Assembly (NCBI GenBank): GCA_030272155.1
Contig: CP126194.1
Span: forward strand, 1,665,501 to 1,729,500
Reading direction: 5' to 3'
Length of the DNA stretch: 64,000 nt
From: Tetradesmus obliquus
Taxonomy: Eukaryota; Chlorophyta; Chlorophyceae; Sphaeropleales; Scenedesmaceae
Shown here: one piece after another, positions 1-64,000 of the stretch
Layout of the letters: every line of letters begins with the position of its first letter
Numbering within the stretch: the first letter of the stretch is position 1
Notes under the pieces: model-generated
The model's input: the letters and a program-made list of their open reading frames with translations, nothing else
Databases searched by the model: none
Told to the model about the DNA's origin: nothing
Made by a program: the position numbers and the translations under genes

Positions 1-324
1 CACACCGTGTGGAGGGTTATGCGGTAGGTGCTGCTTCTCAAGCCGTGAACAGTTATTGCTCAGATTCTGGACCCATAGCTTGCTCATGTTATGGATGTGA
101 CCTTGAGCTCTGGGGAAACAGAAATGCAATAGAACACAGCATCACCACTGTGACAATGCGCTGACAATCGTGGCAGAGAATACAGTCAAGGAAACAAGTA
201 TCGAGTGTACACATGGCTATGGCCAACAATGCAACACAATTTGGTTGCAGGTCAACAGTGAGGCACAACACCCTTCCTACTGCTTGACGATTGCAAAGGC
301 ACTGCACCACATGTGTGTCAGAAT
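1..324. other. No gene recognised
   Basis: Short open frames only, none with a recognisable domain or codon pattern. Nothing else stands out before the dispersed repeat that begins near 325. Confidence 0.4.
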
Positions 325-700
325 CGGGACATGAGTGAGAAAAAGGTCCTTAGGAATGGTGAAAGAAGTTGAAGTTGCTGCCAAAAATGTTTCTGTACGA
401 TGGAAGGGTGAACGCAACAGCGCACAGAAGGTTCTTCTGCTTGCTTGCATGCTTGGAGTGCTGTTACTTTGTACAGAAGGTCAGCGGCAGTGAGCCGCCA
501 GCAAAGTGCACACTTCTACAGGCTCTGTGAGTCATGCCATTGGCTAAATACACAACTTGAATTAACCAGAAATCAGTACTGAGGCCAACGTTTGTAGACG
601 CTGGTACTATACAGTGACAGAACATACAAAGTAAGCTGCAGCATCCATACGCCAGCATACTGATGTGACATCAAGTGCGTTTGTTACGCCTGTCACAGAA
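325..700 (+). repeat. Dispersed repeat, copy A
   Basis: This stretch aligns by eye with 2386-2680 in the same orientation. Both copies start with GGACATGAGTGAGAA, share GAGCCGCCAGCAA followed by GTGCACAC, then GCCATTGGCTA, then AAGTAAGCTGCAGCATC, and both are followed by a CGCCTGTCA block. Copy A is longer because of internal insertions. The pair brackets the L-arabinokinase remnant. Family unknown; it could be a non-autonomous transposon or the long terminal repeats of a decayed element. Confidence 0.6.
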
Positions 701-829
701 TACTGCAGTGTCTGTTACACTTATGAAATTGGACTGCAATATAAGCAATCTTTTGTTGTTGGAATGTTTTCTTGGGAATCCGTTACAATGTTTTGCAACC
801 CTAGCACCCAGAGGACGTGACAGACGTCC

Positions 830-1992
<1,163 letters not shown>

Positions 1993-2385
1993 TAAGTGCG
2001 GTCCGTACACATCCAGGAATTCACTACCATAGTGGTTGTACCAACAACGGCAATGTTGGCAGATGGGGGTGTTCAGTGGAGCAAAATGAACATCCTATAC
2101 GCCTATTATTGCCTGCAGGCTATTATGAGCCATTGCTACCACCCCCTGGCAGCAGGCAGCGGTCAAAGTTGGGTGTTATTTACGCGCGTCGTGGTCAACG
2201 CAGGTTTGACCAGGTTACACTGTCCATACTTGAGCGCTGCCGCAGATATGGCTTTGAGATTGCAGCATGTGTACACATACATAGCAGTATAGCATTTATC
2301 TTATGAATTTTGCCGCAATCCGCTGGCTGCATTATCCCCCTACAACTGAACCCTGATGGATGGTGATCTGTAACACAATTCAGGC

Positions 2386-2680
2386 TCGGGACATGAGTGA
2401 GAATAACAACCCTTAGTCATGATGGAGAGATGAAGTTTACTGCCGAATATTCTGCTTTATGGCTGAGTTGAAGTACCGCACAGAGTTTCAGCTGCGTTGA
2501 GCCGCCAGCAACGTGCACACGACTGTCAGTAAAAAGCCATTGGCTAGCTACACGCTCTATTCCGTCAACAAACCGTGCGGAGGCTACATCTGCAGGCGCT
2601 TGCAGCATTCAGCAATCTGTCAAGTAAGCTGCAGCATCAGTGGCACAACGTACTGTTGTGTCGTCATATGCGATTGTTCA
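2386..2680 (+). repeat. Dispersed repeat, copy B
   Basis: Second copy of the repeat at 325-700, same orientation and clearly diverged. Shared landmarks are the GGACATGAGTGAGAAT start, GAGCCGCCAGCAACGTGCACAC, GCCATTGGCTAGCTACAC and CAAGTAAGCTGCAGCATC. No ORF or terminal inverted repeat is evident. Confidence 0.6.
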
Positions 2681-2774
2681 CGCCTGTCAAACGATGCCAA
2701 AGTACCTTGTTACAGTTCACAAGTATCAACAACCACAGCAGACATGCTTTACTTGCATGCCTGGCATTCAATGT

Positions 2775-2995
2775 ACATGCTGGCACTCCTGGCATGCTGC
2801 TGGCCCTCTGCTGGGCCCCTATTGGCCTAATGCTGGCCCCCTGTTGGCCCCCTGCTGGCCTACTGCTGGCCTACTGCTGGCCCCCTGCTGGCCTACTGCT
2901 GGGCCCCTGCTGGCCCCCTGCTGGCCCCCTGCTGGGCCCCTATTGGCCCCTTGCTGGGCCCTTGCTGGGCCCTTGCTGGGCCCCTTGTGGCACCA
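2775..2995. repeat. GGCCCCCTGCT minisatellite
   Basis: About 20 head-to-tail units of roughly 11-12 bp with consensus CTGCTGGCCCC, varying as CTGCTGGCCTA and TTGCTGGGCCC. It sits just upstream of the PHD-finger gene. All frames are open, which gives spurious long ORFs on both strands. Confidence 0.85.
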
Positions 2996-3122
2996 AGTGT
3001 TATGCCAGGATTTCCTGCTTCTGGACACTCAGTCCTGCACACTGCTGCTGCTCATCTTGCTGCAGGGAGCCCTGCAAACTGCCACCTGCAGACGGTAAAC
3101 AGAAAGGAGTCACCACCGCAGT

Positions 3123-4381
3123 ATGGCAGCTACAGTTGCGTTTGATGATGAAGATCCCTTCTGTTCTGTGTGCAAGCAGAAAGATGATGCAGAAAACATG
3201 CTCTTGTGCAGCACATGCAACACAGGCAACCACACGCACTGCCTGGGTCTACCTAGCGTGCCAGCTGGTGACTACTACTGCAGCAAGGGATGCAAGCGCT
3301 GGCACTGCTGCAGCCAGGCTGTACTGTGGTAGTTGAAGCACCACAGCCACTCTATGCCGATGAAAAGCAGCCTCAACTGAGCCAGGCTCTGTTCTGTAAC
3401 AGCATCATCAGCATAGGTGACATCACTCTGTCAGACAATGGTGCTTTCAGGGACATCAAGGCCCTGTGCAACAAGGCGCCCATCAGGGACAGCGTGCGCA
3501 TGTACAGCGTTGTATACCCACACCAGCAGCTGAAGCGCCTTCACTGGGAGGTTTGCAAGCCAGTGGAGCAGCTGTACCTGCAGCAAGGTGCAGAGGTGTG
3601 CACGTGCCGCCTTGTAAGCAGCAGGTTCAGGGCATTTTGCTTTGTGCTGCAGCAATGCTTGCAGTGTTATGCCGACATGTATTCCAAGCATATGCAACAC
3701 ACTGCCATCAGTTGAACATACGCTGTACTCGCCAGGCACTCCTTGTATCTCTGCTTGTGCGCACAGGCCAGCCCTGAGTGGCGGGAAGGCCAGCCACCAG
3801 CAGAACTGCAGCCAGGCTCCAGCATTGCAGGTGTGCCGCTGGACCTGGACCTGCTGAGCTACGGGCCTAGCGCTGTTGCAGCTCCCGCAGGGCCCCTGCT
3901 AACATCTGTGATGCGCAGCAGCTGCATGCAGCAAAGTGTGACAGCAATGGATGCGTTTGTGCGCAGCTGGGCTGGGGATGAGGCACTGCTGAACCGCCAA
4001 CTGTATGAGCCAGCCCTGGGTGATGCTGGGACAGAAGAGCAGCTGCCAGTGGTGCTGCTGCGTGACTTTGCATCTTTAGGTTGCATGCACCTGCGCAACA
4101 ACAGCAGCAGCGGTGTTGGCAAGTTCTTGAGCAGGCTGCAGGGCATCTCTTTTGTGGGCCTGGCTGCACCTGAAGGCAGCAAGCTTGTTGATGAACGCCT
4201 GGTTGGTGCTTACAATAACCTGGCTGACAGGGTAGAGCAGCTATCTGCTGGCTTTTATGATGGCCCTGGACAACAGCAGCAGCACTTGGGGCGGCAGTCC
4301 AAGCTCAAGCTGCAGCACTTCTCACAGATTGCTTTTGGCAGGCTAGACCTGGCCCTGGCAGCAACTGCTGCACATGTGTAA
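3123..4381 (+). CDS. PHD-finger protein, apparent frameshift
   Basis: The ATG at 3123 opens a PHD-type zinc finger (residues about 13-57) with the ligand series C-x2-C-x11-C-x2-C-x4-H-x2-C-x12-C-x3-C; the last spacing is one residue longer than usual. PHD fingers read histone tails in the nucleus. The frame hits a TAG at 3330, but a different frame, open from about 3290 (VVVEAPQPLYADEK), continues with good composition to 3613. No GT-AG intron fits between, so a one-base indel is likely. A phase-0 intron 3614-3766 (GTAAGC to CGCACAG) then joins CTCRL to ASPEWREGQ, and the last exon 3767-4381 ends at TAA. The remaining about 310 residues match no family I recognise. It may be a pseudogene, a sequencing error, or a transposon-associated PHD protein. 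Confidence 0.5.
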
Positions 4382-5386
4382 AGTCGCTGGTGTATTCGAG
4401 GCCGCAGCAGGTTCAAACGCGCAAATGGCTCACGATAATTGCGTCGAGTTTCATCGTTGTTCACACAGCGTATGTGCACCGCTAGCCAGCTAGCGACCAT
4501 CATCACGAGTGCACGCGCTTAGGGTTTGCAGGAATTGCCGGTAAACCCTGCCAACAAGGCAGCAGCTAGTTCAGAACCAGTACCACCTGTTTAAGTGACA
4601 TGATTGGCAATTAGAATACTTGCTCAACGAATATCAACCTTTGTGCACAATGTTCACGGCCAAATGCCCAGTCGGAGCAAGCACTCGCGGACATGCCAGC
4701 CCACAATTATCGTAAGCATGATGCGCTCAAACGTCATCACGCCGCCAAGCAGGATCTCTGCGCTAGGAAGGGATGGCATACGCAAGCTTGGCTGCAGGCA
4801 TCCTCATGGGCATCCATTCACAGGTGCCCAGTCCAGCATGTTCAATGCCGCATGCAGCGCCTTGAACTTCCAAATTTTGATCCAATGAACAAACTTAAAG
4901 CGCAACAAATAGCCTCTGAGCAGCACATCAACAAATTAGCAGCTTTGGCCGTGACTTTGACCAGCTGAAGCCCAAAAACTGACACAGATCATCAAAGGGT
5001 GACGCTTCCCACGCAGAATTGAGCAGGCACGTCCCTTGTGAAGTGCAGGCATGCCAATTTGCTGGTGCAAATGACAGTGCTGGGCGAATTTAAACACACA
5101 AACGACAGCAATGGTCAAACAAAAGCCCAATCTAATGGTGGAGTTTACGTATGCCGTTTGTGAAGTTGCTTTAGCTGCTGCTCCTGTTGGCTAGCTGCTA
5201 TTCTGCCTGCTCTTGAAAGATGGCCAAGCTGCGCTGCAGCTGCTGCCGTCATTGCTGCTGCTGCGCAGCGCCAGCTGCCCCCTCGCTACTGCTGCTGCTG
5301 CCAGCCAGCAGCTTGTCTGCCTCCTCTTTGATTATGGCCCAGCCGCTGCAGCTGCTGCTATGCTGCCTGCACTGCCTGCACTGCCC
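4382..5386. other. Intergenic, convergent 3' ends
   Basis: Lies between the 3' ends of the PHD gene (plus) and the decarboxylase gene (minus). Only weak short ORFs; presumed 3' UTRs and spacer. No repeat or RNA gene seen. Confidence 0.4.
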
Positions 5387-5388
5387 TC

Positions 5389-5422
<34 letters not shown>

Positions 5423-7252
5423 AGTACCAGATGCCTCTTTGCTGCTGCTGCTACTGCTGCTGCCAGCCAGCAGCTTGTCTGCCTGCTCTTTGATAATAGC
5501 CCAGCCGCGCTGCACATGCTCCAGCTGCGTGTTGGCGTTGCCAACTGCAAAGCGGATAGTCAGCTTGCCCGACAGCTCAGTGGGGATGATGAAGATGACA
5601 CCTGCAGGCAGGCACAATGTTGCAGGACTAGTTGACCTAGGTGTGACAGACGGCTTTTGCACAGCAACAAAAGGCACATTCAAGTGCAGGTCCTCTGCAT
5701 CAGCATCAGGCAGGCCAGATTTCTAGGTCATGCAACCCTGGCATGCAAGCTACTTCAACACAGCAAACCACAGCAAACAAGCAAAGTCATGCAGTTCCAA
5801 AATCTGCGGCAGCATAACAACAGCATGCTGTAACACACCAGGCACGTACAGCTAGACCGTTCAAACTCTCACCCTGCGCATTCACGGCCTCCATGAGCTG
5901 CCTGTTTGTCGCATTGTCAGCTCCCTTGAGCCGGAAGCAGGTCAGCCCAAAGCGAGGCGGCACGGGGATCTCAAAGCGGCCGTCGGCCTCCACCTGCTGC
6001 GCAAACCACTGCCCCAGCGCGATGTGGTGGCGCACCATGCCCTGCAGCTTCTCCGCGCCGTACCTGCAGACGACGGTGGTTTAAAACATTGCCATATGTT
6101 ACGCGTTGAAAGGCCAGACCCTGGAGCCTGTGGCACATTATGCCCTGCAGCTTCTGTGCACCGTACTGCAGGCAGTTAAATGCATATTAGCAGTAATGCA
6201 GGTTGTGTTGGAGGCTGGCCCCCCAACCGGGAGCATTATGCACAGCAACAGAGCCGGGTTGTGTGTTGGAGCAGAGGTACCACTTCACAACCGTGTGCTG
6301 CCGCTGCCAAGATTCCGTCAAGGCACTCACATGCGCATGACAAACCACAGCTTGAGGGACCTGAAGCGGCGGCCTAGCGGGATCTGCCAGTCCTGCAGGC
6401 AGCAGCAGCAGCAACAGCAGCAGCAGCAACGACAAGCAAAAGCAGAAGCAAGATAAGCGATCACCGGCAGCTCATCAGACCATACAAACTGGCACAAGTG
6501 GGGTACTGCAGTGAATGCTATGCTTGTGCGCTGGGATGCAGCACAGCAAGCTGCGCGTTGCTGTGCATGCTGTCTCGCACATTGCCCTTAGAGCGAACAA
6601 TAGTTGCATTCATCAACTTGCTGCTCGACACACTTTGAGGCAGCAGCAGCAGCCACTCACCTTGTAGTCGTGCACGTTCCCCGTGAAGCGCAGGTAGATG
6701 GGTGTCATGCTGAGTGCCTCCTTCAGCCAGGTTGTGTCAGCCAGCCACATGGCGGCGCAGTCAAAGTTGACCAGCAGCCACCTGCAAAAATAACGCACAA
6801 AGAAACCACGGAAAGTTGGCTGAGGCCTGACAGCAGCCAGATGCTCAGTGCACATTCCACCATGCATTGAGATTGCGCATGCTGTACTAGCCTAACCAAC
6901 GTAGCTTAGCAGTAGTATCCTTACACTTGCAGGCTTTGTGATGCGCAGGAAAGTAGCTGATCAACAAACGTTGGACGTGAACCGTGCATGGGGCTGACGG
7001 ACTAGCTGCTGCTGCTGCTGCTGCTCACTTATGCGCGCTGAAGCTGGATGTCGCATGCTCCAGCCCCGGAAGCAATGACCTAGCATAAATCAACAGTGCA
7101 CATGCCTGATGGCCCAGCTGCTGCACTTACTTGTGCACGCTGAAGCTGAGGCTGTCCACATGCTCCAGCCCAGCAAACCAGTGCCGCTGCTCAGGCAGGA
7201 TGGAGGCACTGCCGGCCCATGCGGCATCAACATGCAGCCACACGCCATGCCT

Positions 7253-7297
<45 letters not shown>

Positions 7298-9009
7298 GCG
7301 GCAGCAACAGTTGAGTGCAGCAGATGAGGTGGCTGTCAGCAGCTGTTTATGAAGCTGTGCGACAACCAAGATGCAAACTAGACCTGCATCGAATGTATAT
7401 CCCTCATGCAATTCACGAAGTTTGTCTTTCCTTCTATTCTGTTGAAAATAAAAGCCCGCTAAAGCAGCCACTCACTGCTGGCACACCTTCCCCAGCTCTC
7501 CCACAGGGTCAAACCGCTGCATCCAGCAGCAAGAGGCACCGACTGCAGGGGGATGCAGGGACACGTTTCAAATACATTTATGCTTGATCCCACAAACCTG
7601 ACTGTGCTACCCACACATGCGAGATAGTAGGTGGACCGGCATGGAGCTCCTCCCTCTGGAACGACATTGAAACTTACATTCCACTCAAGCTGAATGTAAC
7701 AGCATGATGCCAACACCAGCTCAAGCAGCCACTCACTGCTGGCAGACCCTCCCCAGCTCCCCCACTGGGTCCACTGCACAGCTGCTGGTGGTGCCTATTG
7801 TAGCACACGCATAAAAGGGTATTAAACCCTGCGCCAGGTCAGCGGCTACGGCCTCCTGCAGGGTTTTGGGGTCCAGGGCATAGTCGTGCTCTGCGCTGGC
7901 TTTGAGCAGGCGGGTGTGCTGCAAGCCGCAGACCATGGCTGCCTTCTTGAAGCACATGTGCGCCTGCAGGGGCCGCAGGACAGGCAGAAAGAAGAGCAAC
8001 GGGATAAGTTGAGCAGCAGAGCAGGGGTGAGATGGGAAGGGGGAGCCAGTGCATGCACACAAGGACTAATACAGGAGCGTGAAAGGCACGGCGGCAGCTG
8101 CCTTGCATCTAGTAGTGACGCACGATGCCTGGTCAATGACACCAGCAGCTCCTCGACCAATTAACAATACAGTCACTGGCACAAGCGTTGCCAGCATCAT
8201 TGACGGCTCTGCAAGCACACAGCCGCACCTGCCGTAAGCCACCAGCTTCAGCGCCGTCAACACACATGCAGTCCTCTCATCCAACCTGAATGCTATCACA
8301 AGCACAGCGGCCCCGCAGACAGGGGTAATGATTGTATTGCAGCTGGTCAGAGCCGTACGCCAATAGCTGCAGCGCCGCCGCATACACACTCGTTGGCACA
8401 ATCATTTGGCCCTATACTTACAATGTCATCAGCCAAACAATCAGCAAAGCAATTGCACCTGGTCTGAGCCATATGCCACCAGCTTCAGCGCTGCCTCTGG
8501 TGGCTGCCCATCCAGCGCCCGCGCCCTGCCTGCCAGCATTGCCACAAGCACAGCCTCAACCACTTTGCAGAAGCTCCGCTCGCCACACAATGTACCTTTG
8601 GCAACAATGCACCCCACCTGGTCGGAGCTGTGCGTCAGCTGCTTCAGCGCTGCCACCACACATGATGCCTGCCTGCCTGTGTCTGCAAATGCAGTCCCTA
8701 CACACAATCATCAAAGAAAAACAGCACGCACCTGGTCTGAGCCGTATGCCACCAACTTCAGCGCTGCTTCTGGAGGCTGCCCATCCAGCGCCCGCGCCCT
8801 GCCTGCCAGCATCGCCACCAGCACAGCCTCACTGCTAGTTCCTTGAATAACACCACCGCCAGGCTTGGCAGCAGCAGCAGCAGCAGCGCCGTTGCTGCTG
8901 CTGCTGCCGTTTGCGGCGTCGGAGGTGGTTTGGTCTGCGCTGCTGCTGCTTGCTGCTGTGATGAACTTGTCGGGCAGGCCGCAGAGCTTGCCCAGCCAGT
9001 CCATCATCA

Positions 9010-9059
<50 letters not shown>

Positions 9060-11278
9060 CAGCGCAACACAGATAGTCGCATGAATGTCAGCCTACAGCT
9101 GCACACGGCAGCAACCTAAGAGCTGCGGCTCGCAGTGACAGTTCAACCAGCAATGCAGACGCAGGCTCAAACCCTAGCATGACCAGCAACTCTCAAGCCC
9201 CAGGCCCTAAGCCCCATCCCCAAGCCTCAAGGCCCAGGCCCCGTCGTCATCTCCAGCTCCGTGCTGATGTGGCTGCTCTGCCAGGAGGGGAAGCAACAGC
9301 TGAACATCAACCAATGCAGACGGTTTGATACTCAGAGTGGCAGACGCAGCACCATCGTCCCACTGTCACACCCCATATCATACGCACCACATCCAGCTGC
9401 GTCCTGACGGGGCTGCTCCGCCACGAGAAGCAGCCGTCAAATCCAACAAACAGCCATAAACCTTGCAAAGTCAACACCAAAAAGCCGTATCAAGAACCTC
9501 ACCATCTCCAGCTCTGTGCTAATAGGGCTGCTCTGCCAGCTGAAGCCGATCATGTTGAGGCTGGCAATCAGCATCTCAGCCAGGATGCTGGGGCCGCTGG
9601 TGTTGCCGCCAAACCAGGCGAAGAAGTGGGGGCTCTGCCAGTGCAGCACGCCTGGCAGCAGCAGCAGCAGCAGCAGGAGTGAGGTTGCAACGGGCTGCAT
9701 CCGGTACCCAAAACACCAGACTTGCGCATACTTGCGATCCTGCTACAAGGTAAACGGATCTTGAGCGCGGCACGAATGCACTGTGCCAGTGTGCCACCAG
9801 ATGTAACATCTATATAACACAGTTTTAACATGTCAGCCCTCACCCCTCATGATCTTGTCGTAGAAGTCCCGCTTGATGTCCTGCCAGGGCTCCGGCTGCT
9901 GCGGCGCACTGGCCGGCAGCTGCGGCCTGAGAAAGCCCGGCTGCACAGCACAAGACACAGCAAACGGCACAGCACACAGCACAGCATACACAGCACCACA
10001 AGCAACGCAGTGTCCAAGGTTAGACACAGCAGTGGAATGGTTGTGCACCTACCACTGACAGTGTAACCAGCTGCAGCTGCCGAAGAACATAACGCAAGAT
10101 ACCGGCAGCAGCTGCTGCTGTGCTGCAGGCACGCCTCACAAGGCATGCATCACAACGGCTGCAGCTGCTGGTGTGTCGCAACCCCTGCTCTGGCTGCTGC
10201 TGTTGTTGCTTGTGTTGCCTGTTTCTGCATGCAGTAGGCTGCTGGCTGCACCAGCACATCTGGCATGACGTGGTGCTGCTTGGCGCTGCTTGCTTGCTGT
10301 TCTGGCATGCCCTGCTGTTCTACTGCTACTGCTGCTGATGATTGCTGCGGCACAGCAGGCGGTCCCACCACAACAGCATTTGTCTGGACCTCTGGCATGA
10401 CGAGGGGTGCTACTTGACTGCACGCCCTGCTGCTCTATTGCTCAGCTGCTGCTGCTGCTGCTGCATTGCTGCTGCTGCACTGCTGCTGGCAGCACCTGGA
10501 CGTCTGGCGTGACGTGGCGCTGCTTGGCGCTGGTTACTTACTGCGACTGCATGCACGCCTACTCTGCTGCTGCTGCTGCTGCTGCTGCTGCACTGCTGTG
10601 GCAACAGCGGGCGCATCCACCACAACAGCAACAGCATTCACCTGGACGTCTGGCATGACGTGGCCTGCCCACTTGACTGCACGCCCTGCTGCTCTGTTGC
10701 TGCCGCTGCTGCTGCTGCTGCTGCTGCTGCATTGCTGCTGCTGCACTGATGCTGACCGCACCTGGACGTCTGGCATGACGTGGCGTTGCTTGGCGCTGCT
10801 CATGTACTCGCAGATCATGTCCACCACCTCATAGCCCAGCTTGCGGAACTGGGGGGAGCAGCAGCAGCAGCAGCAGCAGCAGTGCCAAGTTGCAGCAACT
10901 TGCTTCCACAGAACACACCAGTGCACTGCGCATGTGGCAGGCGTGGCACATTGTGGCACACATGATAGTCAACAGCTGCAGCATGCTGGTTGCATGCTGC
11001 AATGAAAGACGTTTGAGTATTACATCACCATACTGTTCCAGGCTGCAGCAGCTACATGATGGTGCTGAAGTTCTGGTGGTGCTAAAGGCTAGCTTAGCAC
11101 TGTTGCTACTGCTGTCTGCTGCTACTGCTCTGCAGTACCTTACAGCTGCTGCTGCCATGCACGTTGCAGCAGAGCCTCTTACTTTCTCGACTGAAACTGG
11201 GTGCTCGTAATCTGCCAGAGCATCGGCAGCGACCCCATCCACCCCAAGGCCTTCCTCGCTGTTTCCCAGGCTGCCCAT
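5387..11278 (-). CDS. Aromatic L-amino acid decarboxylase (PLP, group II)
   Basis: Eleven exons join in phase: 11278-11183, 10848-10762, 9940-9844, 9651-9503, 9010-8732, 7963-7737, 7250-7131, 6781-6661, 6392-6331, 6063-5873, 5601-5387 (TGA), giving 547 residues. Family landmarks in order: [36 protein letters not shown] with [28 protein letters not shown] (PLP-contacting Asp320), SFSVHKWLL (Schiff-base Lys352, its codon split by intron 7), [33 protein letters not shown]. Tyr381 in TPIYL aligns with the catalytic-loop Tyr332 of human DDC, which argues for decarboxylation rather than aldehyde synthesis. A Ser/Ala-rich insert interrupts exon 5, and the C-terminus ends in a poly-Gln run. No targeting peptide is seen, so it is probably cytosolic. 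Substrate (Trp, Tyr or Dopa) cannot be decided. Introns 2, 4, 5, 6 and 9 carry extra copies of exon edges. Confidence 0.92.
8226..8660. repeat. Intron 5 copies of decarboxylase exon 5 3' end
   Basis: Four degenerate copies of the end of exon 5 (the sequence encoding KLVAYGSDQ plus the GTGCG donor) start near 8226, 8340, 8458 and 8612. The copy at 8458-8550 is the longest, extending back through the sequence for [10 protein letters not shown]. Spacing is about 115-150 bp. Confidence 0.75.
9244..9430. repeat. Intron 4 copies of decarboxylase exon 4 3' end
   Basis: Two diverged copies of the exon 4 end (plus-strand landmark ATCTCCAGCTCCGTGCTGAT) lie at about 9244-9290 and 9388-9430. The functional end is 9503-9550. 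They are in the same orientation and in the intron directly downstream of the exon. Confidence 0.7.
10253..10664. repeat. Intron 2 copies of decarboxylase exon 2 3' end
   Basis: The last part of exon 2 with its donor (plus-strand CACCTGGACGTCTGGCATGA, 10760-10801) recurs at about 10639-10664, 10493-10532, 10382-10410 and 10253-10290. Flanking blocks such as TGCACGCCCTGCTGCTCT also recur (about 10678 and 10420), so whole exon-edge-plus-intron units were duplicated. Confidence 0.8.
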
Positions 11279-11683
11279 GTTGCTGTGTTTGCGGCTGCGG
11301 CAATCGCTGTCGCGATTGTGTCGATCAGCTACACGTGCAGCATTGAAGTTTACAACGTGATGTGGTGAGGCACTTGAAATGGTAAATGATGCGCGTAAGC
11401 TGGTCGATCAGGTTAGCAATCACCCTCACGTAACCAGGAACGTGCATCATGGCAGTTTAGCCATGCTGGCTTTGATCAGGATGGTGCTACAGTTTAAGAT
11501 TGGCAGTTCGGTGTTCAGTCACTGGTATATGTGTGGTATGCCCCAAGGACAGGGCGGTTACCGGATGCACGGACCACCGCAGCTCACACGGCTCCTTCCC
11601 AGGATGCACACCAATCTGTTGCTGATTGTAAGAGTTCAAGATTGTTCGACGCGTTACGGTACCTAGAAGACGTACGTGGGTGA
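11279..11683. promoter_or_regulatory. Divergent spacer, decarboxylase / BTB gene
   Basis: About 400 bp between the decarboxylase start (minus) and the first candidate ATG of the BTB gene (plus). Expected to hold both promoters and 5' UTRs. No clear TATA box seen. Confidence 0.3.
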
Positions 11684-14175
11684 ATGGCGGGAAGTATAGC
11701 ATCCCCCAAAGCTGCACTCAACGCGCCATGCAGACCCAGCATCGCTTTCTCTGACTACTTCTCCGATACAATGCCGTCAGACTCAGTCATAAATATTATT
11801 GAAGTCGCTGAAACCAGCGGCAGCGCTACCAGCAGCAGCAGCAGCAGCAGCAGCAGGGCGCACACGAAGCATGGTGCAAGTGTCTGCCTGCCTGGTCACA
11901 AGCTGTGCCGGAGAGGTCTGTTACAGGGGTGGGCAAGCTATCGCCCTAGAGCGAGTCACCTGCCCCTCTTTCAGCTCACATATCATGAGAACCCGATAGC
12001 AAGCCACAAGATGCAACCAAAGTAAAACTCCAGAGGCATCTTGCAGCCCCTACCTCCCCATAAACCAACAAGTACATGCAGTGCAGCATGTGCGAAGTGC
12101 AGCACGAAAAGCAGCAGGGTGCTCAAAGCACAGGGCACAAAACGCACAGGGGAAGGCAGGCATGGTCCAAACAGCAAGCGGGATGCACAATGGTGCTGCT
12201 TACCATAGGTGTTTGGCATGATTGCACCAAGGCACTGCTGTACACACCAGACTGCAGCAAGCAGGAGCACGCGGGACCGACGTGTGCCTAAGCATACAGA
12301 GCGAGTACTTTAAAACCAAGGTATCAGGCAGAAATCAATGGTATCAGGCCGAATTCAAACCTTTTTAGCGTTGTTTGCGATTGAGGCACACAGTGTCTGA
12401 GGCTTGGCGCATGACAAGCTTGCCTTAAGGCTTTGAGCCTTAAGGCTTTGAGCTTTTTGTTAGTGTGGGAACATGTGTGCAAGACTTGGCCACTGCATTG
12501 GCGGCACCTGTGGCAACAGCTCCAACTTGCATCCAGAGGCTGGCTGGGGTCACGTTGCTGCTGAGACTGACGTCATCAATGCATCTGTTACACGCTGTCT
12601 CTGCAACTGCAGTTCCACAACTGGAGCTCGCAACACAGCCGCAGCTCAGATGCAGCAGCAGCCCCAGCAGCAGCAGCAGCGCCAGTGCCCACCATAGAGT
12701 TGGCAGTTCCACCAGGCCAGTTAGAAGCTGTTCAGCTGCTGCTGCGCTGCATGTATTCAGCACAGCCAGAGCAGCACCTCAGCAGCATGAGTCAACCCAT
12801 GCTGCTGCAGCTGCTGCTGCTATCAGGTCGCTACCAAGTGCCTCGAGTGTTCAACAAAGTTGTGGCAGCACTGCAGGCAATCAGCTTGCAGGAGATTGTG
12901 TGGGATACACTTGCAAAAATCCACGCATTTCCTGCAGGATGCGCAGACATGCTGGCGTTCAAACCTGTGTTTGAATTGGCAGCTGACAAGCTGCGGGAAG
13001 AGCTAGGTGATCTGGAGCTGGTGTGGCATACGGTCAACTGCAGCCGGTTAAACTTCAAAAATAACAACGTCCAGTCAAACAGAGCAGCACAGGCAGGTGA
13101 TGCGCCTCGAGACGCAAGCTTGCAGGAACAGTACAAGCAGCTGCAGCAGCAGCGGCAGCAGCATCTGCTAGAGCTGCCGCTCCCGGCCCTAAAGCAGCTG
13201 CTGCTTGACCCCCGCACCCGGGTGGCAAGCGAAAACACGGCGTGGTACACAGTTGACCGCTGGTGCAGGCATCAGGCTTCACAGGGTGCTCAAAAGAACG
13301 CTGCAGCTGCTGCAGTGTTCAAGTCATTTGGAGCAGCCAACACAGCAGCAGCAGGGTGCGGCTCATGCCAGTATACAGCAGATGTGGCGGGCTTAGCCAG
13401 CCTGGTGCGTCTGCCGCGCTGCTCTGCATCATACATCCCAATGGTGGTAAGCAGCAGCAGCCTTGCAGCAGCAACGTTCACAGCAGAGGACCTGGCAGTG
13501 GCAGCGCTGCTGCAGCAGCAGCCGCAACTTCACAGTGAACTGTGCCATGCGCGGCACCCAGTCATTGTGAAGTTGCCGGCGTGGCAGCTGGGAAAACGGC
13601 TGGAGTCCAGTGTGAAGTTTCTGCGGCTGCAGTGGAAGCTGCCACTGCAGCAGCTGGAAAGCTTTGTGCAGGACACCGCTAACAACGCCGCAGCCGGTGC
13701 GTCTGATGTCTTTGACCGCAGTCAAACATCGGACATTGAGTGCGGCGGCAGGTCCATTCCAACACTGCAGCGGGAGCAGACGCAGGCATGGTGTGGCCAT
13801 GATTTCGGCCTAGCAGTGATACTGGGGCAGCAGGGCAAGCAGCAGCTGCTGAGCCTGGTGTGTGTGATGCGCGCGAGCTGGGGGCAGGTGCACCAGGTTG
13901 GCGGCAAGATCACAATTGCTGCTGTAGCACACGCAGATGCAGCTGACACAGCCCAGCAGCAGCAGCAGCAAACAAAAAGCAGAAGCATTGTGCAGCGCTT
14001 CTCAGGGCCAGCAGTGGCAGGCAAGTGTGCCATGCCTGTTGGCTGGGCGAGTGTGCGGCTGGGTGCTGCTGGTGTGGTAAATGCAGAGCAGTTGGCGGCG
14101 CGGCTGCAGCAGAAGGGGCTGGTGCATGGGGACGGCTGCCTGCACTTGGCAGCCAAGGTGGAGCACGTGGAGTAA
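11684..14175 (+). CDS. BTB/BACK domain protein
   Basis: The main exon is open from about 12571 to the TAA-type end at 14175. It encodes the distal BTB fold and BACK-like region: VPPGQLEAVQLLLRCMYSA, LLQLLLLSGRYQVPRVFNKV, then LELPLPALKQLL and DRWCRHQ, followed by a C-terminal half that I do not recognise. BTB proteins usually act as substrate adaptors of Cullin-3 ubiquitin ligases. A plausible first exon starts at ATG 11684 and reads SDSVINIIEVAETSG...SVCLPGHKL up to about 11914. This resembles the BTB start in algal proteins (a SDV-type strand, then PGHKL). The strand and helix expected between the two exons were not located, so the first splice is unresolved and the CDS start is tentative. 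Poly-Ala/Ser runs from GCA/AGC repeats mark the start of the main exon. Confidence 0.65.
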
Positions 14176-15130
14176 CGAAACTTTCGCGTCCCTCGTCACA
14201 AAAGGCTGTGTACAGCTGCAGACACCGACGGCAGGGCCTGCGGCAGGTGCATCTGAAGGTGCTCCCAAGTTGAGTTGACACAGCGTTGACTTGTGCAGAA
14301 TGTGGAGCATGTTGTCTGTGCTAACCAGGCACTCGTGGTCTGCGTTGAGAATAGGCCTGCATCAAACAACAGGCAAGGTGGATGACCGGCCCAGTCTGCC
14401 TTGGGTTTTGCGGCATGAAGTTCACACCAGAGCAGGCCAGGACGTGACATGAGTTTGAGCTATACAATGTGGTGGTTGTGCTCCTCTTGTGATTATCATG
14501 GTCGCCTTTTGGCATCTGGGCCTGCGGGCTGGGTGGTGTCATGACGCCTGTCACCTGTCCAGCTAGGCAGTGCCGCACTGGCGGCCTGGCTGTGCCGCAC
14601 TGGCGGCCTGGCTGCTGTGCAGCTGACTGAGCATTGAGTGGCAGTGACCCCTACTGCATCCCAACAAAGAAACCTTGCACATCAAGTGCTCTCCACGCTA
14701 CTTCAATTGGACAGTGGCTCGTAGGGCTGCACGGCCATGCTGCACAGAGATGGGCTTGGAGAGGGAAGGTGGAGGGTCGTGCGTGACACATGCGCGGTTG
14801 CACTGCAACTGTGCCTAATGTGATAGCTGAAATGCTGAAAAGTTGTTAACGTGTTGTTTCGTCAAGTTGATCTGCTGTGCGAGGCCAAACCGGCAACGAT
14901 CTTGTTGGAGATCTGTGTTGTTTGAGCTGCTCTGACTTCATAAGCCTCCTCGAAACAACATAGTTTATGTGTTTGACTGTGTAGTACGCAGGCGCATGCT
15001 TGCTTGCTGCTGCTGCAGCCAGGTGTCGAAGGTGCGTTCCGGCAGCATCCCTCTCTTGCCCTTGAGATGAACGGTTGTTTGTGAAAGAACCCAGCTGATT
15101 TTTATCACGTGACGCAGGTTTTCGGCGGCA
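14176..15130. other. Intergenic, BTB 3' / OPR 5'
   Basis: Spacer between two genes on the same strand. It contains one short direct duplication (about 14568-14611, unit GTGCCGCACTGGCGGCCTGG). No ORF of interest. Confidence 0.4.
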
Positions 15131-18022
15131 ATGATTCGCCTAAGCGCTACTGGCAATGTGCAGCAGCTGCTGCTGCAGCAGCAACGAAACAGCAGCGCTC
15201 TATTCACACCGCATGGAGCTGCACCAGTGCGGGTGCGGAAACAGTCCAGTCAACATAACAGCGTGACGCAGCCACAGCAGTTGCTGCAGCACACATGCAG
15301 GCCTAGTGTGGTGTGTGCTGCTCAAACCGCAGTGCTACCTGACCTAGCAGATGCTGCAGTCCAGCCGCAGCTGCTGCAGGAGCACCAGCTGCCGCCGCCG
15401 CCGCAGCAGCAGCAGCAGCAGCAACAGCAGCCACAGTCGCAACAGCTGTGGCGTGCAGACAGCGTGCAGTGCCGAGAGCACCGCCGGCAGCAGCGCAGCA
15501 GGAGCAGGCAGGCGAACTCAGTTTCCTTGCAGGAACACGACATAGACCACCATCAGCAGCAGCAGCTCCCGCACACCCTAGCAGCAGTGCTGTCAGGTGT
15601 CCAGCAGCAACAGCAGCAGCAGCAGCAGAAGAAGAAAGATCAAGCGCCGTACATCCCAGCCGACTCAGCTGCCGGCAGGGACCGGCAGCTCACAGCGCAC
15701 ATCTCCCGCCGCCGCCACTGGATCCAGCTGCAAGCCATATGGCTAGACAACACCACCAACTTCAGCCCTGTCCACCTCACCGCAAGCATTGTGCGGCTAG
15801 CGCGGCTTGTGGAGGCTCAAGGCATTGCTGCTGCAGATCGGCCGGAGCTTTTCAAGTTCTCGAGTGCCATTCTATCATCAGTGCATTTGATTATTGATGT
15901 GATTGATCCACGCGGGGCCGTGCAATGCCTGTGGGCGTATGCAAAGCTGCAATCCCTGGCGCCGCACCGCAGCAGCAGCGGCGATGCAGCAGCAGACGCA
16001 CTGGCAGCAGTGATTGCACGCGCAATGCAGCAGCTGCGGCCGCAGGAGCTCTCACAAGCAGCATGGGCAGCAGCAGTGCTGCAGCCGGTGGGGCTGTCTC
16101 TGCCGCAAGGCTGGTGGAGTGAGCTGTTTGTGCGGCTGCAGCAGCAGCTGCAGCACGCGCAGCCAGCAGAGGTGGCGTGCTGCGCTTGGGCAGCAGCAAA
16201 AGCCCGCTTCGTGCCACATGAAGAGTGCATTGCTGCGCTGCTGCAGCATTCACAAGCCATCAGCAATGAGCAGCAGCAGCAGCACTATGGTCCCGCAGAG
16301 CTGCTGCAGCTGCTGCAGGCGCTGGCAGCCTGGCAGCAGCAGCTTCCCGAAGCATATGCAGCCAGCTGCTGTGAGCAGCTGCAGCAGCTGTCGCCTCAAA
16401 TGGCAGCGCAGGATTTTAGTCAGGCCATGCTGGCACTAGCTCGCCTGCAGCTGCAGCCGCCGCTGCAGCTGCTGTCTGCGCTGCTGCAGCAACTGCAGCA
16501 GCAGCTGCCGACAGCGTCACCACAAGTGCTTGTTGCAGTACCGTATGCATTAGCAAAGCTTAGGTGTGTTCCTGGGGAGGGATGGTGGGGAGGCTTCCTG
16601 CCTTATACCACAGTAGCAATGAACAGCCTTAATGCTTCTGGGCTGGCAGTGCTCGCCTGGTCATTTGCGCGCATTGGTGTAAACCCTGGTAAGCCCTGGC
16701 TTGAGGAGCTTCTGCAGCAGTCAGGGTACAAGATGGGTGGTTTAGCAGCACAGGAGCTAGCTATGCTCTCATGGGCGCTTGGCAGGTTTGGTGCCGCGCC
16801 ATCTGTATGGTGGTGGGAGCGATTTGAGAAGGCAACAGTCAGCAGGCGTGAGGACTTCACAGCAGCTGAGCTGGCAGCAGTGTTGGGAGGTGTTGCTGGC
16901 ATGCACCTGCCGCCAGTGCCAGCCAGCAGTGCAACAGCCGCACCACAGCAGCAGCAGCAGCAGCGCTTCCCAAGTTGCAGCTGGACAGCGCAGCTGCTGT
17001 CAGCGGCGCAAAGTGACCTAGCAGGCGCGCCTACAGATTGCCTAGCAGGCATATTCATTGGCCTTGCAAAGCTGTCTATCCGGCCTAGTGCAGCCTGGCT
17101 GGACGCTTTTGAGGCAGCTGCTGTTGCTGCACTTCCAGACAGCAGCTTAAGCAATGCAGCAGCAGTTCTGTGGGGGTATGCTGCGCTGGAGGTGCAGCCG
17201 AGCAGGCAGCTGGTCAACAGTTTGAATGCGCGGCTGATTCAGTTGCTGCAAGATGGCAGCAGCGCTGTGGCTGCTGCTGGCAGCAGCAGCAGCAGAAGCT
17301 CGGCTGCTGCAGCAGCAGCAGCAGAGTATGAGCACGCATCGACAGCAGCAGCTGCGGGGCTGCCGACTGCTGCAGTCACTGCGCAGCTGCTATGGGCCCT
17401 TGTGCACCAGCGCGGTGAGTATCAGGCCCCCTGGATCGATGATCTGCTGCAGGCAGCAGTACCTGGCCTCGCTGCAGCCAGCAGCCACAGCCTGGCAGTC
17501 ATGCTGTGGTGTTTGGGCAAGCTGCGGCATGGCCCTGCATATCAGCGGCTGCTGGATGCATGGTGGGGGGCATATGCTGTTAAACTGGCTGCTGCAACCA
17601 ACCTACAGCAGCAGCAGCAGGAGGTGCTGCCACAGCAGCAGCAGCAGCAGCAGGTGGTAGAGGCATCCATTTCAGCAGCAGCAGCAGCAGCAGCAGCAGT
17701 GGAGAGCCGCACCTCCCTAAGCCTCATCACTGCAGCGCTGTACTGCTTTGCGCGTGTGGGCCGCACCCCATCCGGCACAGCCTGGCTCGATCTGCTGCTT
17801 GAGGCATCGCAGCCGCTGCTGCCGGCTGCATCTGTGCAGCAGCTCGGCAATGTGTTGGGGCAGCTGGTGCAGCTGAGGGTGGCTCCTGGGGAGGTGTGGC
17901 TGGGTGTTGCGGCGCAGGTGCTGCGGCAGCAGTGGCGGCGGCAGCAGGGGAAGGATGGGAAGCAGGCGCTGCTGAATGCACAAGGGCTGCTGTATCAGCT
18001 GGGGTATGGGGGGCCTCAGTAG
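15131..18022 (+). CDS. Octotricopeptide-repeat (OPR) protein, intronless
   Basis: One uninterrupted frame of 963 residues. The N-terminus (MIRLSATGNVQQLLL, rich in Arg, Ser, Gln and Ala with almost no acidic residues) looks like a plastid or mitochondrial presequence. A Gln-rich spacer of about 170 residues follows. From about residue 190 the protein is built of helical repeats with the OPR signature of a W-containing helix plus an LxxxLWALxxLG-type helix: QCLWAYAKL, SQAAWAAAVL, ACCAWAAAKARF, AVLAWSFARIGVNPG, AMLSWALGRFGAAPS, AAVLWGYAALEVQPS, AVMLWCLGKLRHGP. OPR proteins bind specific organelle transcripts and control their stability, processing or translation. No RAP domain is visible at the C-terminus. 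Lack of introns contrasts with its neighbours and may indicate retrotransposed origin. Which organelle and which RNA cannot be told. Confidence 0.8.
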   Translation: MIRLSATGNVQQLLLQQQRNSSALFTPHGAAPVRVRKQSSQHNSVTQPQQLLQHTCRPSVVCAAQTAVLPDLADAAVQPQLLQEHQLPPPPQQQQQQQQQPQSQQLWRADSVQCREHRRQQRSRSRQANSVSLQEHDIDHHQQQQLPHTLAAVLSGVQQQQQQQQQKKKDQAPYIPADSAAGRDRQLTAHISRRRHWIQLQAIWLDNTTNFSPVHLTASIVRLARLVEAQGIAAADRPELFKFSSAILSSVHLIIDVIDPRGAVQCLWAYAKLQSLAPHRSSSGDAAADALAAVIARAMQQLRPQELSQAAWAAAVLQPVGLSLPQGWWSELFVRLQQQLQHAQPAEVACCAWAAAKARFVPHEECIAALLQHSQAISNEQQQQHYGPAELLQLLQALAAWQQQLPEAYAASCCEQLQQLSPQMAAQDFSQAMLALARLQLQPPLQLLSALLQQLQQQLPTASPQVLVAVPYALAKLRCVPGEGWWGGFLPYTTVAMNSLNASGLAVLAWSFARIGVNPGKPWLEELLQQSGYKMGGLAAQELAMLSWALGRFGAAPSVWWWERFEKATVSRREDFTAAELAAVLGGVAGMHLPPVPASSATAAPQQQQQQRFPSCSWTAQLLSAAQSDLAGAPTDCLAGIFIGLAKLSIRPSAAWLDAFEAAAVAALPDSSLSNAAAVLWGYAALEVQPSRQLVNSLNARLIQLLQDGSSAVAAAGSSSSRSSAAAAAAAEYEHASTAAAAGLPTAAVTAQLLWALVHQRGEYQAPWIDDLLQAAVPGLAAASSHSLAVMLWCLGKLRHGPAYQRLLDAWWGAYAVKLAAATNLQQQQQEVLPQQQQQQQVVEASISAAAAAAAAVESRTSLSLITAALYCFARVGRTPSGTAWLDLLLEASQPLLPAASVQQLGNVLGQLVQLRVAPGEVWLGVAAQVLRQQWRRQQGKDGKQALLNAQGLLYQLGYGGPQ

Positions 18023-18205
18023 GCCTAGGTGCCAGCAGGGGCGCTGTAGTGCATGATGCGCAGTTTTACATGATGCATGCAGAACGGAGAGACAGCAGGG
18101 GCGCTAAAGATAGGCGGGGTATGGGGGCCCTCGGGAGGGGCCAGCAGGGGCGCTGTAGTGGTGCATGTGTAGTGTATAGTGTTACACGATGCATGCAGAC
18201 CAGCT
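18000..18205. repeat. Duplicated 3' end of the OPR gene
   Basis: The end of the coding region and early 3' UTR (GGGTATGGGGGGCCTC, then CCAGCAGGGGCGCTGTAGTG, then GATGCATGCAGA) is repeated in order about 115 bp downstream (18118-18200), with the stop codon context altered. It is the same kind of edge duplication as in the introns, here at a gene end. Confidence 0.7.
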
Positions 18206-18324
18206 AGAGACCAGCAGTGGTGTTGGCAGAGGGTTTGGGTGTTCATCCAGCATGTTTTGAGACAGTACCCTGGCTCTAGAGCAGCTGTAGCTAGTGTATG
18301 TGGTGTAGAGTACTTGCGCTGTAC

Positions 18325-18329
18325 TGTAA
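18325..18329 (+). terminator. Candidate TGTAA polyadenylation signal
   Basis: TGTAA is the usual green-algal polyadenylation signal. This one lies about 300 bp after the OPR stop codon, and other copies occur at 18955 and 19019. The choice is a guess. Confidence 0.3.
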
Positions 18330-19943
18330 GGCAGCCCTCGACTTGAGGTTCTGTGGCTGAGCGCCTGTGGTGGACTGTTGGATGCTATGTTGTACTGTGC
18401 TCAAAGATAGCCGCATGGCTGTCATGCTTGTCGTTGCTGGTTTTTTCTGTATCACCAAAAGTTGCTGTACAGGCGCATGCTTTCTGACACTTTGCGGTTG
18501 GGGTGTGCTGTATGAGGCAGCTCCATCTGCGGCTGCACTGCTGGCAGCAGCACGTCCTGCAGGCCCATCTCAGGGCCGTTTCAGGCGTGTGTTAGGGGCT
18601 GTGACACACAACTCGTGACTGTGCAGCCGGCACTTTGTGTTGCCTGTTAATTGCTTCAGCTTGCCGAGCAGCAAGGCAGTGGTAAACTTGATTGTGACTG
18701 TGGATCTGCTGTTTTGTGACGTTTCCTACAGTATGGCAAGGTTTGCCATGGCAGTCACTGAGTGACACTTTCTCCTGCACTGACCACGTAGGAGACGGCA
18801 TTTGCTTCAGTCTATTCTTGGTTGACCTAACTTTGATTGTTGGCACGGTTGCACATGCTGCACATGCTGATCTGAGGTTCAGCAGCCATGGTGGCCTTTC
18901 GGGGGACCACTTCTTGCCATGTGAGTACGCATTATGTTGCATCATGCTTATGCTTGTAATGAATGCAATCGGCAACTTTTTTTATGTATTGCATAGCGCA
19001 GCTGTCACGAGAGAGCTCTGTAAGGCTGAGCAAACAATTCAGGTGTACCGTCACCCGCTGATTGGGCACTGACGCAGCCGTGAGCACTGGATCCAGGCCA
19101 AACCACGACACATGCTTGACACGACGAGGTTATTCGCGGGGTGCTGAAACGTGCTTGCATAGCTGCATATAAAGAGGAGAATTTCAGCGTGCACTGCACT
19201 CCTGCTCAAGATGCATCCGCAGAGTGGCGTACCCACGAGAACACAAAGCAACATATTCAATGGATATCAGGGTGTCAGACACGCTGGCTCCAGCGTATGC
19301 TGCTAATCATCATATGACAAGTTGAGCACGTTGGTTTTCGACCCGCGAATCAACACCCTTCCATCAGTAGAGCAGCATGCGCGACCACAGTAACAAATCA
19401 TAGGACTTGTTTGTTATCTTGCTTACATTTAGATCACCGTTTGTGCGGACAGCCACTCGAGCAGCCGGGGCGTCATCATTAGCAGCCTCCAACAGCATCT
19501 GTAGTAAAACAGGCAGCCCTGATCTGTTGATGCCCACTGGAAGGTCTCACAGCTGAAGGTGAGAACATGCAACGTGTAGCACTAGGACGCACTGACGGGT
19601 ATGAAACCGTTGCTGATCACCTGGTGGTGATATGCTGAACCCATATGGTGCGTATGTAACGCACTTTGGACTGCATACACCTGCTGTAGCGTGCAGTTTA
19701 TGCGATGCTGCCTTGACCCCCGAGACAGCCCAAGCAGCTTCACCCTCCCTCAGCTGATCGAGCCGAGAACTGTAAGTCTCGACAATTTTAGTTGATTTTG
19801 ATTCAGCCGGGCGGATCAATTCGCAGCACTATCACTAGCCTGATAGCCTCGGCCGGTGCAGCGGTGACACCCGAAGAATTCCCTCCCTGCCTCGCCCACG
19901 CAGGTACTCACAGCTCCAACACGTCGAGCAACACATCTAAAAC
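18330..19943. other. Long spacer without a recognisable gene
   Basis: About 1.6 kb with only weak ORFs. A TATAAAG-like element is at about 19168-19174, but it is 770 bp before the next start codon. No repeat array or RNA gene seen. Confidence 0.35.
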
Positions 19944-21186
19944 ATGTTTCGTGCAGCTCGACGCCTGGCTGTGCTTCTGCTGCTTGCCAGCGCTGCCCTC
20001 TCTGCCAGTGCCAGGCCCAGTAGGAGAGCTTTGCTGCAAGGTGGGTCCTGCTGAGCACTGCAGCAGAGTACAGCACGCCAGCTTTGCATAATTGACAAAT
20101 GTCGTATGTGATGTTTGAGTTGTGGTGGTCTCAGCTCACCATAGGACATGTGGCAAGCAGTATCATGCCCGCAACTGGCAGCACTGCTGCAGCGGGACAC
20201 TTGCACAAAACACGCAGGTCATGTGGCCAGCATATGCTGTCAACAATCTGTACTCGTCTGCTCTGCTTGCACGATCGTCATCTATTCATCTACTGGCTGC
20301 TTCTGCCGCCTGCTGTTATGCAGATGGGCCCGTCCCACTTCCAGCTGCTGCAGCAGCAGCAGCAAGCCCAGCAGGCGTCAAAACCATCGTCAACAACCTC
20401 CGCATGATCTCCCAGGAGGAGTCCAACAGAGCAGTAGCAGCACTGGACGCAAGCATTGCCGCTGCTGCTGCTGACAGCGACACCACAGTCAGCATCAGCC
20501 GTGCATCAGCCATGACACCTCAGCAGAACCAAGCTGCTCTGGACACCCACAACAAGTACCGCGCTTGGCACCAAGTTGGAGCGCTAGCTTGGAGCGATGT
20601 TGTGGCAACAGCAGCAATGGATTATGCATCCCGCTGCATCTGGCAGCACGATCCAAACAATCAAGCCTATGGAGAGAACCTGTACGCGACAACAGACAAG
20701 GATGGTGACCTGGCAGGGTTTCTACAGGCGGCAGTGGACGGCTGGGTAAGCAGGGTTTTACGAAGCAGCTGAAACCTTGAGTAAGGCTGTAGCGATTCAC
20801 AAGAAGGTACATACTTGAGGTGCAACACAGCCATCTGAGCAAGTATAATGAAGGCAGGTTGCAGGTGACTCTGCAGGATTTTGATAACCAGCACAATCTG
20901 CTCTCGCAACAAGCCCACTCAGTAGCTACTCTGCATGCTTGGCTATTATGCCCAACCCTTCCAGCAGCAGCAGCAGCAGCAGCAGGACTATTGCTTGTCA
21001 GGTTTTACATCCAGCAAAATCTCACATGCACATGCATATGGCTGTCGGACCCATGCTGGACTGCTGCTGCTGCTGCTGCAGTACTCGGAGGTGACCAACT
21101 GCAACTTTGCCCAGCCTGAGGGCTGCTTCAACTCGGGGGCAGGCCACCTCACGCAGCTGATCTGGAAGGGCTCAAACCTCCTGGGT

Positions 21187-21221
<35 letters not shown>

Positions 21222-21494
21222 ACTGGCAGTCCAGCACTAGTAGGTCAACTGCAGCATGGCTTGAATGCACTAGGTATGCTGCGTTAGTTTGATGCCTGCA
21301 TGCTGCAATATGCATGAACTTTTGACGACCATCATAATGATGATACTGCCCCACATGCTGACTCGAGCTGCCGCCTTGTATTGCATGCGTGTGCATGGCT
21401 GCAGGCTGTGCTGCGGTGAAGTGCAACAGCCTGCAGGGTTTGTCAGACTGGACGGAGGGCGGCACCATTGTGGTCTGCAGGTGAGGGCGGCAGC

Positions 21495-21528
<34 letters not shown>

Positions 21529-22790
21529 CAGTAGCAGCAGCAAGGTTACACGCGTAGCGCTAGATTGTATGTTCGCCTCATGTGCCAGCATCCACCTGCA
21601 GCATACATGACGTTGCTCTGCCGCATGAGTCATGCAATCGCACCAGGAAAAGCGCCATCGCATGTCTTTTGCAGCACACATGTCTTGTGCAGCACACATG
21701 TCTTGTGCAGCACACATGTCTTGTGCAGCACACATGTCTTGTGCAGCACACATGTCTTGTGCAGCACACATGTCTTGTGCAGCACACAGTTTGCGCGTGC
21801 TGCCGTGTCCACAAACAACCAATAACAACACATCTTGTCACCCCACTGCAACATGCACCCCTGCCTCTTCCTGCCTCTCCACTGTCAGGTACAACCCACC
21901 CGGTAACGTATGGGGCAAATTCACTGAGAACATTTTCCCTCGATCCGGCTCAAACCCCACAAGCCCCCAACCCCCAACACAGCCACCCACCACACCAACC
22001 CCTTCCCCAAGCCCAGAACTGCCACAAAACCCTCCACCTCAAAACCCTAGCCCCAGCCCCAGCCCAAACCCTAGCTCGCCGCCGCCAGCTGGCGCTCCCC
22101 GCAACTTCCAGCTAGGAGCAGCAATGCAGGCCGGCTGGTTTATCAGCTCCGGAAGTGGCTGCATGTCTTCAAGCAACAAGCAGTACAGGGTGTGCATTAC
22201 AGGGGCGGGGAATGTGACGGTGCAGCAGATGAAGCCGCGGCAGGTGCTGTGGGCGTCCAACACAAAGGTCCGCAGGGCTGCGGAGGTTCCGGCGATGCTG
22301 TGGCTGAATGACGACAACGTGCTCTCAGGTGAGGCCATGCATTTCTTTACTACACTGCAGAAGTAATCGTGTGTTGCAATCGCGTTGTCTGTCAACCATG
22401 TGAGCTGAAGCGAGCGCAAGTCTCTAGTGCCACCTCCTTACGCCACCTCCTTAAGCTGGATGCAACGTATGTTGAGCTCCTGCTGCTGGGTGCGCCCGCA
22501 GTTGATGCACCAATATGACGTTTTGCATCCATTACAGCTGTATATTCCATGCTGCTGTCAACGCTGCTGCTGCTGCAGTTGTTGGCAAGTCCTTCAGCAA
22601 CCTGGGCTTCAGCACCGCTGCCTGCCCCTGGTGCGCCCGCAGCAAGAGCGCCCTTGTAATGCAAGATGACGGCAACCTTGTGTTGTATGGCAGCAGCACG
22701 CTGATCAGCAGCAGGTATGCGATCCGAGTAGATGGAAGGGTGCTGTGGCAGACAGCGACTGGCGTGCCTGCCGGAAGCAAAAGGAACTGA
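19944..22790 (+). CDS. Secreted CAP (PR-1/SCP) protein with bulb-lectin-like C-terminus
   Basis: Six exons join in phase: 19944-20040, 20324-20745, 21082-21184, 21405-21480, 21889-22328, 22579-22790 (TGA), giving 449 residues. Residues 1-25 are a signal peptide (MFRAARRLAVLLLLASAALS). A CAP domain follows at about 75-245: THNKYRAWHQVGALAWSD, YGENLYATT, GHLTQLIWKGSNLLGCA and CRYNPPGN. The family's His, Glu (GEN) and His (GHxTQ) cavity residues are present. A Pro/Ser/Thr/Asn-rich linker (about 250-295) resembles hydroxyproline-rich cell-wall spacers. The last about 150 residues look like a bulb-type (B-lectin) module, with a QDDGNLVLY-type strand (MQDDGNLVLYG) and a VLWASN/VLWQTA pair. This suggests an extracellular, wall-associated defence or sterol/glycan-binding protein. 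The lectin call is by motif only. Intron 4 holds an 18-bp minisatellite. Confidence 0.85.
21666..21790. repeat. 18-bp minisatellite in CAP-lectin intron 4
   Basis: About seven near-perfect head-to-tail copies of GCAGCACACATGTCTTGT. The unit length is a multiple of three, so open frames with six-residue repeats (for example HMSCAA) appear on both strands, but the array lies between exons 4 and 5. Confidence 0.9.
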
Positions 22791-23352
22791 TCTGGCAATA
22801 GCAATCCTTCGCAAACATGGAGCAGGGTGCTGCTGTGCGGATGAGCAGCTGTTGGTCCATCAGCGCTATTGCTTACTATCATCAGCTGCTTGACCTGTGT
22901 CTCTGTGAGATGTACGAGTTGTGTTCTGCGTTCATCTTATAGGCTGCATAATCGCAGCAACGGGCTGATCCAGTAGGTGCCATTCGGCTGGCCTTACAGG
23001 GCCTGCCAGAATGCCTGAGAGTCTTTCTATATCTCTTTGCGGTGTGTATGCATCTGATCTGCACGTGCAACTAGCAGGTGTTTTAAGTGCAAGCGTGTGG
23101 GCATGCAGCTTGTGAGTGCATGGCGGACTGGTTGAGCCTATAGGACCGCCAGTGCTGTGTGTGTTTTCATCACACACACAGCTTCAAGCCGCGCTGTTTT
23201 TCCCGGACACCTGCCGTGCATGGTTTGCTTGGGTGTGCATGGTTTCTTGGGTTTGTGTGCACGGGTCAGTGGGCGAGTGCTGTGCTAGAAAGCAATTCAG
23301 CTATTGCATAGCAGCTGTGTACTATACGGCAGCATTTAGGCTGGTGCCCTAA
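22791..23352. other. CAP-lectin 3' flank
   Basis: Presumed 3' UTR and spacer; nothing recognisable. Confidence 0.35.
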
Positions 23353-24160
23353 ATGGCAGCAGCACACGATGAGGCGGTGCCTCTTACCCGCTGCTGTAGT
23401 GTGCAGCAGCAATTTCAGGCACCAGTGACAGCATGCTGCTGCTGCAGCAGCGGCATCATGCATCTTGCGTTGGAGGACCCCGATTCTTTCGATTCATCGG
23501 TTGGTAAGCCTGTCAGTTGCTTCCAACCAGCATTCTGCACATCTGCAGCATATCATTGCCTGCGTGCACCATTTTGTTTGTCGTCTGAGCCTCTTCTGAG
23601 TGGGAGCTTTGTTAGCTGTCAGTGCTGCAAAGCATTGCATGTGTGTTGCTGGTTCTTTTCTGCATTCAGCAGCAGCACAGTACATCTGGTTTGAGGAAGC
23701 GCTTGATCATGCTGCTGTAGCTGGCTCCTTATTAGAGCCCCACCCTCTAGCTGTGCATAGACTTCTGGTTCTCGCACTGCTGCTTTGCTCATGCGTCTTT
23801 ACTTGGTCGCACACGCAGGCAGGGCAGCAACCACATATTACGCGATTAGTGGATTGCCTTATGTTCTGACAGGGGTGACAGTGCAGCCAGGCATTCTGCT
23901 TGGCTTCCCTTGCATTGGCCGACACAGGCTCCGTACCTGGGCAGATCCGTGCCTGTTACTATGTTGTGTTCGACTGTGTTTGACCGTGCCTGAAAGCTTT
24001 GACCGCTGACTAGCTACTTGGTGCGTAAGCCTGCAGTAGCTCTGACAATCACTTTGGCTTGCATCAAAGGTGTCAGCACTGCTGTATGCCTCAAGCAGCG
24101 GTTGCTTGTTTGTGGAAGTGCTGCTGCACATCTATTACAGCCAGCCTGCCTGCCGGCCTG

Positions 24161-24211
24161 TGTGGTCACACGTTATGCTGGTCACACACTATGCTGGTCA
24201 CACATTATGCG
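24161..24211. repeat. 16-17 bp tandem repeat, three copies
   Basis: Three units of GGTCACACnnTATGCT follow each other just before the larger minisatellite at 24290. Confidence 0.8.
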
Positions 24212-24289
24212 GGTTGGCACTGGAGGCGCCTGGTCGTCCTGCTGCTGTCGCAAACACAAACACTGGTACAGCTGGACATCAGCACAGCG

Positions 24290-24650
24290 ATCTTGGCTCG
24301 GACTGTGAGCCTGACCCAGCAATGCACAGTTGCACCAAGGTGGTTGACAACGAGCGGTTGTGGCTCGGACTGTGAGCCTGCACCAGCAATGCGCTGCTGC
24401 ACCAATGTCGTGGCTCGGACTGTGAGCCTGATCCAGCATTGCGCAGCGTCAACCAGCTCTTGGTTCGGACTGTGAGCCTGCACCAGCATTGGACAGCGGC
24501 ATCAGAGTTGTGGCTCGGACTGTGAGCCTGACCCAGCAATGCGCAGCCTGCACCAGGGTTGTGGCTTGGGCTGTGAGCCTGACTAACATTGCGCACCTGT
24601 CAGCAGATCTTGGCTCAGACTGTGAGCCTGCCCCAGCAATGCACAGCTGC
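24290..24650. repeat. About 50-60 bp minisatellite with stem-loop core
   Basis: Seven copies of a unit centred on GGCTCGGACTGTGAGCCTG followed by nCCCAGCAnTGC and a variable spacer. The core GGCTC-N7-GAGCC can form a short hairpin in every copy. Spacing varies from about 46 to 66 bp. Confidence 0.85.
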
Positions 24651-25640
24651 ATTTGCACCCAGCTGAATTGTGGTATTGCAGGGGACCTGCTGTTGCTGCT
24701 GGCCGCACACCTTTCCCCGGACAGGGAATGGTTGCGGCCCCGCTATGAGTCTTTTCCTGCTGTGTCATCATCAGCATATGGTCAGCGCAGCCTGCTTGAG
24801 CTGTGTGCTCGCAGCTGCAATCATGATGTGACAGTTGTGGCTGTCTCTGGTGTTGCTCATACACATGTGCATCGCTCCGCACACAGTTCAGCCAGTTGTT
24901 TGTGCATCACAACACACGTTGCTCATCAGCAGCTGTTGTGAGGGCTTCACAGCAGACGCTTGCCATGCCAAGTGTGCTAGACGCCACTACAGCAGGGGTG
25001 CAGGCAGCATACGCATGTTGCATCATCAGCGCACGCACACAGCTCACGCCGCTGCATTGCGCAGCAGCAGTGGCTGGAAGTCAGGTCAGCACAAATGTGA
25101 TAGACGTAGCAGCATTTGGTGTAATTTGCTGGTCAATGATGCCGCAGCTGACATGTAGCGTTTGGCATCACTGGATAAGGCCAAATGCTGGGCTGTCGAC
25201 GCGTTGGCGCACAAGGAGACGTAACTCGCTGAGCTCTTCAGCACATGCTGTCCCTGCATGACACGCCCATTTGTGCGCTGCTCTGAGCAACGGGGCACCA
25301 GCTGAGTTGAGCTCAGTGTCACGCACCAGCAGAGAGAAGCTGCATCAGGTCTTGACAGATGTAGATGTCTAGCACATTGCTGGGTTGAGCTGATGCACGG
25401 CGAAACTAGTCACTATAACAAGACAGGAGCTGGTTCTTAAGGCTTTGGCGTTAGTAGCGGCTATGGTACTCTACCAGGATTATGTGTGTAACGTAATTCA
25501 GTGCCTTCCGGAAGAATCCTTGCCTGCCATGGGGTATTTCTGGCGTGTTTGGTGAGGCACACGCATGTGAACTTCATCGGGTGTCCTGTCCCTCGCAGAA
25601 AAACCCGATAACATCTCAAAGACTTGTGGTTATTACCTTG

Positions 25641-25684
25641 CTAGGGCACCAGCTGGTGCCCTAGCTAGCCAGCTATAGCTGGCT
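25641..25684. repeat. Two adjacent perfect palindromes
   Basis: 25641-25664 is a 24-bp perfect palindrome with half-site CTAGGGCACCAG. 25667-25684 is an 18-bp perfect palindrome with half-site AGCCAGCTA. They are two bases apart and could form a double cruciform. No gene boundary is evident nearby. Confidence 0.8.
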
Positions 25685-26609
25685 GCAGCCGACTGCAGCT
25701 TTGAAGGAGAAATGCCACTCCACAGCGCAGCACAAGATGTGCAAACTCGCTTTGGGACCTGATGGCGTCAGCAAACAAAAGCCGCCGCAGCCATCACATC
25801 AAACAAGGAGAACAGCTAACCAGTACTGAATGTACGTACATTCAGGTGTACCTGGCATCACAAGAACACCACGAGGAGCACAGAATGCAACACTTGGGTA
25901 GCCGCATTGCAGCAGCACCTCTTGTTGCTCAAGTTGGTTTAGGTGCAGCCCCTACAACCCTGTGTAACACGCGTGTGTATCACCTTATGCAGGTGATAGG
26001 CAGCATGGAGTTATGCTGCCATGAGCAGTGCACCTTTTGCAGGTGCAGCATGTCAAGTGCATGGTGAAAGTTGAATCAATTGTGCTGCTGCACCAGTACA
26101 ACATGCTGCTGTTGATGGAGGGCCAAGGAACAGCTATGACTGAATCAGATCAGTCTCGAAAAGACCTGCTGACAGTGGCAGTCCATATCCTGTATAAGTT
26201 GCTGTGCTGGTGTCGACACAGTTTATGCATCAACACACAGCGGTGTGCCGCGCAGTTGCTGAGTGTAGCTGGCAGGCTGCTCAAGAACCAACGCAGCAGC
26301 TCAGTGCTGCAGCTATGGCTTGCAGCATCAGCCAGAACATACCACTACAGCAACTGCCAACACACAAACAGCACAGAGCTTTGCGGCCTCAACAGGTCGC
26401 TGCACACTGCCCTGCAAGCATTGCTACGCGCTGCACCTGTCCACAAACAGTTCTGTCAGTCGTCATGAAACCATCAACATCTATACACCGCTGTCAACCA
26501 TACGCATGCTGTACAACCACATCTACTGTCAGCGCAGAAATGCTGCCCGAATCAAGTCACCCTAAACATCCATACCAACACAGTAAGAGCAATGCAGCCT
26601 ACTGCTGCA
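25685..26609. other. Spacer, no gene recognised
   Basis: Holds plus-strand ORFs of 80-146 residues (from 25762, 26028 and 26204), but they overlap in different frames, lack known domains and show no splice-consistent joining. Probably 3' flank of the minus-strand gene that ends at 26610. Confidence 0.3.
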
Positions 26610-28739
26610 TTAGCCGCTGACTGCGCGAGAGCGGGCGACAGCAGGCCCATTGTTAGCAATAGCCTGGCTGCTGGCAGCTGCAGAGCTCTCAAACCGGCCC
26701 TGAGCAACAGCATTGGAGTCAGCAACAGCAGGACCCACTCCAGCATTCAGCGCAGAAGCACCCGACTTGGCATCTGCTGTTGAGCCAGCTGCTCTGGCCT
26801 TGTCACTCGCCAATGCAGGACCCACAAAGATACCCCCAACTGGCACAACCACAGCAGACGTACCAGAGATAGCTGTTGCAGGGCCGCAGCCACTGCCTGC
26901 ATTTGCAACGCCAGCTGCAATTGCTGCCTGGTTGGACAGTGCACCGGCCTGGTTGCCGGCGAATGCAGGTCCGCACTTTGTCACCGCATTAGCGCCGCTC
27001 TGGGAGATGGCCGGGCCGCCGAGTGCGACTGCCTGGCCGGATCCTGTGGCCTTCGCGCCAAATGCACCAGCAGCAGACGCCTGGTTGTTGGCTGCAGCTG
27101 GGCCGCCGAGGGACTTGGCAGCAGTGTTGGAGTTGGCAGCGGCAGCGCCGTTGTGCGCCATGCTTTTTGCGGATCCTTTGGCGTCTGAGATGGTACCCTG
27201 GGCAAGGACGTCAGCTTCTGCTGCCGCATTGCCGTTGAAGGACTCTGCATTGCTGATCGCAGATGATGATGCAGGTCCAAGGTTGGCCAGGGCTGCATTG
27301 GTGAACCAGATGCTGCACATGTTGTTGGCGAATGCAGTAGGGTTGCCGTTCCATGCAGGCCAACGCGGCACAGCAGGGAATGTCACAGCAGGTCCAGTGC
27401 TCCATGCCTGTGCCAGGGATGTAGCCATAGCTGTAGCTTGTGCATTGTTGAACTTGGGACGCGCCGAGGGGTTGGCGGCGGCTGTTGCTGCTGCTGATGA
27501 AATCGGCACGATGGGCAGCTGCTGAGGGCAGAAGCAGGGGACCTGGGCCTCAACTGGGAAGACGTATGGCATGAAGGTGTTGTAGGCGAACGGCTGGGTT
27601 GCGGGTGCCACAAAGCCGCAGGTTAGGGCACCACCGGCTGGGATGAATTGCTTGGGGCAGCGGAGGCCTCCTTTGAGGGTGTTGAGGTGGCGGAAGGCAG
27701 GGGTGGGGCCCAGGTGGAAGCCTGCGGCGCGCATGTTGAAGGGGGAGTTGCCGCGGTTGTAGACCTGCGGCATGCAGGAGAAGAAGGTGGCAGGAGCAGT
27801 GAGCAGGCAGGTCGAAGAGCTAGCAAGGGACAGCAGGCAAGGGTGCGGTTCCAGGTGTGTTGCAGGTAGCTGCAAGCTGTGGCGTTCTTCTGCTTTGTGT
27901 AGCGAATTGTGCAGCAGAGGCTGCGCTGATGCAATCATGCAAGCTTGCTGCGGCTGCAGCACCTGCAGCTGCCGCTGAATGTAGCATCTAAGCATGTCCA
28001 ATGCACAGCTGCTGGTATGTCTGCTGCTGCTGCTGCTGCTGCTGGCTCACCTGGATGTTTCCTGCAATCAGCCGGTGCTGCGGCATCATGAACGCCTTGT
28101 AGCCGCCAAAGGAGATGCCACCAGGGCAGGCAGTGGGAAGCCCCCAGGGGGTCCTGCCTGGTTTGATCTTGGTCAGCAGCTGACGGCCTGAGGCATCATT
28201 ATCAAGTGGCCTGGCAGCGGCAGCAAAACCTGCAGGCGTGCAACAAAAAGTTCACAGGACAAGGTTGCAGGCTGTGGTCAGTTGTTCTGTTGTATCGCTG
28301 CACACAATGATGGTCAGCGGCTGCCGGCCTGAGGCATCCCGTTCGAGTGGCCTGGCAGCGGCAGTAAAACCTACAGGGGCGGTGCGCAACAAGGTCGTAA
28401 GGCAAGACAGCAGGCTGAGGTCAGGTGTATGGTTGTGTCACTGCAAACTGAGGCACGAGCAATTAAGGCAAACCAGGCTGTTGTGCTGGTGATGTTGTGT
28501 TTCCAGCCGGTCTGTGGCTGCAGAGTGTTTCATGCTGTATCTGCCTTGCGTCCCTGGAGCTGCTGCTGGCAGCTGGCAGTGACACAAGTCTGACTAAGCT
28601 GAGCATTGCCGCTGCCACCTATCCATGCCTGAAGCCATGTGCATGTGATTGAATGAGAATTACCCATTACCATATCCTCCTGTCACGCACCTGCTAACAG
28701 CAGGCAAGTGATAGCCAGCAGTGACATCTTGGCAATCAT
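26610..28739 (-). CDS. Secreted Ala/Gly/Asn/Ser-rich repeat protein
   Basis: Three exons join in phase: 28739-28691, 28229-28051, 27764-26610 (stop), giving 460 residues. Exon 1 encodes a signal peptide (MIAKMSLLAITCLLLA). Residues about 17-185 form a non-repetitive region with Cys, Pro and aromatic residues (GGISFGGYKAFMMPQHR, RGNSPFNMRAAGFHLG, PCFCPQQ). From about residue 240 to the end the chain consists of short alternating repeats of A/G/S/N with recurring GPA or GGPA steps (KSLGGPAAANNQASAAG, ALGGPAISQSGANA, FVGPALASDKARAAG), about 20-25 residues apart. The pattern suggests an extended or beta-solenoid-like structural protein of the extracellular matrix. No family recognised. Intron 1 holds a second copy of the exon 2 start at about 28315-28380. 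Confidence 0.75.
28315..28380. repeat. Intron 1 copy of exon 2 5' edge
   Basis: Plus-strand GCCTGAGGCATC followed by GTGGCCTGGCAGCGGCAG and AAAACCT recurs here and at the true exon 2 start (28187-28232). The copy includes the decayed acceptor and lies upstream of the exon on the minus strand. Confidence 0.75.
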
Positions 28740-29573
28740 TGTCGTGGCTGCAGGCAGCTGCTTGCACTGCAGCAGGAACAACAGTGAAGATCCAGGCAGG
28801 TCAGCCGCCATGCACTCAAGCTTGGAATCAATCGCTCTATCACAGTTACATCACAGTTATGGAAATGAACAAAAGGATACAGCGACATCGCACAGATGGC
28901 AGGCACGGCAATGACAGAAGCCCAGGCCTGCTGCTGCCTGCTGCACTGGCTGATTGCTGCTGACAAAAACAACCGAGCTGTGCCGAGCTTCTCACCAGTA
29001 TTTATTTGGTGATTATGTTTTGCGTGATTATGTCGAAAACTTTGTGTGGCAAAGACGGTGAACAGCAAAACACGGTGACCGCGAACGCCTGCAGGTACTG
29101 TCGCAAAAGCTTCTCTGGTGAACGCAACAAACTCACACTCAAATGGACAGCGATCGACGTCTATATATACGGTTGTCTACATGGGTATACACCTGGTCCT
29201 CTCTGTACGATTATGCCGTCTTCTGACTACCGTCATGCGCAGCTGCCTGCAGCTGACACTGCCGTGGACTTACCCAGCTACTGCGACGCAACGCAGTGGT
29301 ACCAATGACAATTGGGTTATTTTGCAAGATGGTGGTTATGCGCCATGTTGAGCACGGTCCACCACAAGCAGCTTGGCGCAGCAAGAGCTCTCCGTCATCA
29401 AGTTCAGCTCCCTTCTTCTCGTGATTGAACGGCCATTGAAGCTCATGAAACGCATTACTGAAGTCTTTCAAAGCTTATAAAGCTGTTTTATAATTGAAAC
29501 CCGCGCAGCTTGCGTCCAGACAGTTGCAGTACCACCTGCCACAACCACCAGCCCCACCCGCTTCCACGTATCA
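28740..29573. other. Promoter side of secreted gene and 3' flank of TMF
   Basis: About 830 bp between two minus-strand genes. A TATATATA element at about 29161-29168 lies 420 bp upstream of the secreted-protein start, and TTATAAAG occurs at 29474. Nothing else recognised. Confidence 0.3.
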
Positions 29574-31852
29574 TCACTGCTGCTGAGCCAGCAGCGTCTC
29601 TATCTGCTGCCTGTACATCTGCTTCACGTCCTCCAGATCGTTCGCAAGCTCCTCCAGCTGCTCATCTCGCTCCCCAACCAGCTCCACAGCAGCGCTGTAG
29701 CGCGCCTGCAGCTCTGCCAAGGCCTGCTGCATCCTGGGCAGCTCCTGCACTGCATCGCTGGCCTGCAACAAAAGCACGTGAAGTTTGTGCAGCGTTATTG
29801 AGCGCAGCAAGCAAACAGTGTTATGCAGTGCTGTAGCGCGCCTGCAGCTAGTTGAGGGCCTGCTGCATCCTTGGCAGCTCCCGCACCGCGTCGCTCGCCT
29901 GCAGGAAACACAAAAAACGTTGCGCAGCGGGCATAAGCGCAGCAGCACACATCATAGATAATCCTGAAGCAGAAACGTGTGGCACAGCACCGTGCGGATC
30001 AGTACAGCAGTGGCTGCAGCTGCAGCAGGGCCAATCCTGCCAATTGGCGCGCACCAGCCCTAGCAGTTGCATGCACAACTTCCCAACTTCTGCACAGAAA
30101 CTCTCTCTCAGCGCAGCACATCCTTCAAAGTCACCTTCTCAGCTGCCTGTGTAGCTGCCACAAGCTCCCCAGCCAGCTGGTCCCTAGTAGACTCCAAACT
30201 GCCATATCACATGCGCAATCACAGCCAACCTCAAAGCTAAACCCAGCATTTAACCCACCTTCTCGGCTGCTTGCCTGTCTGCCACAAGCTCCCCATCCAG
30301 CTGGTCCCTGGTGGCCTCACAACTGCCACTTGTCATAAGCTGATGCTTTAGCAAAGCACAGCAATACCCCAGCTACTCCACCCAAATATAAATATACAGC
30401 CCACCTTCTCTGCTGCTTGTGTGGCGGCCACAAGCTCGCCAGCCAGCTGATCCCTCGTATCCTCCAGCTCCCTCAGCCGCCCCTCCAACGCACTACACAT
30501 CAACCTCAAAGCACATATAATTTCTCACCTTTCCGGCTGCATGCGTGGCCGCCACAAGCTCGCCAGCCAGCGGGTCCCTAGCAGCCTCACAACTGCCATA
30601 CATCATCTGCAAGTCACAGCAATACCCCAATTGCCAAACCCATATGTATGCAAAACAGCTCCCACCTTTTCAGCCGCCTGTGTAGCTGTCACCAGCTCGC
30701 CAGCCAGCTGGTCCCTGGTTCAAGCTCCCTCAGCCGCCCTTCCAGCGCAGCACACATCAAACTCAAAACACATCTCTTTCCTCACCTTCTCTGCTGCTTG
30801 TGTAGCTGCCACAAGCTCCCCAGCCAGCTGGTCCCTCGTAGCTTCAAGCTCCCTCAGCCGCCCCTCCAGCGCAGCACACTCCCCAGCCTTCAGGCGACCG
30901 CAACACCAGACCCCAACTGCTACACGCAATATGTCCACCCACCTTCTCAGCCGCTTGCATGGCCGCCACAAGCTCTACAGGAGCCTCACAACTGTCACTT
31001 CTATCTGCACAGCAGCAATAAACCAACTGCTAAACAAATCGTTTCACCCACCTTCTCAGCCGCCTGTGTAGCTGCCACAAGCTCGCCAGCCAGCTGGTCC
31101 CTCGTAGCCTCAAGCTCCCTCAGCCGCCCCTCCAGCGCAGCACACTCCCCAGCCTTCAGGCGACCGCAACACCAGACCCCAACTGCTACACGCAATATGT
31201 CCACCCACCTTCTCAGCCGCTTGCATGGCCGCCACAAGCTCTACAGGAGCCTCACAACTGTCACTTCTATCTGCACAGCAGCAATAAACCAACTGCTAAA
31301 CAAATCGTTTCACCCACCTTCTCAGCCGCCTGTGTAGCTGCCACAAGCTCGCCAGCCAGCTGGTCCCTCGTAGCCTCAAGCTCCCTCAGCCGCCCCTCCA
31401 GCGCAGCACACTCCCCAGCCTTCTGCCGCAGCGCAGACCGCAGCCGCTGCAGCACTGCCTCGCCCACACTGCCACCCCCAAGCCGCGCAGCAACCTGCCG
31501 CTGCTGCTGCGCGTGCAGCTGCTGCACCGATGCACTGCTGCTGGGGCTGCCTGGCACATGCTGCTGACTAGGCCCACCGCCGCCATACCCTGATGCAGCA
31601 TCCATCGAGATACGTCCTCCTGCACCAGCCCCACTCTGCTGCTGCTGTAAGACCAGATGCTGACCGCTGCTGAAGCTACCGCCAGTATGCTGCTGTAGGA
31701 GCTCTGCTGCATCAAACCCGCCAGCACCAACAGCACCGCTGCTAGCTGTGGACCCAGCCCGCTGCAGCTGCAGCTGCCGGCCACTGCTGCCAAACCCTAG
31801 CCCACCAGACAGCACCGAATGCGGCGTGCCTGGCAAACTGCTGCCAAGCTCA

Positions 31853-31883
<31 letters not shown>

Positions 31884-34800
31884 GGTCCTCGCCCTCTCTC
31901 ACAAGCACCCATTTGAAGCCAGGTGCAGCCAGCGCCGGCGGCCCACCAACAGCAGCAGCACGCCAGCTGTCACCCAGCTGCTGACCAGGCGCCTGCTGCT
32001 GCTGCTGCACAAGCCCACCTAAGCCTCCTAAACCGCCTGCTGCGCTAAACCCAGGACCCAGCATACCCTGCAGCTGACTCAGCTCCTGCCGCACTGTGCG
32101 GAGCTCTTCTTCTGCTGCTCGCCTGGCTGCTACTTCGTTGCCCAGCTTGCGCTTGAGGGCCAGCTCCTGCTGCTGCAGCTGCTCGCGTGCTTGGTCAGCT
32201 GCTGACTGGGCTTCTTGGGCAGCGGCCTGGTTGGCGCAGACGTGTACAGACAGCATGTACAGCATTTACAGAGATGGCTTAGTCTGGGACAGCGTATGAA
32301 GCATGCTGGCACCGGGCCTTCTTGGGCAGCAGCCTGGTCAGCACAGTGCACATGGACAGGTTACTTTGAAGTAAGGTCAGAGGCAGGGCAGCATGGAACA
32401 GTATATGCAGCATCGGCATCGCGCAGCAATGACGGCACAGGGAAGCGTGATAAGCAGGGCCAGCAGCACTGAAAAACGTTGGGGAGCTGGTCATGCCAGG
32501 ACACCACCATGCGCTGCAACACACCTGCCGACAGCGGCAGCAGCTGCTGGACGGCCTCTTCCTTGGCCAAAGCACTGGCCAAGCGACCCCCGTAAAATGC
32601 TGCGTTGCTGCTGCACATGTGTCGCTTCAAGCTGCTGTTGCTGCTGTCAGCACAACATCACCTGCCCCCACCCCACCTGCACACCCTCCATCGCAAGTCA
32701 ATGCCGCCCCTCTGCAATGCCAGCAGAAACATATGACATCATTGCAGCTGCCGCCAACATCGCTACCGCTCACCTGTGCGTCCTCCAGCTACGACTTAGA
32801 GGCCGCCAGCTGCTCAGCCTCCCTGTCACTGCAGCCGGGCAACATTACATCAAAGCAGCTGCCACTAACACAATCACATGTCATGAACATTCACCTGTGC
32901 GTCCTCCAGCTGTGATTCAGTGGCAGCCAGCCGCTCAGCCGCCCTGCTGGCGCGCGTGGTGGCCTCAGTGGCGGACGACCGCGCATTGGACGCAGCCTGC
33001 TCGGCAGTAGCTAGGCGGGCCTGAACAAGGCAGCAGCAGCAGCAGCAGTGATGCGGCAGCAATAATGTGCGGCACAGGGCTGCTATGACAGCTGCCGACA
33101 ACGCCCGACAGCAGCTGGCACTGCAACAGCCCGCTGTACAGTCTGCCCGGCTGGACAAACCACGGCTGCACTTGATAATTCATCAGCTCCTGCTGCGGCT
33201 GGCTCAACAGCCAACAGCTTTTCAACAACTGTTCTAGGAACTAGGCATAACTCAGCAGCGCACCTCAATCCAACTGCAACGGCATGCACGCAAGCAAGAC
33301 GCGGCACAAAAGCAAATCAATGCATGGTGCCGCCGCACCCACCACCATCTCCCACCAGCATCGCACCCAGCCGCTCCTCCACATCAAGCACGACAAAGCT
33401 CAAACAATTGATGTAGCGCAAGCTGCCGCAGCCCGCCCACCTGCATCGCCCCAAGGCGCTCCTCTGCATCCCGTTGCCGCTCGGCAGCTGCTGCTGCAGC
33501 CGCCTCCGCCTCACGCACACGCGCCGCCAGGCTGCGCTCAGCAGCAGCCCAGGCTTGAGCCTGGCAGCAGCAGCAGCAGCGGCAGCAGCAGCAAGTATTG
33601 ACAGCAGCGGCAGAGAAACAACATAGCGCTAGCCATATGATATCAAGACGATGCACAAAACCGTGATCAGCTGCGCAAAGATGGTGCAACAGCGGCCCCA
33701 GCACGTCACATCACCCTTTCAAAGCTCATCCGCTGCTGCTGCTGTTGCCGCACCTGCGCTGCACCGGCGTCCTGCAGCGCGCTGATCTGGCGCAGCAGCG
33801 GGCGCGTGGCCTCCGGCAGCTTGGCGCTGAGCTCCTGGTGGCGCAGCTCGGCAGCCTGCGCGCGGCGCTCCAGGTCAGACAGGTCCTGCAGCAGCAACAG
33901 GCGATGGACAGCAGCAGCGGCAGGAGCAGCAGCAGCAGCAGCAGCAGATGCGTACTACGACAGCAACCAAGGTCCAACGCCAAGGCGACTGCACCAACTC
34001 GCGCTGAAGCCAAACCTCCTGCATGTGTCCTGCTGCTGTCCCAACCCCGCACCCAAAACTCCTGTAGTTTAGCACCGCACTGACACCTGGCGCCTGAACC
34101 TGTCAACCCTGCCCCAACTGCTTGAACCTTGGCAACCTCACCTGCCGCAGCATTTCCTCGCGCAGGTCTGCTGCTGCTCTCTGTCTTTCCAGCGCCTCCT
34201 GCAGCTCCCCAAGACCGCAACAAACATACTACCCAAACCCGCCCGAACATAGAAAATAACAGCAGCAACTGCAGCCGCACCTGGCGCAGCATCTCCTCCC
34301 GCAGGTCTGCTGCTGCTCTCTGCCGTTCCAGCACCTCCTGCAGCTCTTCCACAAACCGCATTATACAGTGAACGCGAACCTCAACCCTAGCAGCAGCTGC
34401 AGCCGCACCTGACGCAGCATCTCCTCCCGCAGGTCTGCTGCTGCTCTCTGTCTCTCCAGCGCCTCTTGCAGCTCGCCCACGCTCTCAGCCAGCGCGCCGC
34501 ACCGCGCCTCAGACGCACGCAGCGATCCTGCCAGGCCTTCGGCAGCAGCCTCAGCGGCCGTGACTTGGGCAGCAGCCTGAAGCAGCAATAGCAGCAGCAG
34601 CAGCAAGTGTGTCAGCAGAATGTGCGTCAGCGGCACGCAGCGAGCCGGCTAGGCCTTCAGCTGCAGCCTGTTCAGCAGTGGGCATTGCACCAGCCTGAAA
34701 CAACAGCAGCAGCAGCAGCGGTGGTGTGAAATTAGTCAGCAGCGGCAGCTGAAAGTACAGCAACAGCGGGGACGCTGGCAGCAGCGCAGCGTGCAATGCA

Positions 34801-36403
34801 CTCGAGGCCACGGCCAAGGCATTATCGCATTGCCATCAGAGAACGAGTCACAAGGCACTGGCCCCCGCCTGCTCTGCATTGGCACACAATGCTGCACGCG
34901 TAACAGCTCAAACAGAAATCATATTCAAGCTATGCTACCCTATCCTGCAACCCCATCCTACAACCATCACACCTCACCTGCTCCGCATTGGCTTTCAGCA
35001 GTGCCTCCCCCCCCCGCCGCCCGCACCGCCTCAACCTCCTGCCACCGGGCCTCACTACTCATCACATCTGGCAACACCAACCCCGGGTCTGACAACAGTC
35101 TCCCACCTCAAAACACACTGCTGCATGTGACGCAACCCCCGCCCTCCAAACTCAAACCTTGCCATGCTACAACCCCCACCTGCTCCGCATTCGCCTTCAA
35201 CAATGCCTCCTGCCCCGCCGCCCGCACCGCCTCAACCTCAGCCCGCCCAGCTTCCACAGCAGCAGCCAAATCCCTCTCAGCCTTGGCCCTGCTGCGCCGC
35301 AGGCCTTCTGCCTCAGCCCTTTCTGCTGCCAGCAGTGCGGCCAGCTTCTCCTTTTCGGCCTCGGCAGCTTTGAGTGAGGCGCGCAGGCGCTTGCCGCTGC
35401 CTTCGAGTTCCAGCTGGCGCTTAGATAAAGCCTGGCCCTCCTCCATGAGCTGTGGTGGAAAGGGTGTGACAAAGAGCGGTAAAGTGTGACATGGTGATGA
35501 GACGCAGCTGAAAGTGTGAGAGATGCTGTGCTGAAGGTGTGAGAAGGGCGCACAGGCGCTTGCCGCTGCCCTTGAGTTCCAGCTGGCGCTTGGAGAGGGC
35601 TTGGCCCTCCTCCATGAGCTGCGCAAAAGAGTGAGAGGTGCACAATCCAAAGTGTGAGAAGAGTGAGAGGGACACAGCTGGAAGTGTGACGGAAAGGAGC
35701 GCAGCCACTTGCCGCTGCCTTCGAGTTCCAGCTGGCGCTTAGAGAGGGCCTGGCCCTCCTCCATGAGCTGTGGTAAGAGTGGAAGAGTGAGAGGGACAGT
35801 GGAAAGTGTGAGAAAAGTGAGGGTTACACACGACAGAGTGTGAAAAGGCATTGTGCCAGAGGTGTGAGAAGCGGCCGCAGGCGCTTGCCGCTGCCTTCCG
35901 GTTAGCTGGCGCTTCAATAGGGCTTGGCCCTCCATCAGCTGTGGTGAAAAGCGTGAGGCGGACAGCCGGACGTGTGAGAAGAGGGACAGCGCTAAAAGTG
36001 TGACGGAAAGGAGCGCAGGCGCTTGCCGCTGCCCTCGAGCTCCAGCTGGCGCTTCGAGAGGGCCTGGCCCTCCTCCATGAGCTGCGGAGAAGAGTGAGGG
36101 GTACACATATCAAAGCGTAAGAAGAGTGAAATGGACACAGCCAACAGTGTGACTGACGGGCACGCAGGCACAGCCCAAAGGCTGAATGGGTCATGCAGAA
36201 AGCATGAGAGTAACAAAGCTAGGTACAGCTAACGCTTGCCAACATGAGCCTGGGTGAATCCTGCGTACCTGTGTAACCAGGTCATCCTTTTTGTTCAGCT
36301 CAGCCTCCAGCCGCCGTGCATCAGCGCCGTCGCCGCCTGCTGCCGACCCGGCTGCAGCAGCACGCCGCAGCGCGTCACGCTCCTTCATCAGCGCAAACAC
36401 CTT

Positions 36404-36440
<37 letters not shown>

Positions 36441-36499
36441 CAGAAACGGATCAGCAGCAGCACGCCGCAGCGCGTCACGCTCCTTCACCAGAGCAAAAA

Positions 36500-36552
<53 letters not shown>

Positions 36553-36611
36553 CAGAAACGGATCAGCAGCAGCACGCCGCAGCGCGTCACGCTCCTTCAC
36601 CAGAGCAAAAA

Positions 36612-36644
<33 letters not shown>

Positions 36645-37845
36645 GGCAGCAGCAGCAGCAATAGGGACAAATCAGCAGGGGATGGCCACAACTCACCACG
36701 CAGCGCAACCACAGCACAACTGCCAGCTGCACACTGCTGCTTCCCTGCTGTCCACCTGCACCCCAGCAAATGTCCCTGCTACCTCCATTCACTGTACGTT
36801 CCCTGCAAATAACACGCCCACCTTGCGCTCTGCTTCTGCCAACCGGCTGCTGGCCTCCTGCTGCACCTCCGCCAGCTCAGCTTCAAACCCCAGACACCTC
36901 CCTGCACCCTCGACCCTAGCATCATCTGTTTCACCACTGCCGCCACCCGCCCTTGCAATTACACGCTGCTAGCTGCTAGCTGTTTACACCATGTCTGACA
37001 TCCATTTACTTCCGCTGCCGCCCTACCATGAACCGCACTGATCCCAGCAGCGCGCTAACAACCATATCCCCCATCAATGCAAACCACGCCCACCTTGCGT
37101 TCTGCTGCTGCCAGCCGGCTGCTGGCCTCCTGCTGCACCTCCGCCAGCTCAGCCTCACTCACTTTGCTGGCACAACAACCAGCACATGCAGCCCAACCAC
37201 CTCACTGCACTCCCGCAAGCCGCATAGCCGCATTTCACCCGCGCCCAGCTGCACACTGCCTGCCTACTGCCATTACCACTATAACCCTGGCTCCGGCACA
37301 CCGCAACATCCTCGTCCACATCTAATTCCCACCATCCCAAGCCACATATACGCTATGTAACCCACCTTGCGCTCTGCTGCCGCCAGCCTGCTGCTGGCCT
37401 CCTGCTGCACCTCCGCCAGCTCAGCCTCACTCACTTTACTGGCACGCATCACCAGCTGCTCATTCTTCACTGTCAGCTGCTGCACTAGCCCCTGCAGCCG
37501 CGCCTGCTCGCCTGCCGTTGCTGCTGCTGCTGCTGCTGCTGCCTCCAGCATTGAGAGCTGCTGCGCTTGGCGTCCAAGCTGATGCTCACGCAGAGTGAGC
37601 TGCTGGTGCAGCTCGGCGCACTGCTGCTGCAGGAGCGATATCTGCTGCTGATGCTGCTGCTGATGCTGCTGGGGAGGGTGATTTTGCTGCTGGACTTGCC
37701 GCGAATCATCCACGTGCTGCTGCTGGTGTTGCTGCTGCTGCTGCACATCCAGCTCAACTGCAGCCTGGCCTTCCTGTGCTTGCAGCTGCTCAGCTGGCTG
37801 AGCTGGTTCACTCGCGCCTTGCAAGGGCTGCTGCTGCTGCCAACC

Positions 37846-37919
<74 letters not shown>

Positions 37920-39714
37920 TCGGATCCTCCTGCTCGGGTGGCAATCCAATACCCTGTGCGTGAGCCACCTGCTGTCGCTGCTGCTGTGCAGGGGCTTGTT
38001 CCAGCACATGCCCACTCTGCTGCTCACTGTCAGCACCAGCAGCAGCTGCTGCTGCATCAGCGTACTTATCCACAACAAGCGACCCACTGGCAGCGGCATC
38101 CCCTTCAACAGCCACTGCAACAGCTGCTGCGGCCTCATCAGTGTTTAGGGCAGCCTGCTCCTGCTGCTGCTGCTGCTGCTCAAGCTGATCAACCAAAACA
38201 GCAGCCTGCTGCTCAGCCTCAACCTGCTGCTGCTCATCCAGGAGGGCATCCAGCTCGCCTGCAGCAGCCCACTGCTGCTGCTGCTGCTGCGCCTCCAGCT
38301 CCTGCTGCTGCTGGTTGTCCTCCAGCTGCTGCTGCACATGCTGCTCCTGCTGCTCCGTTGCTTGCAGTTGCTGCTGCTGCTGGTCCTGCTGGGTGCTGTC
38401 TTCACCGCTACTGGCAAGCAGCATATTCAAGGAAAATTCCACCACAACAGGTGTAGAGTCCTGCTGCTCCTGTGGCTGCTGCTCCGCTTGCGATTTGCAT
38501 GAAGCCTCTGCAGCTGGCAGGCGTTCTGCTAGCTGCTGCTCCTGCTGCTGATCTACCTGGTCCTGCTCTGCTAATAAGCTTGGTGCCCCGGCTGGCTGAT
38601 GCACGTCATGCTGCCCTGATTGCTGCTGCTGCTGCTGCTGCTGCTGCTGGCTAAGCTTGACCACTCCAAGGCCCTTCCTTGGCTTCTCCCGCCTGCCAGC
38701 AAAAGCAGGCCTGGCTGCAGCGCCAGCAGCAGCGCTGGCATCGGCTGCAGCAGCAGGCAGCTGTGTTGAAGGCGGGTGTTTACCAGCAGCACCATTAGCA
38801 CTGGCGGCAGCTGCATCACCAGCACCACTGCTGCTGGGTGCAGCAAGGGCGGCTACCTCGCGCCGCTGCTGCTGCTGCTGCAGCTGCTCCTGCTGCTGTG
38901 GCACTGCAGCATGTATGCTGCCAGCGTCATGCACTGCAGCTGCTGTCTCCTCAGCGCTTGCAGGACCAGCGGCAGCCTCTGATGCTGATGTTACTGCTGC
39001 TGCCTCTGTGCCAGCTGCAACTGCTGCTGCTGCAGCACCAGCAGGCACTTTCTTTACAAGTTTCTTGATGACCTTCCGCTTCACCTGCTTGCCTGTGGGG
39101 CTGGGTTCTGCTGACGCACTGCTGCCCCCAGCTGCTGCAGCATCAGCGGGAGTATGCTGTAGCTCAGCAGGGCGCAGTTGTGCCCTGCTGGGCTGGGTGC
39201 TGATGGTGCCTGCTGACACGCCTGCATGCGCACCTGCTGCTGCAGCAGCAGTTGGTGCTGCACCAGCTGCTGACAGCCTGCGCTGCTCCGCAGCATCCTG
39301 CAAGTCGGAAAGTATTAGTGTGTCAGGGATAGTCCAGGCCGTGCGGGGTGCTTCAGCAGTGATTGCTCGGTTACAGACCACCAGTACTGCCCAACTCACC
39401 TGCTGCTGCTGGTTGGTTGCAGGGGGCTTCTTCGCTGCATGGCCTACAGCACAAACACAGGGTCAGCAAGTCGACGACTGATATCATTCTTACTATATTG
39501 CATCATGTTCATTATCACCTGTTGCTATGAACAGCCCGCCTGCATCAACTGTAAACTCCTCGTCCTCCTCAACGTATCCTGCCTCGCTTGCGGGCTTTTT
39601 CTGCTCAGTATCATCGTAACCAAAATCGGGACTGTCGATTTTCTCAAGTTCGGTCTTCGCACGCTGAATAGCTTCTCCCAAGTGGTTCCCTAGCTGTGCC
39701 AGACCACCCCACAT
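29574..39714 (-). CDS. Golgin / TATA element modulatory factor (TMF, GC5-type) coiled-coil protein
   Basis: Exons that join in phase: 39714-39519, 39443-39400, 39297-37366, 36400-36269, 35449-35180, 34576-34409, 33885-33754, 33560-33441, 33020-32895, 32226-31318, 29762-29574 (TGA), about 1405 residues. One further small exon near 32540-32600 is possible (ALAKEEAVQQLLPLSA), but its phase does not fit. Diagnostic blocks are LMEEGQALSKRQLELEGSGK (the TMF DNA-binding-region motif), ATRPLLRQISALQ and the C-terminal TMF domain ARYSAAVELVGERDEQLEEL followed by DVKQMYRQQIETLLA. In plants and animals TMF/GC5 is a Golgi tether that binds Rab6 through this C-terminus. The start (MWGGLAQLGNHLGEAIQ) matches the amphipathic opening of such golgins. 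Exon 3 (644 residues) is very Gln/Ala-rich and has a basic patch (KRKVIKKLVKK); the rest is coiled coil. Nearly every intron contains copies of flanking exon edges. Confidence 0.88.
29826..29905. repeat. Copy of TMF last-exon 5' edge
   Basis: The start of the last exon (ASDAVQELPRMQQAL, with acceptor) is repeated here, upstream of the functional acceptor at 29763. It reads ASDAVRELPRMQQALN before decaying. Confidence 0.75.
30130..31312. repeat. Array of TMF exon 11 3'-end copies
   Basis: At least eight copies of the end of exon 11 (RDQLAGELVAATQAAEK plus donor; plus-strand landmark CACAAGCTCnCCAGCCAGCTG) start near 30130, 30258, 30403, 30529, 30664, 30785, 30942 and 31044, downstream of the functional end at 31318. 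Copies are graded in divergence. The 266-bp units around 30780-31045 and 31046-31311 are almost identical and mark the youngest duplication. Confidence 0.85.
32312..32345. repeat. Copy of TMF exon 11 5' edge
   Basis: GGGCCTTCTTGGGCAGCAGC and CTGGTCAGCAC echo the functional acceptor region 32207-32240. It lies upstream of the exon on the minus strand. Confidence 0.6.
34138..34360. repeat. Copies of TMF exon 6 3' edge
   Basis: Two copies (34138-34208 and 34277-34355) of the exon 6 end encoding LERQRAAADLREEMLRQ plus donor. Their codons remain almost intact. The functional end is 34409. A 5'-edge copy of the same exon is at about 34630-34700. Confidence 0.8.
35558..36085. repeat. Four extra copies of TMF exon 5 5' edge
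   Basis: Each copy has an acceptor and codes for LMEEGQALSKRQLELEGSGK or a close variant. They end near 35622, 35771, 35942 and 36085. The functional exon starts at 35449. Spacing is about 143-173 bp. The copy near 35942 has lost part of the coding block. Confidence 0.85.
36440..36640. repeat. Two extra copies of TMF exon 4 5' edge with CAG tracts
   Basis: Copies at about 36450-36501 and 36563-36614 encode VFALVKERDALRRAAA with their own CAG-tract acceptors. The functional acceptor is 36401. The units are about 113 bp long and nearly identical. Confidence 0.85.
36818..37165. repeat. Two copies of TMF exon 3 3' edge
   Basis: Copies at 36818-36878 and 37091-37165 of the exon 3 end (plus-strand GGCCTCCTGCTGCACCTCCG, with the CCCACCTTGCG donor). 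The functional end is 37366. Confidence 0.8.
37846..37918. repeat. Coding CAG tract (poly-Gln) in TMF exon 3
   Basis: About 24 uninterrupted CAG codons on the minus strand, inside the open frame of exon 3. Shorter Gln runs surround it. Confidence 0.9.
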
Positions 39715-40191
39715 GTTGGTGCCACTGCTGTGCTTACGGCATGTTCAGCCGCTGGCTGAACTCACTGGCAAACAGCAACTTACATTCAACCTTTCAATTT
39801 CCATTGTTGCGCACTTCGCAATGCTTTGCGGCCCAGCCTGAAACAAGGTTCCAGGGTTTACAGCATGCTGACATCAAGCACATTACACCAACGGTTGTTG
39901 TAAACCTGCCAATGCTCAAAATCAAATCCTTTAAGAGTTACAGGGAAAAAATTATGATGTATCAGTCACTAAATCATGCATGTTTACGGGCATGTTCTCT
40001 TGCAGATGTTGGGCAACACTCAAGACTGCCATCAGCGCTGGCCACCAGTGCCACTGCTGTTGTAATCCCAGGCCTACTATGTTGTGTAACACGTATCGTG
40101 CCAAATGAGCCAGGGGCTCCCCTGGCTATGTTGCAACACGCTGCCAGTGCTGCAGTCCAAAGCAAGTACACGCTGGCAGGCCCAGTACATT
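39715..40191. other. TMF 5' flank
   Basis: Upstream of the TMF start. A 166-residue plus-strand ORF overlaps it but has no recognisable domain. Expected to hold the TMF promoter. Confidence 0.3.
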
Positions 40192-40504
40192 CATAGGGTT
40201 TCCTTTCGATGCAAGTCCGCCACAGCATGGATGCAATGAGCATGCAATGAATATGCAACCACGATGCAACGGTAAACAGAATCGTGAGGAATCTAGGGGT
40301 AAAAACCCTCTGCGAGCCCGAAAAAAGCCCGGATTCGGGTTCTACATGTTCTAATACCTTTGTTCCTTCAGTTTCGCGGCCAGGCGCCCAGTAAATTGTG
40401 AGATATCCACGATCGCATCTTGATTGCAATTGCAATGCAATTGCAACGTGCGTGCAACGCTTGCCATTCGCGGTGGCGGACTTGCATCGAAAGGAAACCC
40501 TATG
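40192..40504. mobile_element. MITE-like element with 32-bp perfect terminal inverted repeats
   Basis: 40192-40223 is the exact reverse complement of 40473-40504: the left end begins CATAGGGTTTCCTTTCGATG and the right end finishes AAGGAAACCCTATG. The 313-bp element has no coding capacity. Its interior carries further self-complementary GCAATTGCAATGCAATTGC-type sequence, and sub-repeats of ATGCAA occur near the left end. Flanking TT on both sides may be a short target-site duplication, but this is not decisive. Superfamily unassigned. Confidence 0.8.
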
Positions 40505-41833
40505 TTCCATGTCACAGCAACTCCCAGCCACAACGACTGCGCAGTCGACTGCGCATGCGCCGTCAACGTCAAGCAGCAACAGCAACGCTACCAGGGTATC
40601 CAACCTCCAACAGCAACGGCAACGCAAACATGAGTAGGGTTTCCAGTAGTGCCTTCATGCTGCACACCATGCCACCTTCATGCAGCCTCCGTGCAGCCTC
40701 TGGGTCCACACTGCCCCTCATGCTGCCTTGGGCTTGATGTCATGAGGAGACGACTCCTGCACGGCACACAGCACAACAGGTGCAGTTTGGACGCATGCAA
40801 CAAGCAATTCAGCTCACTGCGACGCTTGTTGACGCGTGCTGCCATTGCCCTGAGGGTGTTAACAGAATCTAATCTGACCTGCAGCAGCTAGCCGAGAGTT
40901 TGATGCAGGCTGGTGCGTCATGTAGCGCCATATTCGTATCAATATGGCACCCTTCATGACACAACAGCCTGAGTCAAACAGCAGCAGCGGGAGTCTACCT
41001 GGTCTCTTTGGATCCCATGCACACGTCTTTGGGCAATGGGGTTTTGTGAAAGAAATAACCGTATTCAGAACGCTGGTTGGTGCCACTGCTGCTCACTGTG
41101 CCACGCTGCCGGCTCACTGAGATGGCATCTTGCTGCTGCTGCCGTTCATAATCTTGCTGCTGCTACCATCAATAAATGAGGCATGCCAAGATGCTGCCAG
41201 CTTTGCTAGGAGTGCCAGCGGCAGCACCCCATCTGCATGCTATAGTTATAACATGCTATATAGCATATAACATGCTTCAGCATGACATAACATGTTAACA
41301 CCCCAACAGGCACTTGCCACGCAGCCACAAGACTGAACGCTCTAGCAGCACAAACAGGCTGCTCAGCAGTGCTGCTGCTGCTGCTGCTGCTCTGCCTTAC
41401 TCTGGCCTGCCTGACAGCCGAGGTGCTGCTGCCAGTACACCACATGTCTGCCAGCACAAGTCGCCTCCTATGCTGCACTGTCCTCTGCAGTGCTGCTACT
41501 GAGCAGCATTTGCTCACCAAGTGACCACTGCTTGGTGCTGATCTTATAGGTGAGGCGGTGCTGCATCATCGTACAAGCTGCCTCCCATCATACTCAAGCC
41601 GCCTTTGTGTTGTTCGCCACATGCACAGCTGACTGGCTGTCACTGGTTATGACATTTCAGATGGACTGGTCTGTCTTTTTAAACCTCAGTGTTGTCCCTC
41701 TACAAGGGTTGCTTAAGCGCCACTAGTCACCAGCACTCGAACATTTGGTGGCCAAGGCATGTTGCTAGATTTTACAGGTGAGGCGGGGCTGCAGCAAATC
41801 AAACTGTTCATGCTTGAAAACTATACTTGAAAC
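40505..41833. other. Spacer between MITE and TSPO 3' end
   Basis: About 1.3 kb without a convincing gene. Contains a CTG tract at 41370-41395 and an AT-rich palindromic patch (ATGCTATATAGCAT, 41253-41266). Part is TSPO 3' UTR. Confidence 0.35.
41772..41776 (-). terminator. Candidate TGTAA polyadenylation signal for TSPO
   Basis: Minus-strand TGTAA, 58 bp beyond the TSPO stop codon. Position is plausible; not proven. Confidence 0.4.
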
Positions 41834-43989
41834 CTAGTAATGACGCATCATGTAACGCACCTCTGGGTTGTCCTTCCAGAAGCGGTAGTTAAGTGCAGTG
41901 GCGTAGGTGGTGAAGGCCAGGTAGGGCAGCATGAGCTGGCCAGCAGTGGCGTCCACCTTGAAAAACTCAGCAGTGGTGTAGGCCACAGCACCCAGCAGCG
42001 CTGCAGAAGGGGCAGAGGGCAGAACAAGGCGCATAAGTGCAATGTTTTGTTACAGATGTGTCTGCATGAGGCACGCCTGACAGGACTCGACAGTGGTGTA
42101 GGCCACAGCACCCAGCAGCGCTGCAGGCAGCGACAGATGTGAAAAAGAAGCAAAGTCAGATGTGCCACGGCTTGATGCAGAAGTAACGTCAGAAGTGGGT
42201 TCAGATGCAGATGTAAGGCGACACAGCAGCACTATCAGGTCACATGTTGCGGTTTGAGCAGCTGTGTCCCAGCTGCAAGGGTTGCATGCAGTGCAGAGCA
42301 TGTTGGTCAGCTGCACACAGCACCTCAACTTGGACTCAGCTCGCAGTTAGCTGCAGGCTGCTCCAAACTTACTACAGGTACGAGGGTCGCCAGTTCAGTA
42401 AGCCGCTTACTATATATACTATAGTGGCACATTAGCATTGGCTTTTACTAACAACAGCAGCAGCGCCTCACCCACAGTATCCACCTGCGCCACCCCAGCG
42501 CTTGAGCAGGAAGAAGATGGGCTGCCACACCAGGTTGAGCGCCAGCTGCGCCGCATACACATTGTGTACAACAAACACAAAGTTCATGGTAATCATGTCT
42601 TAGAAACCTGATGTCTCACCTACAATCTCAACCTGCGCCACCCCAGGGCGCTTGAGCAGGAAGAAGATGGGCTGCCAGGCAAGGTTGAGCGCCAGCTGTG
42701 CCGCATACACACCCATGGGGTAGCTGCGCCAGCCCGCAGCCTTGCCCACCAGGTAGGAGGCGTAGCCCATCACACCATACAGCACCGCCCAGGTCTGCAA
42801 GCAAAGCAAGATACAGGATATAGATAGCAGATGAACACAATTAAAACATGTTGCAGGCTGGAGACCGTTTAAGTGAGAGGTAGCTGTGCACAGCCCGCAG
42901 CCTTTCCTCCCAGGTTGGAGGCATAGCCCACCACACCATACAGCACCGCCCAGGTCTGCAAGCAGGGTGGCAGACAGCAGAAGGACAGCAACAGCATGTC
43001 ATGAAGATGGCTGGGTGGCTTGCCCACTACGTATGAGGCGTAGCACATGCCGCCATACATGGTGTGGGCGCAGCAGAGGTGCAGCAGAGGGACAGCAACA
43101 ATAGGTTATAAAGGATGGCTGGGTGGCTTGCCCACCAGGTAGGAGGGCTAACCCATGACACCATACAGCACCGCCCAGGTCTGCAAGGAGGGAAATAAAG
43201 CAAGTTAATGGCACTGCGTTGTACAATTTATCAGCCGATTCTGGAAAGGAGGCAACTGCATGAACGTATTGCGCAACAGAACTGTCTGTACCAGTATATC
43301 TAAGTCACAGCACAGTACGTGACAGCAGGGTGCTCTGCAGTTTAAGCAACACGAGCAAGCAAAGCGCTGCCAGTTTTCCTTGCAGAGTGGATACCACCAC
43401 CCACCTGGCCGAAGACTGGCGCGGGTGGCGCCCAGCGGGGCTTGCGCAGCTTGGGGATGTACCTGCAGGGGGCACATGCGGTGGTGAGCATTAATGCTGT
43501 GTTTCATTGGTGTTTGCCAAATGGCAAGATATGCAGGCCCATGTGTGGATGCTTTATAAAATATGTGCAGACGTTTCAGCAGCAGCAGGCAGCTGCGGCC
43601 GCTGCAAGGCACGGCGCAAGGTGCTTGAGCAGGCACGCGCAAGCCAGCACATGTCTGCAGATGCAGCTTGCTGTTATGCTGTCATGTTTTTCCATCGCCC
43701 ATGCATCAGCCGCACGCAAGCAATGCTGTCGTGCACTGCCACGCCTGAGGTCAAGTGAGCTGCAAATACAAGTAGGTGCATGGCCGCTGCACATCCAAGC
43801 AGCAGCTGTCATTGCTCTAGGAGCAATTCAACTGCTCTAGGTGCAGTTCACCTGCCAAGTTGGCTGCTGCGCTGGCAGCTGTCACAATTGCTCACCAGCC
43901 AAACACTGCAGGCAGTGATGCCAGGCCCACAACTTGCCCCAGTGCCAGAGGCACACCGAGGGACAGCATCTGCAGTGCAAACAGAACAA

Positions 43990-44030
<41 letters not shown>

Positions 44031-44471
44031 CAATGGCTGAGCAGGAGGCCTGCAAACCTTCATTGTAGTGGCAGACAAGAAGCCTGTAGCTGACAGGGAG
44101 ACATTGGGGCCACTACAGCTGCCGCAAAGCAGCAGGGTAGCCACGGTCCCCTGCTGCTGCTAAGGACGTCGTAATGAGCTGCTGTGCGCCAGTAGCAGAG
44201 GTTGGACAGGTGTAAAATTGCTTGCTTGCAGATTCTTAGCCCAGCCTTCGGGGTACACTGCGACTCCAGCTTGCATGCATGCGCAGGGCACTTTGTTTTA
44301 CGTGGCACTGTGTGCTGCGTGCTGTGCAGGCTGTGCATACTCTGGGCTAGAGATCTGCAAGCGCTTCACAACACAACAGCAAGAGCTAGCGCTGAAAGGA
44401 GATAGGCTTACCAAGGGGCCATTCCTGATGATGCCAGGGAGAGCATCCAGCGCTGACTGTGCAGCTCCCAT
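41834..44471 (-). CDS. TSPO/MBR translocator protein
   Basis: Six exons join in phase: 44471-44412, 44150-44058, 43969-43896, 43462-43405, 42794-42620, 42000-41834 (stop), giving 208 residues. After an N-terminal extension of about 50 residues, the five-helix TspO fold follows: LGVPLALGQVVGLASLPAVF, the loop YIPKLRKPRWAPPAPVFGQ (family W-x-P-P...VFG), TWAVLYGVMGYASYLV, YAAQLALNLAWQPIFF and LMLPYLAFTTYATALNYRFW. TSPO binds porphyrins and other tetrapyrroles or sterols in mitochondrial or ER membranes and responds to stress. The extension could be a targeting signal. Divergently arranged with the PHT4-type transporter gene. Exon 5 is echoed three times upstream and once downstream in its introns. 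Confidence 0.92.
42488..42562. repeat. Copy of TSPO exon 5 3' edge
   Basis: Plus-strand CACCTGCGCCACCCCAGCGC, GAAGAAGATGGGCTGCCA and a CCAGCTG block repeat the functional 42630-42715, downstream of the exon on the minus strand. A shorter copy of the exon 6 5' edge is at 42087-42127. Confidence 0.8.
42895..43185. repeat. Copies of TSPO exon 5 5' edge
   Basis: Acceptor plus WAVLYGVxGYAS-type coding recurs at 42895-42962 and 43120-43185, with a weaker copy at 43010-43080. The functional start is 42794. Spacing is about 105-170 bp. Confidence 0.8.
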
Positions 44472-45323
44472 GACGTCGACCAGGCAGATGTATCAGTGTT
44501 GTAACACAGTAGTAGGAGGTATTCAAGCTGTGCTGAGCAACCTGGGAGCAAGGAAACACAGGTAGTGAGCAGCAGTAGCGATGGAGGGTGGCAGCGCTGC
44601 TGGCAGCAGACAGAGCTAACCCTGGACAACTGTGCCAGAGCTGCATGCTAACTAACTCATGCTTCTGTAATCAGCGTGTAACGATACATTGCTCTGGTTT
44701 GAAGGTCCATTGTGCTGATTGCGTGTGCGTGAGCTGCATACCTCTGCTTCTTCTTCCTTGGTGAAATACTCGTTGTTGCTGCTTGTTTCAGCTCCGACGT
44801 AGCACGCTGCCTCACAATGTGACTTCAATAGCTGGAGTACACATGTTGTCTATCGAAAAAACAGCCCCTCGAACAAGGATCCGGCAATTGTGAGTCACCA
44901 TTGGACGAAGGCGTGGTCCCAACGCTTTACACTCGTACTGCTGTCAGCAGTACTAGCTTCCCAATCAGAAACTGTATAAGAAGCACGCTTATTGACACAT
45001 CTTCAGATCTGCAGCTCAATGCGCCACCACCAGACCTTAGAAGTGCATGACAAAGGACATACAGAACGATTTGGCATGTACGGAACTTCTGCTTTGTGTT
45101 TCTGTACTTATAGGGTTCTTTATGCTTTTGCTACGGCACGTTGTTGCTTATATACTCTCCATACCACGTTTCCTCAACCACTCGTAGGTTTCGTTGCGAT
45201 CATTCCGTGTGGTGGCTGATTTCGAATTGCGGTCTCGTTTTTTTCGTTCACATAGCAATATAAGCGTGTAGGTGTGCCTGCGCGTCTTTCACCTGCAGTA
45301 CAGGTAGCAGCAGCAGCAGCAGC
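44472..45323. promoter_or_regulatory. Bidirectional promoter region TSPO / PHT4
   Basis: 852 bp separate two divergent start codons, so both promoters lie here. A TATATA motif at 45149-45154, about 170 bp before the transporter ATG, is a candidate TATA box. A CAG tract immediately precedes that ATG. No candidate was seen for TSPO. Confidence 0.45.
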
Positions 45324-47071
45324 ATGTCAGCAGCTGCTGCTGCTCTCGGTGGACGGCACTGCTCTGCCTTTAGCAGCAGCAAATGCAACGCCAAGCATCG
45401 TAGCCATGTAATCTCAGCAGCATCTGCTCTCCATGTGCGGCAAAGCGTCGCTAGCAGGCATGCACCTGGTGTGCTGCCATGGCAGCAACAGCAGCAGCAC
45501 TACTTCAGCAGCAGTTTGCACCATAGCAGTCTGCAGATAAGCAGCCAGCAGCAGAGCAGTGCCAAGCCTCGTCACACTGTGGTGGCGTCTGCATCGGCAG
45601 CTGCTGCTCCAGGGTCTGGGGATGCAGAAGGTGCGGGTGCACCGCCCATCAGACTTTCCTTGCACTGCTGCCCAAGTCTGCTTGCAGAACTGCGCAATGT
45701 GCTTGCTTATCAGATAGCCACCAGCAGTTGCGTGTTGATGGTGCCATCGACGGGACAGTGATACCCTCACCTCTACTAGGAGCATGCCTGCTAGCTGTTT
45801 ACATCCCGATGCTGCTCTTGAGCTCTCGCCGCATGCACATCTGCAGATGACCCACACCTACCGGCACTGCATGCAGTTTATCCACTCGCATCCACACTTC
45901 CTGTACCGTAGAACTGTGTGAAAACAAGCAACCCTGCACCGCAATGCTGCAACATTCATGCAGTGGGTGGTGCCTGGTTCAGCCGTGTGGTGCTGCCGCT
46001 GGCGCTGGTGCTGCTGGTGTGCAACATGGACCGCATATGCTTGAGTGTGGCCATACTGCCCATGGCGCAGGAGTTTGGCTGGCCGGCAACAGTGCAGGTG
46101 CGGATATGGCGAAAGAGACGCAGAAAACTAGCGGCAGCAGCGGGGGATAGCAGCAGCATGGCCATACTGCGCATGGCGCAGGAGTTAACAGTGCAGGTAT
46201 GTGCAGCTGTAGCAAATTATACCACAAGCAGAGGCAGCAACAGCAGCAGCAGCAGCAGCAGCAGCGCACCGGCACCACCACCAGCAGCAGCAGCAGCAGC
46301 GCAGCAAGGGTCTCTGGTATGTCAGCAGCTCCAGTTTCGATTGCCAGCAAGTACCTAGCAGAGCAAACAGCAAGTGGTTCCCCTTTCGGTTGCGGCCACG
46401 GTTTACTTGCAGCTCAAAAGCTCTTGCTGGTTGTCACACCACTGAGCAAAGAATGTCATAATCGTGTTTTTGCTGCAGGGCCTGATCCAGTCAGCGTTCC
46501 TTTGGGGCTACACAGCCAACCCCACAAGAGGACGGCGCACCATGTCACTGTATTCAAACAATGTGTCATTCTGTCAATACTGCTGCAGGGCCTGATCCAG
46601 TCAGCGTTCCTGTGGGGCTACACAGCCACGCAGCTGCTGGGGGGCCACCTGGCAGACAAGTTTGGCGGCCGCGCAGTCATCGGCTTCGGGGTGGCATGGT
46701 TCAGCATCGCGTCGCTGCTGCTGCCGGCCGCGCTGTCGCCTGCAGTGGCGGCGGCTGGCATGACGCTGCCGGCGGTGCTGCTGGCACGCATGTGTGTGGT
46801 GAGTGGTGGTGCAGCGGCTGCAGCTGCTGTGTTGTTGTTACGCGGCGCATGCTTTTGTTTGTGCCGGCGGTGCTGCTGGCACGCATGTGTGTGGTGAGTG
46901 AGGGGATGCTGATGTCAGCAGAACGCATGGCCTGCTGCATGCCTTGTGCTGCCTGTATGCAAAGGCCATGTCATCAAGCCATCAAAGGGCATATGTGTGG
47001 ATCAGAGTTGCCGTTGATGACCATGAATAGAGCCAGCTCTTTGGTGCGCTCTCGTTTCGCAGTTGCACAGT

Positions 47072-47107
<36 letters not shown>

Positions 47108-47943
47108 AGGGCCTGGGTGAGGGTGTGGCGCTGCCCTCCATGAGCAACATGGTGGCTGCTCACGTGCCCGCATCAGCCAAGGCGCGGGCACTGGGCATGT
47201 CTTTCACAGGCTTCCACTCAGGTAAAGCCTGGGCGGCAGCAGCAGCAGCAGCAGCAGCGGGACAACGCTCTGCTGTGGTGTTGGTCAATGCCAGTTGCCG
47301 TCTGGGCTTGAGGCATAGCATCCACACTCAGCGCCAACAGCCGGCCTGTCGGCTCGTCTTTTGGATGATTCTTAGCCTGCATGACTGACTGATTGACTGC
47401 CAGACCAAATGCTTTTACCAGTGACATAATGAGTGACTGACTGACTGACTGACTGACTGACTGACTGACTGACCGCCTAACTGACTGACTGCTCGCAGGC
47501 AACCTGGTGGGCCTGGTGCTGTCGCCCCCCATTCCTGTCACATTTGGCTGGGAGCCCACTTGCTCACATGCCTGCCTACCTTCCTTGTGTGCTGCAGGCA
47601 ATCTGGTGGGCCTGGTGCTGTCGCCCCTCATCCTGGTCTAGCAAGTGACGGACTGCTCACATGCCTGCCCGCCTGCTTACATGCCCGCCTGTTTGCCTGC
47701 ATGCCTGCTTGCCTTGCAGGCAACCTGGTGGGGCTGGTGCTGTCGCCCCTCATCCTTGTCACATTTGGCTGGAAGGCCCTCTTCTACACCTTTGGCCTGC
47801 TGGGCCTGCCGCTGATGGCTGTGTGGCTGGCCATAGCACCCAAGCCCAACAAAGCAGCAGCAGCAGCAGCAGCAGGTGGTGACAGCACTGCAGAAGCACT
47901 GCAGCAGCAGCAGCAGCAGCAGCAGCAAGGTTCAGATGCATCT

Positions 47944-47977
<34 letters not shown>

Positions 47978-49215
47978 GCCAGGGTGAGGCTGTGAGTGTG
48001 TGGCAGCTGCTGAGCCACCGCGCCACATGGGCCATCATCATCGTGAACATTGTCAACCACTGGGGCTACTTCATCTACCTCAACTGGATGCCATCCTACT
48101 TCAGCAAGGTGGGCCCCTGCAACACATAAAATTGCTTCATTGCTGAGCGAAAGGCACCTTCAGATGCCGTGCGGAGTAGTGCAGTTGTTACAGCACTGGA
48201 TGCCATCCTACTTCAGCGGGGTGGGCGGCTGCAGGGCACTTGTGAAAATTTGAGAAAAGCAGTGCACTTTGAACTTGAGGCGCCGCACAGTTGGCGCGCA
48301 GATGCTTTGTAGTTCGTGCGGAGTAGTGCGGTGGTTACAGCCGGCCGGCAGTTGCCATGCCTTCAGGAATACATGCTCCTGCTGAAGTGGGCAGCTGTTT
48401 GTGTCAAACTCACTTTGCAGCCTGCATTGCTGTCCATCACCTTTGCATGCTGCCAATCATGTGACCCCGCATCTCCCACTCCGCCGGTGTGGCTGAACCC
48501 TGCGACTGAACCCTGCGGCTGAACCCCGCGGCTGAACCCTGTGGCTGAACCCTGCGACTGAACCCTGCGGCTGAACCCCGTGGCTGAACCCTGCGGCTGA
48601 ACCCTATGGCGGAACCCTGTGGCTGAACCCTGTGTGGCTGAACCCTGTGGTTGAACCCTCTGTCTGATCCCTGCTCGTAAACCCTGTGCCTGAACCCTGT
48701 GGCTGATATTGAACCCTGTGCAGGCACTAGGGTTTGACCTGCGCTCCTCAAGCTTCCTGTCCCTGGTGCCCTGGCTCGTCATGGCAGTCGGCAGCAGCGC
48801 AGCGGGCTTCCTCGCAGACAACCTCATCGCAGCAGGCAACAGCGTCACATTCGTACGCAAGGCCGTACAAAGCGTCTCGATGCTCGTGCCGGCGATCGCG
48901 CTGCTCTTCCTCTCAAACCCTACCATCTCGCCGGCCGCGGCAGTGACAGCGATGACGCTGGCGCTGGGCGTTACGAGCCTCGGACAAGCCGGCTTTGTCG
49001 CAAACATGTCGGATATCGCCCCGAAGCAGGCGGGGCAGATGTTCGGGCTGTGCAATACGTTTGGGTGTTTGTCGGGGATCTTGGGGGTGCTGTCGGTGGG
49101 TTTTATTGTGGAGCTTACGGGTTCGTTTGCGCCGGTGTTCCAGATAACGGCGGCGATGTATGTGGTGGCGGTGGTGTGCTGGAACCTGCTGTGCACGGGC
49201 GAGCGCGTTTTCTGA
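45324..49215 (+). CDS. PHT4/ANTR-type plastid anion (phosphate) transporter, MFS
   Basis: Six exons join in phase: 45324-45630, 45964-46097, 46589-46798, 47110-47221, 47720-48108, 48724-49215 (TGA), giving 547 residues. Residues 1-102 are Ser/Ala/Gln-rich with basic residues and few acids, like a chloroplast transit peptide. The MFS/SLC17 core follows with CNMDRICLSVAILPMAQEFGW, GLIQSAFLWGYTATQLLGG, HLADKFGGRAVIGFGVAW, GLGEGVALPSMSNMVAAHVP, NWMPSYFSK and MSDIAPKQAGQMFGLCNTFG. These are the hallmarks of plant ANTR/PHT4 proteins that carry inorganic phosphate or related anions across plastid membranes. The central cytoplasmic loop is expanded by poly-Ala, poly-Gln and poly-Ser runs. Exact substrate unknown. 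Introns 2, 3, 4 and 5 hold copies of exon edges. Confidence 0.92.
46157..46198. repeat. Copy of PHT4 exon 2 3' edge
   Basis: ATGGCCATACTGCGCATGGC followed by GCAGGAGTT and CAGTGCAGGT repeats the functional end (46049-46100), just downstream. Confidence 0.8.
46476..46530. repeat. Copy of PHT4 exon 3 5' edge
   Basis: CTGCAGGGCCTGATCCAGTC with the following GGGGCTACACAGCCA precedes the functional acceptor at 46588. It is almost identical over about 45 bp and could serve as an alternative exon start. A 3'-edge copy of exon 3 with donor lies at 46858-46905. Confidence 0.85.
47433..47473. repeat. (ACTG)n microsatellite
   Basis: About ten units of GACT/ACTG in PHT4 intron 4, continuing imperfectly to about 47492. 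Confidence 0.95.
47494..47640. repeat. Two copies of PHT4 exon 5 5' edge
   Basis: GCAGGCAACCTGGTGGGCCT and TGGTGCTGTCGCCCC recur at 47494-47545 and 47596-47640, each with its acceptor. The functional start is 47720. Intermediate sequence (CTCACATGCCTGCC) recurs too. Confidence 0.85.
48194..48232. repeat. Copy of PHT4 exon 5 3' edge
   Basis: ACTGGATGCCATCCTACTTC plus AGCGGGGTGGGC echoes 48083-48116, downstream of the exon. Confidence 0.8.
48488..48723. repeat. GCTGAACCCTGyG minisatellite ending in a splice acceptor
   Basis: About 15 units of roughly 13-15 bp with core CTGAACCCTG fill the end of PHT4 intron 5. The last unit reads TGAACCCTGTGCAG, so its end is the acceptor AG of exon 6 (48724). 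Confidence 0.9.
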
Positions 49216-50439
49216 GCAGCAGGTGGTTGGACAGCCAGTCCGGAAGTGTCATCATGTTACCATTTAAGCCATAGCAACGTCGCCATCGGCCCCGCGCCCC
49301 ACAGGAGCGGCTGAAAGAACAGTCCGGAAGTGTGTTGCATGCGGCGCGTATGCTATGGCTGTTTGCTGCCTGAGTGTTCAGCTTTTATAAGCCGCAGCTT
49401 CCTAGCGTGCTGCTGACTGTCTTGGGTTGCCGTGGCTGTAGTGACAGCAGCAGCTGTGTGGGTTCTGCAGCCGGTGCCGTTCAACCCAGTTGGTGTTGAT
49501 GGCTGTGCTGCCGGCGGTCACCGTGCGGTGGTGAGCGACACTATGACTTGCTCCTGCTCTGTGGGTGGCGCCAATGTAACAGCAGCATTCACTGACTCAC
49601 AGCCCATCGGTTCAAGCGTGACGCTGACGCTTGCACTGCTTTGACAGAGGGACGATTATCATGCTGACTGCCAGCGGCTATCCAGGCTCACAGGTCGTTG
49701 ATTCACGGGTTGAATGGTACATGCACGCGTCGCTGTTGTTGGGCTTTGCGCCAACTAAAACGTGACTGTTTTGCCAGCTGCCAAACGGTTGAGCTGAAGA
49801 AGCCTCCGAGAATTAAGTTTGGAGTCCATTCATGGTCAGCTGGCGTGGTCAAGCTAAGCCTAGTAAGCATGACAGGGCGCGCTTGCTGCTGTGCCGGGCG
49901 TTCCACTGCAGCTTGCTGATGATCAACATGCCAGCACCTGTACTGTGCGTTACCTTGGTCAAACATGCTATTGCCAATATATCGGTATGTATGATGATAC
50001 CATCCATCAATACACTTGTGCCTTAGCTGGCACACATGTACAGCAGTACCACGATCACAATACAGTGTGAAAGTCCTGCAGTCATCAATCAGGATCACAC
50101 ACATAAACACATCATGCGGCGCTATATACTCAGCTAAGCCTGTTGCAGCCCCGCTGTCAATGCATCTGCAGCCCGAGCCTTGCTGCCTGGAGACTTAACA
50201 GGTCTGCTAGGGCAGTCCGTGTCGCTGTGCTGCGCCATTGAAGTCATGGCTGCTGCCGTTGCTGCTGCGTTGGTGTCATCAGCACAGTCTCGAGTGACTC
50301 AAACACAACACGGCCACAAAACATACATAGCACGCCCTGGCTAGCACAGGCCCCATTCTGTTGAAGGACCCTGTTACTGCTGCTGTCGCTGCCTTTACTG
50401 CAACTGCAGTCACCAGCACCCGATTGTAAGTGACAACAG
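49216..50439. other. Convergent 3' region, no gene recognised
   Basis: Lies between the PHT4 stop (plus) and the small secreted gene (minus). Short ORFs only. TGTAA at 49575-49579 is a distant candidate polyadenylation signal for PHT4. Confidence 0.35.
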
Positions 50440-50620
50440 CATGCCTCAGTTCTTGGCCAGCGCTGCCCCCCACCCTGCCTAGGCTGCTGATGCAGTCATT
50501 CACTGCTACTGCTGCTGAATTGGCAGTCACCAGCACCCGATGTCAAGTGACAACAGCATGCCTCAGTTCTTGGCCAGCACGGGCCCCACCCTGCGCAGCA
50601 TGCTGACTGACCCCGCTACT
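50440..50620. repeat. Copies of a gene 3' end (stop codon included)
   Basis: Two copies (about 50440-50490 and 50549-50615) of the last codons and stop of the 50674-52251 gene. Plus-strand landmark TCAGTTCTTGGCCAGC is followed by GGGCCCCACCCTGCGCAGCA. They lie downstream of the functional end. Confidence 0.75.
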
Positions 50621-50673
50621 GCTGGTGCTGCAGTTTGTGTCATCAGCATCCGATGTAAACAAAGGCAGCAGCA

Positions 50674-52251
50674 TCAGTTCTTGGCCAGCACGGGCCCCAC
50701 CCTGCGCAGCATGCCGATGGATCCGGCTGCACTTGGCGGTGTGGTGATGGGTGTGGTGATGTTGTATGTGAACAGCAGCGTGGCATTGAGCTGGGCGATG
50801 CTCAGGGTCATGCCAGGGAAGGCTGGGTTGTTTTGGGCTGTGATGGTGGCAGTCCAGGTGGGGAACCTGTGGCAGCGGCAGCAGCAGCAGCAGCAGCAGT
50901 GGTTAGTGTACAGTAGGAGGACAGGTTGGTGGGGAAGGTGGGGTTGTTTGGGGCTGTGATGGTGGCGGTCCAGGTGGGGAACCTGTGTGCGTGAGCGACA
51001 GCAGCCGCAGCCGCAGCAGCAGCACTGGCACCCTGTCCAGGGTGGCCTCATTACAAAAGCATTCAAGTTGCGGCTGGCTACGGCTACTCAGAAGTCAGCT
51101 CAAAAAGCTATGACTAAGATTGGCTCACCTGCCCTTGCTGTTGGGCCGGCTGCTGACCAGGGTGGCTTTGATACACAAAAACTGAATTTGTGATTGGCTA
51201 CGTATACTTGGAACTCAGTTCTAGTAGCTACCAAGATTGGCTTACCTGCCCTTGCTGTTAGGCCGGCTGCTGACAAGGGTTGCCTGCAGGGCAGTGCTGT
51301 TGCCCACGCCACCGCCAGCAGCAGCATTCAGAGATGCACCTGCGCCAATGTAGTCCTTGCCTCCTTTCACATGAGCCATGGCCCCTGCATGGTGTGCACG
51401 AGTATGCCGTTTGTTATATTGTTACATTGAAAACGATGACCGGCTTCAGTGAAGCTGCCACTGGGTGGCAGTGCAGTGAGTGGCAGAAGCAGGCTGGTTG
51501 CAACAACCGTGCAGCAAGCAGGAGTAACGCTGGCGCAGCAGTTGTATGACAGCGCATGTGTGCGGCTTTGTCTAGCTATGCAAGCGGGACCATTTGCTGC
51601 ACTTCCCGAACAGATCTGCGTCTGGACTCAAACAAGCTGTGGCACTGCATGCAAGCTCAGTATTCGCAGGCACAGCATCTGTCTAAGCCGGAGACCACAT
51701 CAATGCTGCTGAGAGCTGAAATAGACTCACAGTAGCCCCGCACAGCCCCGTCTGCGGCAACTGCTTCCCACAGACCTGCAAGCAGCATTCAAGACAACAA
51801 AGCAGGGTGCAAGGGATCACCCCTTGATACAGCAGCAACTGTGATACAGCAGCAACTTGCTGGTGCTGACCGTACATGTTAACTTTGTAAGAATCATGAG
51901 CAGCTGCCGACCCTTGTCTGGCTGACGCATATAGTCTGTGCAACCAATGTGCAAGCATGGTATTCAAAGAGTGCCCACGGCTGATGCAAGGTTACTGCTG
52001 CTAACAGCAGCTGCTCGAGCAACCAACGCACCAGTCAGGGGAGCATGCTTTTCCACTGGCATTGACCTAGCTGGCGTGTTGCCTGCAGCCGGCTTGTTGC
52101 CTGCTGCTGGCTTGTCGCCTGCCACTGGCTTATTGCCTGCAGCTGGCTGGTCGCCTGCAGCTGGCTTCTGTGGTGCAGTGGCATTCTTGTCTGCACTGGC
52201 AAGCGCCAGGCAGCCCAGGAGGGCAAACGCTACGATGAGCTTGCTGTTCAT
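50674..52251 (-). CDS. Small secreted protein, unknown function
   Basis: Four exons join in phase: 52251-52032, 51775-51731, 51384-51246, 50866-50674 (TGA), giving 198 residues. Residues 1-20 are a signal peptide (MNSKLIVAFALLGCLALASA). Next comes a short repeat region built on KPAAGN/KPVAGD units (about residues 28-58), then a conserved-looking domain beginning LWEAVAADGAVRGYWAMAHV and continuing through KDYIGAGASLN and ATLVSSRPNSKG to TWTATITAQNNPAFPG, LSIAQLNATLLFTYNIT. NxT/NxS sequons (NST, NAT, NIT) suggest glycosylation. No Cys-rich pattern and no family recognised; the beta-strand-like C-terminus could be a small Ig-like or jelly-roll fold. A CCGCAG just before the ATG hints at a 5' UTR intron. 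Edge copies lie in intron 3 (51117-51166 and 50943-50985). Confidence 0.7.
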
Positions 52252-53673
52252 TGCGATCAAACCTGCGGCAGCATGGGCAGGCACAGTAAGCAGCGCTTGC
52301 GAAGCTCTGAAACCGACACCACTATGCTGCAGGCCTGACCCGAGATGTACAATGTTCATACAACTAGTTGATATATGCAAATAGGTCAGTTGAATTTTAG
52401 CAGACGATTCAACGGTGACACGGCGCCTGGGTCCGGAAAAAGAGCACAACAGTCGCTCTCACCTGAAAGCTTGGCGGGAGTGCCTCAGCAACAAGGTGAA
52501 ATGCTTAGCTGCTTGTTTGACTGAGTTTCGTAGACTTAGAGCGTATGTAGCCTCATATGCCTCGCATAGTATGGATCATGCAGCCGGGGCTGTTACAGGC
52601 TTCCGTTCCCAGCGAAAACGGACGCGCACGACACAGCGCAACCAAATCGACGCAACCACGGCGACCAACCACCATGCAATAAACACAATTTACTTCGAGA
52701 CAATAATACGTGTACATTTGCGTCGATCTCATCACCGACTGCGGCTGTCCTCTGGATCAGCAGTGCTGATCCAGCAGTACATGTACAGGAGTTTGTACTG
52801 CCACAGCGCGGCTTGCAGACTGTCAGCCTTACCCTTACATGCAAAACGCATAGTTCAACTCTGCATGGTTTTCAAAGTCCCTACCCAGGCCTGTAAAGAT
52901 ACATGTCGAGCGATGCCTTCTCCAAAAGTTCACAAGTGAATGTGCTGCATGCACATCAGTGGGTGGTGCCTACATGGTGCAGCAGCGCTGCTGGCGCCAC
53001 ACGTATCTGTGCCATGCCATGTTCAAGGTGTCGAAGGCTGTCTGTCAGGCTGCTCCAGAACTGGGCCGGGCTAGCATGTGAGACAGCCCATTTGCTGCGT
53101 TGGTGTCACTGGCCTCTTAACATGTTTCAAGCACTGCCAAATGCCGCAGCCCGTTGGGCTTGAAGTCCGTGAGTCAGTCAGTGCAGGGCCTTCAGCAATG
53201 AAGCAGCAAACTTACAGATTGTTACCAAGATGCTCTGCGGTATGCTCCTGACAGTGGCTGCTGCTTCAGCAGTCCTGACGTGTGATATTTCTCAAACCCC
53301 GATGCGACAACACATGCAACCACGCAGCCAAGCATGCTGCTGCTGCAACACCAAGCAAACCACTTACTGCAACTCAGCACACTCTAAACCTATCTACCAG
53401 ATCTGCATACACCAGATCACACCCATGTACTACTACAGCTGTCAATCAATAAGGACACCACACCGCTTGGAGTCGCCACCTCCACACGACTTCCCTTCTC
53501 CTTCCTTCAATGAAATATGCCAGCCTGGCAGTGCGCAGCGCTGCCACTGCAAAGGAACAACTGCAGCCACCCTCAGCCATACTTATGCCACCACCATTGG
53601 ATCACCAATAGTTAGTGCCAATAGTTACACTGCAGTGCTGACAGAGAGCTGCCTAAAAGCTCCGAGCTGGAGT
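52252..53673. other. Spacer between two minus-strand secreted-protein genes
   Basis: PEBP 3' flank and upstream region of the small secreted gene. ORFs here (for example plus 52415-52939) have no recognisable domain or splice pattern. Confidence 0.35.
53625..53629 (-). terminator. Candidate TGTAA polyadenylation signal for PEBP gene
   Basis: Minus-strand TGTAA about 45 bp after the PEBP stop codon. Confidence 0.4.
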
Positions 53674-55294
53674 CTACTGGGCAGCAGGGGCGCTGGCAAT
53701 GTAGTAGATGGCAGACACTGGGCCGATGGTGTTTTGAGAGTCGGGGTATGCGGCGTAGTCAAAGTTGACACGGTCAGCAACGGGTGCTGGGTCGGTCACA
53801 AAGCCAGCCTGCAGCAGCAGAGGGAGCACAAACAAGAAGTTAGAGAGTGTTTGGCCTATCAGAGTGTATGATATGTAGAGCAGTATATTTGACAGCAGCA
53901 TGACATGAGTTTGGGAGCTGCGGTGGTGCCCCTACTGCTGGCCTGGCAACAAAAGTTGTGCCGCAATTGTGGTATCGAGCAGAGCAGTTGCTGTGGATGC
54001 TGGATCAAGCTCTGGTTTGCTACAAAGCAACGCCTTTCATCATCTTCTTCATTAGCAGCAGCATGTCCACAGTGTCCAGCCATGTCAAGACAACACCCAT
54101 GCGCTGCGCCGCTCTCACCTGCTCGTACACAGTGAAGATGTAGCGGTGGTTGCCTGCAGGGGGAGCAGGGGCCTGGTACTCCGCCACAGTGTCCACCACA
54201 TCACCCTCCTTCAGGTGGCCTGCAATTGGTGGCAGCAGCACGCAGGAAAGGACAAACAACAGCACATACGTTAGATGGGTGTGCAAGCTAGAGAGGGTGC
54301 AAGCCAGTGAGGGGTGAGCTGCGTCATGTTGACTGCAACTGCTGCCCTGTTGGATAGTGTTGTGCTGTGTCTCAAGGCTACAGGCTGCACAGGAGCAGGT
54401 CCTTGTGAAAGTATTGAAGGACATGTCATGTGAGATGGTATCAGCAGCTGATGCCAGCGTCAAGTCAGACAGCAATCAACTCCAGCTCCTCTGTCCAACG
54501 CAGCTACACACACAATCCACAAGTGGTACGAGCGCCGTATCATCACATCCGTTTTGCTGCAGTTGTTAAAACTGCTGTTTAAACAGGCAGTGCTGCTCAG
54601 CAACCTGGTACGGTGGTGCTCTGCAAAGCTGGGTGGTGCCGGGGCCACAAAGCATGCAGGCATGCTGCTGCAGCGCGCACCTGGGATGTTGACCACCAGC
54701 CAGTGCAGGTAGTTGGTGTTGTCAGCTGCGCCCTGGCCGCCGGGTGCATCGATGTCCACCATGGCCAGGGTGTAGAAGGACTCGGGGTGGCCGGTCAGCT
54801 TCACTGCAGGTGAGTCAGCAGCCTGCAGGAAAAAAGTGCCAATTGTCAGTGGGGATGCTGGCATGCAACATGGTGTACTGCTGAGGCATGAGCAGTAGCT
54901 TGCTCTGCAGGTGTGCGTGCAAGAAGTTATTTTCTGGTATGGTTTACAGCTTGATAAGAAGGGATTCCGAGTACTTGGCGTGTCTGCAGGCTTCTTCCGG
55001 GCTGCTGTTGCTGAAACTGCCTGCTGCTCCGGGAGCGCTCACATCTGCAAGGGGCACCGTCACGCCGCTGTTCTTCGCGTTGATCTTGATGATAACCTCT
55101 CCGGTTGGCTCCTTCTCGTATGTAACCGCCAGGGGAATAGTCTTGATGTCCGCAGGAATCATGAACCTCAGGTCATCAGCCACGCCCTTGCTACCCTTGG
55201 TGGTAGGCGCAGGGGCTGCCTGCTGCTCTGTTTGTGCGAATGCGGCGCATGCTAGCAGCAGCACGAGGCTGCAGGTGGCGAGAACGCGAGCCAT
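53674..55294 (-). CDS. Secreted PEBP-family protein
   Basis: Four exons join in phase: 55294-55043, 54822-54681, 54219-54119, 53808-53674 (TAG), giving 209 residues. Residues 1-21 are a signal peptide (MARVLATCSLVLLLACAAFA). The phosphatidylethanolamine-binding fold is marked by FYTLAMVDIDAPGG (equivalent of DPDAP), YLHWLVVNIPG, YQAPAPPAGNHRYIFTVYEQ (GxHR motif) and a C-terminal NFDYAAYP segment. PEBPs bind anionic ligands or lipids and often regulate kinases or proteases. A signal peptide is unusual for the plant FT/TFL1 branch and points to an extracellular or lumenal member, as seen in algae, fungi and animals. No edge copies were noticed in its introns, unlike most neighbours. Confidence 0.88.
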
Positions 55295-56308
55295 ACTTCA
55301 ACCGACTTGCTCTAAGGGAGCTGTGCGAACAAAAAGAAAATCCCTTGAGATAAATAGCAGCATTTGACGATACTTTTGGTGGCAGACTGCTCTTGTATCA
55401 TCCACAGGCGATGGAGTGTTACTTCAACAGCTCGGGTCAACGGCTGTTACAGTACGGAGGTGCAGTTGGTTACATCAGCCTTTTGACTTGGTTTATAAAA
55501 CATTTATCATATTCTGAAAATAATTTAGATATGTGATAATCCGATCGATGCAGTTCACATTTGCATTTCCGCGCCGGCCACCACGGGCCGGCCATGTTCA
55601 CCGGTGACCAGTCATTGCTTGTTGGGTGAAGTCATGAGGGCTGGTGAGCTGCCGACGGTGGTGCTTGAATATTGTCTCCAGAATTGCAATCGTGTACTTG
55701 TAGCAGTCATGCAGCTGCAGGCCTACGTGCAGATTTGCACCGCTTCTACAAGGCGCCAGCGCTGGTGCTGCATTTCCACCATGCTGTCCAGCAACCACAG
55801 CAGACAGAAGGCCTCTCGCCAAAATTATGAGAAGAAACTCACACCCTCAGAAGTCCTGCCGTTACCATGAGCATAGGCACCGACAGGACAGGGAAAGCAC
55901 AGCAGGCAGCACTGGCTGAGCAGCGCGCCAACCACCAATTGGTGGTTTGCAAACCACAGATGCCGCAATGCCCAGCGGTGCTATAGCTGCGATGCTGCCG
56001 CCGAATGACGCTCTTGCGGCAGGCGGTGCCGGTGGCCTGGCATGGACAGCCTGGGTTGCAGCAGCAGCTACATCTTTAGCCGGGCCACACCCACAAGCAG
56101 CCTGTCTCTCTCCGAGCATGGTGTGCCCAGCGCCGTGGGCAGGCAAACCACGCGCACGCGCCAGCACCAATGTGCAATGCATAGATTCTCAGTCAAATGC
56201 TGAGCCAGGCTGTCAAGGAACGCTTTCCTTCTTGGCAGCCATCAGCCCAGCATGCAAACCACACACATGTTTGTGCATGTGCGGGTATTCACAACCCTCT
56301 CAGCAGCC
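55295..56308. other. Spacer, PEBP promoter and CTR9 3' flank
   Basis: Contains an 18-bp palindrome AACCACCAATTGGTGGTT (55930-55947) and an AT-rich patch at 55490-55540. No convincing gene. Confidence 0.4.
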
Positions 56309-58041
56309 TCACTCAAACAGCCCATCAATGTCATCCTCCTCAGCTGCAGCAGCCCCGCCGCCGTTCTCTGCCGGTGCCGCTGCAGCAGCATAGCCGCCTT
56401 CTTCCTCGTCATCAGACTCAAGCGCCTGCCGCTGCCGCTTGCGCGGCTGTGCAGCTGCTGCCTCACCTCCCTCCTGCAGTGGGTGACAGCATGACGCACA
56501 AGAGCAGAGCAATCAGTCATGGTTGAGTTTGGTGTGCTGTAGCAGCATAACACATTACCCTACTGCGTGAACATGCCGAGTGCTGCATTGGAGAATGCAA
56601 GCTCCTGGCGCGTGTTCACCACAGTACATATTGCTCAGTTGCTGGTGCCAGCTTCCTTTCTCACCTCGCCAGCATCATCGTCATCGTCAGCAAAGAGCGC
56701 ATCCACCTCAAAGCCTCCCTCGCCAGGCGCCTCATCCATCACCTCATCCCCATCACCAGCAGCAGCAGCAGCATCGCCAGCATCACCATCATCATCCTCT
56801 GCTGCTGCTGCTCGCCGCTTTAGCCGGCCCCTGCCACTGCCAGCTGCTGCTGCCGCGCCTGCGTCCTCATCAATATCGCCGTTTGCTGCTGCTGCATCGT
56901 CATCGCCGCCATCGCTGCCAAAGAGCAGCGCCTCATCGATGTCCTCATCGTCACTATCCAGGCCCGTGCGCCGCAAGTTCTCCTGCAAAGGCAAAAGACA
57001 GCATGCAGTGAGTGACTAAGCAATTGGGGCTGAGCCTCATCGATGTCCTCGTCATCACTATCCAGGCCGGTGCGCCGCAAGTTCTCCAGCAGGGTATGGC
57101 AGCATGCAGCATTTGCACAGGGATGTTTGAGTCAACAAATGGGACCAATTTAATAAACGAGCCTCATCGATGTCCTCATCGTCACTATCCAAGCCGGTGC
57201 GCCGCAAGTTCTCCTGCAAGTGCAGTACAGCACCGCCCTTGGAGGTGACAGTGGGATGTGGGCAGTGAAGACGGCACCAGCACTATGTGCTGGGCTGCTG
57301 TGGTCACCGGCTGTACATCTGCAGAGAAAAGTACCGTGAGCCAGCAGGCACATTCTCACTCCAGTAAACGTCATGCTTCAGCAGCAGCAACAGCAGTAGC
57401 ACGGATGATGCGTAGCAGCACCGCTTCTGCCGATCATCCAGTCCTGCGCGCACCTGCACATCATCATCGTCCTTGCGCGCCTTCGGCAGCCGCTCAATCG
57501 GCTGCGCATCGTCCACATAAAAGTCGCCCATGTCTTCCCCAGCAGCGCCCTTCTTGCCGCCGCGCTTGCGCTTGCTGCCGCCCTTGCCGCTGCCGCCGCC
57601 AGCATCGCCCTCGTTGCTGTTGTCTGCCAATGCTGCCATGTGGCGGCTGGCCCGCAGCTGCTCCAGCTTGGCCTTAGAGTCCTCCAGCGCCCTGCAGCAT
57701 CATCATCATCAGCAGCAGCAGGAGCAGCAGACTGAAGCAGATACAGCAGTTGATGCCATGTGGCGGCTGGCCCGCAGCTGCTACAGCAGACACGCTGGGC
57801 ATCAAGCTGCAAACCCACCACCAGCAGTCACAGCGCCTGTAGCATAGTTACCAGCAGCTGCATCGTACTGCAGGCTGCTGCTGACCCAAAAGCACCACAG
57901 CAGCCATGCAGCCATGCCCAGCCAACAGCGTCATCTGCTGCCACTGCACTCACCGCTGCGCTTCTTGCATCTTGCGCGCATCAACCGCTTTGCGCTCTGC
58001 TGAGGCGGTGTTCTCTTTGAGCTTGCGCTGCGCCTCAGCCT

Positions 58042-58077
<36 letters not shown>

Positions 58078-58424
58078 TCCACAACATCAAAGACAGCAGC
58101 AGCAGCAGGGATCAAAGTCAAATTGAGTAGATGTAGACGCGGATGTTTGCAGCACAGCACAGGCTGCAGAAGCAGAGCTGCCTGAGCTGCAGCAGCCAGC
58201 ACAAGCCTAATGGTAGAACCTTTGACACTAAAGCAATAGGCCATAACCAGATTGCAAACAACACAGCTGCTGAAGAAGCATCCAGAAGCTGCCAGTTGCG
58301 AGCGCTGCCCAGGCAGCAGCAGCAGACTCACCGCCGCCAGCTCCGCCTGCCGCACTTTCTGCTGGCTCTGCACCATGGCCTCCTCCGCATGCGCCTGGCG
58401 CACCAGGTTGGCGGCCTGCAGCAG

Positions 58425-58471
<47 letters not shown>

Positions 58472-61116
58472 CACACAGCAACAGCAGCAGGACAGGACTC
58501 AATCATCAGAGCCTTGCAGAGGGCAGGTGCTGTCCACACTCAAATGCAGCTGCAGCTTGTGGCCCACACAGGTGTGGGCGATGCCATAATAATAGCTGCC
58601 GGGCATGCTTGCATGAAGAACTCTGTTGTCTTCCCAACGGTGCCTGTTTCATGGCGAGCAGTGGTGCAACATACCAGGCAACAGCACACTCATGCTGTGC
58701 ATGACCTCTGTTACCTGGTATGTTGCACCACTGCTTCAAAAAAGTGATGAGATGATCACTATTATGAAGCAGGCACCTGCTTTGGTGGCTGCTTTTGTGC
58801 ACTGCTGCTATCTGATGCGGTGTCACCCGGACATTGATCCTGAGGTCCTTCTGTCCTCTCAGGCTATTGCTCAAGCTATTGATGATGCTGATGAGTTCTT
58901 CTCTGCGGTTTCTTCTGGCGGTTTGGACGATGACGAGTTGTTCTTCGATGTTTCCTCCCCCTATGAGCCTCTCGTTGGCTCCTGACTGGGGTTCCCACTC
59001 CTCGTTGAGTGGAGCATGTAATGTGATGTAATGTAATGCTGGGCAGCTGCTGGTGGCAGGACTACCGGCGCCCCACAGCAGGCAACACACGCAAGCACAA
59101 CATGCATGAGGCAACAGGCAGGCATCTGCTGTACACGTAATGTGCAGCGCCACTTATGCTGGGCAGCTGCTGATGGCAAAACTGTGCGTGCAGCACAAGA
59201 GGCATGAGGCAACAGCCATCTGCTGTACGCATGCTGCAGAGTGCCGCTCACGCTGGGCAGCTGCTGGTGGCAGAACTGCGCGTGCAGGGCCAGCTTCTTG
59301 GGCTCGATGCGTGTGGCCTCCTTGCCCAGCGCGTGCAGCTGGTTGAAGATCTTCTCAGCCTGCAAGCAGCAGCAGCAGCAGCGGCGCATAGTTGCTCATT
59401 ATTGATACGTCCATACACAAGATGAGTGGGCCAGTGAGCCGTCACAAGCGGATGGATGGGATTCATCTGGGGCATGGACCAACACCACGGCAACTGCCTC
59501 CCCAGTGCAATTTGCATCAAATTACACTGCCTGCCCCAAAACAGGAGCAAAGACACCTAGAACACGACCACACACACAAAGCACCCACACATGCACTTCA
59601 CGCACCTCCATGAGCGCCACCTCCGCGTCCGAGTAGTCCTTGAGCTTGGCAGGGTCGCCGCTGATGTACTTGCGCTTGAACACCTTCACTGCCCACTCCT
59701 GCACAGGAACAGCAGCGCCACAAGCCCAAACCAGCAGCAGCTAGTCAGCAAATGCTGAGCCTGTCGAGAGACGGCATATGGCATTTCCAGATGCACACGT
59801 GGCGGACGTTTTATTGCCTGCCGCAGCAACAGCGCAACAGCAGAGCCATGTGTTGCGTGAGACAAGGACCCGCCATCAAGGACTCTTCCAAAAGTGTAGA
59901 ACAGCCCAACACTTGCTGCAGCAGCAGCAGCAGGATGCCTCAAACAGCTGCTTGCTGAACATGCCGCATTGTCACGAGGAGTGCCATGCGCATAAATACC
60001 ATCAGCTGGCCAGCAACCCACCTGCAGCACGAAGGCCAGGTTGAAGCGCACTTTGATGTCTGCCGGGGCCAGGTGCAGCGCCTTGAGCAGCACGCGCTTG
60101 GCGGGCAGGTGGTCGCCCGCGTCGTGGTGCGCGCGCGCCATGTACAGCAGCACCTGCAGTTGCAAGAAAGCCACAGTGGTGCAGTGTCAGTGTCAGTGTC
60201 AAAGCACATGAGAGACAAGCGCCATGTACAGCAGCACCTGTAAAATACCATAACAGCGCACAGCAAAGCGTCCGTCACAGCACACATCGATTCGGCACAG
60301 CCAGGCATATACAGCAGCACCTGCGCAGTTGTGGCGCATCGCACAGCTGTCCAACACGAGCGTAGCGTAGGTCTACACAGCACAGAGTGATTCAGCAGAA
60401 GCATGCCAACATAACGCCTGTATGCTTATGCGCCCCACACACCTGTGTGTTCGTGTGATTGTGCAGCTTTGAGGCAATGCTCGTACATGCAGCACAAAGC
60501 TGTACATGCCGCAGAAAGCCCTCACGGCAGCACACAATGCACACACAACATAACTTTTGTATGCTCATGCGCCCCACGCACCTGCGAGTTCTTGTGGTTG
60601 TGCAGCTTGGAGGCGTGCTCGTACATGGTCAGCGCGTCGCTGTACTGCTGCCGCGCCAGCCACAGGTTGCCCAGGTTGACGTAGGTCTCAGGCAGCCGCA
60701 TAAAGCCCCTGGTCTTGGCAGACGCGCGGATGACCTGCGGCAATACATGCACAAAAACATGACGCATTGCAAGTCGGGCCCGGGTGGAGGTGGGTTTTTG
60801 GGAGCGGCAAACAAGGATAAAAAGCATGACTCATTGCAAGTAGTGCCCAGGGTGACGTACAAGTCTGGCGGCAGCGCCAAGCCCTTGGTCTTGGCGAATG
60901 TGCAAAATGCTTGCGGGGTGAGGCCGCAGCAGAACACAAGTTGAGCATGGTTGGTACATGCTTTGCTGTTGCCAACGTAGTTAGGCTGGAAGTCAGTCTA
61001 TATAGTGTTGTGACCCGGCAGCAGCAGCCAGCGATGCGCACCTCATCAAAGGCCTGCTTTGCTGCTGGCATGTGGCCCAGCCAGGCAGGTGCCCAGGCCA
61101 TTTCAGCTAAGACAAG

Positions 61117-61148
<32 letters not shown>

Positions 61149-61418
61149 GCCAAACAGACAGCGCGCACCTCATCAAAGGCCTGCTTTGCTGCTGCCATAT
61201 GCCCCAGCTCAGCCATGCAGGTGCCCAGGCCAATTCAAGCCAAGGCAAGAGCAGCAGCAGCAGCCAGCCAGACATACAGACAGCGCGCACCTCATCAAAG
61301 GCCTGCTTTGCTGCCGCCATATGGCCCAGCTCAGCCAGGCAGGTGCCCAGGCCGTTGACGGCGTAGATGTTGTCGGGCTGCTGCCGCAGCACCTCGCGGT
61401 AGATGTTCAGCGCCTGGC

Positions 61419-61455
<37 letters not shown>

Positions 61456-63890
61456 GCAGCAGCAGCAGCAGCATGCGCGAGAGGTTGTTCAGGGCACACA
61501 AACTGGTGTCAGACGTGACAGCTGGTTGCATGCAGATTTGAGGTCTTGAGACCTATCAGCAGCTGTACTCAGGGGCGCTGCCCCCACAAAACATGACTGC
61601 AACTGGCACGCTCAGCTGACCATAACTTCAGCACCTGCCACCGTGTGCAGAACATGCGAAGGTTATGCCACTTCAAGAACAAAGGCACCATGTGTGCGGT
61701 GTTTGACACGGCATCTGCTGCAACAACAACAGAGGTCCCTGCCTTGTAGATGTAGTCTCGCCGCGTCTTGTCGGCGCCCGGGTTGCGCGCGGAGCGGTCC
61801 GCCGGCAGCGCCGCCATGACCACGTTGGCGTGCGTGAGCTGCATGTAGGGGTCCTGCGCGCCCTCTGCGCCCACCTTGCCCACGCACTCGCGCGCAGCAT
61901 TGAGGTCCCTGCAGTGTTTGTAGAGTCATTTGTTTTGTATTAGCAGCGGGCAGCAGAGCTGCATGTAGGGGTCCTGCGAGCCCTCCGCGCCCACCTTGCC
62001 CACGCACTCACGCGCAGCATTGAGGTCCCTGCATTGGTTGAATGTGATAGTGACATGACACAGTTTTATCAGCAAGTGAACTTGCATGTAGGGGTCCTGC
62101 GCGCCCTCCGCGCCCACCTTGCCCATGCACTCACGAGCAGCATGCAGGTCCCTGCAGTTTTGTTGTTAAGCAGTTGACGACAGGTGGTACATTAAGGAGC
62201 AGAGCAGCAATGCGCTGATGTTGACATCATGACGCACAGGAGCGCGAGCAGAAAGATGCGGGCATGCACAGCGGCAGGTAATGGCGCCCTCACCCGCGCT
62301 CCATGTGCAGTGTGGCCAGCAGCGCCTGCGCATCAACGTGCCCGCCAGCCTGCGCGGTGGCCTGCGCCGCCCAGTGCGCCGCCTGCTGCATGTCGCCCGC
62401 TGCTTTCGCCATGGCGCTGAGGCGCAAGTAGCAGTCGATGTAGCCGGGGAACTGCCCTACAAGGTTGCGGTACATTGCCTCAGCAGCCTTGAGGTCTCCT
62501 GCAAGTTGAAGATTGACACAGGGTTTGATGCACTGGCAGGTGCTCAACAGCCTCGTGTTGCAGAGTAGTGAGCAGAAGAGTGAGTCGGTGCGTGCGCTTC
62601 ACAACGACAGACCACAAACGGTTTCATGGCAGTGCTACCCGTGCACTCAATGTCATGCGCCCATTGTATCTCGGTGTGTGATGCATAAATCGTGCATGCA
62701 GCCTCATCCGTGGCCTCCTGCAGCCGCGCCATATTGTAGCCCATGCTGCAGGCGCGCCATGCTAATTGTCAACAACCACACAATAATCGACACTTATGCT
62801 ACTGCATCATGAACATCCTGCAACATGCGCACCCATGGACTCCTGCAGGCGCACCATGTTGTAGCCCATGCTGATCGTCAACACACCAAACAATCAGCAT
62901 TTCAGGCGCAGCAATCAGCATATCACGCGCAGCATTAAGCACATCACGCGCAGCGCGCACCCGTGGCCTCCTGCAGGCGCGCCATGTTGTAGCCCATGCT
63001 GCAGGCGCGCCATGCTGATTGCCCACAATCCGCACAATCATCAGACACTTATGCTACTGCATCATGCACATTCTGCACAATGCGCACCCGTAGCCTCCTG
63101 CAGCCGTGCCATGTTGTAGCCCATGCTGACAGTCAACAAACCACACAATCGGCATACCACAAGCAGCAGTAACCATGTCACGCGCACCCGTGGCCTCCTG
63201 CAGGCGTGCCATGTTGTAGCCCATGCTGATGGTCTGCAGCGCGCTGGCGCTGCCCGGGTCTGCCTTGATGGAGGCCTCCGCCTCATTCATCAGCGCCATG
63301 GCCTCACCCACAGCGCCAGCCCTGCGAACAAGTGGCAATACGGCAACAGCGCAGCACGGCAACAATGACGATTGCAGAAGTGCTGAAAGGCGTAGCGTCG
63401 CTGTTTCATTCATCAACGCCATGGCCTCACCCACAGAGCCAGCCCTGCAGTGATGCAACGCAATAGAGCACCGAAACTGTAAGATTTGACTCAACAGCCA
63501 CGGTGCAGAAACAGGCGTGTACTTGACGCTTCAGCCTCGTTCATCAGCGCCATGGCCTCACCCACAGAGCCAGCCCTGCAGTGGTGATGAACGGCAGCAG
63601 GGCAACACAATAACGATGCAAGACCTGCCGGATGTGAACACGAACTGGCGCTCTGCAGTACTCTTTGCTTGCTAGCTTTGCATGATGCGCCATTAATCAA
63701 TGTTTCCATGCGAAGGCCACCGCCACTGTCGCCAGAAGTCCGCCCATTGCATCCCGCCCCCCTCCCACCTGTACTTCAGGACGGCCGTGTTGTTGAGCAG
63801 CTTTGCAGGTACCACCGGCACCGCCTCATCCGCCTCAATGTCCCCAGCCAGCTGCGCAGCCAGTGCATCGTCCCTGGCCTCAGCTTGCTG
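56309..63890 (-). CDS. CTR9: CTR9 homologue, Paf1 complex TPR subunit (partial)
   Basis: Fourteen exons join in phase: 63890-63769, 63321-63188, 62498-62294, 61908-61743, 61413-61291, 60734-60582, 60153-60022, 59698-59606, 59359-59252, 58415-58332, 58039-57954, 57691-57454, 56982-56665, 56473-56309 (stop). They encode 708 C-terminal residues; the N-terminal TPRs lie beyond the right edge. CTR9 is the TPR scaffold of the Paf1 complex in transcription elongation and histone modification. Landmarks are PAKLLNNTAVLKYR, MGYNMARLQEA, GQFPGYIDCYLRLSAMAKAA, QQPDNIYAVNGLGTCLAELG, PETYVNLGNLWLARQQYSDA, VLLYMARAHHDAG and KALHLAPADIKVRFNLAFVL. A charged coiled coil and an acidic C-terminal tail (SDDEDIDEALLFGSD, EEDDIDGLFE) follow, as in plant CTR9/VIP6. 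Intron 4 appears to use a GC donor (AAG|GCAGGG at 61742). Most introns hold exon-edge copies. Confidence 0.92.
57032..57219. repeat. Two copies of CTR9 exon 13 5' edge
   Basis: Copies at 57032-57090 and 57163-57219 of the start encoding ENLRRTGLDSDDEDIDEA. The functional acceptor is 56983. Codons are almost unchanged. Confidence 0.85.
57741..57785. repeat. Copy of an internal/5' part of CTR9 exon 12
   Basis: GCCATGTGGCGGCTGGCCCG and CAGCTGCT match 57632-57665 inside exon 12. The copy lies upstream of the exon's acceptor at 57692. Confidence 0.75.
58626..58985 (+). other. 119-residue ORF inside CTR9 intron 9, opposite strand
   Basis: A plus-strand open frame ends with TGA at 58983. Its last about 85 residues (SDEMITIMKQAPALVAAFVH, CHPDIDPEVLL, AIDDADEFFSAVSSGGLDDD, ending SPYEPLVGS) look like a genuine acidic protein C-terminus. 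They use T-ending codons (TCT, GTT, GAT) unlike the neighbouring genes. The intron is unusually long. No family recognised; a captured gene or transposon fragment is likely. A perfect inverted repeat overlaps its start. Confidence 0.4.
58657..58735. repeat. Perfect 22-bp inverted repeat (hairpin)
   Basis: AGCAGTGGTGCAACATACCA(GG) at 58657-58678 is exactly complementary to 58714-58735, with a 35-base loop that itself contains CAGCA/TGCTG complementarity. It lies inside CTR9 intron 9. It could be a small-RNA precursor or abutting transposon ends. Confidence 0.8.
59030..59180. repeat. Two copies of CTR9 exon 9 3' edge
   Basis: GCTGGGCAGCTGCTGGTGGC-type sequence (functional 59250-59285) recurs at about 59036-59062 and 59157-59190, downstream of the exon. 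Confidence 0.75.
61036..61230. repeat. Two copies of CTR9 exon 5 3' edge
   Basis: GCGCACCTCATCAAAGGCCT and GCTTTGCTGCTG with CATATGCCCCAGCTCAGCCA recur at about 61158-61225 and 61036-61095. The functional end is 61291. Spacing is close to 125 bp. Confidence 0.85.
61955..62153. repeat. Two copies of CTR9 exon 4 5' edge
   Basis: GCATGTAGGGGTCCTGCG...CCACCTTGCCC...GAGGTCCCTGCA recurs at 61958-62034 and 62083-62153. The functional exon starts at 61908. Copies keep an open frame for DLxAARECVGKVGAEG. Confidence 0.9.
62705..63129. repeat. Four copies of CTR9 exon 2 3' edge
   Basis: TGGCCTCCTGCAGGCGCGCC...TGTTGTAGCCCATGCTG recurs at 62705-62750, 62827-62876, 62955-63000 and 63081-63129, downstream of the functional end at 63188. 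The period is about 125 bp. Confidence 0.9.
63408..63578. repeat. Two copies of CTR9 exon 2 5' edge
   Basis: TCATCAGCGCCATGGCCTCA and CCCACAGAGCCAGCCCTGCA recur at 63408-63448 and 63537-63578, upstream of the functional acceptor at 63322. Exon 2 is therefore echoed on both sides. Confidence 0.9.
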
Positions 63891-64000
63891 CTGTGATGCT
63901 CAGCAGCTCAGCAAAGGGCGTGAACGCAGCCACCAGTATGTGCCGCCGCTGCCGCTGCACTTCATATCCAAACCCTGCAAGTCCTACCCACCCACTACTG
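63891..64000. other. CTR9 intron or further exon, cut by the window edge
   Basis: Minus-strand sequence from a GCAG near 63976 is open for FGYEVQRQRRHILVAAFTPF and then reaches a stop just past 63890. It may be an upstream CTR9 exon in another phase or intron sequence. Not resolvable here. Confidence 0.25.

Follow-up and report, generated by a model that had tools for sequence, protein, structure and literature searches.

Tandem copies of exon edges spanning exon-intron junctions in the introns of Tetradesmus obliquus

Short duplications within genes have reportedly been described before; some are said to carry splice sites or whole introns, and the duplicated segments to change exons or create introns. 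Small tandem duplications are likewise said to arise from nearby nicks or breaks, in work by Vaughn and Bennetzen from 2014 on rice and by Schiml from 2016 on plants. The copies studied here resemble the former class in that they lie within genes and carry splice sites; however, exons are said to be altered or introns created there, whereas here existing introns are lengthened and the protein is apparently unchanged. Nicks and breaks offer a candidate mechanism for the short tandem units found here, but in the available part of the source (PMC8355091) such duplications are not tied to exon edges or intron growth.

In the potato RdRp case, according to the part of the paper considered, a tandem duplication carrying an exon-intron junction, as here, ended in a new intron, and an 83-bp tandem duplication within an intron is mentioned in passing (PMC4974935). 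The copies described below lie inside the intron instead, and a new intron is not needed. For vertebrate repair-mediated duplications, the available text gives a median of 147 bp for proximal copies, four partial exon/intron donors and two duplicated exons with Ka/Ks not different from 1; insert-template distances within 50 bp were left out of that set as tandem (PMC2671141). Proximal copies of similar size and partial exon/intron donors are common to both cases, but here same-orientation tandem copies dominate and the 0-fold/4-fold divergence ratio is low. In Rogers-type intron gain, a duplicated exonic segment supplies both sites of a new intron; the units here carry the junction, with intron sequence at z of at least 2 in 44 of 72 pairs. 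Such duplication, and intron change by it, is already known from other genes. The edge copies are probably a variant form of internal tandem duplication; a genome-wide case like that of T. obliquus was not found in literature titles and abstracts, among the matches listed.

The DNA studied was positions 1,665,501-1,729,500 of the forward strand of contig CP126194.1 of T. obliquus (GCA_030272155.1; 104.66 Mb in 17 contigs); this whole stretch of 64,000 nucleotides is called the window. A blind sample of 18 loci of 10 kb covered all 17 contigs. Exon ends of 45 bp were compared with flanking introns after masking of CAG runs, a match being an SW score of at least 36, and the best of 20 random introns per query served as the control. 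Exon ends with many masked bases were left out of the edge, junction-copy and splice-dinucleotide analyses, and exons shorter than 100 bp were left out of the direction, spacing, splice-dinucleotide, copy-flank, pair-divergence, mismatch-clustering and nearest-copy analyses and of the gene tally; a 60-bp limit was also run for the synonymous and spacing-by-3 analyses. Locus L018, which is mostly satellite, was left out of the intron-length analysis and the direction count after decoy removal, together with introns longer than 5 kb, and of the spacing-by-3, high-identity-repeat and non-coding-repeat spacing counts; a satellite at the far left of L021 was left out of gene-based counts. Intron-part analyses applied set spacing and length limits and used 72 of 83 pairs for exon divergence against intron identity and 72 for z scores. 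The 75 nearest exon-copy pairs are not all independent, the TMF array entering several times.

Self-BLAST of the window revealed 85 direct and 3 inverted repeats within 3 kb, and 2 further direct ones farther apart. TRF detected arrays of 94-314 bp period in the span, e.g., at 30402-31423, 34132-34480, 35377-36096, 61036-61353, 61839-62163 and 62708-63186. The following copies were identified (window positions; d, distance in bp):

8455-8558, minus strand: decarboxylase, 3' edge of exon 8732-9010 copied downstream together with its donor (104 bp matching 8728-8831 at 94.2%); junction copies of this exon lie at d=114, 273 and 389, this one being 273 bp away, with weaker ones nearby
6130-6171, minus strand: decarboxylase, upstream copy of the 5' edge of exon 5873-6063 (83.7% to 6027-6069, d=103)
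7014-7066, minus strand: decarboxylase, downstream copy of the 3' edge of exon 7131-7250 (82% to 7117-7171, d=102)
28311-28448, minus strand: 26.6-kb secreted-protein gene, segment 28170-28305 copied in tandem (139 bp at 77%; spacing 141)
30131-31317, minus strand: TMF-like gene, array of 3'-edge copies of exon 31318-32198 (TRF and BLAST; periods near 124 and 266 bp; nine junction copies)
34132-34352, minus strand: TMF-like gene, 3' edge of exon 34409-34536 copied twice downstream (78-90%; d=128, 267)
35377-36171, minus strand: TMF-like gene, exon-edge copy array of which the 5' edge of exon 35180-35396 is itself a member (BLAST, junction copies; TRF period 314 bp)
36813-37173, minus strand: TMF-like gene, 3' edge of exon 37366-38744 copied twice downstream at an interval of 272 bp (93-95%; d=272, 544)
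42085-42126, minus strand: TSPO, upstream copy of the 5' edge of exon 41861-42000 (95.2% to 41965-42006, d=120)
42467-42561, minus strand: TSPO, downstream copy of the 3' edge of exon 42642-42794 (89.7% to 42615-42711, d=148)
42879-43192, minus strand: TSPO, 5' edge of exon 42642-42794 copied twice upstream (BLAST; d=161, 386)
46471-46518, plus strand: PHT4-like (MFS) gene, upstream copy of the 5' edge and acceptor of exon 46589-46798 (47/48 to 46581-46628)
46862-46900, plus strand: PHT4-like gene, 3' edge of exon 46589-46798 copied downstream together with its donor (39/39 to 46767-46805, d=95)
47490-47638, plus strand: PHT4-like gene, 5' edge of exon 47720-48108 copied twice upstream (BLAST, alignment; d=122, 221)
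48195-48233, plus strand: PHT4-like gene, 3' edge of exon 47720-48108 copied once downstream (89.7% to 48083-48121, d=112)
50932-51019, minus strand: 198-aa secreted-protein gene, 5' edge of exon 50677-50866 copied once upstream (87.5% to 50816-50899, d=116)
51033-51166, minus strand: 198-aa secreted-protein gene, 3' edge of exon 51246-51384 copied once downstream (76.9% to 51153-51283, d=117)
57034-57219, minus strand: CTR9 region, 5' edge of exon 56665-56982 copied twice upstream (BLAST; d=104, 231)
60407-60505, minus strand: CTR9, downstream copy of the 3' edge of exon 60582-60734 (82%, d=139)
61018-61231, minus strand: CTR9, 3' edge of exon 61291-61413 copied twice downstream (84-87.5%; d=122, 249)
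61956-62163, minus strand: CTR9, 5' edge of exon 61689-61908 copied twice upstream (81-91%; d=120, 243)
62698-63129, minus strand: CTR9, 3' edge of exon 63188-63321 copied four times downstream (BLAST, junction copies; homology to solved CTR9)
63406-63608, minus strand: CTR9, 5' edge of exon 63188-63321 copied twice upstream (BLAST; d=123, 254)

The decarboxylase, TSPO and PHT4-like genes gave the Pfam matches Pyridoxal_deC, TspO_MBR and MFS_1, respectively; the name of the TMF-like gene is putative and was taken from an earlier reading of the sequence. The CTR9 exon 63188-63321 was spliced by hand, and the gene-finder model fuses the nearest copy to it. The first-pass annotation had placed copies in seven of nine genes. 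Six of the nine had them in our tally (decarboxylase, TMF, TSPO, PHT4, the 198-aa gene and the CTR9 region); the 26.6-kb secreted-protein gene scored 0 because its gene model stops short, but its 139-bp repeat (28170/28311) is present by self-BLAST. No edge copies were found in this tally for the PEBP (phosphatidylethanolamine-binding) and CAP genes.

The 18 blind loci contained 150 direct and 18 inverted repeats within 1.5 kb, and none of either kind was found after one dinucleotide shuffle per locus. Direct repeats occupied on average 14.7% of the bases and inverted ones 0.6%; the spread was uneven, and 3 of the 18 loci had no direct repeat at all. Exon sequence was included in 42 of 56 repeats of at least 90% identity, where random placement predicts 0.48, and this excess counts against uniform duplication combined with purifying selection. 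In a genome search, which skips very common words, two unit queries (one from the PHT4 46471-46518 region) matched only their own loci, so that near-identical introns dispersed in many genes, as for introner-like elements, were not seen with the 2 queries tried. The close spacing and same orientation are those of tandem internal duplication. A donor lies within 5 kb, as in captured duplications, but the non-tandem placement in either orientation that marks these was not observed, spacing being about one unit and direct repeats prevailing. The edge-copy phenomenon was confirmed as real and not restricted to the window.

The 3' edges matched the downstream intron in 16 of 94 cases in the window region and in 24 of 182 in the blind loci, and the upstream intron in 4 of 95 and 10 of 185. 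For 5' edges, the upstream intron gave matches in 15 of 97 and 18 of 186 cases and the downstream one in 3 of 96 and 8 of 180. Exon middles matched downstream and upstream in 2 of 38 and 0 of 40 cases in the window region and in 6 of 81 and 1 of 82 in the blind loci, and with random introns only 0-3 queries per class reached a score of 36. The proposed comparison of exon ends with flanking introns under a control thus gave matches mostly on the predicted side and rarely in random introns. Around predicted exons of at least 100 bp, 105 donor copies lay downstream vs 17 upstream, and 61 acceptor copies upstream vs 5 downstream. After removal of 59 presumed decoy exons, a step that itself favours the rule, 139 copies obeyed it and 7 did not; wrong-side copies made up 22 of 188 with a junction, and, among the matches listed, many of them are decoys modelled as exons. 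The splice dinucleotide was retained in 15 of 19 donor-side and 16 of 20 acceptor-side copies. Therefore, the claim of same-orientation tandem copies over exon-intron junctions is supported by the edge tests and direction counts; the direction, once described as invariable, is borne out as nearly but not strictly so, with exceptions.

Copies were usually spaced about 100-170 bp apart according to the first-pass annotation. The median over 166 intervals was 124 bp; 78% of them fell within 80-160 bp, and the distribution peaked again near 250 bp. Where the sequence was modelled as non-coding, repeats had a similar spacing (median 151, 51% within 80-160 bp, n=37), so the unit size seems to be a property of the duplication process rather than of exons. 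Avoidance of multiples of 3 was considered and rejected as weak (20 of 87 nearest copies, p=0.024; 33 of 116 with shorter exons, p=0.15). Copies were present in 64 of 294 merged introns, whose median length was 520 bp vs 263 bp for those without (p=8e-10). The medians for 1, 2, 3, 4 and 5 copies were 418, 570, 703, 740 and 996 bp (29, 18, 3, 10 and 3 introns), a rise that supports lengthening of the intron by roughly one unit for each copy. Among the nearest pairs, 42 donor-side and 30 acceptor-side, homology of the intron half was clear (z of at least 3) in 18 and 11, respectively, and reached z of at least 2 in 24 and 20; it was not visible (z<1) in 14 and 8. An ungapped acceptor-side profile of 20 cases was at background level directly outside the CAG.

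Exon-copy mismatches were mostly synonymous: the 0-fold/4-fold ratio was 0.22 (0.17-0.28), with 4-fold divergence of about 0.18-0.19 and 0-fold divergence of 0.04, vs a ratio of 0.57 in a simulation of neutral decay. Intron-part identity was about 0.60 (0.59-0.62 for close copies), independent of exon-part divergence, and the copied exon part stays similar even where the copied intron part is nearly unrecognisable. Simulated identity for close copies was 0.95-0.82 under neutral decay and 0.92-0.72 under coding constraint. Junction duplication followed by neutral decay would account for position, direction, arrays and intron length, but is contradicted by both the synonymous ratio and the intron-part identity and is hardly tenable; a maintenance step must be added. 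The earlier view that copies grade by plain decay from near-identical to barely visible was not borne out, since exon divergence and intron identity are uncoupled and the synonymous excess is beyond that of neutral decoys. Third-position mutation bias was rejected, position 3 differing 1.8-9.8 times more than positions 1 and 2 within the same base/CpG context, as was patchy gene conversion, mismatches not being clustered (longest clean run 21.5 vs 21.8 expected, 59 pairs). By reasoning, conversion alone, without allelic diversity, would also yield a ratio near 0.5. Either the exon parts are held similar, by conversion or coding use, or the copies stem from diverged alleles.

The tandem copies, their direction (with exceptions), their unit size and the rise of intron length with copy number are observations spread over the 17 contigs. 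Their whole explanation is probably short tandem duplication across junctions, with the exon-joined site in use, the intron growing and the exon half kept similar. The nuclear genome would undergo many such duplications, typically of 80-160 bp, which may be made by repair of closely spaced breaks or nicks or by slippage. A unit spanning a junction would place a second exon edge and splice site inside the intron; each event would add about one unit, and repeated events would produce arrays. If the splice site joined to the exon body stays in use, the protein would be preserved, and 3'-edge copies would lie downstream and 5'-edge copies upstream. Solved homologues of glutamate-cysteine ligase and of CTR9 carry the edge once and the DNA carries it several times, so splicing should remove the surplus copies, the presumed decoys. 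The exon half is supposed to be re-templated from the exon by short-range conversion in a genetically diverse population, while the intron half would decay. It is tentative, and rather doubtful, that introns grow specifically by duplications of about 124 bp whose exon halves are re-templated or held to coding sense while intron halves turn over, leaving maintained, splice-site-bearing snapshots ignored by the spliceosome.

It is unlikely that the copies are functional, as alternative exon edges or small exons under selection for coding sense. The ratio of 0.22 and that of 0.47 (0.28-0.78), below 1, on branches private to intronic copies in arrays would suit such a role, and the gene finder modelled 27 of the 75 nearest copies as exons. 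However, 68 of the 75 span less than 0.6 of the exon (7 span more and could be tandem or mutually exclusive exons), and duplication of whole exons with both splice sites, as expected of such exons, was not generally found. Other-side splice sites are little enriched if at all (a score of at least 4 was reached in 64% of cases, against 55% at random positions in introns, and in 39% against 31%), copies without them have a similar ratio of 0.26 (0.17-0.41, 20 pairs), and coding constraint predicts a higher intron identity than that observed. Moreover, the glutamate-cysteine ligase edge occurs six times in the DNA of L007 and once in solved homologues, and the alignment of solved CTR9 begins within the third of three copies. 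An origin from spliced mRNA (retrocopy) was rejected, as copy flanks reached a score of 24 against a nearby exon edge in 17 of 166 cases vs 60 of 166 against the exon's own intron. Many of these 17 matches belong to arrays whose members were modelled as exons.

As an assembly artefact or through hybrid origin, the copies may instead be exon edges of the other, diverged haplotype, lined up one after another either by the assembler or when diverged homologues underwent unequal exchange. Exon-copy differences do resemble those of two coding alleles (4-fold 0.19, 0-fold 0.04), 4-fold divergence is nearly homogeneous (chi2/df 1.21, 68 pairs) and intron parts are uniformly distant. Nevertheless, such an origin is improbable: about half of the nearest pairs (36 of 75) are in families of two or more copies, up to nine and often with a regular period, which is more than two haplotypes can supply. 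Copy-copy 4-fold divergence (0.253 over all pairs, not independent) exceeds that between exon and copy (0.182), some units are near-identical over their full length (266-bp unit, 30783-31423), and neither of the two genome queries had another place in the assembly, which itself comprises just 17 contigs for 104.66 Mb. Repair of intron breaks by copying of a nearby exon edge is less probable still. The 147-bp median of known proximal repair-mediated duplications in the part of PMC2671141 considered is close to the unit size, and some copies stop at the junction without intron homology, but the predominance of direct repeats, the direction rule, the regular periods and the homologous intron parts fit tandem duplication and not random capture, and some young units with contiguous exon and intron parts filling the whole spacing were seen.

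If short tandem duplication across junctions is correct, it would provide a concrete, datable route by which introns lengthen. It would also mean that a single genome contains very many near-perfect splice sites in competition, as a natural experiment; 139 copies were counted in about a quarter of a megabase. For pieces of non-coding appearance, the low 0-fold/4-fold ratio is puzzling and suggests maintenance templated by the exon, a hidden coding use or deep diversity among alleles.

Local repeats were far more often direct than inverted: the window had 85 direct versus 3 inverted, and the 18 blind loci together had 150 versus 18; after one shuffle of each blind locus, zero local repeats were found. 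Besides the window, the sample taken from the 104.66-Mb genome (17 contigs; window at C4:1665501-1729500) consisted of 20 stretches of 10 kb at positions picked blind to content: 1.00-1.01 Mb of each contig, an extra one on C1 and two flanking the window. The first-pass annotation had proposed that exon edges are copied into flanking introns and that the two should be compared. Random introns, opposite-side introns and exon middles served as controls. The 3' edge matched the downstream intron in 16/94 cases in the window region and 24/182 in the blind loci, and the 5' edge matched the upstream intron in 15/97 and 18/186, whereas opposite-side introns were matched by 3-5% of exon edges. Of the queries in each class, 0-3 attained the threshold with the best of 20 random introns. 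Exon-edge copies are present in flanking introns, mostly on the predicted side.

Gene models were obtained with a purpose-written self-trained two-strand HMM, and all 10 proteins submitted, several of them hand-spliced or hand-trimmed, matched a Pfam family above the cut-off. The models still contain errors, and copies were frequently called as exons; 59 presumed decoy exons were taken out before edges with a copy were counted (donor 48/294, acceptor 28/294). The acceptor profile learned by the gene finder was a three-periodic TGC TGC TGCAG upstream of the exon, and long CAG/CTG runs directly adjoined intron edges, e.g., at 7253-7310, 58042-58076 and 58418-58490.

Splice-site conservation was scored on copies detected solely from exon bases 10-50 away from the junction. 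The donor GT was intact in 15/19 copies and the acceptor AG in 16/20; the copies carry the exon-intron junction. Within this set, similarity reached ~30 bp into the intron in donor-side copies and was at background just past the CAG in acceptor-side copies under ungapped comparison. Copies were spaced at a median of 124 bp with a second peak at ~250 bp, and repeats within sequence modelled as non-coding had similar spacing. With the presumed decoy exons removed, intron length rose with copy number (Spearman 0.74, 64 introns), which supports the earlier proposal that introns grow by tandem junction duplication. Spacings divisible by three were apparently too rare in the window and blind loci (37/166 overall, 20/87 nearest), a weak signal that looks as if selection opposed in-frame misuse of copies. 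One exon edge of the glutamate-cysteine ligase array (locus L007) is present six times in the DNA and once in solved homologues; for CTR9, the alignment of the solved protein starts within the third of three copies and continues on.

At 50406-50728, the end region of the 198-aa gene is repeated in three tandem copies (~117 bp), found at its predicted last exon and past it, so duplication was not confined to splice junctions. Locus L021 holds a tandem satellite with a period of ~284 bp, situated between ~9.8 and ~5.6 kb to the left of the window, and the mostly satellite locus L018 holds arrays resembling it (~279 and ~345 bp). The window also contains minisatellites.

Minisatellites in the window
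2797-2985, unit 11 bp
21661-21788, unit 18 bp
24285-24652, unit 50 bp
48488-48706, unit 13 bp

Exons of at least 100 bp were compared with their nearest copies (75 pairs). Codon position 3 took 234/360 mismatches, and 149/777 4-fold and 109/2589 0-fold sites differed, giving a 0-fold/4-fold ratio of 0.22 (0.17-0.28). Partial copies not modelled as exons (n=46) gave 0.23 (0.17-0.32); split by source, the window region yielded 0.17 (0.10-0.27) and the blind loci 0.31 (0.20-0.48). Neutral copies simulated with an identical detection step gave a ratio of 0.57, with a share of 0.44 for position 3. Simple neutral decay of the copies does not fit. In arrays without any copy modelled as an exon, changes private to intronic copies had a ratio of 0.47 (0.28-0.78) and, across arrays, those private to the exon 0.03-0.11, which indicates that copies are under less constraint than exons, yet not free; array data by themselves were nearer to neutral than nearest-pair data. 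The identity of the copied intron part was ~0.60 (shuffled baseline 0.475) for exon-part differences of <3% and >15% alike (72 pairs), whereas simulation expects a drop from 0.95 to 0.68. Exon parts are therefore younger than their own flanks, or preserved against them.

Coding constraint as the sole cause reproduces the 0-fold/4-fold ratio but not this uncoupling of exon and intron parts. A haplotype origin of the copies reproduces both, but neither the arrays of several diverged copies nor the greater divergence between copies than between exon and copy (0.253 versus 0.182 at 4-fold sites). Alternatively, copied exon parts may be re-templated from a diverse exon pool, which, by reasoning rather than simulation, could in principle reproduce all the misfits; patchiness of exon-copy mismatches, looked for as its sign, was not seen.

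Related processes are already in print for single genes and vertebrates. The GC content tabulated for T. obliquus is 57%, and its introns average 462 bp, with 230-302 bp for three other Sphaeropleales and Chlamydomonas (PMC5966456). The window, probably from this species or a near relative, has a GC content of 54-61% in 4-kb steps. Among the matched titles and abstracts listed, no report of a genome with introns stocked by exon-edge copies was found. The apparent maintenance of the copied exon halves was an unexpected additional result. Junction-spanning tandem duplication with intron growth, spread over the assembly, is well supported.
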